From Haliotis asinina (Eukaryota > Mollusca > Gastropoda > Lepetellida > Haliotidae): a stretch of 64,000 bases of DNA. Both the position numbers and the translations under genes were made by a program. Of this stretch, positions 1 to 64,000 are shown one piece after another. The stretch spans positions 12,034,969 to 12,098,968 of the forward strand of contig NC_090288.1 of assembly GCF_037392515.1 (NCBI RefSeq), read 5' to 3'. The notes below the pieces were generated by a model that saw nothing but the letters and a program-made list of their open reading frames with translations, did no database searches and had not been told where the DNA came from. Position 1 is the stretch's first letter; each line of letters starts with the position of its first letter.

Positions 1-71
1 GTTCAGTGAACCTGATCTGCTTTCTGGCCAAGGCCTGATGAAATCGCCAGGGTCACCACACACGAGGACAA

Positions 72-177
72 TGAGTGAGTTAGTGAGTTTAGTTTTACGC
101 CGCTTTTAGCACTATTCCAGTAATATCAAGTCGGGGGACTCCAGAGATGAGCTTCTCACATTGTACTTACCTGGGGG
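72..177 (-). repeat. Truncated SINE tail, one per unit
   Basis: From GAGTGAG...GAGTTTAGTTTTACGCCGC through ATTCCAGTAATATCAAG to ACATTGTACTTACCTGGGGG, this is the reverse strand of the 3' part of the tRNA-derived SINE common in abalone (from memory). The tRNA-like head is missing. Equivalent copies start at 4345, 8623, 12915, 17219, 21497, 25774, 30049, 34322, 38591, 42862, 47133, 57418 and 61708, each about 106 bp. The insertion predates array growth since every unit has it at the same place. The 5' end of the remnant contains the donor of exon A. Confidence 0.8.
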
Positions 178-351
178 AAGTTACTGAAAAGCCTCAAGTT
201 GACTTTGTGCTTCCTTATATTTGAGACAAACTAGGATATAGGTTGACCGTGTAATAATGACGACGATAATCATAATAAGAACAACAATGGTGCACGTGTA
301 TAGCATTATAACTCTTGTGTTGCTAATATAAGCAAGAATCGTGATGACCAT
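171..351 (-). pseudogene. Orphan exon A of the array gene (rest lies outside the window)
   Basis: This exon A (ATG at 351, donor CAG|GTAAGT after 171) belongs to a gene copy whose exons B and C would lie left of the window. It has the short form, one codon less in the hydrophobic stretch, and an in-frame TAA where open copies have TAT (Gln-Tyr becomes Gln-stop), six codons before the donor. It is therefore grouped with the copies at both edges of the array and not with the core. Confidence 0.45.
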
Positions 352-1241
352 CTCCCAGTTCCCTAGGGCAGAAACGTGGTTTTTCTGTATCCACTTTCTG
401 AACTAGATGATATACGATAAATAGCACATGTTAAGTCAAATCTTTGTGTTCAACGCCGTGACATTTTGAAGTTATCGCTTTGGGATAAATGTAGTTTCAC
501 TCACTCACTCATCCTCACACATACACACACACTATCACTCACTGATTTGAGAACTTAGACATGTATGTGTGTAGCAGTACTATTGTGGTTTCCGTGTCTA
601 AACTTGCTAGCGGAGACTAGACCTGGTCGAACTGGCAGTACTTGTACGTCTGATTATGTTCGTATCTAAACACCACCTGGCTTTCTTGATCAGGTATTGC
701 AGCCTATTTTTATCCTGGAAGTAAAGGGTACCAATCCTGATCAAGTATCATGCAAGTCACTAATTATTATGTCTATAGCCTGGATTGAAAATGAGCAGTC
801 AACGAGGAGCAAATCCCCTCTTCCAGTCTCATAGCGTGTATAAACACCCACAGGACAAGGGGACGCTTAAACAGCTGACTGCACAATGGGAGACCACTCT
901 CAGTTATTCACGTCGTGTGTAAGGTATAGTAAGTGAAGTGATCGTAAAATATCCAGTCATCCGAAACCATTTTTGTAGTCATGACTACACGCGATTACAG
1001 ACTGTGATTTCCATCATAGGAAACGTGTAAAACACTCCACTAGAAGACAGGAACACAGCGGGATAGAGCAAATGACCCCTCAATATCTTCCTTTGTAATT
1101 AGTTAACTCTTATAGTAACTTCCAGATGTCTCATAAATACATTTACTTCAGCCTCCTCTCCAGCTGTGTTGCTGTCTCCTAGCAAAGAATTGACCCAAAG
1201 AAGGAAGGAAAACAGACTCATGTGTATACCATTCAGTCTTA

Positions 1242-1247
1242 TTTATT
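1242..1247 (-). terminator. Poly(A) signal AATAAA of the array gene
   Basis: TTTATT on the plus strand reads AATAAA on the gene strand, about 640 nt past the stop of exon C, and is the nearest clear signal. It is kept in every unit, for example 5515-5520, 9796-9801 and 54300-54305, either as AATAATAAATAAG or, with three bases fewer, AAATAAATAAG. Confidence 0.45.
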
Positions 1248-1559
1248 ATTTCCATATAATCAGGAAATAGAATGGCAAGTGCTGAAAGGGAGTCTCCAAA
1301 TCGAGGCCAAAAGGGAAGCTCAGTCGTCTTATTAGAAGTGAAATACTCTCAGAAATGTCAGCCAAAAGGTATGCCAAAACATACAAGATCGAAAGGGGTG
1401 TGTCCAAAACTAAATCACAAGGGTGTAGCCAAAAGAGACCCAAAATGGGAAATGGTATACTGGACGAGCACCACAACACATCATCTCACACAACACACTC
1501 ACACCCGATCAAACATGCAAAACACACCATCATAAACCATTCACACTCACACGAAATAA

Positions 1560-1870
1560 TACACGAAACAAATTCTTCTCCCAGCCTCTCTTTCTTTCTC
1601 ACTCTTTCCTTTTCACTCTCTCTCTCTCTCTCTCATTCTCTCTCTCTCTCTGTCAAACACACACACACACAAACACACTCGTACATACACACATCAATAA
1701 CACACACCGTAGCACATAAAACCACTGTCTGTCTCATCTGCATGCAAATACACTAACATGCACACCCACTCACACATCGTGTACTCTTGCACTTATACAC
1801 ACACACATCCAGTCACATATACACGTTCACCCTATGCACGCACACACACAGACACACATACACGCACGCA
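1560..1870. repeat. CT- and CA-rich low-complexity tract in the presumed 3' UTR
   Basis: A run of CT repeats (about 1598-1652) is followed by CA repeats and CACA-rich sequence with CATGCACACCCACTCACAC. The tract recurs in each unit just downstream of exon C on the gene strand and accounts for most of the unit length variation. His/Thr/Ser-rich open frames here are by-products of the repeat. Confidence 0.85.
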
Positions 1871-2939
1871 CGCTGGATGAGGAATCTACGAGAATACTCT
1901 CCTAAAGAAGGCAGCCACTCTCTTCAGCGCCTTCCTCACGGGATGAATATCCTCCACGAAGCTGTCGTCGTCCTCGTCCTCGTACACCCAGTAGTCACTG
2001 TCGTCGTCACTTGGGACAGGGTAATAGTCGGCATAGGTGATGGTAACCGGGGCAGGGAGTGTCTCACCGTGGTCAGGGCGGGCCCAGAAGGGGGTGAAAA
2101 CACGCAGGGGGTCGGGAGAGGGACTCGGGGACGAAGCCAAGGGACGCTACATCGGTGAGTGGGCAAGGTGGGAGAAAGGAGGGTCATTGGGTGAGGTTGA
2201 TAGGAGATTTTTAACGAAACAATATTAAGAAATGTCTGAGTGCATTGCCCCTGATCACACATTCTACTATCCAATGGCAAACATGCTGATAGATTGTCAG
2301 AAAGAAATGCTAATGTGTGAATGGGAGAGGGGTAGCCGGGGACAGACTTTCAGCACACCATAACAGAGTAAGTAATATATAACGTCCCGGGTGTGCATGA
2401 GACAGCTTCGACAAGGACTAGAGGAGCCAACGTTTCGCCCCAATCTGAAGGTCATGTAGATAAAATACATACACAGTCGAATTCCTCATCCAGCGACGGC
2501 CATAGACTAGCAGCAGGAGTGACGTGATACCGGATCATGTCTTCCCGTGCTGAAAATAACACAAACAACGCATTTACTGACACGACAAATATACGTACAG
2601 TGGAACTAAGGTGTTTTGGGGGCCGAGGAAACGATAGCGAGAAAACAGAGAGTGTTTGGGGGACACATATAGGCCACGGATACGCTTTAGAAGCATTAAA
2701 ATGGGCATTATAATCAGTTTTCATATATAATCCATCTAGTAGTGTAGCGATTATGCTCCGCATATTGGAAAGGAATGCTTTAAGAAAAAAATGTACCTAA
2801 TCCACGCCTTCGATCTACTAAAACGTCTATTTTCATTTAACAACATCCACCATCGTATGTAAAAACAAAAAAGCCCCCATTTCACTGATGGAAAAGACAT
2901 TAAAAACATCAATATTTCTAAATTTCTCCCAAATTGCAA

Positions 2940-3065
2940 ATGGCGGCTACTGGCAACCACATCCTTACCGTCAAACTACGGCCGCTTGCAGTAATAATGT
3001 ACGCTTTTAACACTTTAAAATACAACAAAAGCCTCCTTAAATACCTTGAATATGCAGCCGTGTAA
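2940..3065 (+). other. Short plus-strand frame of 41 codons starting in AAATGGCGGC
   Basis: MAATGNHILTVKLRPLAVIM... ends in TAA at 3065. The start lies in CAAATGGCGGCTAC, which matches the YY1-type motif often found over start codons in animal genes. Length is kept in the other units I compared, including the diverged copy at about 56,018, with a few residue changes. No domain is recognised. Confidence 0.15.
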
Positions 3066-3492
3066 ACATCTTGTCAGTAGATGATCTCAAAACGATGCTG
3101 TACTCAACGAAATGCAGAGCGGTAGCGAGCAAGAGCCAAAGTAGATCTGTTGGAAACAGAGGGGACCGTTGGCAACGACAACGGTAACTACATGGATACC
3201 AAGTCAGAACGAGGCGTCATCGAATGTGTACGGCAACGTCAAAGAGCCAGCAATAGTTGCATCTCATGGGGTCAAATATCTGGCGAGTTTAAGGTTTTAA
3301 ATCAATGAGTATATGTTGAAATGCTAGATGTATCATAGTTCACTGAAACGCCGTACGTGTTAGATGTTGAAAACACTCTATCAGCTCGGTGAAATTCATG
3401 TAAAGATTAGTATGAAGAAGGAAGGTAAAGTATTCGTTGTCAGTCAGAAAAATACAAGTCCTCCTATTCCCTTTTCGCTAATTCACATGTTT

Positions 3493-3822
3493 CTATCTCC
3501 GACAGAGAAGTTGAAGTCTGCACGCCTGTAGTGCCAGTAATAATATAGTAATGGTCACATGTACTTCACGATGAAAGACATCTGCGCAAAGCTGAAATAC
3601 GGAGGACCTAATTTCTTGACTGGGACCATTTCTTGTCGTGGACACTGGATTTATTGACGGCTGAAGGCAAACGAAAGGAGAAAAGGAAGCAGATCCTGCT
3701 TTGAAGGCCGTTGTCATGGTTCCCGTCGGTGATAAAAAGAAGTGCATGTTGTGTTTATTGGGACCCCGAGTATTAAGTGGCAAACTGGTGAATGTCGGTA
3801 GTTGCTGACAATGTATAGTCAT
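3493..3822 (-). other. Open frame of 109 codons inside intron 1 of the array gene, status unknown
   Basis: An ATG-started frame (MTIHCQQLPTFTSLP... to LQLLCRR) lies between exons A and B on the gene strand and is open in all 13 full units (other copies end at 7771, 12066, 16370, 20648, 24925, 29200, 33473, 37742, 42013, 46284, 56568 and 60856). It has no signal peptide, domain or recognised motif. Its Kozak context is weak. Copies are so similar that shared openness is poor evidence, so I do not call it a gene. Confidence 0.15.
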
Positions 3823-4624
3823 CTGACGTGGGGAGCGTCTTGTGGTGTGCAGTTCATGGTGTATGTTTCAGCATGGTGGTAGCTGCACTAACTGCTGCGG
3901 AAAGACAAGCGCCGCACTTCGCCTCGGACATAGCTGGCCGATAAATGCGCGCTAATAAGGTGACAAGAGTGGTCTCCCTTTATGCATATAGGCCGCAAGC
4001 AAGCTGGGTACGAGAGACTGGTCCACTCATACCTCCCAAAATACACAATAAATGAAATCAATGAACCTGCTTGTACGGTTACATAGTCTATTGAGTACCC
4101 GATTCCATTAAGAAATTAACGCTACCTCTACAAAATATTTCCCCCAATATCCCCGTTCACGTGAAAGCCAAGGCAAGGTCCGTTCGTCTAATTGTAAGCC
4201 AAAGTGTTAGCTGCACTGCTCGTAAAGATGGAAATGTTCTGACAGTCACCACGGGTTGTCTGTGCATGTATTTGTTCAGTGAACCTGATCTGCTTTCTGG
4301 CCAAGGCCTGATGAAATCGCCAGGGTCACCACACACGAGGACAATGAGTGAGTTAGTGAGTTTAGTTTTACGCCGCTTTTAGCACTATTTCAGTAATATC
4401 AAGTCGGGGGACTCCAGAGATGAGCTTCTCACATTGTACTTACCTGGGGGAAGTTACTGAAAAGCCTCAAGTTGACTTTGTGCTTCCTTATATTTGAGAC
4501 AAACTAGGATATAGGTTGACCGTGTAATAATGACGACGATAATCATAATAAGAACAACAATGGTGCACTTGTATAGCATTATAACTCTTATGTTGCTAAT
4601 ATAAGCAAGAATCGTGATGACCAT

Positions 4625-5514
4625 CTCCCAGTTCCCTAGGGCAGAAACGTGGTTTTTCTGTATCCACTTTCTGAACTAGATGATATACGATAAATAGCAC
4701 ATGTTAAGTCAAATCTTTGTGTTCAACGCCGTGACATTTTGAAGTTATCGCTTTGGGATAAATGTAGTTTCACTCACTCACTCATCCTCACACATACACA
4801 CACACTATCACTCACTGATTTGAGAACTTAGACATGTATGTGTGTAGCAGTACTATTGTGGTTTCCGTGTCTAAACTTGCTAGCGGAGACTAGACCTGGT
4901 CGAACTGGCAGTACTTGTACGTCTGATTATGTTCGTATCTAAACACCACCTGGCTTTCTTGATCAGGTATTGCAGCCTATTTTTATCCTGGAAGTAAAGG
5001 GTACCAATCCTGATCAAGTATCATGCAAGTCACTAATTATTATGTCTATAGCCTGGATTGAAAATGAGCAGTCAACGAGGAGCAAATCCCCTCTTCCAGT
5101 CTCATAGCGTGTATAAACACCCACAGGACAAGGGGACGCTTAAACAGCTGACTGCACAATGGGAGACCACTCTCAGTTATTCACGTCGTGTGTAAGGTAT
5201 AGTAAGTGAAGTGATCGTAAAATATCCAGTCATCCGAAACCATTTTTGTAGTCATGACTACACGCGATTACAGACTGTGATTTCCATCATAGGAAACGTG
5301 TAAAACACTCCACTAGAAGACAGGAACACAGCGGGATAGAGCAAATGACCCCTCAATATCTTCCTTTGTAATTAGTTAACTCTTATAGTAACTTCCAGAT
5401 GTCTCATAAATACATTTACTTCTGCCTCCTCTCCAGCTGTGTTGCTGTCTCCTAGCAAAGAATTGACCCAAAGAAGGAAGGAAAACAGACTCATGTGTAT
5501 ACCATTCAGTCTTA
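4625..5514. other. Intergenic segment between gene copies 1 and 2 (representative of all units)
   Basis: This stretch lies upstream of the exon A ATG of copy 1 and downstream of the poly(A) signal of copy 2, so it should hold the promoter. It contains a CACT/CA microsatellite (about 4770-4806) and a minus-strand TATA-like ATAAAAATA at 4986-4978 (ATAAATATA in core copies), about 355 bp before the ATG. On the plus strand an ATG at the start of a 43-codon frame ends at a TAA lying within GTGTAAGG. No other gene is seen. The same description applies to the corresponding segment of every unit. The transposon sits inside this segment in the unit starting at 47062. Confidence 0.4.
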
Positions 5515-6156
5515 TTTATTATTTCCATATAATCAGGAAATAGAATGGCAAGTGCTGAAAGGGAGTCTCCAAATCGAGGCCAAAAGGGAAGCTCAGTCGT
5601 CTTATTAGAAGTGAAATACTCTTAGAAATGTCAGCCAAAAGGTATGCCAAAACATACAAGATCGAAAGGGGTGTGTCCAAAACTAAATCACAAGGGTGTA
5701 GCCAAAAGAGACCCAAAATGGGAAATGGTATACTGGACGAGCACCACAACACATCATCTCACACAACACACTCACACCCGATCAAACATGCAAAACACAC
5801 CATCATAAACCATTCACACTCACACGAAATAATACACGAAACAAATTCTTCTCCCAGCCTCTCTTTCTTTCTCACTCTTTCCTTTTCACTCTCTCTCTCT
5901 CTCATTCTCTCTCTCTCTCTCTGTCAAACACACACACACACAAACACACTCGTACATACACACATCAATAACACACACCGTAGCACATAAAACCACTGTC
6001 TGTCTCATCTGCATGCAAATACACTAACATGCACACCCACTCACACATCGTGTACTCTTGCACTTATACACACACACATCCAGTCACATATACACGTTCA
6101 CCCTATGCACGCACACACACAGACACACATACACGCACGCACGCTGGATGAGGAAT

Positions 6157-8902
6157 CTACGAGAATACTCTCCTAAAGAAGGCAGCCACTCTCTTCAGCG
6201 CCTTCCTCACGGGATGAATATCCTCCACGAAGCTGTCGTCGTCCTCGTCCTCGTACACCCAGTAGTCACTGTCGTCGTCACTTGGGACAGGGTAATAGTC
6301 GGCATAGGTGATGGTAACCGGGGCAGGGAGTGTCTCACCGTGGTCAGGGCGGGCCCAGAACGGGGTGAAAACACGCAGGGGGTCGGGAGAGGGACTCGGG
6401 GACGAAGCCAAGGGACGCTACATCGGTGAGTGGGCAAGGTGGGAGAAAGGAGGGTCATTGGGTGAGGTTGATAGGAGATTTTTAACGAAACAATATTAAG
6501 AAATGTCTGAGTGCATTGCCCCTGATCACACATTCTATGAGGTACTATCCAATGGCAAACATGCTGATAGATTGTCAGAAAGAAATGCTAATGTGTGAAT
6601 GGGAGAGGGGTAGCCGGGGACAGACTTTCAGCACACCATAACAGAGTAAGTAATATATAACGTCCCGGGTGTGCATGAGACAGCTTCGACAAGGACTAGA
6701 GGAGCCAACGTTTCGCCCCAATCTGAAGGTCATGTAGATAAAATACATACACAGTCGAATTCCTCATCCAGCGACGGCCATAGACTAGCAGCAGGAGTGA
6801 CGTGATACCGGATCATGTCTTCCCGTGCTGAAAATAACACAAACAACGCATTTACTGACACGACAAATATACGTACAGTGGAACTAAGGTGTTTTGGGGG
6901 CCGAGGAAACGATAGCGAGAAAACAGAGAGTGTTTGGGGGACACATATAGGCCACGGATACGCTTTAGAAGCATTAAAATGGGCATTATAATCAGTTTTC
7001 ATATATAATCCATCTAGTAGTGTAGCGATTATGCTCCGCATATTGGAAAGGAATGCTTTAAGAAAAAAATGTACCTAATCCACGCCTTCGATCTACTAAA
7101 ACGTCTATTTTCATTTAACAACATCCACCATCGTATGTAAAAACAAAAAAGCCCCCATTTCACTGATGGAAAAGACATTAAAAACATCAATATTTCTAAA
7201 TTTCTCCCAAATTGCAAATGGCGGCTACTGGCAACCACATCCTTACCGTCAAACTACGGCCGCTTGCAGTAATAATGTACGCTTTTAACACTTTAAAATA
7301 CAACAAAAGCCTCCTTAAATACCTTGAATATGCAGCCGTGTAAACATCTTGTCAGTAGATGATCTCAAAACGATGCTGTACTCAACGAAATGCAGAGCGG
7401 TAGCGAGCAAGAGCCAAAGTAGATCTGTTGGAAACAGAGGGGACCGTTGGCAACGACAACGGTAACTACATGGATACCAAGTCAGAACGAGGCGTCATCG
7501 AATGTGTACGGCAACGTCAAAGAGCCAGCAATAGTTGCATCTCATGGGGTCAAATATCTGGCGAGTTTAAGGTTTTAAATCAATGAGTGTATGTTGAAAT
7601 GCTAGATGTATCATAGTTCACTGAAACGCCGTACGTGTTAGATGTTGAAAACACTCTATCAGCTCGGTGAAATTCATGTAAAGATTAGTATGAAGAAGGA
7701 AGGTAAAGTATTCGTTGTCAGTCAGAAAAATACAAGTCCTCCTATTCCCTTTTCGCTAATTCACATGTTTCTATCTCCGACAGAGAAGTTGAAGTCTGCA
7801 CGCCTGTAGTGCCAGTAATAATATAGTAATGGTCACATGTACTTCACGATGAAAGACATCTGCGCAAAGCTGAAATACGGAGGACCTAATTTCTTGACTG
7901 GGACCATGTCTTGTCGTGGACACTGGATTTATTGACGGCTGAAGGCAAACGAAAGGAGAAAAGGAAGCAGATCCTGCTTTGAAGGCCGTTGTCATGGTTC
8001 CCGTCGGTGATAAAAAGAAGTGCATGTTGTGTTTATTGGGACCCCGAGTATTAAGTGGCAAACTGGTGAATGTCGGTAGTTGCTGACAATGTATAGTCAT
8101 CTGACGTGGGGAGCGTCTTGTGGTGTGCAGTTCATGGTGTATGTTTCAGCATGGTGGTAGCTGCACTAACTGCTGCGGAAAGACAAGCGCCGCACTTCGC
8201 CTCGGACATAGCTGGCCGATAAATGCGCGCTAATAAGGTGACAAGAGTGGTCTCCCTTTATGCATATAGGCCGCAAGCAAGCTGGGTACGAGAGACTGGT
8301 CCACTCATACCTCCCAAAATACACAATAAATGAAATCAATGAACCTGCTTGTACGGTTACATAGTCTATTGAGTACCCGATTCCATTAAGAAATTAACGC
8401 TACCTCTACAAAATATTTCCCCCAATATCCCCGTTCACGTGAAAGCCAAGGCAAGGTCCGTTCGTCTAATTGTAAGCCAAAGTGTTAGCTGCACTGCTCG
8501 TAAAGATGGAAATGTTCTGACAGTCACCACGGGTTGTCTGTGCATGTATTTGTTCAGTGAACCTGATCTGCTTTCTGGCCAAGGCCTGATGAAATCGCCA
8601 GGGTCACCACACACGAGGACAATGAGTGAGTTAGTGAGTTTAGTTTTACGCCGCTTTTAGCACTATTCCAGTAATATCAAGTCGGGGGACTCCAGAGATG
8701 AGCTTCTCACATTGTACTTACCTGGGGGAAGTTACTGAAAAGCCTCAAGTTGACTTTGTGCTTCCTTATATTTGAGACAAACTAGGATATAGGTTGACCG
8801 TGTAATAATGACGACGATAATCATAATAAGAACAACAATGGTGCACGTGTATAGCATTATAACTCTTATGTTGCTAATATAAGCAAGAATCGTGATGACC
8901 AT
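6157..8902 (-). pseudogene. Array gene copy 2 (exon A carries a stop)
   Basis: Exons: A 8902-8722, B 6827-6751, C 6417-6157. It has the same short exon A with TAA as copy 1, Phe in exon B, and Gly with Lys-Arg in exon C. Copies 1 and 2 form one sequence subgroup. Exons B and C are open, and an internal ATG in exon B could give a 108-residue product. Confidence 0.5.
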
Positions 8903-10448
8903 CTCCCAGTTCCCTAGGGCAGAAACGTGGTTTTTCTGTATCCACTTTCTGAACTAGATGATATACGATAAATAGCACATGTTAAGTCAAATCTTTGTGT
9001 TCAACGCCGTGACATTTTGAAGTTATCGCTTTGGGATAAATGTAGTTTCACTCACTCACTCATCCTCACACATACACACACACTATCACTCACTGATTTG
9101 AGAACTTAGACATGTATGTGTGTAGCAGTACTATTGTGGTTTCCGTGTCTAAACTTGCTAGCGGAGACTAGACCTGGTCGAACTGGCAGTACTTGTACCT
9201 CTGATTATGTTCGTATCTAAACACCACCTGGCTTTCTTGATCAGGTATTGCAGCCTATATTTATCCTGGAAGTAAAGGGTACCAATCCTGATCAAGTATC
9301 ATGCAAGTCACTAATTATTATGTCTATAGCCTGGATTGAAAATGAGCAGTCAACGAGGAACAAATCCCCTCTTCCAGTCCCATAGCGTGTATAAACACCC
9401 ACAGGACAAGGGGACGCTTAAACAGCTGACTGCACAATGGGAGACCACTCTCAGTTATTCACGTCGTGTGTAAGGTATAGTAAGTGAAGAGATCGTAAAA
9501 TATCCAGTCATCCGAAACCCTTTTTGTAGTCATGACTACACGCGATTACAGACTGTGATTTCCATCATAGGAAACGTGTAAAACACTCGACTAGAAGACA
9601 GGAACACAGCGGGATAGAGCAAATGACCCCTCAATATCTTCCTTAATTGTAATTAGTTAACTCTTATAGTAACTTCCAGATGTCTCATAAATACATTTAC
9701 TTCAGCCTCCTCTCCAGCTGTGTTGCTGTCTCCTAGCAAAGAATTGACCCAAAGAAGGAAGGAAAACAGACTCATGTGTATACCATTCAGTCTTATTTAT
9801 TTCCATATAATCAGGAAATAGAATGGCAAGTCCTGAAAGGGAGTCTCCAAATCGAGGCCAAAAGGGAAGCTCAGTCGTCTTATTAGAAGTGAAATAATCT
9901 TAGAAATGTCGGCCAAAAGGTATGCCAAAACATACAAGATCGAAAGGGGTGTGTCCAAAACTAAATCACAAGGGTGTAGCCAAAAGAGACCCAAAATGGG
10001 AAATGGTATACTGGACGAGCACCACAACACATCATCTCACACAACACACTCACACCCGATCAAACATGCAAAACACACCATCATAAACCATTCACACTCA
10101 CACGAAATAATACACGAAACAAATTCTTCTCCCAGCCTCTCTTTCTTTCTCGCTCTTTCCTTTTCACTCTCTCTCTCTCATTCTCTCTCTCTCCCTCTGT
10201 CAAACACACACACACACACACACACTCGTACATACACACATCAATAACACACACCGTCACACATATTATCACTATCTGTCTCATCTGCATGCAAATACAC
10301 TAACATGCACACCCACTCACACATCGTGTAGTCTTGCACTTATACACACATTCATCCAGTCACATATACACGTTTACCCTATGCACGCACACACACAGAC
10401 ACACACACGAGCGCGCACACATACACGCACGCACCCTGGATGAGGAAT

Positions 10449-13197
10449 CTACGAGAATACTCTCCTAAAGAAGGCAGCCACTGTCCTCAGCGCCTTCCTC
10501 ACGGGATGAATATCCTCCACGAAGCTGTCGTCGTCCTCGTCCTCGTACACCCAGTAGTCACTGTCGTCGTCACTTGGGACAGGGTAATAGTCGGCATAGG
10601 TGATGGTAACCGGGGCAGGGAGTGTCTCACCGTGGTCAGGGCGGGCCCAGAACGGGGTGAAAACACGCAGGGGGTCGGGAGAGGGACTCGGGGACGAAGC
10701 CAAGAGACGCTACATCGGTGAGTGGGCAGGGTGGGAGAAAGGAGGGTCATTGGGTGAGGTTGATAGGAGATTTTTAACGAAACAATGTTAAGAAATGTCT
10801 GAGTGCATTGCCCCTGGTCACACATTCTATGAGGTACTATCCAATGGCAAACATGCTGATAGATTGTCAGAAAGAAATGCTAATGTGTGAATGGGAGAGG
10901 GGTAGCCGGGGACAGACTTTCAGCACACCATAACAGAGTAAGTAATATATAACGTCCCTGGTGTGCATGAGACAACTTCGACAAGGACTAGAGGAGCCAA
11001 CTTTTCGCCCCAATCTGAAGGTCATCAGTGTAGATAAAATACATACACAGTCGGATTCCTCATCCAGCGACGGCCATAGACTAGCAGCAGGAGTGACGTG
11101 ATACCGGATCATGTCTTCCCGTGCTGAAAATAACACAAACAACGCATTTACTGGCACGCCAAATATACGTACAGTGGAACTAAGGTGTTTTGGGGGCCGA
11201 GGAAACGATAGCGAGAAAACAGAGAGTGTTTAGGGACACGTATAGGCCACGGATACGCTTTAGAAGCATTAAAATGGGCATTATAATCAGTTTTCATATA
11301 TAATCCGTCTAGTAGTGTAGCGATTATGCTCCGCATATTGGAAAGGAATGCGTTAAGAAAAAAATGCACCTAATCCACGCCTTAGATCTACTAAAACGTC
11401 TATTATCATTTAACAACATCCACCATCGTATGTTAAAACAAAACAGCCCCCATTTCACTGATAGAAAAGACATTAAAAACATCAATATTTCTAAATTTCT
11501 CCCAAATTGCAAATGGCGGCTACTGGCAACCACACCCTTACCGTCAAACTACGGCCGCTTGCCGTAATAATGTACGCTTTTAACACTTTAAAATACAACA
11601 AAAGCCTCCTTAAATACCTTGAATATGCAGCCGTGTAAACATCTTGTCAGTAAATGATCTCAAAACGATGCTGTACTCAACGAAATGCAGAGCGGTAGCG
11701 AGCAAGAGCCAAAGTGGATCTGTTGGAAACAGAGGGGACCGTTGGCAACGACAACGGTAACTACATGGATACCAAGTCAGAACGAGGCGTCATCGAATGT
11801 GTTCGGCAACGTCAAAGAGCCAGCAATAGTTGCATCTCAAGGGGTCAATTATCTGGCGAGTTTAAGGTTTTAAATCAATGAGTATATGTTGAAATGCTAG
11901 ATGTAGCATAGTTCACTGAAACGCCGTACGTGTTAGATGTTGAAAACACTCTATCAGCTCGGTGAAATTCATGTAAAGATTAGTATGAAGAAGGAAGGTA
12001 AAGTATTCGTTGTCAGTCAGAAAAATACAAGTCCTCCTATTCCCTTTTCGCTAATTCACATGTTTCTATCTCCGACAGAGAAGCTGAAGTCTGCACGCCT
12101 GTAGTGCCAGTAATAATATAGTAATGGTCACATGTACTTCACGATGAAAGACATCTGCGCAAAGGTGAAATACGGAGGACCTAATTTCTTGACTGGGACC
12201 ATTTCTTGTCGTGGACAGTGGATTTATTGACGGCTGAAGGCAAACGACAGAAGAAAAGGAAGCAGATCCTGCTTTGAAGGCTGTTGTCATGGTTCCCGTC
12301 GGTGATAAAAAGAAGTGCATGTTGTGTTTATTTGGACCCCGAGTATTAACTGGCAAACTGGTGAATGTCGGTAGTTGCTGACAATGTATAGTCATCTGAC
12401 GTGGGGAGCGTCTTGTGGTGTGCAGTTCATGGTGTATGTTTCAGCATGGTGGTAGCTGCACTAACTGCTGCGGAAAGACAAGCGCCGCACTTCGCCTCGG
12501 ACATAGCTGGCCGATAAATGCGCGCTAATAAGGTTACAAGAGTGGTCTCCCTTTAAGCATAGGCCGCAAGCAAGCTGGGTACGAGAGACTGGTCCACTCA
12601 TACCTCCCAAAATACACAATAAATGGAATCAATGGACCTGCTTGTACGGTTACATAGTCTATTGAGTACCCGAATCCATTGAGAAATTAACGCTACCTCT
12701 ACAAAATATTCCCCCAATATCCCCGTTCATGTGAAAGCCGAGGCAAGGTCCGTTCGTCTAATTGTAAGCCAAAGTGTTATCTGCACTGCTCGTAAAGACC
12801 GAAATGTTCTGACAGTCACCACGGGTTGTCTGTGCATGTATTTGTTCAGTGAACCTGATCTGCTTTCTGGCCAAGGCCTGATGAAATCGCCAGGGTCACC
12901 ACACACGAAGACAATGAGTGAGTTAGTGAGTTTAGTTTTACGCCGCTTTTAGCACTATTCCAGTAATATCAAGTCGTGGGACTCCAGAGATGAGCTTCAC
13001 ACATTGTACTTACCTGGGGGAAGATACTGAAAAGCCTCAAGTTGACTTTGTGCTTCCTTATATTTGAGACAAACTAGGATATAGGTTGGCCGTGTAATAA
13101 TGACGACGATAATCATAATGATAAGAACAACAATGGTGCACGTGTATAGCATGATAACTCTTATGTTGCTAATATAAGCAAGAATCGTGATGACCAT
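10449..13197 (-). CDS. Array gene copy 3: predicted three-exon gene, 173-residue membrane or secreted acidic/basic protein of unknown family
   Basis: Exon A is 13197-13014 (ATG, 61 codons plus 1 nt), exon B 11123-11047 (77 nt), exon C 10709-10449 (261 nt with stop). Donors are CAG|GTAAGT and TGT|GTATGT. Acceptors are GTTATTTTCAG and ACCGATGTAG after pyrimidine-rich tracts. Phases match at both joints (1, then 0). Product: hydrophobic segment at residues 14-35 followed by Arg36, Lys45 and Lys47 (signal anchor or signal peptide); a short exon B segment at 63-87; Ser-Pro repeats near 92-98; Tyr/Pro-rich TYADYYPVP near 124-132; an acidic stretch near 133-154; and a basic amphipathic end PVRKALRTVAAFFRRVFS. 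AATAAA on the minus strand at 9801-9796 would end a 3' UTR of about 650 nt. Copy-specific changes: Pro for Ser after the hydrophobic segment, Arg-Leu-Leu for Arg-Pro-Leu at the start of exon C, Arg-Thr in the helix. An upstream 5' exon cannot be excluded. I do not recognise the family. Exon C is the surest part. Confidence 0.6.
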
Positions 13198-14499
13198 CTC
13201 CCAGTTCCCTAGGGCAGAAACGTGCTTTTTCTGTATCCACTTTCTGAACTAGATGATATACGATAAATAGCACATGGTAAGTCAAATCTTTGTGTTCAAC
13301 GCCGTGACATTTTGAAGTTATCGCTTTGGGATAAATGTACTTTCACTCACTCACTCATCCTCACACACACACACACACACTATCACTCACTGATTTGAGA
13401 ACTTAGACATGTATGTGTGTAGCAGTACTATTGTGGTTTCCGTGTCTAAACTTGCTAGCGGAGACTAGACCTGGTCGAACTGGCAGTACTTGTACCTCTG
13501 ATTATGTTCGTATCTAAACACCACCTGGCTTTCTTGATCAGGTATTGCAGCCTATATTTATCCTGGAAGTAAAGGGTACCAATCCTGATCAAGTATCATG
13601 CAAGTCACTAATTATTATGTCTATAGCCTGGATTGAAAATGAGCAGTCAACGTGGAACAAATCCCCTCTTCCAGTCCCATAGCGTGTATAAACACCCACA
13701 GGACAAGGGGACGCTTAAACAGCTGACTGCACAATGGGAGACCACTCTCAGTTATTCACGTCGTGTGTAAGGTATAGTAAGTGAAGAGATCGTAAAATAT
13801 CCAGTCATCCGAAACCATTTTTGTAGTCATGACTACACGCGATTACAGACTGTGATTTCCATCATAGGAAACGTGTAAAACACTCGACTAGAAGACAGGA
13901 ACACAGCGGGATAGAGCAAATGACCCCTCAATATCTTCCTTAATTGTAATTAGTTAACTCTTATAGTAACTTCCAGATGTCTCATAAATACATTTACTTC
14001 AGCCTCCTCTCCAGCTGTGTTGCTGTCTCCTAGCAAAGAACTGAGCCAAAGAAGGAAGGAAAACAGACTCATGTGTATACCATTCAGTCTTATTTATTTC
14101 CATATAATCAGGAAATAGAATGGCAAGTCCTGAAAGGGAGTCTCCAAATCGAGGCCAAAAGGGAAGCTCAGTCGTCTTATTAGAAGCGAAATAATCTTAG
14201 AAATGTCGGCCAAAAGGTATGCCAAAACATACAAGATCGAAAGGGGTGTGTCCAAAACTAAATCACAAGGGTGTAGCCAAAAGAGACCCAAAATGGGAAA
14301 TGGTATACTGGACGAGCACCACAACACATCATCTCACACAACACACTCACACCCGATCAAACATGCAAAACACACCATCATAAACCATTCACACTCACAC
14401 GAAATAATACACGAAACAAATTCTTCTCCCAGCCTCTCTTTCTTTCTCGCTCTTTCCTTTTCACTCTCTCTCTCTCTCATTCTCTCTCTCTCCCTCTGT

Positions 14500-14530
<31 letters not shown>

Positions 14531-14753
14531 TCGTACATACACACATCAATAACACACACCGTCACACATAAAATCACTATCTGTCTCATCTGCATGCAAA
14601 TACACTAACATGCACACCCACTCACACATCGTGTAGTCTTGCACTTATACACACATTCATCCAGTCACATATACACGTTTACCCTATGCACGCACACACA
14701 CAGACACACACACGAGCGCGCACACATACACGCACGCACCCTGGATTAGGAAT

Positions 14754-17501
14754 CTACGAGAATACTCTCCTAAAGAAGGCAGCCACTGTCCTCAGCGCCT
14801 TCCTCACGGGATGAATATCCTCCACGAAGCTGTCGTCGTCCTCGTCCTCGTACACCCAGTAGTCACTGTCGTCGTCACTTGGGACAGGGTAATAGTCGGC
14901 ATAGGTGATGGTAACCGGGGCAGGGAGTGTCTCACCGTGGTCAGGGCGGGCCCAGAACGGGGTGAAAACACGCAGGGGGTCGGGAGAGGGACTCGGGGAC
15001 GAAGCCAAGGGACGCTACATCGGTGAGTGGGCAGGGTGGGAGAAAGGAGGGTCATTGGGTGAGGTTGATAGGAGATTTTTAACGAAACAATGTTAAGAAA
15101 TGTCTGAGTGCATTGCCCCTGGTCACACATTCTATGAGGTACTATCCAATGGCAAACATGCTGATAGATTGTCAGAAAGAAATGCTAATGTGTGAATGGG
15201 AGAGGGGTAGCCGGGGACAGACTTTCAGCACACCATAACAGAGTAAGTAATATATAACGTCCCTGGTGTGCATGAGACAACTTCGACAAGGACTAGAGGA
15301 GCCAACTTTTCGCCCCAATCTGAAGGTCATCAGTGTAGATAAAATACATACACAGTCGGATTCCTCATCCAGCGACGGCCATAGACTAGCAGCAGGAGTG
15401 ACGTGATACCGGATCATGTCTTCCCGTGCTGAAAATAACACAAACAACGCATTTACTGGCACGCCAAATATACGTACAGTGGAACTAAGGTGTTTTGGGG
15501 GCCGAGGAAACGATAGCGAGAAAACAGAGAGTGTTTAGGGACACGTATAGGCCACGGATACGCTTTAGAAGCATTAAAATGGGCATTATAATCAGTTTTC
15601 ATATATAATCCGTCTAGTAGTGTAGCGATTATGCTCCGCATATTGGAAAGGAATGCTTTAAGAAAAAAATGCACCTAATCCACGCCTTAGATCTACTAGA
15701 ACGTCTATTATCATTTAACAACATCCACCATCGTATGTAAAAACAAAAAAGCCCCATTTCACTGATGGAAAAGACATTAAAAACATCAATATTTCTAAAT
15801 TTCTCCCAAATTGCAAATGGCGGCTACTGGCAACCACACCCTTACCGTCAAACTACGGCCGCTTGCCGTAATAATGTACGCTTTTAACACTTTAAAATAC
15901 AACAAAAGCCTCCTTAAATACCTTGAATATGCAGCCGTGTAAACATCTTGTCAGTAAATGATCTCAAAACGATGCTGTACTCAACGAAATGCAGAGCGGT
16001 AGCGAGCAAGAGCCAAAGTGGATCTGTTGGAAACAGAGGGGACCGTTGGCAACGACAACGGTAACTACATGGATACCAAGTCAGAACGAGGCGTCATCGA
16101 ATGTGTTCGGCAACGTCAAAGAGCCAGCAATAGTTGCATCTCAAGGGGTCAATTATCTGGCGAGTTTAAGGTTTTAAATCAATGAGTATATGTTGAAATG
16201 CTAGATGTAGCATAGTTCACTGAAACGCCGTACGTGTTAGATGTTGAAAACACTCTATCAGCTCGGTGAAATTCATGTAAAGATTAGTATGAAGAAGGAA
16301 GGTAAAGTATTCGTTGTCAGTCAGAAAAATACAAGTCCTCCTATTCCCTTTTCGCTAATTCACATGTTTCTATCTCCGACAGAGAAGCTGAAGTCTGCAC
16401 GCCTGTAGTGCCAGTAATAATATAGTAATGGTCACATGTACTTCACGATGAAAGACATCTGCGCAAAGGTGAAATACGGAGGACCTAATTTCTTGACTGG
16501 GACCATTTCTTGTCGTGGACAGTGGATTTATTGACGGCTGAAGGCAAACGACAGAAGAAAAGGAAGCAGATCCTGCTTTGAAGGCCGTTGTCATGGTTCC
16601 CGTCGGTGATAAAAAGAAGTGCATGTTGTGTTTATTTGGACCCCGAGTATTAACTGGCAAACTGGTGAATGTCGGTAGTTGCTGACAATGTATAGTCATC
16701 TGACGTGGGGAGCGTCTTGTGGTGTGCAGTTCATGGTGTATGTTTCAGCATGGTGGTAGCTGCACTAACTGCTGCGGAAAGACAAGCGCCGCACTTCGCC
16801 TCGGACATAGCTGGCCGATAAATGCGCGCTAATAAGGTTACAAGAGTGGTCTCCCTTTAAGCATAGGCCGCAAGCAAGCTGGGTACGAGAGACTGGTCCA
16901 CTCATACCTCCCAAAATACACAATAAATGGAATCAATGGACCTGCTTGTACGGTTACATAGTCTATTGAGTACCCGAATCCATTGAGAAATTAACGCTAC
17001 CTCTACAAAATATTCCCCCAATATCCCCGTTCATGTGAAAGCCAAGGCAAGGTCCGTTCGTCTAATTGTAAGCCAAAGTGTTAGCTGCACTGCTCGTAAA
17101 GATGGAAATGTTCTGACAGTCACCACGGGTTGTCTGTGCATGTATTTGTTCAGTGAACCTGATCTGCTTTCTGGCCAAGGCCTGATGAAATCTCCAGGGT
17201 CACCACACACGAAGACAATGAGTGAGTTAGTGAGTTTAGTTTTACGCCGCTTTTAGCACTATTCCAGTAATATCAAGTCGTGGGACTCCAGAGATGAGCT
17301 TCACACATTGTACTTACCTGGGGGAAGATACTGAAAAGCCTCAAGTTGACTTTGTGCTTCCTTATATTTGAGACAAACTAGGATATAGGTTGACCGTGTA
17401 ATAATGACGACGATAATCATAATGATAAGAACAACAATGGTGCACGTGTATAGCATGATAACTCTTATGTTGCTAATATAAGCAAGAATCGTGATGACCA
17501 T
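14754..17501 (-). CDS. Array gene copy 4, open
   Basis: Exons: A 17501-17318, B 15428-15352, C 15014-14754. All three are open with intact splice sites and matching phases, predicting 173 residues. It has Ser after the hydrophobic segment (residue 37), Gly in the ARPDHGETL motif of exon C, and Arg-Thr in the C-terminal helix. Exons B and C are identical in protein to copy 3 apart from the start of exon C. Confidence 0.6.
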
Positions 17502-19033
17502 CTCCCAGTTCCCTAGGGCAGAAACGTGCTTTTTCTGTATCCACTTTCTGAACTAGATGATAAACGATAAATAGCACATGGTAAGTCAAATCTTTGTGTT
17601 CAACGCCGTGACATTTTGAAGTTATCGCTTTGGGATAAATGTACTTTCACTCACTCACTCATCCTCACACACACACACACACTATCACTCACTGATTTGA
17701 GAACTTAGACATGTATGTGTGTAGCAGTACTATTGTGGTTTCCGTGTCTAAACTTGCTAGCGGAGACTAGACCTGGTCGAACTGGCAGTACTTGTACGTC
17801 TGATTATGTTCGTATCTAAACACCACCTGACTTTCTTGATCAGGTATTGCAGCCTATATTTATCCTGGAAGTAAAGGGTACCAATCCTGTTCAAGTATCA
17901 TGCAAGTCACTAATTATTATGTCTATTGCCTGGATTGAAAATGAGCAGTCAACAAGGAACAAATCCCCTCTTCCAGTCTCATAGCGTGTATAAACACCCA
18001 CAGGACAAGGGGACGCTTAAACAGCTGACTGCACAATGGGAGACCACTCTCAGTTATTCACGTCGTGTGTATGGTACAGTAAGTGAAGTGATCGTAAAAT
18101 ATCCAGTCTTCCGAAACCATTTTTGTAGTCATGACTACACGCGATTACAGACTGTGATTTCCATCATAGGAAACGTGTAAAACACTCGACTAGAAGACAG
18201 GAACACAGCGGGATAGAGCAAATGACCCCTCAAAATCTTCCTTTGTAATTAGTTAACTCTTATAGTAACTTCCAGATGTCTCATAAATACATTTACTTCA
18301 GCCTCCTCTCCAGCTGTGTTGCTGTCTCCTAGCAAAGAACTGAGCCAAAGAAGGAAGGAAAACAGACTCATGTGTATACCATTCAGTCTTATTTATTATT
18401 TCCATATAATCAGGAAATAGAATGGCAAGTGCTGAAAAGAAGTCTCCAAATCGAGGCCAAAAGGGAAGCTCAGTCGTCTTATTAGAAGTGAAATAATCTT
18501 AGAAATGTCAGCCAAAAGGTATGCCAAAACATACAAGATCGAAACGGGTGTGTCCAAAACTAAATCACAAGGGTGTAGCCAAAAGAGACCCAAAATGGGA
18601 AATGGTATACTAGACGAGCACCACAACACATCATCTCACACAACACACTCACACCCGATCATACATGCAAAACACACCATCATAAACCATTCACACACAC
18701 ACGAAATAGTACACGGAACAAATTCTTATCCCAGCCTCTCTTTCTTTCTCGCTCTTTCCTTTTCACTCTCTCTCTCTCTCTCATTCTCTCTCTCTCTCTC
18801 TTTCTCTCTGTCAAACACACACACACTCGTACATACACACATCAATAACACACACCGTCACACAAAAAACCACTGTCTGTCTCATCTGCATGCAAATACA
18901 CTAACATGCACACCCACTCACACATCGTGTACTCTTGCATTTATGCACACACACATCCAGTCACATATACACGTTCACCCTATGCACGCACACACACAGA
19001 CACACATACACGCACGCACGCTGGATGAGGAAT

Positions 19034-21779
19034 CTACGAGAATACTCTCCTAAAGAAGGCAGCCACTCTCTTCAGCGCCTTCCTCACGGGATGAATATCC
19101 TCCACGAAGCTGTCGTCGTCCTCGTCCTCGTACACCCAGTAGTCACTGTCGTCGTCACTTGGGACAGGGTAATAGTCGGCATAGGTGATGGTAACCGGGG
19201 CAGGGAGTGTCTCAATGTGGTCAGGGCGGGCCCAGAACGGGGTGAAAACACGCAGGGGGTCGGGAGAGGGACTCGGGGACGAAGCCAAGGGACGCTACAT
19301 CGGTGAGTGGGCAGGGTGGGAGAAAGGAGGGTCATTGGGTGAGGTTGATAGGAGATTTTTAACGAAACAATATTAAGAAATGTCTGAGTGCATTGCCCCT
19401 GGCCATACATTCTATGAGGTACTATCCAATGGCAAACATGCTGATAGATTGTCAGAAAGAAATGCTAATGTGTGAATGGGAGAGGGGTAGCCGGGGACAG
19501 ACTTTCAGCACACCATAACAGAGTAAGTAATATATAACGTCCCGGGTGTACATGAGACAGCTTCGACAAGGACTAGAGGAGCCAACGTTTCGCCCCAATC
19601 TGAAGGTCATGTAGATAAAATACATACACAGTCGGATTCCTCATCCAGCGACGGCCATAGACTAGCAGCAGGAGTGACGTGATACCGGATCATGTCTTCC
19701 CGTGCTGAAAATAACACAAACAACGCATTTACTGACACGCCAAATATACGTACAGTGGAACTAAGGTGTTTTGGGGGCCGAGGAAACGATAGCGAGAAAA
19801 CAGAGAGTGTTTGGGGGACACATATAGGCCACGGATACGCTTTAGAAGCATTAAAATGGGCATTATAATCAGTTTTCATATATAATCCATCTCGTAGTGT
19901 AGCGATTATGCTCCGCATATTGGAAAGGAATGCGTTAAGAAAAAAATGCACCTAATCCACGCCTTAGATCTACTAAAACGTCTATTATCATTTAACAACA
20001 TCCACCATCGTATGTAAAAACAAAAAAAGCCCCATTTCACTGATGGAAAAGACATTAAAAACATCAATATTTCTAAATTTCTCCCAAATTGCAAATGGCG
20101 GCTACTGGCAACCACACCCTTACCGTCAAACTACGGCCGCTTGCCGTAATAATGTACGCTTTTAACACTTTAAAATACAACAAAAGCCTCCTTAAATACC
20201 TTGAATATGCAGCCGTGTAAACATCTTGTCAGTAGATGATCTCAAAACGATGCTGTACTCAACGAAATGCAGAGCGGTAGCGAGCAAGAGCCAAAGTGAA
20301 TCTGTTGGAAACAGAGGGGACCGTTGGCAACGACAACGGTAACTACATGGATACCAAGTCAGAACGAGGCGTCATCAAATGTGTTCGGCAACGTCAAAGA
20401 GCCAGCAATAGTTGCATCTCATGGGGTCAAATATCTGGCGAGTTTAAGGTTTTAAATCAATGAATATATGTTGAAATGCTAGATGTACCATAGTTCACTG
20501 AAACGCCGTACGTGTTAGATGTTGAAAACACTCTATCAGCTCGGTGAAATTCATGGAAAGATTAGTATGAAGAAGGAAGGTAAAGTATTCGTTGTCAGTC
20601 AGAAAAATACAAGTCCTCCTATTCCCTTTTCGCTAATTCACATGTTTCTATCTCCGACAGAGAAGTTGAAGTCTGCACGCCTGTAGTGCCAGTAATAATA
20701 TAGTAATGGTCACGTATACTTCACGATGAAAGACATCTGCGCAAAGGTGAAATACGGAGGACCTAATTCCTTGACTGGGACCATTTCTTGTCGTGGACAG
20801 TGGATTTATTGACGGCTGAAGGCAAACGACAGAAGAAAAGGAAGCAGATCCTGCTTTGAAGGCCGTTGTCATGGTTCCCGTCGGTGATAAAAAGAAGTGC
20901 ATGTTGTGTTTATTTGGACCCCGAGTATTAACTGGCAAACTGGTGAATGTCGGTAGTTGCTGACAATGTATAGTCATCTGACGTGGGGAGCGTCTTGTGG
21001 TGTGCAGTTCATGGTGTATGTTTCAGCATGGTGGTAGCTGCACTAACTGCTGCGGAAAGACAAGCGCCGCACTTCGCCTCGGACATAGCTGGCCGATAAA
21101 TGCGCGCTAATAAGGTTACAAGAGTGGTCTCCCTTTAAGCATAGGCCGCAAGCAAGCTGGGTACGAGAGACTGGTCCACTCATACCTCCCAAAATACACA
21201 ATAAATGGAATCAATGGACCTGCTTGTACGGTTACATAGTCTATTGAGTACCCGAATCCATTGAGAAATTAACGCTACCTCTACAAAATATTCCCCCAAT
21301 ATCCCCGTTCATGTGAAAGCCGAGGCAAGGTCCGTTCGTCTAATTGTAAGCCAAAGTGTTATCTGCACTGCTCGTAAAGACCGAAATGTTCTGACAGTCA
21401 CCACGGGTTGTCTGTGCATGTATTTGTTCAGTGAACCTGATCTGCTTTCTGGCCAAGGCCTGATGAAATCGCCAGGGTCACCACACACGAAGACAATGAG
21501 TGAGTTAGTGAGTTTAGTTTTACGCCGCTTTTAGCACTATTCCAGTAATATCAAGTCGTGGGACTCCAGAGATGAGCTTCACACATTGTACTTACCTGGG
21601 GGAAGATACTGAAAAGCCTCAAGTTGACTTTGTGCTTCCTTATATTTGAGACAAACTAGGATATAGGTTGACCGTGTAATAATGACGACGATAATCATAA
21701 TGATAAGAACAACAATGGTGCACGTGTATAGCATGATAACTCTTATGTTGCTAATATAAGCAAGAATCGTGATGACCAT
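19034..21779 (-). CDS. Array gene copy 5, open (core type)
   Basis: Exons: A 21779-21596, B 19704-19628, C 19294-19034. First copy of the homogeneous core. Exon C has Ile in ARPDHIETL (two adjacent base changes from the Gly form) and Lys-Arg in the helix, so the end reads PVRKALKRVAAFFRRVFS. Predicted 173 residues, no stops. Confidence 0.6.
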
Positions 21780-23311
21780 CTCCCAGTTCCCTAGGGCAGA
21801 AACGTGCTTTTTCTGTATCCACTTTCTGAACTAGATGATATACGATAAATAGCACATGGTAAGTCAAATCTTTGTGTTCAACGCCGTGACATTTTGAAGT
21901 TATCGCTTTGGGATAAATGTACTTTCACTCACTCACTCATCCTCACACACACACACACTATCACTCACTGATTTGAGAACTTAGACATGTATGTGTGTAG
22001 CAGTACTATTGTGGTTTCCGTGTCTAAACTTGCTAGCGGAGACTAGACCTGGTCGAACTGGCAGTACTTGTACGTCTGATTATGTTCGTATCTAAACACC
22101 AGCTGACTTTCTTGATCAGGTATTGCAGCCTATATTTATCCTGGAAGTAAAGGGTACCAATCCTGTTCAAGTATCATGCAAGTCACTAATTATTATGTCT
22201 ATTGCCTGGATTGAAAATGAGCAGTCAACGAGGAACAAATCCCCTCTTCCAGTCTCATAGCGTGTATAAACACCCACAGGACAAGGGGACGCTTAAACAG
22301 CTGACTGCACAATGGGAGACCACTCTCAGTTATTCACGTCGTGTGTAAGGTATAGTAAGTGAAGTGATCGTAAAATATCCAGTCTTCCGAAACCATTTTT
22401 GTAGTCATGACTACACGCGATTACAGACTGTGATTTCCATCATAGGAAACGTGTAAAACACTCGACTAGAAGACAGGAACACAGCGGGATAGAGCAAATG
22501 ACCCCTCAAAATCTTCCTTTGTAATTAGTTAACTCTTATAGTAACTTCCAGATGTCTCATAAATACATTTACTTCAGCCTCCTCTCCAGCTGTGTTGCTG
22601 TCTCCTAGCAAAGAACTGAGCCAAAGAAGGAAGGAAAACAGACTCATGTGTATACCATTCAGTCTTATTTATTATTTCCATATAATCAGGAAATAGAATG
22701 GCAAGTGCTGAAAAGAAGTCTCCAAATCGAGGCCAAAAGGGAAGCTCAGTCGTCTTATTAGAAGTGAAATAATCTTAGAAATGTCAGCCAAAAGGTATGC
22801 CAAAACATACAAGATCGAAACGGGTGTGTCCAAAACTAAATCACAAGGGTGTAGCCAAAAGAGACCCAAAATGGGAAATGGTATACTAGACGAGCACCAC
22901 AACACATCATCTCACACAACACACTCACACCCGATCATACATGCAAAACACACCATCATAAACCATTCACACACACACGAAATAGTACACGGAACAAATT
23001 CTTATCCCAGCCTCTCTTTCTTTCTCGCTCTTTCCTTTTCACTCTCTCTCTCTCTCTCATTCTCTCTCTCTCTCTCTCTTTCTCTCTGTCAAACACACAC
23101 ACACTCGTACATACACACATCAATAACACACACCGTCACACAAAAAACCACTGTCTGTCTCATCTGCATGCAAATACACTAACATGCACACCCACTCACA
23201 CATCGTGTACTCTTGCATTTATGCACACACACATCCAGTCACATATACACGTTCACCCTATGCACGCACACACACAGACACACATACACGCACGCACGCT
23301 GGATGAGGAAT

Positions 23312-26056
23312 CTACGAGAATACTCTCCTAAAGAAGGCAGCCACTCTCTTCAGCGCCTTCCTCACGGGATGAATATCCTCCACGAAGCTGTCGTCGTCCT
23401 CGTCCTCGTACACCCAGTAGTCACTGTCGTCGTCACTTGGGACAGGGTAATAGTCGGCATAGGTGATGGTAACCGGGGCAGGGAGTGTCTCAATGTGGTC
23501 AGGGCGGGCCCAGAACGGGGTGAAAACACGCAGGGGGTCGGGAGAGGGACTCGGGGACGAAGCCAAGGGACGCTACATCGGTGAGTGGGCAGGGTGGGAG
23601 AAAGGAGGGTCATTGGGTGAGGTTGATAGGAGATTTTTAACGAAACAATATTAAGAAATGTCTGAGTGCATTGCCCCTGGCCATACATTCTATGAGGTAC
23701 TATCCAATGGCAAACATGCTGATAGATTGTCAGAAAGAAATGCTAATGTGTGAATGGGAGAGGGGTAGCCGGGGACAGACTTTCAGCACACCATAACAGA
23801 GTAAGTAATATATAACGTCCCGGGTGTACATGAGACAGCTTCGACAAGGACTAGAGGAGCCAACGTTTCGCCCCAATCTGAAGGTCATGTAGATAAAATA
23901 CATACACAGTCGGATTCCTCATCCAGCGACGGCCATAGACTAGCAGCAGGAGTGACGTGATACCGGATCATGTCTTCCCGTGCTGAAAATAACACAAACA
24001 ACGCATTTACTGACACGACAAATATACGTACAGTGGAACTAAGGTGTTTTGGGGGCCGAGGAAACGATAGCGAGAAAACAGAGAGTGTTTGGGGGACACA
24101 TATAGGCCACGGATACGCTTTAGAAGCATTAAAATGGGCATTATAATCAGTTTTCATATATAATCCATCTCGTAGTGTAGCGATTATGCTCCGCATATTG
24201 GAAAGGAATGCTTTAAGAAAAAAATGCACCTAATCCACGCCTTAGATCTACTAGAACGTCTATTATCATTTAACAACATCCACCATCGTATGTAAAAACA
24301 AAAAAGCCCCATTTCACTGATGGAAAAGACATTAAAAACATCAATATTTCTAAATTTCTCCCAAATTGCAAATGGCGGCTACTGGCAACCACACCCTTAC
24401 CGTCAAACTACGGCCGCTTGCCGTAATAATGTACGCTTTTAACACTTTAAAATACAACAAAAGCCTCCTTAAATACCTTGAATATGCAGCCGTGTAAACA
24501 TCTTGTCAGTAGATGATCTCAAAACGATGCTGTACTCAACGAAATGCAGAGCGGTAGCGAGCAAGAGCCAAAGTGAATCTGTTGGAAACAGAGGGGACCG
24601 TTGGCAACGACAACGGTAACTACATGGATACCAAGTCAGAACGAGGCGTCATCAAATGTGTTCGGCAACGTCAAAGAGCCAGCAATAGTTGCATCTCATG
24701 GGGTCAAATATCTGGCGAGTTTAAGGTTTTAAATCAATGAATATATGTTGAAATGCTAGATGTACCATAGTTCACTGAAACGCCGTACGTGTTAGATGTT
24801 GAAAACACTCTATCAGCTCGGTGAAATTCATGGAAAGATTAGTATGAAGAAGGAAGGTAAAGTATTCGTTGTCAGTCAGAAAAAGACAAGTCCTCCTATT
24901 CCCTTTTCGCTAATTCACATGTTTCTATCTCCGACAGAGAAGTTGAAGTCTGCACGCCTGTAGTGCCAGTAATAATATAGTAATGGTCACGTATACTTCA
25001 CGATGAAAGACATCTGCGCAAAGGTGAAATACGGAGGACCTAATTCCTTGACTGGGACCATTTCTTGTCGTGGACAGTGGATTTATTGACGGCTGAAGGC
25101 AAACGACAGAAGAAAAGGAAGCAGATCCTGCTTTGAAGGCCGTTGTCATGGTTCCCGTCGGTGATAAAAAGAAGTGCATGTTGTGTTTATTTGGACCCCG
25201 AGTATTAACTGGCAAACTGGTGAATGTCGGTAGTTGCTGACAATGTATAGTCATCTGACGTGGGGAGCGTCTTGTGGTGTGCAGTTCATGGTGTATGTTT
25301 CAGCATGGTGGTAGCTGCACTAACTGCTGCGGAAAGACAAGCGCCGCACTTCGCCTCGGACATAGCTGGCCGATAAATGCGCGCTAATAAGGTTACAAGA
25401 GTGGTCTCCCTTTAAGCATAGGCCGCAAGCAAGCTGGGTACGAGAGACTGGTCCACTCATACCTCCCAAAATACACAATAAATGGAATCAATGGACCTGC
25501 TTGTACGGTTACATAGTCTATTGAGTACCCGAATCCATTGAGAAATTAACGCTACCTCTACAAAATATTCCCCCAATATCCCCGTTCATGTGAAAGCCGA
25601 GGCAAGGTCCGTTCGTCTAATTGTAAGCCAAAGTGTTATCTGCACTGCTCGTAAAGACCGAAATGTTCTGACAGTCACCACGGGTTGTCTGTGCATGTAT
25701 TTGTTCAGTGAACCTGATCTGCTTTCTGGCCAAGGCCTGATGAAATCGCCAGGGTCACCACACACGAAGACAATGAGTGAGTTAGTGAGTTTAGTTTTAC
25801 GCCGCTTTTAGCACTATTCCAGTAATATCAAGTCGTGGGACTCCAGAGATGAGCTTCACACATTGTACTTACCTGGGGGAAGATACTGAAAAGCCTCAAG
25901 TTGACTTTGTGCTTCCTTATATTTGAGACAAACTAGGATATAGGTTGACCGTGTAATAATGACGACGATAATCATAATGATAAGAACAACAATGGTGCAC
26001 GTGTATAGCATGATAACTCTTATGTTGCTAATATAAGCAAGAATCGTGATGACCAT
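23312..26056 (-). CDS. Array gene copy 6, open (core type)
   Basis: Exons: A 26056-25873, B 23982-23906, C 23572-23312. The predicted protein is identical to copy 5: Ile in exon C, Lys-Arg helix, Ser in exon B. The splice sites are unchanged. Confidence 0.6.
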
Positions 26057-27586
26057 CTCCCAGTTCCCTAGGGCAGAAACGTGCTTTTTCTGTATCCACT
26101 TTCTGAACTAGATGATATACGATAAATAGCACATGGTAAGTCAAATCTTTGTGTTCAACGCCGTGACATTTTGAAGTTATCGCTTTGGGATAAATGTACT
26201 TTCACTCACTCACTCATCCTCACACACACACACACACTATCACTCACTGATTTGAGAACTTAGACATGTATGTGTGTAGCAGTACTATTGTGGTTTCCGT
26301 GTCTAAACTTGCTAGCGGAGACTAGACCTGGTCGAACTGGCAGTACTTGTACGTCTGATTATGTTCGTATCTAAACACCAGCTGACTTTCTTGATCAGGT
26401 ATTGCAGCCTATATTTATCCTGGAAGTAAAGGGTACCAATCCTGTTCAAGTATCATGCAAGTCACTAATTATTATGTCTATTGCCTGGATTGAAAATGAG
26501 CAGTCAACGAGGAACAAATCCCCTCTTCCAGTCTCATAGCGTGTATAAACACCCACAGGACAAGGGGACGCTTAAACAGCTGACTGCACAATGGGAGACC
26601 ACTCTCAGTTATTCACGTCGTGTGTAAGGTATAGTAAGTGAAGTGATCGTAAAATATCCAGTCTTCCGAAACCATTTTTGTAGTCATGACTACACGCGAT
26701 TACAGACTGTGATTTCCATCATAGGAAACGTGTAAAACACTCGACTAGAAGACAGGAACACAGCGGGATAGAGCAAATGACCCCTCAAAATCTTCCTTTG
26801 TAATTAGTTAACTCTTATAGTAACTTCCAGATGTCTCATAAATACATTTACTTCAGCCTCCTCTCCAGCTGTGTTGCTGTCTCCTAGCAAAGAACTGAGC
26901 CAAAGAAGGAAGGAAAACAGACTCATGTGTATACCATTCAGTCTTATTTATTATTTCCATATAATCAGGAAATAGAATGGCAAGTGCTGAAAAGAAGTCT
27001 CCAAATCGAGGCCAAAAGGGAAGCTCAGTCGTCTTATTAGAAGTGAAATAATCTTAGAAATGTCAGCCAAAAGGTATGCCAAAACATACAAGATCGAAAC
27101 GGGTGTGTCCAAAACTAAATCACAAGGGTGTAGCCAAAAGAGACCCAAAATGGGAAATGGTATACTAGACGAGCACCACAACACATCATCTCACACAACA
27201 CACTCACACCCGATCATACATGCAAAACACACCATCATAAACCATTCACACACACACGAAATAGTACACGGAACAAATTCTTATCCCAGCCTCTCTTTCT
27301 TTCTCGCTCTTTCCTTTTCACTCTCTCTCTCATTCTCTCTCTCTCTCTCTCTCTTTCTCTCTGTCAAACACACACACACTCGTACATACACACATCAATA
27401 ACACACACCGTCACACAAAAAACCACTGTCTGTCTCATCTGCATGCAAATACACTAACATGCACACCCACTCACACATCGTGTACTCTTGCATTTATGCA
27501 CACACACATCCAGTCACATATACACGTTCACCCTATGCACGCACACACACAGACACACATACACGCACGCACGCTGGATGAGGAAT

Positions 27587-30331
27587 CTACGAGAATACTC
27601 TCCTAAAGAAGGCAGCCACTCTCTTCAGCGCCTTCCTCACGGGATGAATATCCTCCACGAAGCTGTCGTCGTCCTCGTCCTCGTACACCCAGTAGTCACT
27701 GTCGTCGTCACTTGGGACAGGGTAATAGTCGGCATAGGTGATGGTAACCGGGGCAGGGAGTGTCTCAATGTGGTCAGGGCGGGCCCAGAACGGGGTGAAA
27801 ACACGCAGGGGGTCGGGAGAGGGACTCGGGGACGAAGCCAAGGGACGCTACATCGGTGAGTGGGCAGGGTGGGAGAAAGGAGGGTCATTGGGTGAGGTTG
27901 ATAGGAGATTTTTAACGAAACAATATTAAGAAATGTCTGAGTGCATTGCCCCTGGCCATACATTCTATGAGGTACTATCCAATGGCAAACATGCTGATAG
28001 ATTGTCAGAAAGAAATGCTAATGTGTGAATGGGAGAGGGGTAGCCGGGGACAGACTTTCAGCACACCATAACAGAGTAAGTAATATATAACGTCCCGGGT
28101 GTACATGAGACAGCTTCGACAAGGACTAGAGGAGCCAACGTTTCGCCCCAATCTGAAGGTCATGTAGATAAAATACATACACAGTCGGATTCCTCATCCA
28201 GCGACGGCCATAGACTAGCAGCAGGAGTGACGTGATACCGGATCATGTCTTCCCGTGCTGAAAATAACACAAACAACGCATTTACTGACACGACAAATAT
28301 ACGTACAGTGGAACTAAGGTGTTTTGGGGGCCGAGGAAACGATAGCGAGAAAACAGAGAGTGTTTGGGGGACACATATAGGCCACGGATACGCTTTAGAA
28401 GCATTAAAATGGGCATTATAATCAGTTTTCATATATAATCCATCTCGTAGTGTAGCGATTATGCTCCGCATATTGGAAAGGAATGCTTTAAGAAAAAAAT
28501 GCACCTAATCCACGCCTTAGATCTACTAGAACGTCTATTATCATTTAACAACATCCACCATCGTATGTAAAAACAAAAAAGCCCCATTTCACTGATGGAA
28601 AAGACATTAAAAACATCAATATTTCTAAATTTCTCCCAAATTGCAAATGGCGGCTACTGGCAACCACACCCTTACCGTCAAACTACGGCCGCTTGCCGTA
28701 ATAATGTACGCTTTTAACACTTTAAAATACAACAAAAGCCTCCTTAAATACCTTGAATATGCAGCCGTGTAAACATCTTGTCAGTAGATGATCTCAAAAC
28801 GATGCTGTACTCAACGAAATGCAGAGCGGTAGCGAGCAAGAGCCAAAGTGAATCTGTTGGAAACAGAGGGGACCGTTGGCAACGACAACGGTAACTACAT
28901 GGATACCAAGTCAGAACGAGGCGTCATCAAATGTGTTCGGCAACGTCAAAGAGCCAGCAATAGTTGCATCTCATGGGGTCAAATATCTGGCGAGTTTAAG
29001 GTTTTAAATCAATGAATATATGTTGAAATGCTAGATGTACCATAGTTCACTGAAACGCCGTACGTGTTAGATGTTGAAAACACTCTATCAGCTCGGTGAA
29101 ATTCATGGAAAGATTAGTATGAAGAAGGAAGGTAAAGTATTCGTTGTCAGTCAGAAAAAGACAAGTCCTCCTATTCCCTTTTCGCTAATTCACATGTTTC
29201 TATCTCCGACAGAGAAGTTGAAGTCTGCACGCCTGTAGTGCCAGTAATAATATAGTAATGGTCACGTATACTTCACGATGAAAGACATCTGCGCAAAGGT
29301 GAAATACGGAGGACCTAATTCCTTGACTGGGACCATTTCTTGTCGTGGACAGTGGATTTATTGACGGCTGAAGGCAAACGACAGAAGAAAAGGAAGCAGA
29401 TCCTGCTTTGAAGGCCGTTGTCATGGTTCCCGTCGGTGATAAAAAGAAGTGCATGTTGTGTTTATTTGGACCCCGAGTATTAACTGGCAAACTGGTGAAT
29501 GTCGGTAGTTGCTGACAATGTATAGTCATCTGACGTGGGGAGCGTCTTGTGGTGTGCAGTTCATGGTGTATGTTTCAGCATGGTGGTAGCTGCACTAACT
29601 GCTGCGGAAAGACAAGCGCCGCACTTCGCCTCGGACATAGCTGGCCGATAAATGCGCGCTAATAAGGTTACAAGAGTGGTCTCCCTTTAAGCATAGGCCG
29701 CAAGCAAGCTGGGTACGAGAGACTGGTCCACTCATACCTCCCAAAATACACAATAAATGGAATCAATGGACCTGCTTGTACGGTTACATAGTCTATTGAG
29801 TACCCGAATCCATTGAGAAATTAACGCTACCTCTACAAAATATTCCCCCAATATCCCCGTTCATGTGAAAGCCAAGGCAAGGTCCGTTCGTCTAATTGTA
29901 AGCCAAAGTGTTAGCTGCACTGCTCGTAAAGATGGAAATGTTCTGACAGTCACCACGGGTTGTCTGTGCATGTATTTGTTCAGTGAACCTGATCTGCTTT
30001 CTGGCCAAGGCCTGATGAAATCTCCAGGGTCACCACACACGAAGACAATGAGTGAGTTAGTGAGTTTAGTTTTACGCCGCTTTTAGCACTATTCCAGTAA
30101 TATCAAGTCGTGGGACTCCAGAGATGAGCTTCACACATTGTACTTACCTGGGGGAAGATACTGAAAAGCCTCAAGTTGACTTTGTGCTTCCTTATATTTG
30201 AGACAAACTAGGATATAGGTTGACCGTGTAATAATGACGACGATAATCATAATGATAAGAACAACAATGGTGCACGTGTATAGCATGATAACTCTTATGT
30301 TGCTAATATAAGCAAGAATCGTGATGACCAT
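27587..30331 (-). CDS. Array gene copy 7, open (core type)
   Basis: Exons: A 30331-30148, B 28257-28181, C 27847-27587. The predicted protein is identical to copy 5. The microsatellite in the presumed 3' UTR is the main length difference from its neighbours. Confidence 0.6.
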
Positions 30332-31859
30332 CTCCCAGTTCCCTAGGGCAGAAACGTGCTTTTTCTGTATCCACTTTCTGAACTAGATGATATACGATAA
30401 ATAGCACATGGTAAGTCAAATCTTTGTGTTCAACGCCGTGACATTTTGAAGTTATCGCTTTGGGATAAATGTACTTTCACTCACTCACTCATCCTCACAC
30501 ACACACACACACTATCACTCACTGATTTGAGAACTTAGACATGTATGTGTGTAGCAGTACTATTGTGGTTTCCGTGTCTAAACTTGCTAGCGGAGACTAG
30601 ACCTGGTCGAACTGGCAGTACTTGTACGTCTGATTATGTTCGTATCTAAACACCAGCTGACTTTCTTGATCAGGTATTGCAGCCTATATTTATCCTGGAA
30701 GTAAAGGGTACCAATCCTGTTCAAGTATCATGCAAGTCACTAATTATTATGTCTATTGCCTGGATTGAAAATGAGCAGTCAACGAGGAACAAATCCCCTC
30801 TTCCAGTCTCATAGCGTGTATAAACACCCACAGGACAAGGGGACGCTTAAACAGCTGACTGCACAATGGGAGACCACTCTCAGTTATTCACGTCGTGTGT
30901 AAGGTATAGTAAGTGAAGTGATCGTAAAATATCCAGTCTTCCGAAACCATTTTTGTAGTCATGACTACACGCGATTACAGACTGTGATTTCCATCATAGG
31001 AAACGTGTAAAACACTCGACTAGAAGACAGGAACACAGCGGGATAGAGCAAATGACCCCTCAAAATCTTCCTTTGTAATTAGTTAACTCTTATAGTAACT
31101 TCCAGATGTCTCATAAATACATTTACTTCAGCCTCCTCTCCAGCTGTGTTGCTGTCTCCTAGCAAAGAACTGAGCCAAAGAAGGAAGGAAAACAGACTCA
31201 TGTGTATACCATTCAGTCTTATTTATTATTTCCATATAATCAGGAAATAGAATGGCAAGTGCTGAAAAGAAGTCTCCAAATCGAGGCCAAAAGGGAAGCT
31301 CAGTCGTCTTATTAGAAGTGAAATAATCTTAGAAATGTCAGCCAAAAGGTATGCCAAAACATACAAGATCGAAACGGGTGTGTCCAAAACTAAATCACAA
31401 GGGTGTAGCCAAAAGAGACCCAAAATGGGAAATGGTATACTAGACGAGCACCACAACACATCATCTCACACAACACACTCACACCCGATCATACATGCAA
31501 AACACACCATCATAAACCATTCACACACACACGAAATAGTACACGGAACAAATTCTTATCCCAGCCTCTCTTTCTTTCTCGCTCTTTCCTTTTCACTCTC
31601 TCTCTCATTCTCTCTCTCTCTCTCTCTTTCTCTCTGTCAAACACACACACACTCGTACATACACACATCAATAACACACACCGTCACACAAAAAACCACT
31701 GTCTGTCTCATCTGCATGCAAATACACTAACATGCACACCCACTCACACATCGTGTACTCTTGCATTTATGCACACACACATACAGTCACATATACACGT
31801 TCACCCTATGCACGCACACACACAGACACACATACACGCACGCACGCTGGATGAGGAAT

Positions 31860-34604
31860 CTACGAGAATACTCTCCTAAAGAAGGCAGCCACTCTCTTCA
31901 GCGCCTTCCTCACGGGATGAATATCCTCCACGAAGCTGTCGTCGTCCTCGTCCTCGTACACCCAGTAGTCACTGTCGTCGTCACTTGGGACAGGGTAATA
32001 GTCGGCATAGGTGATGGTAACCGGGGCAGGGAGTGTCTCAATGTGGTCAGGGCGGGCCCAGAACGGGGTGAAAACACGCAGGGGGTCGGGAGAGGGACTC
32101 GGGGACGAAGCCAAGGGACGCTACATCGGTGAGTGGGCAGGGTGGGAGAAAGGAGGGTCATTGGGTGAGGTTGATAGGAGATTTTTAACGAAACAATATT
32201 AAGAAATGTCTGAGTGCATTGCCCCTGGCCATACATTCTATGAGGTACTATCCAATGGCAAACATGCTGATAGATTGTCAGAAAGAAATGCTAATGTGTG
32301 AATGGGAGAGGGGTAGCCGGGGACAGACTTTCAGCACACCATAACAGAGTAAGTAATATATAACGTCCCGGGTGTACATGAGACAGCTTCGACAAGGACT
32401 AGAGGAGCCAACGTTTCGCCCCAATCTGAAGGTCATGTAGATAAAATACATACACAGTCGGATTCCTCATCCAGCGACGGCCATAGACTAGCAGCAGGAG
32501 TGACGTGATACCGGATCATGTCTTCCCGTGCTGAAAATAACACAAACAACGCATTTACTGACACGACAAATATACGTACAGTGGAACTAAGGTGTTTTGG
32601 GGGCCGAGGAAACGATAGCGAGAAAACAGAGAGTGTTTGGGGGACACATATAGGCCACGGATACGCTTTAGAAGCATTAAAATGGGCATTATAATCAGTT
32701 TTCATATATAATCCATCTCGTAGTGTAGCGATTATGCTCCGCATATTGGAAAGGAATGCTTTAAGAAAAAAATGCACCTAATCCACGCCTTAGATCTACT
32801 AGAACGTCTATTATCATTTAACAACATCCACCATCGTATGTAAAAACAAAAAAGCCCCATTTCACTGATGGAAAAGACATTAAAAACATCAATATTTCTA
32901 AATTTCTCCCAAATTGCAAATGGCGGCTACTGGCAACCACACCCTTACCGTCAAACTACGGCCGCTTGCCGTAATAATGTACGCTTTTAACACTTTAAAA
33001 TACAACAAAAGCCTCCTTAAATACCTTGAATATGCAGCCGTGTAAACATCTTGTCAGTAGATGATCTCAAAACGATGCTGTACTCAACGAAATGCAGAGC
33101 GGTAGCGAGCAAGAGCCAAAGTGAATCTGTTGGAAACAGAGGGGACCGTTGGCAACGACAACGGTAACTACATGGATACCAAGTCAGAACGAGGCGTCAT
33201 CAAATGTGTTCGGCAACGTCAAAGAGCCAGCAATAGTTGCATCTCATGGGGTCAAATATCTGGCGAGTTTAAGGTTTTAAATCAATGAATATATGTTGAA
33301 ATGCTAGATGTACCATAGTTCACTGAAACGCCGTACGTGTTAGATGTTGAAAACACTCTATCAGCTCGGTGAAATTCATGGAAAGATTAGTATGAAGAAG
33401 GAAGGTAAAGTATTCGTTGTCAGTCAGAAAAAGACAAGTCCTCCTATTCCCTTTTCGCTGATTCACATGTTTCTATCTCCGACAGAGAAGTTGAAGTCTG
33501 CACGCCTGTAGTGCCAGTAATAATATAGTAATGGTCACGTATACTTCACGATGAAAGACATCTGCGCAAAGGTGAAATACGGAGGACCTAATTCCTTGAC
33601 TGGGACCATTTCTTGTCGTGGACAGTGGATTTATTGACGGCTGAAGGCAAACGACAGAAGAAAAGGAAGCAGATCCTGCTTTGAAGGCCGTTGTCATGGT
33701 TCCCGTCGGTGATAAAAAGAAGTGCATGTTGTGTTTATTTGGACCCCGAGTATTAACTGGCAAACTGGTGAATGTCGGTAGTTGCTGACAATGTATAGTC
33801 ATCTGACGTGGGGAGCGTCTTGTGGTGTGCAGTTCATGGTGTATGTTTCAGCATGGTGGTAGCTGCACTAACTGCTGCGGAAAGACAAGCGCCGCACTTC
33901 GCCTCGGACATAGCTGGCCGATAAATGCGCGCTAATAAGGTTACAAGAGTGGTCTCCCTTTAAGCATAGGCCGCAAGCAAGCTGGGTACGAGAGACTGGT
34001 CCACTCATACCTCCCAAAATACACAATAAATGGAATCAATGGACCTGCTTGTACGGTTACATAGTCTATCGAGTACCCGAATCCATTGAGAAATTAACGC
34101 TACCTCTACAAAATATTCCCCCAATATCCCCGTTCATGTGAAAGCCAAGGCAAGGTCCGTTCGTCTAATTGTAAGCCAAAGTGTTATCTGCACTGCTCGT
34201 AAAGACCGAAATGTTCTGACAGTCACCACGGGTTGTCTGTGCATGTATTTGTTCAGTGAACCTGATCTGCTTTCTGGCCAAGGCCTGGTGAAATCGCCAG
34301 GGTCACCACACACGAAGACAATGAGTGAGTTAGTGAGTTTAGTTTTACGCCGCTTTTAGCACTATTCCAGTAATATCAAGTCGTGGGACTCCAGAGATGA
34401 GCTTCACACATTGTACTTACCTGGGGGAAGATACTGAAAAGCCTCAAGTTGACTTTGTGCTTCCTTATATTTGAGACAAACTAGGATATAGGTTGACCGT
34501 GTAATAATGACGACGATAATCATAATGATAAGAACAACAATGGTGCACGTGTATAGCATGATAACTCTTATGTTGCTAATATAAGCAAGAATCGTGATGA
34601 CCAT
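31860..34604 (-). CDS. Array gene copy 8, open (core type)
   Basis: Exons: A 34604-34421, B 32530-32454, C 32120-31860. The predicted protein is identical to copy 5. The region about 20-30 bp upstream of the exon A ATG reads TTTTCAC on the plus strand where other copies read TATCCAC. Confidence 0.6.
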
Positions 34605-36128
34605 CTCCCAGTTCCCTAGGGCAGAAACGTGCTTTTTCTGTTTTCACTTTCTGAACTAGATGATATACGATAAATAGCACATGGTAAGTCAAATCTTTGT
34701 GTTCAACGCCGTGACATTTTGAAGTTATCGCTTTGGGATAAATGTACTTTCACTCACTCACTCATCCTCACACACACACACACTATCACTCACTGATTTG
34801 AGAACTTAGACATGTATGTGTGTAGCAGTACTATTGTGGTTTCCGTGTCTAAACTTGCTAGCGGAGACTAGACCTGGTCGAACTGGCAGTACTTGTACGT
34901 CTGATTATGTTCGTATCTAAACACCAGCTGACTTTCTTGATCAGGTATTGCAGCCTATATTTATCCTGGAAGTAAAGGGTACCAATCCTGTTCAAGTATC
35001 ATGCAAGTCACTAATTATTATGTCTATTGCCTGGATTGAAAATGAGCAGTCAACGAGGAACAAATCCCCTCTTCCAGTCTCATAGCGTGTATAAACACCC
35101 ACAGGACAAGGGGACGCTTAAACAGCTGACTGCACAATGGGAGACCACTCTCAGTTATTCACGTCGTGTGTAAGGTATAGTAAGTGAAGTGATCGTAAAA
35201 TATCCAGTCTTCCGAAACCATTTTTGTAGTCATGACTACACGCGATTACAGACTGTGATTTCCATCATAGGAAACGTGTAAAACACTCGACTAGAAGACA
35301 GGAACACAGCGGGATAGAGCAAATGACCCCTCAAAATCTTCCTTTGTAATTAGTTAACTCTTATAGTAACTTCCAGATGTCTCATAAATACATTTACTTC
35401 AGCCTCCTCTCCAGCTGTGTTGCTGTCTCCTAGCAAAGAACTGAGCCAAAGAAGGAAGGAAAACAGACTCATGTGTATACCATTCAGTCTTATTTATTAT
35501 TTCCATATAATCAGGAAATAGAATGGCAAGTGCTGAAAAGAAGTCTCCAAATCGAGGCCAAATGGGAAGCTCAGTCGTCTTATTAGAAGTGAAATAATCT
35601 TAGAAATGTCAGCCAAAAGGTATGCCAAAACATACAAGATCGAAACGGGTGTGTCCAAAACTAAATCACAAGGGTGTAGCCAAAAGAGACCCAAAATGGG
35701 AAATGGTATACTAGACGAGCACCACAACACATCATCTCACACAACACACTCACACCCGATCATACATGCAAAACACACCATCATAAACCATTCACACACA
35801 CACGAAATAGTACACGGAACAAATTCTTATCCCAGCCTCTCTTTCTTTCTCGCTCTTTCCTTTTCACTCTCTCTCTCATTCTCTCTCTCTCTCTCTTTCT
35901 CTCTGTCAAACACACACACACTCGTACATACACACATCAATAACACACACCGTCACACAAAAAACCACTGTCTGTCTCATCTGCATGCAAATACACTAAC
36001 ATGCACACCCACTCACACATCGTGTACTCTTGCATTTATGCACACACACATCCAGTCACATATACACGTTCACCCTATGCACGCACACACACAGACACAC
36101 ATACACGCACGCACGCTGGATGAGGAAT

Positions 36129-38873
36129 CTACGAGAATACTCTCCTAAAGAAGGCAGCCACTCTCTTCAGCGCCTTCCTCACGGGATGAATATCCTCCAC
36201 GAAGCTGTCGTCGTCCTCGTCCTCGTACACCCAGTAGTCACTGTCGTCGTCACTTGGGACAGGGTAATAGTCGGCATAGGTGATGGTAACCGGGGCAGGG
36301 AGTGTCTCAATGTGGTCAGGGCGGGCCCAGAACGGGGTGAAAACACGCAGGGGGTCGGGAGAGGGACTCGGGGACGAAGCCAAGGGACGCTACATCGGTG
36401 AGTGGGCAGGGTGGGAGAAAGGAGGGTCATTGGGTGAGGTTGATAGGAGATTTTTAACGAAACAATGTTAAGAAATGTCTGAGTGCATTGCCCCTGGCCA
36501 TACATTCTATGAGGTACTATCCAATGGCAAACATGCTGATAGATTGTCAGAAAGAAATGCTAATGTGTGAATGGGAGAGGGGTAGCCGGGGACAGACTTT
36601 CAGCACACCATAACAGAGTAAGTAATATATAACGTCCCGGGTGTACATGAGACAGCTTCGACAAGGACTAGAGGAGCCAACGTTTCGCCCCAATCTGAAG
36701 GTCATGTAGATAAAATACATACACAGTCGGATTCCTCATCCAGCGACGGCCATAGACTAGCAGCAGGAGTGACGTGATACCGGATCATGTCTTCCCGTGC
36801 TGAAAATAACACAAACAACGCATTTACTGACACGCCAAATATACGTACAGTGGAACTAAGGTGTTTTGGGGGCCGAGGAAACGATAGCGAGAAAACAGAG
36901 AGTGTTTGGGGGACACATATAGGCCACGGATACGCTTTAGAAGCATTAAAATGGGCATTATAATCAGTTTTCATATATAATCCATCTCGTAGTGTAGCGA
37001 TTATGCTCCGCATATTGGAAAGGAATGCTTTAAGAAAAAAATGCACCTAATCCACGCCTTAGATCTACTAGAACGTCTATTATCATTTAACAACATCCAC
37101 CATCGTATGTAAAAACAAAAAAGCCCCATTTCACTGATGGAAAAGACATTAAAAACATCAATATTTCTAAATTTCTCCCAAATTGCAAATGGCGGCTACT
37201 GGCAACCACACCCTTACCGTCAAACTACGGCCGCTTGCCGTAATAATGTACGCTTTTAACACTTTAAAATACAACAAAAGCCTCCTTAAATACCTTGAAT
37301 ATGCAGCCGTGTAAACATCTTGTCAGTAGATGATCTCAAAACGATGCTGTACTCAACGAAATGCAGAGCGGTAGCGAGCAAGAGCCAAAGTGAATCTGTT
37401 GGAAACAGAGGGGACCGTTGGCAACGACAACGGTAACTACATGGATACCAAGTCAGAACGAGGCGTCATCAAATGTGTTCGGCAACGTCAAAGAGCCAGC
37501 AATAGTTGCATCTCATGGGGTCAAATATCTGGCGAGTTTAAGGTTTTAAATCAATGAATATATGTTGAAATGCTAGATGTACCATAGTTCACTGAAACGC
37601 CGTACGTGTTAGATGTTGAAAACACTCTATCAGCTCGGTGAAATTCATGGAAAGATTAGTATGAAGAAGGAAGGTAAAGTATTCGTTGTCAGTCAGAAAA
37701 ATACAAGTCCTCCTATTCCCTTTTCGCTAATTCACATGTTTCTATCTCCGACAGAGAAGTTGAAGTCTGCACGCCTGTAGTGCCAGTAATAATATAGTAA
37801 TGGTCACGTATACTTCACGATGAAAGACATCTGCGCAAAGGTGAAATACGGAGGACCTAATTCCTTGACTGGGACCATTTCTTGTCGTGGACAGTGGATT
37901 TATTGACGGCTGAAGGGAAACGACAGAAGAAAAGGAAGCAGATCCTGCTTTGAAGGCCGTTGTCATGGTTCCCGTCGGTGATAAAAAGAAGTGCATGTTG
38001 TGTTTATTTGGACCCCGAGTATTAACTGGCAAACTGGTGAATGTCGGTAGTTGCTGACAATGTATAGTCATCTGACGTGGGGAGCGTCTTGTGGTGTGCA
38101 GTTCATGGTGTATGTTTCAGCATGGTGGTAGCTGCACTAACTGCTGCGGAAAGACAAGCGCCGCACTTCGCCTCGGACATAGCTGGCCGATAAATGCGCG
38201 CTAATAAGGTTACAAGAGTGGTCTCCCTTTAAGCATAGGCCGCAAGCAAGCTGGGTACGAGAGACTGGTCCACTCATACCTCCCAAAATACACAATAAAT
38301 GGAATCAATGGACCTGCTTGTACGGTTACATAGTCTATTGAGTACCCGAATCCATTGAGAAATTAACGCTACCTCTACAAAATATTCCCCCAATATCCCC
38401 GTTCATGTGAAAGCCGAGGCAAGGTCCGTTCGTCTAATTGTAAGCCAAAGTGTTATCTGCACTGCTCGTAAAGACCGAAATGTTCTGACAGTCACCACGG
38501 GTTGTCTGTGCATGTATTTGTTCAGTGAACCTGATCTGCTTTCTGGCCAAGGCCTGATGAAATCGCCAGGGTCACCACACACGAAGACAATGAGTGAGTT
38601 AGTGAGTTTAGTTTTACGCCGCTTTTAGCACTATTCCAGTAATATCAAGTCGTGGGACTCCAGAGATGAGCTTCACACATTGTACTTACCTGGGGGAAGA
38701 TACTGAAAAGCCTCAAGTTGACTTTGTGCTACCTTATATTTGAGACAAACTAGGATATAGGTTGACCGTGTAATAATGACGACGATAATCATAATGATAA
38801 GAACAACAATGGTGCACGTGTATAGCATGATAACTCTTATGTTGCTAATATAAGCAAGAATCGTGATGACCAT
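36129..38873 (-). CDS. Array gene copy 9, open (core type)
   Basis: Exons: A 38873-38690, B 36799-36723, C 36389-36129. Core-type protein with one private change in exon A, Val for Glu at residue 48 (KYKVAQSQ), on the C-terminal side of the hydrophobic segment. Confidence 0.6.
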
Positions 38874-40399
38874 CTCCCAGTTCCCTAGGGCAGAAACGTG
38901 CTTTTTCTGTATCCACTTTCTGAACTAGATGATATACGATAAATAGCACATGGTAAGTCAAATCTTTGTGTTCAACGCCGTGACATTTTGAAGTTATCGC
39001 TTTGGGATAAATGTACTTTCACTCACTCACTCATCCTCACACACACACACACTATCACTCACTGATTTGAGAACTTAGACATGTATGTGTGTAGCAGTAC
39101 TATTGTGGTTTCCGTGTCTAAACTTGCTAGCGGAGACTAGACCTGGTCGAACTGGCAGTACTTGTACGTCTGATTATGTTCGTATCTAAACACCAGCTGA
39201 CTTTCTTGATCAGGTATTGCAGCCTATATTTATCCTGGAAGTAAAGGGTACCAATCCTGTTCAAGTATCATGCAAGTCACTAATTATTATGTCTATTGCC
39301 TGGATTGAAAATGAGCAGTCAACGAGGAACAAATCCCCTCTTCCAGTCTCATAGCGTGTATAAACACCCACAGGACAAGGGGACGCTTAAACAGCTGACT
39401 GCACAATGGGAGACCACTCTCAGTTATTCACGTCGTGTGTAAGGTATAGTAAGTGAAGTGATCGTAAAATATCCAGTCTTCCTAAACCATTTTTGTAGTC
39501 ATGACTACACGCGATTACAGACTGTGATTTCCATCATAGGAAACGTGTAAAACACTCGACTAGAAGACAGGAACACAGCGGGATAGAGCAAATGACCCCT
39601 CAAAATCTTCCTTTGTAATTAGTTAACTCTTATAGTAACTTCCAGATGTCTCATAAATACATTTACTTCAGCCTCCTCTCCAGCTGTGTTGCTGTCTCCT
39701 AGCAAAGAACTGAGCCAAAGAAGGAAGGAAAACAGACTCATGTGTATACCATTCAGTCTTATTTATTATTTCCATATAATCAGGAAATAGAATGGCAAGT
39801 GCTGAAAAGAAGTCTCCAAATCGAGGCCAAAAGGGAAGCTCAGTCGTCTTATTAGAAGTGAAATAATCTTAGAAATGTCAGCCAAAAGGTATGCCAAAAC
39901 ATACAAGATCGAAACGGGTGTGTCCAAAACTAAATCACAAGGGTGTAGCCAAAAGAGACCCAAAATGGGAAATGGTATACTAGACGAGCACCACAACACA
40001 TCATCTCACACAACACACTCACACCCGATCATACATGCAAAACACACCATCATAAACCATTCACACACACACGAAATAGTACACGGAACAAATTCTTATC
40101 CCAGCCTCTCTTTCTTTCTCGCTCTTTCCTTTTCACTCTCTCTCTCATTCTCTCTCTCTCTCTCTCTTTCTCTCTGTCAAACACACACACACTCGTACAT
40201 ACACACATCAATAACACACACCGTCACACAAAAAACCACTGTCTGTCTCATCTGCATGCAAATACACTAACATGCACATCCACTCACACATCGTGTACTC
40301 TTGCATTTATGCACACACACATCCAGTCACATATACACGTTCACCCTATGCACGCACACACACAGACACACATACACGCACGCACGCTGGATGAGGAAT

Positions 40400-43144
40400 C
40401 TACGAGAATACTCTCCTAAAGAAGGCAGCCACTCTCTTCAGCGCCTTCCTCACGGGATGAATATCCTCCACGAAGCTGTCGTCGTCCTCGTCCTCGTACA
40501 CCCAGTAGTCACTGTCGTCGTCACTTGGGACAGGGTAATAGTCGGCATAGGTGATGGTAACCGGGGCAGGGAGTGTCTCAATGTGGTCAGGGCGGGCCCA
40601 GAACGGGGTGAAAACACGCAGGGGGTCGGGAGAGGGACTCGGGGACGAAGCCAAGGGACGCTACATCGGTGAGTGGGCAGGGTGGGAGAAAGGAGGGTCA
40701 TTGGGTGAGGTTGATAGGAGATTTTTAACGAAACAATATTAAGAAATGTCTGAGTGCATTGCCCCTGGCCATACATTCTATGAGGTACTATCCAATGGCA
40801 AACATGCTGATAGATTGTCAGAAAGAAATGCTAATGTGTGAATGGGAGAGGGGTAGCCGGGGACAGACTTTCAGCACACCATAACAGAGTAAGTAATATA
40901 TAACGTCCCGGGTGTACATGAGACAGCTTCGACAAGGACTAGAGGAGCCAACGTTTCGCCCCAATCTGAAGGTCATGTAGATAAAATACATACACAGTCG
41001 GATTCCTCATCCAGCGACGGCCATAGACTAGCAGCAGGAGTGACGTGATACCGGATCATGTCTTCCCGTGCTGAAAATAACACAAACAACGCATTTACTG
41101 ACACGACAAATATACGTACAGTGGAACTAAGGTGTTTTGGGGGCCGAGGAAACGATAGCGAGAAAACAGAGAGTGTTTGGGGGACACATATAGGCCACGG
41201 ATACGCTTTAGAAGCATTAAAATGGGCATTATAATCAGTTTTCATATATAATCCATCTCGTAGTGTAGCGATTATGCTCCGCATATTGGAAAGGAATGCT
41301 TTAAGAAAAAAATGCACCTAATCCACGCCATAGATCTACTAGAACGTCTATTATCATTTAACAACATCCACCATCGTATGTAAAAACAAAAAAGCCCCAT
41401 TTCACTGATAGAAAAGACATTAAAAACATCAATATTTCTAAATTTCTCCCAAATTGCAAATGGCGGCTACTGGCAACCACACCCTTACCGTCAAACTACG
41501 GCCGCTTGCCGTAATAATGTACGCTTTTAACACTTTAAAATACAACAAAAGCCTCCTTAAATACCTTGAATATGCAGCCGTGTAAACATCTTGTCAGTAG
41601 ATGATCTCAAAACGATGCTGTACTCAACGAAATGCAGAGCGGTAGCGAGCAAGAGCCAAAGTGAATCTGTTGGAAACAGAGGGGACCGTTGGCAACGACA
41701 ACGGTAACTACATGGATACCAAGTCAGAACGAGGCGTCATCAAATGTGTTCGGCAACGTCAAAGAGCCAGCAATAGTTGCATCTCATGGGGTCAAATATC
41801 TGGCGAGTTTAAGGTTTTAAATCAATGAATATATGTTGAAATGCTAGATGTACCATAGTTCACTGAAACGCCGTACGTGTTAGATGTTGAAAACACTCTA
41901 TCAGCTCGGTGAAATTCATGTAAAGATTAGTATGAAGAAGGAAGGTAAAGTATTCGTTGTCAGTCAGAAAAATACAAGTCCTCCTATTCCCTTTTCGCTA
42001 ATTCACATGTTTCTATCTCCGACAGAGAAGTTGAAGTCTGCACGCCTGTAGTGCCAGTAATAATATAGTAATGGTCACGTATACTTCACGATGAAAGACA
42101 TCTGCGCAAAGGTGAAATACGGAGGACCTAATTCCTTGACTGGGACCATTTCTTGTCGTGGACAGTGGATTTATTGACGGCTGAAGGCAAACGACAGAAG
42201 AAAAGGAAGCAGATCCTGCTTTGAAGGCCGTTGTCATGGTTCCCGTCGGTGATAAAAAGAAGTGCATGTTGTGTTTATTTGGACCCCGAGTATTAACTGG
42301 CAAACTGGTGAATGTCGGTAGTTGCTGACAATGTATAGTCATCTGACGTGGGGAGCGTCTTGTGGTGTGCAGTTCATGGTGTATGTTTCAGCATGGTGGT
42401 AGCTGCACTAACTGCTGCGGAAAGACAAGCGCCGCACTTCGCCTCGGACATAGCTGGCCGATAAATGCGCGCTAATAAGGTTACAAGAGTGGTCTCCCTT
42501 TAAGCATAGGCCGCAAGCAAGCTGGGTACGAGAGACTGGTCCACTCATACCTCCCAAAATACACAATAAATGGAATCAATGGACCTGCTTGTACGGTTAC
42601 ATAGTCTATTGAGTACCCGAATCCATTGAGAAATTAACGCTACCTCTACAAAATATTCCCCCAATATCCCCGTTCATGTGAAAGCCAAGGCAAGGTCCGT
42701 TCGTCTAATTGTAAGCCAAAGTGTTAGCTGCACTGCTCGTAAAGATGGAAATGTTCTGACAGTCACCACGGGTTGTCTGTGCATGTATTTGTTCAGTGAA
42801 CCTGATCTGCTTTCTGGCCAAGGCCTGATGAAATCTCCAGGGTCACCACACACGAAGACAATGAGTGAGTTAGTGAGTTTAGTTTTACGCCGCTTTTAGC
42901 ACTATTCCAGTAATATCAAGTCGTGGGACTCCAGAGATGAGCTTCACACATTGTACTTACCTGGGGGAAGATACTGAAAAGCCTCAAGTTGACTTTGTGC
43001 TTCCTTATATTTGAGACAAACTAGGATATAGGTTGACCGTGTAATAATGACGACGATAATCATAATGATAAGAACAACAATGGTGCACGTGTATAGCATG
43101 ATAACTCTTATGTTGCTAATATAAGCAAGAATCGTGATGACCAT
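40400..43144 (-). CDS. Array gene copy 10, open (core type)
   Basis: Exons: A 43144-42961, B 41070-40994, C 40660-40400. The predicted protein is identical to copy 5, with intact splice sites. Confidence 0.6.
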
Positions 43145-44670
43145 CTCCCAGTTCCCTAGGGCAGAAACGTGCTTTTTCTGTATCCACTTTCTGAACTAGA
43201 TGATATACGATAAATAGCACATGGTAAGTCAAATCTTTGTGTTCAACGCCGTGACATTTTGAAGTTATCGCTTTGGGATAAATGTACTTTCACTCACTCA
43301 CTCATCCTCACACACACACACACTATCACTCACTGATTTGAGAACTTAGACATGTATGTGTGTAGCAGTACTATTGTGGTTTCCGTGTCTAAACTTGCTA
43401 GCGGAGACTAGACCTGGTCGAACTGGCAGTACTTGTACGTCTGATTATGTTCGTATCTAAACACCAGCTGACTTTCTTGATCAGGTATTGCAGCCTATAT
43501 TTATCCTGGAAGTAAAGGGTACCAATCCTGTTCAAGTATCATGCAAGTCACTAATTATTATGTCTATTGCCTGGATTGAAAATGAGCAGTCAACGAGGAA
43601 CAAATCCCCTCTTCCAGTCTCATAGCGTGTATAAACACCCACAGGACAAGGGGACGCTTAAACAGCTGACTGCACAATGGGAGACCACTCTCAGTTATTC
43701 ACGTCGTGTGTAAGGTATAGTAAGTGAAGTGATCGTAAAATATCCAGTCTTCCTAAACCATTTTTGTAGTCATGACTACACGCGATTACAGACTGTGATT
43801 TCCATCATAGGAAACGTGTAAAACACTCGACTAGAAGACAGGAACACAGCGGGATAGAGCAAATGACCCCTCAAAATCTTCCTTTGTAATTAGTTAACTC
43901 TTATAGTAACTTCCAGATGTCTCATAAATACATTTACTTCAGCCTCCTCTCCAGCTGTGTTGCTGTCTCCTAGCAAAGAACTGAGCCAAAGAAGGAAGGA
44001 AAACAGACTCATGTGTATACCATTCAGTCTTATTTATTATTTCCATATAATCAGGAAATAGAATGGCAAGTGCTGAAAAGAAGTCTCCAAATCGAGGCCA
44101 AAAGGGAAGCTCAGTCGTCTTATTAGAAGTGAAATAATCTTAGAAATGTCAGCCAAAAGGTATGCCAAAACATACAAGATCGAAACGGGTGTGTCCAAAA
44201 CTAAATCACAAGGGTGTAGCCAAAAGAGACCCAAAATGGGAAATGGTATACTAGACGAGCACCACAACACATCATCTCACACAACACACTCACACCCGAT
44301 CATACATGCAAAACACACCATCATAAACCATTCACACACACACGAAATAGTACACGGAACAAATTCTTATCCCAGCCTCTCTTTCTTTCTCGCTCTTTCC
44401 TTTTCACTCTCTCTCTCATTCTCTCTCTCTCTCTCTCTTTCTCTCTGTCAAACACACACACACTCGTACATACACACATCAATAACACACACCGTCACAC
44501 AAAAAACCACTGTCTGTCTCATCTGCATGCAAATACACTAACATGCACACCCACTCACACATCGTGTACTCTTGCATTTATGCACACACACATCCAGTCA
44601 CATATACACGTTCACCCTATGCACGCACACACACAGACACACATACACGCACGCACGCTGGATGAGGAAT

Positions 44671-47415
44671 CTACGAGAATACTCTCCTAAAGAAGGCAGC
44701 CACTCTCTTCAGCGCCTTCCTCACGGGATGAATATCCTCCACGAAGCTGTCGTCGTCCTCGTCCTCGTACACCCAGTAGTCACTGTCGTCGTCACTTGGG
44801 ACAGGGTAATAGTCGGCATAGGTGATGGTAACCGGGGCAGGGAGTGTCTCAATGTGGTCAGGGCGGGCCCAGAACGGGGTGAAAACACGCAGGGGGTCGG
44901 GAGAGGGACTCGGGGACGAAGCCAAGGGACGCTACATCGGTGAGTGGGCAGGGTGGGAGAAAGGAGGGTCATTGGGTGAGGTTGATAGGAGATTTTTAAC
45001 GAAACAATATTAAGAAATGTCTGAGTGCATTGCCCCTGGCCATACATTCTATGAGGTACTATCCAATGGCAAACATGCTGATAGATTGTCAGAAAGAAAT
45101 GCTAATGTGTGAATGGGAGAGGGGTAGCCGGGGACAGACTTTCAGCACACCATAACAGAGTAAGTAATATATAACGTCCCGGGTGTACATGAGACAGCTT
45201 CGACAAGGACTAGAGGAGCCAGCGTTTCGCCCCAATCTGAAGGTCATGTAGATAAAATACATACACAGTCGGATTCCTCATCCAGCGACGGCCATAGACT
45301 AGCAGCAGGAGTGACGTGATACCGGATCATGTCTTCCCGTGCTGAAAATAACACAAACAACGCATTTACTGACACGACAAATATACGTACAGTGGAACTA
45401 AGGTGTTTTGGGGGCCGAGGAAACGATAGCGAGAAAACAGAGAGTGTTTGGGGGACACATATAGGCCACGGATACGCTTTAGAAGCATTAAAATGGGCAT
45501 TATAATCAGTTTTCATATATAATCCATCTCGTAGTGTAGCGATTATGCTCCGCATATTGGAAAGGAATGCTTTAAGAAAAAAATGCACCTAATCCACGCC
45601 ATAGATCTACTAGAACGTCTATTATCATTTAACAACATCCACCATCGTATGTAAAAACAAAAAAGCCCCATTTCACTGATAGAAAAGACATTAAAAACAT
45701 CAATATTTCTAAATTTCTCCCAAATTGCAAATGGCGGCTACTGGCAACCACACCCTTACCGTCAAACTACGGCCGCTTGCCGTAATAATGTACGCTTTTA
45801 ACACTTTAAAATACAACAAAAGCCTCCTTAAATACCTTGAATATGCAGCCGTGTAAACATCTTGTCAGTAGATGATCTCAAAACGATGCTGTACTCAACG
45901 AAATGCAGAGCGGTAGCGAGCAAGAGCCAAAGTGAATCTGTTGGAAACAGAGGGGACCGTTGGCAACGACAACGGTAACTACATGGATACCAAGTCAGAA
46001 CGAGGCGTCATCAAATGTGTTCGGCAACGTCAAAGAGCCAGCAATAGTTGCATCTCATGGGGTCAAATATCTGGCGAGTTTAAGGTTTTAAATCAATGAA
46101 TATATGTTGAAATGCTAGATGTACCATAGTTCACTGAAACGCCGTACGTGTTAGATGTTGAAAACACTCTATCAGCTCGGTGAAATTCATGTAAAGATTA
46201 GTATGAAGAAGGAAGGTAAAGTATTCGTTGTCAGTCAGAAAAATACAAGTCCTCCTATTCCCTTTTCGCTAATTCACATGTTTCTATCTCCGACAGAGAA
46301 GTTGAAGTCTGCACGCCTGTAGTGCCAGTAATAATATAGTAATGGTCACGTATACTTCACGATGAAAGACATCTGCGCAAAGGTGAAATACGGAGGACCT
46401 AATTCCTTGACTGGGACCATTTCTTGTCGTGGACAGTGGATTTATTGACGGCTGAAGGCAAACGACAGAAGAAAAGGAAGCAGATCCTGCTTTGAAGGCC
46501 GTTGTCATGGTTCCCGTCGGTGATAAAAAGAAGTGCATGTTGTGTTTATTTGGACCCCGAGTATTAACTGGCAAACTGGTGAATGTCGGTAGTTGCTGAC
46601 AATGTATAGTCATCTGACGTGGGGAGCGTCTTGTGGTGTGCAGTTCATGGTGTATGTTTCAGCATGGTGGTAGCTGCACTAACTGCTGCGGAAAGACAAG
46701 CGCCGCACTTCGCCTCGGACATAGCTGGCCGATAAATGCGCGCTAATAAGGTTACAAGAGTGGTCTCCCTTTATGCATAGGCCGCAAGCAAGCTGGGTAC
46801 GAGAGACTGGTCCACTCATACCTCCCAAAATACACAATAAATGGAATCAATGGACCTGCTTGTACGGTTACATAGTCTATTGAGTACCCGAATCCATTGA
46901 GAAATTAACGCTACCTCTACAAAATATTCCCCCAATATCCCCGTTCATGTGAAAGCCAAGGCAAGGTCCGTTCGTCTAATTGTAAGCCAAAGTGTTAGCT
47001 GCACTGCTCGTAAAGATGGAAATGTTCTGACAGTCACCACGGGTTGTCTGTGCATGTATTTGTTCAGTGAACCTGATCTGCTTTCTGGCCAAGGCCTGAT
47101 GAAATCTCCAGGGTCACCACACACGAAGACAATGAGTGAGTTAGTGAGTTTAGTTTTACGCCGCTTTTAGCACTATTCCAGTAATATCAAGTCGTGGGAC
47201 TCCAGAGATGAGCTTCACACATTGTACTTACCTGGGGGAAGATACTGAAAAGCCTCAAGTTGACTTTGTGCTTCCTTATATTTGAGACAAACTAGGATAT
47301 AGGTTGACCGTGTAATAATGACGACGATAATCATAATGATAAGAACAACAATGGTGCACGTGTATAGCATTATTATTCTTATGTTGCCAATATATGCAAG
47401 AATCGTGATGATCAT
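44671..47415 (-). CDS. Array gene copy 11, open, upstream region displaced by a transposon
   Basis: Exons: A 47415-47232, B 45341-45265, C 44931-44671. Exons B and C are core type. Exon A has private changes (MIITILAYIGNIRIIML) but stays open at full length. A 6-bp insertion upstream places an in-frame TAA directly before the ATG, so here this ATG is the only possible start in the frame. A CACTA transposon begins 400 bp upstream of the ATG (47,815), so any promoter farther away is now separated from the gene by 5.9 kb. Confidence 0.55.
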
Positions 47416-47596
47416 TTAGATCTCCCAGTTCCCTAGGGCAGAAACGTGCTTTTTCTGTATCCACTTTCTGAACTAGATGATAGGTCTATACGATAAATAG
47501 CGCATGCTAAGTGAAATCTTTGTGTTCAACGCCGTCACATTTTGAAGTTATCGCTTTGGGATAAATGTACTCTCACTCACTCACTCACTCACTCAA

Positions 47597-47597
<1 letters not shown>

Positions 47598-47670
<73 letters not shown>
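47598..47670. repeat. Expanded (AC)n microsatellite
   Basis: About 36 AC dinucleotides in the unit that holds the transposon. Other units have only about 5 to 9 AC at the same place, after the CACT repeats. It lies about 145 bp left of the transposon and explains most of the extra length of this unit beyond the transposon itself. Confidence 0.95.
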
Positions 47671-47674
<4 letters not shown>

Positions 47675-47814
47675 TCTATCACTCACTGATTTGTATGTGT
47701 GTAGCAGTATTGTGGTTTCCGTGTCTGAACTTGCTAGCGGAGATTAGATCTGGTCGAACTGGCTGTACGTGTACGTCTGATTATGTCCGTAGCTAAACAC
47801 TATCTGGCTTTCTT

Positions 47815-48199
47815 CACTGTAAAAAATCCTTAAAAATTACAGTTGTTTTTACCCGGTTTTCACCGTTGTTTCACTCATCTGGCCACCGTTATTGACCTTA
47901 CGGCTGATTTGCTGTTAGTATTACAGATCGTCTTGCGGGTTACGGTAGAAGTAACGTAAAGGTGACGTTTCGCATGCCATTATGGGATAGCATCCGGGTA
48001 ACTTCTACCGACGTGACAGGACGTTATTTGCAGCGTGGACCTTTGAAAAAATATCAAAATCGGTTGCATCATCTCTTGCAAAATACAGGTACCGACTTTA
48101 ATCCATGGAATATAATAGAGAGATACGAAAATGTTATGCTCAATGGTTCATTTTCTTGCCATAGTGTCAGTTGTGTCAGTGTTTAGCGATTTTGCTCAA
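47815..48199. other. Left terminal and subterminal region of the transposon
   Basis: No gene start is convincing before 48,200. The sequence is AT-rich at the tip, then has short related motifs around ACGGT/TTACGG (about 47,860-47,990), which may be subterminal transposase-binding repeats of the kind CACTA elements carry. A short open frame upstream of the zinc-finger region has no recognisable similarity. Confidence 0.4.
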
Positions 48200-50048
48200 A
48201 TGGATGTACACAGTTTTCGTTGCAAACAGTGTTGGTTTTCAACAGTTTCTTTGAAGAAGTACACGGATCATTACGTTGTTCACAAGAATGTTGCCAATAT
48301 TTCATTTCCATGCGGGATTGATAACTGTTTCCGTTCCCTTTCCACATATACGTCCTTTAAATCACACATAATTAGAGATCACAAAAATCAAGATTTAAGA
48401 CCCTCAGCAATTCACATCCCAGTATTTAAGTATCGCCAATGCAATGTCTGTATGTGTGATGTTGTCCTTGATTGTGAAACAGATCTTATAGCCCACTTGA
48501 AGTCGCACATTCGCCAGAAAGAGAAAGTGAACTGTCCTATTGATGTGTGTAATTCCCAATATTGTAAATGTATCCTCATTTTCTTCCCACTTGTCAAGAA
48601 AACACAAATATTCATGTGTGCAGACACGAATTACGGATGAGGCTGTTAACATAGACAAAAACATTAGTGAGGACTGTAAATCAAATGAAATGGGAGACAG
48701 TCAAAATCCTGATGGCAGCATTGATGATCATAGGAAAGCATCTAACTTTAGGTGCCAGTGAAAACCTTGAACATGATACTGAAACTGCATCACAATCCCA
48801 ACGATCGCTTGCAGTGTTTTACATGAAACTTGAAAATATTTGTTACTACAATCTGTCATCGAGGACATTATATCATAGTTTCAGGATCTTCACAGTTTTA
48901 GTCAGTGTGTATCAGAGAGTAAAATGGGGGATATATTAAAGACATACTCCACTTCAGAGGAAGTCATTGATGACATTAAGGAAGAATTTTACAAATCAGA
49001 TTTATTTTCTGCCTGTAACCAGGGGCCACTTAGGAATAAATACACGAGAAAAAACTTTGCTTATGTCCCACCTAGAGATAGGTACTTGGGATATGACCTT
49101 AAAGGCATAAGACATTCATTTCAGTATGTCCCAATAAAGGAAATTTTAAGAATGATGTACAGTCATTATCCTTCATTCTTTAACTTTCCTCAGGCACGAT
49201 ATCAGGACATGTCAAACAAAGTATACAGTGATGTTCATCAGGGATATGTTTATCAGAAAATGTTCTCTTCCAAAACAGTGATCACACTTTTCAAATTGTT
49301 TTGTACTAAGATGAATTGGAGGTTGTGAACCCACTTGGTTCAGGCAAAAAGAAACATAAACTTCTTTGTATGTATTTCACACTTGCAAATTTTGAGCCAC
49401 ATCTTAGATCCAGTATTGATCACATGCAGTTGGTATTCACAAGACTGCATATTTGCATATTTGCTCCACTCATATCAGGCTTAGATCTTGAAATAAAGGG
49501 GATGGATTTCCCCAATGGGAAGAAAATAACAGGTAGTTTGTTCTGCATTGTCGGAGACAATCTGGGATCCCATACGGTAAGAGGTTTCATTGAAAGTTTT
49601 TCTGGCTCACATTATTGTCGATACTGTTTGGCTTCAAAAGAACAGATACAAGCCTCTGAGGTTCCTCTTAGAGGCCTTCAAAGGACAGTAGAAATGCATA
49701 AAGAGCATGTTGGGCAGTTATCTATAGCATCTGATGATGATGTTACTGTGGCAAGACATGATCTTGGCGTGCAGACAGAATCTGTGTTTAACAGTTTCAG
49801 ATACTATCATGTCTGTTCACCTGGTCTTCTGCCCTGTTTAGGACATGATTTGTTTGAGGGTGTTGTCGCATTTGATATGAAACTCATGATAAATTATTCT
49901 GTGCAGAACAAAAAGTGGTTTTCATTTGATCAAATGAACAAATGCATAGAAAAGTTTCAAGTGTTCAAGGAAATTACAAAATTACAACACATTTGTGAAC
50001 AGAAATTACAATTTGAACAGAAATTGTTCAAACCTTTGTCTGTCACAG
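48200..50048 (+). pseudogene. Broken CACTA/EnSpm-type transposase with N-terminal C2H2 zinc fingers
   Basis: The frame likely begins MDVHSFRCKQCWFSTVSLKK at 48,200. Two C2H2 units follow (CKQC with HYVVH; CGIDNC with HIIRDH), then a third whose end, SSFSSHLSRKHK, lies in another frame near 48,600. The middle part has LRNKYTRKNFAYVPPRDRYL and RHSFQYVPIKEIL (49,030-49,150). The catalytic half (49,316-49,950) shows EVVNPLGSGKKKHKL, TGSLFCIVGDNLGSHTVRGF, the paired cysteines of HYCRYC, and CLGHDLFEGVVAFDMKL, all matching animal EnSpm transposases from memory. There are frameshifts near 48,570, 48,850 and 49,310 and an in-frame stop near 48,877, so this copy cannot make transposase. The family's C-terminal section is absent after about 49,950. 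Confidence 0.8.
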
Positions 50049-52424
50049 ACAAGCAAGAGGAAATTGTCAGGTTCAGACACTGATCATAGTGAAGGAACTT
50101 TAACTGATGACAAACAGAAGAATTGTCCAAGAGATGCTTATGGATGTGCAAACTGGTCATCTCCAATAACAGATGTTACATCTGCTGAAAGTGCTAGAGA
50201 TGATCTGAAACGTATTCACAAAGAGGACCTTGGCAGTTGGTCTTGGGATACCATCGAAGGCCTTATCCTCAAATCATATCCATTACAGCGAACAACTATC
50301 AATGATGCAAAGCCTGTAATACAGTTAATGGAGATGTGGCCCTTTCTCTTCGATGTCAGAGGCATGTTAATTAATGTCAATGAGCTTTTAGGAATCAACG
50401 TTAATGATGCAGCCAACAATGCCCTTTTGGATAAAGCTCCTAGTTGTTTTTTCTGGAGTGCATTATCGTCAGTCAAGGACAAAGCAGAGCAAGAAAGACA
50501 ATGAAACCATGGCTTGTTTCTGTTATTCTGTGTGTGGGGCACTATTGTGGAATAGAAGAAACTGTACTCTTTCAAGTATATGATGTAAGTTTGGTGTTAA
50601 CTATATCAGCAATATCATGATGGTATCATTTGATAAGGGTTTGTGCTAAAATATAAACAAAATAGAACAAAAATTGAAAGATCATTCTAATGTCAGACAG
50701 ACTATATTAGTATGAGTGTTCCACTGTAAAGTGCTGAAAGCATACACAAGAGTCATTTTACTTCTAACCTTATTACAAGACATGCAAGATAACATGCTAA
50801 TATGAAAGGGTGATATTGTATTGATGATGTATACATGACATACTGCCTTCTTACTACAGGAAACTGCTAACAAGAAGGAAACTGAAGCAGCTTGCCGGAA
50901 GGATTATCCACATCTTGCTGTTTGTGGTAAACATTTTTATGATCAGGTTAACAGCAATTGCACATAAGGTGGTATGGAGTTTTGAAATGAATGTGGAGAT
51001 TACATTTTTGTAGGAAAGTATGTCTCAAAAGAGTGTGCAGCACAGTGCATAGTGTAACAAGATGCATCAAGTAAGTGGAAAAGACAATCTATCCTGCCTT
51101 TTTAGAAATGAAAACAAATTATGGTATATCGCTAAAGAATAATGAGGACTGTGTGCTTTTATAGGTCCAACTATTCTTGCTTCTACAAGCTATTCTCTCA
51201 TCATGGATGGGAGTGTTGTGACAGATCGGATACCTGGTTTTGGCTTGGCTCTGGCTACATTATTTTCTTCCTAGTATATCTTCAACATAGAGTGCCCAGC
51301 TGAAGCGGGACCATTACTGGAATTCATTCAGAAGTATGTTGAAGAGGTTGGATACCTTGTTTGTGTGCACACAGTATACGACGGAATGTGACAGTAGAAG
51401 TGCGTACACTTGCTTCTAATCATCCTTTGTGATAGTTTGGCCACATAAGCATTTATCCTGAGGTAAACCTGGGCATAAGTTGTCTCCTTGTATCGGATTT
51501 AATCTAGATATGCAGTTTCATTTGGAGATAATGTAGATACCCTCAAGCAGCATATCTGTTTGTATTTAGGAATATTAATCTGGCGTGATTTACCATACAG
51601 AAAGTCGTTTTATTCAAAAATCCTTTGATTAATAAAAATCATCTATTTTTTCATTGATGAATCATTACTGTTTTTCAATTCCTGATTTTTTAACAATTAA
51701 TAATTGTGTCAAATCCTTCATGCTGCCTTGAAAATTGATTTTCCAGCATTAGTTTATATCACCACAGAAATATCTTTACAAAACACACAATGAATAATAA
51801 CAGTAAACAATTTACTTTCAACAGAACATATGTGACATATTATTACTTTTTACAGATGGTGTAGCAATGGGGTGCCACTTGTCAAAAAAGTGTCCGATGA
51901 CTTGCTATTTTTATTGCGTAATAAGATTTGGGACACATTTTTCTACAAAATGACACATTTAGCAGTTTCTTGACATTTTGATGTCAGTGGTTTTGTACCC
52001 AACCTCCAACATCCTTAAAGGTAGTACCGTTAAGTTACAGAGATATATCTCAATAACCAACAACAATTGACTACCCCAGAAGATGTGTATGATAACAGAT
52101 GTTAACATTATATTTTCTCTTACAAACAATGTACTGTGCAGCAGAAGCTTTATATCCTGAGTTTCATTGAACAGTACTAAAAGGCAAATGTAGCATTAAG
52201 TTGTTTAGGAATTACGATGACACAGAAATTGTTATTTTTTCACATTTTAACCAGGTCATACTTAAACAATGTGTTTAATGAAAATATACTGTATATAACA
52301 TTACTTAAATTTCAGATGCTTTGTTGGAATTAATCCAGACCGAGGTTGCAAAACAAAAAGGAGAAAGCGCACATCAGGTGTCAGTGCCAAAGTATTGAAG
52401 CTGATAAATGATGTCGCAGTTTGA
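50049..52424 (+). pseudogene. Four-exon frame related to SAMD3-like lineage-expanded proteins (C-terminal region), inside the transposon
   Basis: Exons: 50049-50584 (acceptor CTGTCACAG, donor GAT|GTAAGT), 50860-50926 (TTACTACAG; GTG|GTAAAC), 51165-51333 (TTTTATAG; AA|GTATGT) and 52316-52424 (AATTTCAG; ends in TGA). Phases agree at all three joints (0, 1, 2). Motifs: SYPLQRTTINDAKPVIQLME with WPFLFDVRGML and ELLGINV in exon 1; IEETVLFQVYD at its end; ALATLF and YIFNIECPA with LEFIQ in exon 3; CFVGINPDRGCKTKRRKR and SAKVLKLINDVAV in exon 4. I recall this order from proteins annotated as sterile alpha motif domain-containing protein 3-like in fish and invertebrates; function unknown. No SAM domain is visible here. 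Lesions: one frameshift near 50,500 and one in-frame TAG in exon 3, after LFSS. It could be a captured host gene or a second gene of the element. Confidence 0.65.
50585..52315. other. Introns of the second transposon gene
   Basis: Outside the two small exons at 50860-50926 and 51165-51333, this is AT-rich sequence with no convincing coding frame, tRNA or repeat. The last intron (51334-52315) is the longest, nearly 1 kb. Confidence 0.5.
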
Positions 52425-52467
52425 ATGGACATTTCACAAACTTTGTATGAAACTAGTCATATTTTCC

Positions 52468-53092
52468 TTAACCAGGGTATGTCATTTGAAGATGTTGAAC
52501 TTCTGATTTTTCAGTTTAATGTTTTAGTAGCCGTGTTCCTTGTGTTTAGAATGGTTTGAATGTCCCATTATTTCAGTTTTGTCGCTTGCTAACAGACTTC
52601 AAGCAAAATGAAAGGCATGTCATGTTAGATTGTGTTACAAACATCTAGGTCATACAAAAATCTTACAGTGGTATTGATTGATCTTTTCATTTATTTTCTA
52701 AGAAATTCTGAAAACAGTGTCATGATATGATGAATGTCTGTAAGAGTCAGTTATGATGTACTTTGAAAATTAGGCGATATTCTTAACCATGGTGTTTGAA
52801 GATGTTGAACTTCTGATTTTTCAGTTTAATGTTTTAGAGGCAGTGTTTCCTTGTGTTTAGAATGGTTTGAATGTCCCATTATTTCAGTTTTGTCGCTTGC
52901 TAACAGACTTAAAGCAAAATGGAAGGCATGCCATGTTAGATTGTGTTACAAACATCTAGGTCATACAAAAATCTTACAGTGGTATTGATTGATCTTTTCA
53001 TTTATTTTCTAAGAAATTCTGAAAACAGTGTCATGATATGATGAATGTCTTTAAGAGTCAGTTTTGATGTACTTTGGAAATTAGGCGATATT
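52468..53092. repeat. Tandem duplication of about 310 bp within the transposon
   Basis: TTTGAAGATGTTGAACTTCTG occurs at 52,485 and again at 52,795. Similarity continues through CTTGCTAACAGACTT, CATCTAGGTCATACAAA and TTAGGCGATATTC. Copies 52,468-52,782 and 52,783-53,092 differ at roughly a dozen positions. They lie just after the last exon of the second gene and show no coding potential. Confidence 0.9.
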
Positions 53093-53743
53093 CCAAATAA
53101 TGTTTTAGGGACATGATCACCATATATTTCAAAACAACTTTTAATTTGACCTATTGAATATTTCAGAATTATAGACTGTTAATGATTAAGTTTAGCTTCA
53201 AGCTGATATCGTCAAATCACTGATGAAAACATTTTAGTCATGATGGAAAATATTAGTGAAATCAGTTAAAAGTGAATGGTTTTATGTTTTTAGTTTAGTT
53301 TCTGGTCAGGATCAACAACATTAATAATCTTCCACAAATGAGACAGTGTAATATGTAGGACATTTATCAATAAAGGATAAATACATTAAATGTTATTATA
53401 TTTGGTTGTATTTGCTCTTATTACTAATGGAATATGCAGCCATCTGCTTCACTTTATCTCCCATTAGTGTTTTAACCTACAAAGTCCAAGATCATCAGCA
53501 CATGAATGACAAGAACCAGTTTCTTACATGTGCACCCACTGGCATATTTTGTATATGCTCCATTGCCGCCATTTAACAGCCGTGGTTTGGATACCAGTCC
53601 TTTACTGTTATTTCAACGACTACCTGTAATCAAACGATTTTACAGATCTGAATAAGGTACAGTGTAAAAAACAGCAGTAAATGCCTGGCAACCCTGGTGC
53701 CAGTACTTTTAATGTTGTTTGAACAGGAATTTGTTTTACAGTG
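53093..53743. other. Right terminal region of the transposon
   Basis: AT-rich, with no gene seen. Near the tip, GTACAGTGTAAAAAACAG (about 53,658) repeats the terminal motif internally, which fits subterminal repeats of a CACTA element. The last bases are TTTTACAGTG. Confidence 0.6.
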
Positions 53744-54947
53744 TTGATCAGGTATTGAAGCCTATATTTATCCTGGAAGTAAAGGGTACTAATCCTCTTC
53801 AAGTATCATGCAAGTCACTAATTATTATGTCTATAGCCTCGATTGAAAATGAGCAGTCAACGAGGACCGAATCCCCTCTTCCAGTCTCACAGCGTGTATA
53901 AACACCCACAGGACAAGGGGACGGTTAAACAGCTGACTGCACAATGGGAGACCACTCTCAGTTATTCACGTCGTGTGTAAGGTATAGTAAGTGAAGTGAT
54001 CGTAAAATATCCAGTCTTCCGAAACCATTTTTGTAGTCTTGACTACACGCGATTACAGACTGTGATTTCCATCATAGGAAACGTGTAAAACACTCGACTA
54101 GAAGACAGCAACACGGCGGGATAGAGCAAATGACCCCTCAATATCTTCCTTTGTAATTAGTTAACTCTTATAGTAACTTCCAGATGTCTCATAAATACAT
54201 TTACTTCAGCCTCCTCTCCAGCTGTGTTGCTGTCTCCTAGCAAAGAATTGACCCAAAGAAGGAAGGAAAACAGACTCATGTGTATACCATTCAGTGTTAT
54301 TTATTTACATATAATCAGGAAATAGAATGGCAAGTGCTGAAAAGAAGTCTCCAAATAGAGGCCAAAAGGGAAACTCCGTCGTCTTATTAGAAGTGAAATA
54401 ATCTTAGAAATGTCAGCCAAAAGGTATGCCAAAACATACAAGATCGAAAGGGGCGTGTCCAAAAATAAATCACAAGGGTGTAGCCAAAAGAGACCCAAAA
54501 TGGGAAATGGTATACTAGACGAGCACCACAACACATCATCTCACACAACACACTCACACCCGATCAAACATGCAAAACACACCATCATAAACCATTCACA
54601 TTCACACGAAATAATACACGAAACAAATTCTTATCCCAGCCTCTCTTTCTTTCTCGCTCTTTCCTTTTCACTATCCTCTCTCTCATTCTCACTCACTTTC
54701 CCTCTGTCAAACACACACACACGTACATGCACACATCAATAACACACACCGTCACACATAAAACCACTGTCTGTCTCATCTGCATGCAAATACACTAACA
54801 TACACACCCAGTTACACATCGGGTACTCTTGTACTTATACACACATACATCCAGTCACACATACACGTTTACCCTATGCACGCACGCACACACACAGACA
54901 CACACACGAGCGCGCACACATACACGCACTCACGCTGGATGAGGAAT

Positions 54948-57700
54948 CTACGAGAATACTCTCCTAAAGAAGGCAGCCACTCTCTTCAGCGCCTTCCTCA
55001 CGGGATGAGTATCCTCCACGAAGCTGTCGTCGTCCTCGTCCTCGTCCTCGTACACCCAGTAGTCACTGTCGTCGTCACTTGGGACAGGGTAATAGTCGGC
55101 ATAGGTGATGGTAACCGGGGCAGGGAGTGTCTCAATGTGGTCAGGGCGGGCCCAGAACGGGGTGAAAACACGCAGGGGGTCGGGAGAGGGACTCGGGGAC
55201 GAAGCCAAGGGACGCTACATCGGTGAGTGGGGAGGGTGGGAGAAAGGAGGGTCATTGGGTGAGGTTGATAGGAGATTTTTGACGAAACAATGTTAAGAAA
55301 TGTCTGAGTGCATTGCCCCTGGTCACACATTATGTGAGGTACTATCCAATGGCAAACATGCTGATAGATTGTCAGAAAGAAATGCTGATGTGTGGATGGG
55401 AGAGGGGTAGCCGGGGACAGACTTTCAGCACACCATAACAGAGTAAGTAATATATAACGTCCCTGGTGTGCATGAGACAACTTCGACAAGGACTAGAGGA
55501 GCCAGCGTTTCGCCCCAATCTGAAGGTCATGTAGATAAAATACATACACAGTCGGATTCCTCATCCAGCGACGGCCATAGACTAGCAGCAGGAGTGACGT
55601 GATACCGGATCATGTCTTCCCGTGCTGAAAATAACACAAACAACGCATTTACTGACACGCCAAATATACGTACAGTGGAACTAAGGTGTTTTGGGGGCCG
55701 AGGAAACGATAGCGAGAAAACAGAGAGTGTTTAGAGGACACGTATAGGCCACGGATACGCTTTAGAAGCATTAAAATGGGCATCATAATCAGTTTTCATA
55801 TATAATCCATCTCGTAGTGTAGCGATTATGCTCCGCATATTGGAAAGGAATGCGTTAAGAAAAAAATGTACCTAATCCACGCCATAGATCTACTAAAACG
55901 TCTATTATCATTTAACAACATCTACCATCGTATGTTAAAACAAAAAAGCCCCCTTTTCACTGATAGAAAAGACATTAAAAACATCAATATTTCTAAATTT
56001 CTCCCAAATTGCAAATGGCGGCTACTGGCAAACACACCCCTACAGTTAAACTACGGCCGGTTGCAGTAATAATGTACGCTTTTAACACTTTAAAATACAA
56101 CAAAAGCCTCCTTAAATACCTTGAATATGCAGCCGTGTAAACATCTTGTCAGTAGATGATCTCAAAACGATGCTGTACTCAACGAAATGCAGAGCGGTAG
56201 CGAGCAAGAGCCAAAGTGGATCTGTTGGAAACAGAGGGGACCGTTGGCAACGACAACGGTAACTACATGGATACCAAGTCAGAACGAGGCGTCATCGAAT
56301 GTGTTCGGCAACGTCAAAGAGCCAGCAATAGTTGCATCTCATGGGGTCAAATATCTGGCGAGTTTAAGGTTTTAAATCAATGAGTATATGTTGAAATGCT
56401 AGATGTATCATAGTTCACTGAAACGCCGTACGTGTTAGATGTTGAAAACACTCTATCAGCTCGGTGAAATTCATGTAAAGATTAGTTTGAAGAAGGAAGG
56501 TAAAGTATTCGTTGTCAGTCAGAAAAATACAAGTCCTCCTATTCCCTTTTCGCTAATTCACATGTTTCTATCTCCGACAGAGAAGTTGAAGTCTGCACGC
56601 CTGTAGTGCCAGTAATAATATAGTAATGGTCACATGTACTTCACGATGAAAGACATCTGCGCAAAGGTGAAATACGGAGGACCTAATTTCTTGACTGGGA
56701 CCATTTCTTGTCGTGGACACTGGATTTATTGACGGCTGAAGGCAAACGAAAGAAGAAAAGGAAGCAGATCCTGCTTTGAAGGCCGTTGTCATGGTTCCCG
56801 TCGGTGATGAAAAGAAGTGCATGTTGTGTTTATTTGGAAACAGAGTATTAACTGGCAAAGTGGTGAATGTCAGTAGTTGCTGACAATGTATAGTCATCTG
56901 ACGTGGGGAGCGTCTTGTGGTGTGCAGTTCATGGTGTATGTTTCAGCATGGTGGTAGCTGCACTAACTGCTGCGGAAAGACAAGCGCCGCACTTCGCCTC
57001 GGACATAGCTGGCCGATAAATGCGCGCTATTAAGGTGACAAGAGTGGTCTCCCTTTATGCATAGGCCGCAAGCAAGCTGGGTACGAGAGACTGGTCCACT
57101 CATACCTCCCAAAATACACAATAAATGAAATCAATGAACCTGCTTATACGGTTACATAATTTATTGAATACCCGATTCCATTAAGTAATGAACGCTACCT
57201 CTACAAAATATTTCCCCCAATATCCCCGTTCATGTGAAAGCCAAGGCAAGGTCCGTTCGTCTAATTGTAAGCCAAAGTGTTAGCTGCACTGCTCGTAAAG
57301 ACCGAAATGTTCTGACAGTCACCACGGGTTGTCTGTGCATGTATTTGTTCAGTGAACCTGATCTGCTTTCTGGCCAAGGCCTGATGAAATCGCCATGGTC
57401 ACCACACACGAGGACAATGAGTGAGTTAGTGAGTTTAGTTTTACGCCGCTTTTAGCACTATTCCAGTAATATCAAGCCGGGGGACTCCAGAGATGAGCTT
57501 CACACATTGTACTTACCCGGGGGAAGTTACTGAAAAGCCTCAAGTTGACTTTGTGCTTCCTTATATTTGAGACAAACTAGGATATAGGTTGACCGTGTAA
57601 TAATGACGACGATAATCATAATGATAAGAACAACAATGGTGCACGTGTATAGCATTATAAATCTTATGTTGCTAATATAAGCAAGAATCGTGATGATCAT
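54948..57700 (-). pseudogene. Array gene copy 12 (exon A carries a stop; exon C has a two-residue insertion)
   Basis: Exons: A 57700-57517, B 55624-55548, C 55214-54948. Exon A is full length (184 nt) but has the TAA before the donor, which here reads CGG|GTAAGT. Exon C is 6 bp longer than elsewhere: an extra Glu-Asp in the acidic stretch, by slippage in a GAGGAC repeat. It also has Thr for Ile before the C-terminal helix (DTHPV). Exons B and C are open and in phase, so an ATG in exon B could start a 110-residue form. Confidence 0.5.
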
Positions 57701-59237
57701 CTCCCAGTTCCCTAGGGCAGAAACGTGCTTTTTCTGTATCCACTTTCTGAACTAGATGATATACGATAAATAGCACATGTGAAGTCAAATCTTTGTGTTC
57801 AACGCCGTGACATTTTGAAGTTATCGCTTTGGGATAAATGTACTTTCACTCACTCACTCATCATCACACACACACACTATCACTCACTGATTTGAAAACT
57901 TAGACATGTATGTGTGTAGCAGTACTATTGTGGTTTCCGTGTCTAAACTTGCTAGCGGAGACTAGACCTGGTCGAACTGGCAGTACTTGTACGTCTAATT
58001 ATGTTCGTATCTAAACACCACCTGGCTTTCTTGATCAGGTATTGCAGCCTATATTTATCCTGGAAGTAAAGGGTACCAATCCTGTTCAAGTATCATGCAA
58101 GTCACTAATTATTATGTCTATTGCTTGGATTGAAAATGAGCAGTCAACGAGGAACAAATCCCCTCTTCCAGTCTCATAGCGTGTATAAACACCCACAGGA
58201 CAAGGGGACGCTTAAACAGCTGACTGCACAATGGGAGACCACTCTCAGTTATTCACGTCGTGTGTAAGGTATAGTAAGTGAAGTGATCGTAAAATATCCA
58301 GTCATCCGAAACCATTTTTGTAGTCATGACTACACGCGATTACAGACTGTGATTTCCATCATAGGAAACGTGTAAAACACTCGACTAGAAGACAGGAACA
58401 CAGCGGGATAGAGCAAATGACCCCTCAATATCTTCCTTAATTGTAATTAGTTAACTCTTATAGTAACTTCCAGATGTCTCATAAATACATTTACTTCAGC
58501 CTCCTCTCCAGCTGTGTTGCTGTCTCCTAGCAAAGAATTGACCCAAAGAAGGAAGGAAAACAGACTCATGTGTATACCATTCAGTCTTATTTATTTCCAT
58601 ATAATCAGGAAATAGAATGGCAAGTGCTGAAAGGGAGTCTCCAAATCGAGGCCAAAAGGGAAGCTCAGTCGTCTAGTTAGAAGTGAAATAATCTTAGAAA
58701 TGTCAGCCAAAAGGTATGCCAAAACATACAAGATCGAAAGGGGTGTGTCCAAAACTAAATCACAAGGGTGTAGCCAAAAGAGACCCAAAATGGGAAATGG
58801 TATACTGGACGAGCACCACAACACATCATCTCACACAACACACTCACACCCGATCAAACATGCAAAACACACCATCATAAACCATTCACACTCACACGAA
58901 ATAATACACGAAACAAATTCTTCTCCCAGCCTCTCTTTCTTTCTCGCTCTTTCCTTTTCACTCTCTCTCTCTCTCATTCTCTCTCTCTCTCTGTCAAACA
59001 CACACACACACACTCGTACATACACACACCAATAACACACACCGTCACACATAAAACCACTATCTGTCTCATCTGCATGCAAATACACTAACATGCACAC
59101 CCACTCACACATCGTGTACTCTTGCACTTATACACACATACATCCAGTCACATATACACGTTTACCCTATGCACACACACACACACAGACACACACACGA
59201 GCGCGCACACATACACGCACGCACCTGGATGAGGAAT

Positions 59238-61990
59238 CTACGAGAATACTCTCCTAAAGAAGGCAGCCACTGTCCTCAGCGCCTTCCTCACGGGATGAAT
59301 ATCCTCCACGAAGCTGTCGTCGTCCTCGTCCTCGTACACCCAGTAGTCACTGTCGTCGTCACTTGGGACAGGGTAATAGTCGGCATAGGTGATGGTAACC
59401 GGGGCAGGGAGTGTCTCACCGTGGTCAGGGCGGGCCCAGAACGGGGTGAAAACACGCAGGGGGTCGGGAGAGGGACTCGGGGACGAAGCCAAGGGACGCT
59501 ACATCGGTGAGTGGGCAGGGTGGGAGAAAGGAGGGTCATTGGGTGAGGTTGATAGGAGATTTTTAACGAAACAATGTTAAGAAATGTCTGAGTGCATTGC
59601 CCCTGATTACACATTCTATGAGGTACTATCCAATGGCAAACATGCTGATAGATTGTCAGAAAGAAATGCTAATGTGTGAAAGGGAGAGGAGTAGCCGGGG
59701 ACAGACTTTCAGCACACCATAACAGAGTAAGTAATATATAACGTCCCGGGTGTGCATGAGACAACTTCGACAAGGACTAGAGGAGCCAACTTTTCGCCCC
59801 AATCTGAAGGTCATCAGTGTAGATAAAATACATACACAGTCGGATTCCTCATCCAGCGACGGCCATAGACTAGCAGCAGGAGTGACGTGATACCGGATCA
59901 TGTCTTCCCGTGCTGAAAATAACACAAACAACGCATTTACTGACACGCCAAATATACGTACAGTGGAACTAAGGTGTTTTGGGGGCCGAGGAAACGATAG
60001 CGAGAAAACAGAGAGTGTTTAGGGTACACGTATAGGCCACAGATACGCTTTAGAAGCATTAAAATGGGCATCATAATCAGTTTTCATATATAATCCGTCT
60101 AGTAGTGTAGCGATTATGCTCCGCATATTGGAAAGGAATGCGTTAAGAAAAAAATGTACCTAATCCAAGCCTTAGATCTACTAAAACGTCTATTATCATT
60201 TAACAACATCCACCATCGTATGTTAAAACAAAAAAGCCCCAATTTCACTGATAGAAAAGACATTAAAAACATCAATATTTCTAAATTTCTCCCAAATTGC
60301 AAATGGCGGCTACTGGCAACCACACCCTTACCGTCAAACTACGGCCGCTTGCCGTAATAATGTACGCTTTTAACACTTTAAAATACAACAAAAGCCTCCT
60401 TAAATACCTTGAATATGCAGCCGTGTAAACATCTTGTCAGTAGATGATCTCAAAACGATGCTGTACTCAACGAAATGCAGAGCGGTAGCGAGCAAGAGCC
60501 AAAGTGAATCTGTTGGAAACAGAGGGGACCGTTGGCAACGACAACGGTAACTACATGGATACCAAGTCAGAACGAGGCGTCATCGAATGTGTTCGGCAAC
60601 GTCAAAGAGCCAGCAATAGTTGCATCTCATGGGGTCAAATATCTGGCGAGTTTAAGGTTTTAAATCAATGAGTATATGTTGAAATGCTAGATGTATCATA
60701 GTTCACTGAAACGCCGTACGTGTTAGATGTTGAAAACACTCTATCAGCTCGGTGAAATTCATGTAAAGATTAGTTTGAAGAAGGAAGGTAAAGTATTCGT
60801 TGTCAGTCAGAAAAATACAAGTCCTCCTATTCCCTTTTCGCTAATTCACATGTTTCTATCTCCGACAGAGAAGTTGAAGTCTGCACGCCTGTAGTGCCAG
60901 TAATAATATAGTAATGGTCACATGTACTTCACGATGAAAGACATCTGCGCAAAGGTGAAATACGGAGGACCTAATTTCTTGACTGGGACCATTTCTTGTC
61001 GTGGACACTGGATTTATTGACGGCTGAAGGCAAACGACAGAAGAAAAGGAAGCAGATCCTGCTTTGAAGGCCGTTGTCATGGTTCCCGTCGGTGATAAAA
61101 AGAAGTGCATGTTGTGTTTATTTGGACCCCGAGTATTAACTGGCAAACTGGTGAATGTCGGTAGTTGCTGACAATGTATAGTCATCTGACGTGGGGAGCG
61201 TCTTGTGGTGTGCAGTTGATGGTGTATGTTTCAGCATGGTGGTAGCTGCACTAACTGCTGCGGAAAGACAAGCGCCGCACTTCGCCTCGGACATAGCTGG
61301 CCGATAAATGCGCGCTAATAAGGTGACAAGAGTGGTCTCCCTTTATGCATATAGGCCGCAAGCAAGCTGGGTACGAGAGACTGGTCCACTCATACCTCCC
61401 AAAATACACAATAAATGAAATCAATGAACCTGCTTGTACGGTTACATAGTCTATTGAGTACCCGATTCCATTAAGAAATTAAGGCTACCTCTACAAAATA
61501 TTTCCCCCAATATCCCCGTTCATGTGAAAGCCAAGGCAAGGTCCGTTCGTCTAATTGTAAGCCAAAGTGTTAGCTGCACTGCTCGTAAAGACCGAAATGT
61601 TCTGACAGTCACCACGGGTTGTCTGTGCATGTATTTGTTCAGTGAACCTGATCTGCTTTCTGGCCAAGGCCTGATGAAATCGCCATGGTCACCACACACG
61701 AGGACAATGAGTGAGTTAGTGAGTTTAGTTTTACGCCGCTTTTAGCACTATTCCAGTAATATCAAGCCGGGGGACTCCAGAGATGAGCTTCACACATTGT
61801 ACTTACCCGGGGGAAGTTACTGAAAAGCCTCAAGTTGACTTTGTGCTTCCTTATATTTGAGACAAACTAGGATATAGGTTGACCGTGTAATAATGACGAC
61901 GATAATCATAATGATAAGAACAACAATGGTGCACGTGTATAGCATTATAAATCTTATGTTGCTAATATAAGCAAGAATCGTGATGATCAT
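59238..61990 (-). pseudogene. Array gene copy 13 (exon A carries a stop)
   Basis: Exons: A 61990-61807, B 59912-59836, C 59498-59238. Exon A is full length with the TAA and the CGG|GTAAGT donor, as in copy 12. Exon C has Gly at the Gly/Ile site and Arg-Thr in the helix, as in copies 3 and 4. Exons B and C are open. This is the last copy with exons B and C. The next unit is cut off before reaching them. Confidence 0.5.
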
Positions 61991-62946
61991 CTCCCAGTTC
62001 CCTAGGGCAGAAACGTGCTTTTTCTGTATCCACTTTCTGAACTAGATGATATACGATAAATAGCACATGTGAAGTCAAATCTTTGTGTTCAACGCCGTGA
62101 CATTTTGAAGTTATCGCTTTGGGATAAATGTACTTTCACTCACTCACTCATCATCACACACACACACTATCACTCACTGATTTGAAAACTTAGACATGTA
62201 TGTGTGTAGCAGTACTATTGTGGTTTCCGTGTCTAAACTTGCTAGCGGAGACTAGACCTGGTCGAACTGGCAGTACTTGTACGTCTGATTATGTTCGTAT
62301 CTAAACACCACCTGGCTTTCTTGATCAGGTATTGCAGCCTATATTTATCCTGGAAGTAAAGGGTACCAATCCTGTTCAAGTATCATGCAAGTCACTAATT
62401 ATTATGTCTATTGCCTGGATTGAAAATGAGCAGTCAACGAGGAACAAATCCCCTCTTCCAGTCTCATAGCGTGTATAAACACCCACAGGACAAGGGGACG
62501 CTTAAACAGCTGACTGCACAATGGGAGACCACTCTCAGTTATTCACGTCGTGTGTAAGGTATAGTAAGTGAAGAGATCGTAAAATATCCAGTCATCCGAA
62601 ACCATTTTTGTAGTCATGACTACACGCGATTACAGACTGTGATTTCCATCATAGGAAACGTGTAAAACACTCGACTAGAAGACAGGAACACAGCGGGATA
62701 GAGCAAATGACCCCTCAACATCTTCCTTAATTGTAATTAGTTAACTCTTATAGTAACTTCCAGATGTCTCATAAATACATTTACTTCAGCCTCCTCTCCA
62801 GCTGTGTTGCTGTCTCCTAGCAAAGAATTGACCCAAAGAAGGAAGGAAAACAGACTCATGTGTATACCATTCAGTCTTATTTATTTCCATATAATCAGGA
62901 AATAGAATGGCAAGTGCTGAAAGGGAGTCTCCAACTCGGGGCCAAA

Positions 62947-63941
62947 GTATTCACTGTTGCGGCGTGGTAATATTAGATAGAGGTGGTGGTGATGTGGATG
63001 AGAGGACTTCGGGAAGGACAAAATAAGCAAGCCTTTCGGACCAATCTGAAAGTCATTTAAATTGATTGTCTTGTCAATATTATGTCGACATTTCAATCCA
63101 TTGAACTGAATGGCCTATTGCCTTGATCATTTCCGTACAAACACCAACTGAGACAAAATAAATCATCGGTATTGACTGATCGGTGATTTGATGGCGTTCC
63201 CCACATGGATAATACAATCAACAGAGCGTGCTCACTAATAGTTGTCACAGCTGTCACAATCATGGTGGCGATGAGATTTTTTTTAAAAAAATGTATATTT
63301 ATTTGTTTTCGCAAATCGAACAGTATGAAATGGACAATGATTTTCTGATATGGATACCCAAACCAATCGCCAACACTTTGTGTATGCTGATCAATCAATA
63401 TTTGCAATTAACATCCATGCCAGAATTCCAATGACATTAGCATATCGTCAGAACCATGGTATATAGCAACGCGAAAATACACACCTTGTGGGAATGTTTT
63501 TGTAGTTTTATATCTATTTCCTGTTTATATTCATATATATGTAAATGTTTTGAATAGCAACTTGGTACGGGTTGCCTTTTTTCTGTCCTGCTTATCTGTA
63601 CATGCGTGATCTTCAAAGCGGATCCTAAATCAAATATGGCCGCTGAACCCAGTTGTTGATTCATGACGAAAACGAAACATGGAGAAAAGATTCAAACGGG
63701 GACCGGGGTGTGTTATCTGGTTTATGGTTTGCTCGTGTTATTACCCATCGGTCTGATGTTGTGATTACTTTGATCAGTGTGTTAATATGTAATACACTGA
63801 CAAGTCTAACAATCCTATAGATGACACCATGAACATCGGCCACGCAGTTGGGTTAAACATCTAAATCCCCAATTCTGACAACCCGACCGTAGGCTGCTTT
63901 GGACGTATGTTTCTTTCCTGGAAAGCCCACAAGTTCATTGA
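62947..63941. other. Right flank of the array, no gene seen
   Basis: Array similarity ends within GGCCAAA at about 62,946. The flank is AT-rich and its short open frames have no recognisable similarity. It holds a diverged relic of the unit (62,966-63,060). The rest I cannot assign. Confidence 0.6.
62966..63060. repeat. Diverged relic of the array unit
   Basis: TTTCGGACCAATCTGAAAGT here aligns with TTTCGCCCCAATCTGAAGGT of the unit (for example about 2434-2453). Upstream, ATGAGAGGACTTCGGGAAGG aligns loosely with ATGAGACAGCTTCGACAAGG. By eye the match is roughly 70-75%. Relative to the unit, about 1.05 kb holding the CT/CA tract and exon C is missing between the array end and this relic. Confidence 0.5.
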
Positions 63942-64000
63942 GACGGTGTGGTAGCCGAGTGGTTAAAGCGTTCGCTAGTCACGCCGAAGACGCGGGTTCG
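63942..64000 (+). repeat. Head of a tRNA-derived SINE, cut by the window edge
   Basis: GTGTGGTAGCCGAGTGG then TTAAAGCGTTCGCTAGTCAC and GCCGAAGACGCGGGTTCG give a tRNA-like A box (about 63952-63962) and the start of a B box (63995-64000). I recall the same head from the abalone SINE whose tail is in every array unit. A true tRNA gene is less likely but cannot be excluded without the rest. Confidence 0.7.

Follow-up and report, generated by a model that had tools for sequence, protein, structure and literature searches.

Protein-coding genes in more than 100 near-identical tandem copies are uncommon, and they often reflect an extreme need for dosage or genomic conflict. Among the closest described systems is the human megasatellite RS447/USP17, for which the source describes a 4746-bp unit with a 1593-bp open reading frame (ORF) intact in 20 of 23 chromosome-4 units, a copy number that is estimated at 20 to 103 and varies between people, blocks on both chromosome 4 and chromosome 8, close relatedness among the chromosome-4 copies, and expression (PMC2874809). 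The human macrosatellites TAF11-Like, PRR20, SST1, ZAV and D4Z4 likewise consist of large units in long arrays, which are reported to be polymorphic and in several cases expressed (PMC3018141), and of a further 96 human arrays whose units exceed 2 kb, 53 are described as containing genes or repeated exons (PMC2588610). In abalone, the acrosomal proteins lysin, sp18 and their paralogs are described as a tandem gene array of four paralogs under recurrent positive selection (PMC9022041).

In this article, I will discuss an array in Haliotis asinina that is likely a gene-bearing megasatellite like RS447/USP17, each unit looking like a self-contained, lineage-specific gene for a 120-residue protein. 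The window, by which I mean the whole 64,000-nt stretch of DNA that was analyzed, lies within one long tandem array, and several such arrays are found on one H. asinina chromosome. As in RS447/USP17, there are near-identical kilobase-scale units arranged head-to-tail, an intact ORF in most units and several separate blocks; however, USP17 (DUB) is a deubiquitinase, whereas the abalone gene is a three-exon, 120-residue orphan, and, unlike RS447, the abalone arrays differ from one another in unit length and diverge by up to 28%. With the human macrosatellites the abalone family shares long arrays of large units, but it occupies seven locations on one chromosome. The acrosomal cluster is also a tandem array in Haliotis, but not a homogeneous one, and lysin/sp18 proteins were not among the two NCBI hits of the 120-residue protein.

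The array and its gene

The units in the window run head-to-tail from position 1 to 62946 at a spacing of 4.27-4.30 kb, the single break being an insert of 5.9 kb at 47815-53743, and the array continues for ~64 kb further to the left. Across arrays the units measure 3.3-4.4 kb, and each carries the same small three-exon gene. An earlier sequence-only reading of this DNA had described a tandem array of 4.27-kb units with one three-exon, minus-strand gene each, and this description stands, with 13 gene copies in the window (Table 1) and a different exon 1; its term "satellite-like" is apt in the megasatellite sense.

Table 1. Features of the gene-bearing unit and gene copies in the window
Feature	Position	Strand	Remarks
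Coding exon 1, type unit	11618..11642	-	ATGTTTACA...CAAG, MFTRLHIQ; donor GTATTT; present in 9/9 aligned stretches; N-terminus as in the NCBI H. asinina protein
Exon 2 (77 nt), type unit	11047..11123	-	Acceptor TTTCAG, donor GTATGT; dN/dS ~0.03-0.04 in coding frame
Exon 3, coding part and stop, type unit	10449..10709	-	Acceptor ATGTAG; lowest dN/dS among stop-free 50-codon windows tested
AATAAA, type unit	9796..9801	-	Probable poly(A) signal of 3' UTR; same in nine aligned stretches
Conserved stretch directly upstream of exon 1, type unit	11643..11801	-	5' UTR and/or promoter; 79-94% mean identity per 25-nt step
Conserved non-coding island, type unit	12246..12366	.	Possible enhancer or distal promoter; 81-91% mean identity
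Hydrophobic exon 1 of the earlier reading	13015..13197	-	Rejected as exon of the MFTRLHIQ gene
Gene copy 1 (ATG to stop)	1886..3069	-	
Gene copy 2 (ATG to stop)	6157..7347	-	
Gene copy 3, type unit (ATG to stop)	10449..11642	-	
Gene copy 4 (ATG to stop)	14754..15946	-	
Gene copy 5 (ATG to stop)	19034..20224	-	
Gene copy 6 (ATG to stop)	23312..24501	-	
Gene copy 7 (ATG to stop)	27587..28776	-	
Gene copy 8 (ATG to stop)	31860..33049	-	
Gene copy 9 (ATG to stop)	36129..37318	-	
Gene copy 10 (ATG to stop)	40400..41589	-	
Gene copy 11 (ATG to stop)	44671..45860	-	
Gene copy 12 (ATG to stop)	54948..56144	-	122 aa, two additional acidic residues
Gene copy 13 (ATG to stop)	59238..60432	-	

The three-exon gene looks real from its sequence features. 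The 77-nt exon and the 261-nt terminal exon that had been proposed recur as 13 pairs, each joined in phase and bounded by canonical splice sites, conservation among the aligned stretches goes up at the exon borders, and the conserved exon 1 consists of eight codons situated ~500 nt upstream of exon 2. The frame that starts with MFTRLHIQ is open through exon 3 in all 13 window copies, and the corrected product is a 120-residue protein without a hydrophobic N-terminus. When both strands and all frames were scanned between 12691 and 9000, the eight lowest 50-codon dN/dS windows (0.07-0.19) all fell in the exon 3 frame, and in a 25-codon scan of 12691-10291 the exon 2 frame also stood out (0.03-0.04), both scans being limited to windows without a stop in any of the five arrays compared.

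The 5' end of the gene model is uncertain, and the N-terminus of the Haliotis rufescens model differs. A coding 5' extension of exon 1 was considered and rejected: in several arrays the upstream frame is free of stops and encodes hydrophobic residues, yet it contains a stop in one stretch (A12up), the translated pieces contain no Met, and the 50-codon windows give dN/dS of 0.83-0.98. The window scans found no strong coding signal in the conserved stretch directly upstream of exon 1, which is treated as a putative UTR or promoter, and no low dN/dS window in the more distant island, where frames were translated in seven of nine stretches. Also rejected was a further gene, whether on the plus strand or within the conserved islands, as strong constraint in the scanned span (12691-9000) was confined to the frames of exon 2 and exon 3 and to the antisense shadow of the latter. 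A known non-coding RNA was rejected too, with no Rfam match at gathering scores. The next-best scan windows lie on the plus strand near 11702-11831, with dN/dS of 0.37-0.45, and are taken as weak.

The exon 1 of the earlier reading was a hydrophobic ATG exon (13197-13015) with a GTAAGT donor, giving a 173-residue single-pass membrane protein. Such an exon does exist, in phase with exon 2 and open in nine of the 13 full window models, the other four being closed by a TAA (a separate count finds it open at nine of 14 sites, the 14th lying in a unit that is truncated where the window ends), but its membership in the gene is contradicted by several observations. It has no BLASTN match (E 1e-3) at any of seven further places that were sampled (six of them on C9, the chromosome of the window, and one on a 34-kb contig, C92); none of 15 units sampled from the part of the array upstream of the window has it open in phase with the donor; its donor is the edge of a ~100-bp dispersed repeat that also occurs outside the arrays; it varies more than the introns among the 12 complete window units (11/183 variable sites vs 21/494 and 13/337); and it is absent from both NCBI proteins found. 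A conserved hydrophobic N-terminal exon was rejected on these grounds, the 173-residue model is highly improbable, and the evidence favours the 120-residue protein starting MFTRLHIQ, which matches the NCBI H. asinina record. A 4-nt insertion is visible in the hydrophobic exon of the upstream units.

Copies elsewhere and selection

The sequence-only reading took the array to imply high dosage or rapid copy-number change, which may be so, and the copy number is high: a genome search with exon 3 gave at least 150 places, 144 of them at seven locations on C9 and six on contig C92, these being the 150 scored of 513 first-look candidates, with 363 candidates unscored. One of the seven C9 locations is a single copy among the matches listed, and the one copy measured on C92 differs by 0.4-0.9% from the 4.5 Mb array. 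From eight sampled groups 48 copies were assembled, a set without copies truncated at fragment ends, loci L001-L008, which are repeats of the window, L016 copies overlapping the window and a copy at 14.64 Mb whose intron 1 is above the set limit (that copy is open over the 332 nt collected). The frame is kept to the conserved C-terminus in 47 of these 48, the last one being without the final residues, and GT and AG are found at all four splice positions in every copy. C14 carries three relics, in two of which exon 1 is directly followed by exon 2 and the ~495-nt intron is missing; the relics are decayed and could derive from an intron-less relative rather than from a processed transcript.

Gene regions differ by 0-3.4% within arrays (0-2.8% in the window) and mostly by 5-28% between arrays. 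Of the 28 pairs among the eight group representatives, 26 have dS > 0 and give dN/dS values of 0.05-0.29, the two pairs with a dS of zero showing 2 and 3 non-synonymous differences, and between the window and the 14.8 Mb array 23 of 36 changes are synonymous (P ~1.5e-6 under a neutral 25.6%). These ratios point to long-term purifying selection. Recent variation within arrays shows no constraint: counting only copies that encode 120 residues, 5 variants are synonymous and 11 non-synonymous among 23 copies of the 12-Mb array (P = 0.39), 1 and 6 among 12 copies of the window alone, and 2 and 3 among 11 copies of the 4.9-Mb array. Since recent variation is unconstrained and the pairs with a dS of zero differ non-synonymously, individual copies may be drifting freely.

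It is here that a neutral or selfish megasatellite must be weighed, in which the recombination dynamics of the array would themselves drive its spread, with a need for a few copies only and with the majority of units as passengers. The neutral N:S ratio within arrays fits such an account, the intact frames of young copies can come from a recent master, and arrays with several unit lengths all persist. However, a passenger gene would be expected to be dead in some arrays, and none of the 48 copies read was badly broken; the gene is intact in every sampled array over a synonymous divergence of up to 0.35, and H. rufescens also has many members, making the neutral account rather unlikely.

The concentration on C9 raises a further reading, that of an ampliconic conflict gene whose copy number would be driven by germline or sex-linked conflict, as in Stellate/Su(Ste) of Drosophila and Slx/Sly of mouse. 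The 144 places on C9 speak for it, the other six lying on a contig whose one measured copy resembles the 4.5 Mb array, but confinement to C9 is judged from the 150 scored of 513 candidates, the protein is under purifying rather than rapid selection, and a literature search found nothing on abalone sex chromosomes. Such a conflict gene is quite improbable.

The protein and its relatives

Two window copies encode a 120-residue product identical to an uncharacterized H. asinina protein at NCBI (P0001), which belongs to a cluster of 13 members. The relative of P0001 in H. rufescens (P0002; LOC125376035 isoform X1, 140 residues), in a cluster of 26 members, is 74-76% identical to it, and each cluster is listed on one contig. 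Judged by these identities, P0001, P0002 and the window copies are the same gene. By sequence, the differing N-terminus of the H. rufescens model appears to extend into the intron that precedes exon 2. No relative was found outside Haliotis, and the protein is known from two abalones only, neither match carrying a functional name, and no known folds or domains were found; Pfam gave no match at E up to 1, and a search of five members at E up to 10 gave a single weak match (0.14), in one of them. The statement of the earlier reading that no known family is recognizable thus agrees with the searches. Literature searches of titles and the beginnings of abstracts found no paper on the arrays, the gene or LOC125376035.

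The predicted structure has a mean pLDDT of 52, with a helix only at residues 103-119 (low confidence). An acidic segment (residues 80-101; 12 D/E, zero K/R) is followed by a basic one (102-120; 6 K/R, zero D/E), and the predicted C-terminal helix is cationic, amphipathic and conserved, with a helix moment that only 0.1-0.6% of shuffles reach in three variants. This arrangement would suit the precursor of a cationic antimicrobial peptide, in which the acidic segment neutralises the C-terminal helix until it is released by cleavage, and the multicopy state is in keeping with defence genes, which are commonly multicopy. However, no signal peptide is apparent by eye in the 120-residue model, whose 5' end is uncertain, and the helix shows conservation instead of diversification; such a precursor is very improbable.

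Discussion

If the array is a gene-bearing megasatellite, each unit would comprise conserved upstream islands as the probable promoter, a short exon 1, the 77-nt exon and a terminal exon followed by a poly(A) signal; the units would be transcribed, the many copies would jointly supply a high dose of protein, and each array would be kept uniform by unequal exchange or gene conversion. The protein may act inside the cell, its C-terminal helix perhaps docking to a membrane or partner, and the neighbouring acidic segment DDDSDYWVYEDED could mask or tune that helix, all of these suggestions being of low confidence. Going further, one might propose that a Haliotis-specific orphan gene was amplified into arrays of at least 150 copies concentrated on one chromosome, and apparently kept amplified in at least two species, because protein dosage itself was selected, possibly via germline or sex-linked conflict on that chromosome; this proposal is tentative and more doubtful than not by a wide measure.

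What this family does provide is a large, unexplained gene set placed on one abalone chromosome, and a clean system for the joint action of concerted evolution and purifying selection, with units that have drifted apart by up to 28% between arrays while the protein stayed nearly fixed.

Arrays and their divergence

Searched by BLASTN with a single unit, the window shows head-to-tail copies across positions 1-62946, interrupted once, which bears out the tandem array proposed by the sequence-only reading. Within one unit lies a 5.9-kb insert that starts with CACTGTAAAA, ends with TTTTACAGTG and has TT flanking each side, ends and flanks that would fit a CACTA/EnSpm-like DNA transposon; its ORFs are short, the four scanned gave no Pfam family above cut-off, and it holds a 311-bp direct duplication (96% matches).

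A protein search of the 1.14-Gb assembly, in which the window is G000:C9:12034969-12098968, yielded 513 candidates and scored 150 exon-3 places, its upper limit; these are located in the table. Unit spacing depends on the array (~3.3 to 4.4 kb). At G000:C9:14827552-14834631 exon-3 copies stand ~2.27 kb apart within an array of ~3.96-kb units, which shows that some units are shortened. Divergence of the gene regions is 0-3.4% within an array and 4.9-28.5% between arrays (0.4-0.9% for contig C92 versus the 4.5 Mb array). Copies cluster by array in a midpoint-rooted tree; the node uniting all copies of the 12-Mb array (the one containing the window) is weakly supported (0.2), and copies from the window by themselves are not monophyletic with respect to their upstream neighbours. 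Within-array uniformity, between-array divergence and the array-wise tree together are, on these sequences, the pattern of concerted evolution. In anatomy the arrays resemble the human RS447 megasatellite, whose 4746-bp unit carries a 1593-bp USP17 ORF and is present in an estimated 20 to 103 copies, with blocks on chromosomes 4 and 8 (PMC2874809); by their structure the abalone arrays may belong to the RS447 kind.

Features of the unit in the window and places of exon 3 in the genome (exon-3 counts are among the 150 scored of 513 candidates)
Feature	Location	Strand	Remark
Hydrophobic exon	window 13197-13015	-	donor GTAAGT
Non-coding island	window 12366-12246		81-91% conserved between arrays
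Exon 1 (MFTRLHIQ)	window 11642-11618	-	
Exon 2	window 11123-11047	-	77 nt
Exon 3	window 10709-10449	-	261 nt
AATAAA	window 9801-9796	-	identical across nine aligned stretches
Insert	window 47815-53743		
Direct duplication in insert	window 52485-53093		
Exon-3 places	C9 4.50-4.54 Mb		at least 8
Exon-3 places	C9 4.93-5.05 Mb		at least 33
Exon-3 places	C9 11.97-12.10 Mb		at least 28
Exon-3 places	C9 13.17-13.30 Mb		at least 40
Exon-3 places	C9 13.46-13.52 Mb		at least 15
Exon-3 places	C9 14.64 Mb		at least 1
Exon-3 places	C9 14.79-14.86 Mb		at least 19
Exon-3 places	C92		at least 6

A different first exon

The earlier reading had joined a hydrophobic ATG exon to exons 2 and 3; all three features are present, exon 2 joins exon 3 in phase in 13 units of the window, and nine of these are open from the hydrophobic exon through to exon 3. 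Comparison with other arrays sets the features apart: exon 2, exon 3 and a short upstream element (~430-520 nt from exon 2 among the copies assembled, farther in the 14.64 Mb copy) are present at every sampled place, but the hydrophobic exon, among these places, only in the 12-Mb array. As the gene's exon 1 it was rejected on this restriction, on its being open in phase with its donor in none of 15 units sampled from that array on the upstream side of the window, where a 4-nt insertion is visible, and on its GTAAGT donor, which lies at the edge of a short repeat also present in four gene-less stretches (L017, L018, L019 and L028). This dispersed repeat of ~100 bp adjoins the exon (window ~12911-13022), has a copy at the equivalent spot in the other window units and recurs several times in those four stretches.

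Nine stretches were aligned, one from contig C92 and the others from seven places on C9, two of them in the 12-Mb array. Identity peaks at two upstream islands (window 12366-12246 and 11801-11618) and at both later exons, and drops in the introns. The second island terminates in ATGTTTACACGGCTGCATATTCAAG, then GTATTT, giving an eight-codon exon in phase with exon 2; the three exons joined encode 120 residues. An uncharacterized NCBI H. asinina protein shares the MFTRLHIQ N-terminus and matches the translation of two window copies at every residue. Translation from Met-13, in exon 2, is unlikely because this residue is Val in the 13.47 Mb array and Ile in H. rufescens. Canonical splice dinucleotides occur in 48 of 48 assembled copies, whose products have 120 residues (42 copies), 122 (4) or 116 (2, one with an in-frame deletion and the other without the final residues). 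The first island holds putative FOX-, GATA- and HNF1-like motifs, as might be expected of an enhancer.

A search for the exon 1-exon 2 joint pattern found one place in the genome, on C14 (0.02 expected; reversed control 0), and the ten kb around it (L035, G000:C14:5337500-5347400) hold three decayed exon 2 relics, two of which run on into exon 1 sequence without an intron. The relics support the joint, but an intron-less relative would look no different. They sit amid degenerate repeats of ~250 bp.

Selection and product

Among eight group representatives dN/dS is 0.05-0.29 for 26 of 28 pairs, the remaining two having zero synonymous and 2 and 3 non-synonymous changes. When both strands of window 12691-9000 were scanned by 50 codons, 20 stop-free segments passed: the exon 3 frame accounts for the eight lowest (0.07-0.19), a segment overlapping exon 2 follows at 0.53, and the rest reach at least 0.80. 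With 25 codons (window 12691-10291) the exon 2 frame falls to 0.03-0.04 (7 to 10 synonymous changes against 1 non-synonymous). Low values also occur in exon 3 and on the strand antisense to it, as its shadow, and the upstream islands give none that is comparable. In 23 copies from the 12-Mb array there are 5 synonymous and 11 non-synonymous variants (1 and 6 in the window by itself), consistent with the 2.9 to 1 expected under neutrality. Selection can therefore be seen across the age of the arrays, but not between sister units.

Searches of 5.8 billion proteins, reaching relatives with short exact words in common, gave two clusters, one of 13 members from H. asinina and one of 26 from H. rufescens, each with a single contig listed; Pfam and PDB searches found no relation to the protein. 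It is acidic overall (pI 4.6), with 12 acidic residues and no Lys or Arg at 80-101, followed at 102-120 by a predicted amphipathic helix with six Lys/Arg and no acidic residue. Its moment is reached by few shuffled sequences, 0.1% for H. asinina and 0.6% for H. rufescens. This helix is the sole feature of a poor structure prediction (two-row alignment, mean pLDDT 52). Our best guess is that the product would be a small intracellular protein with a charge-masked docking helix.
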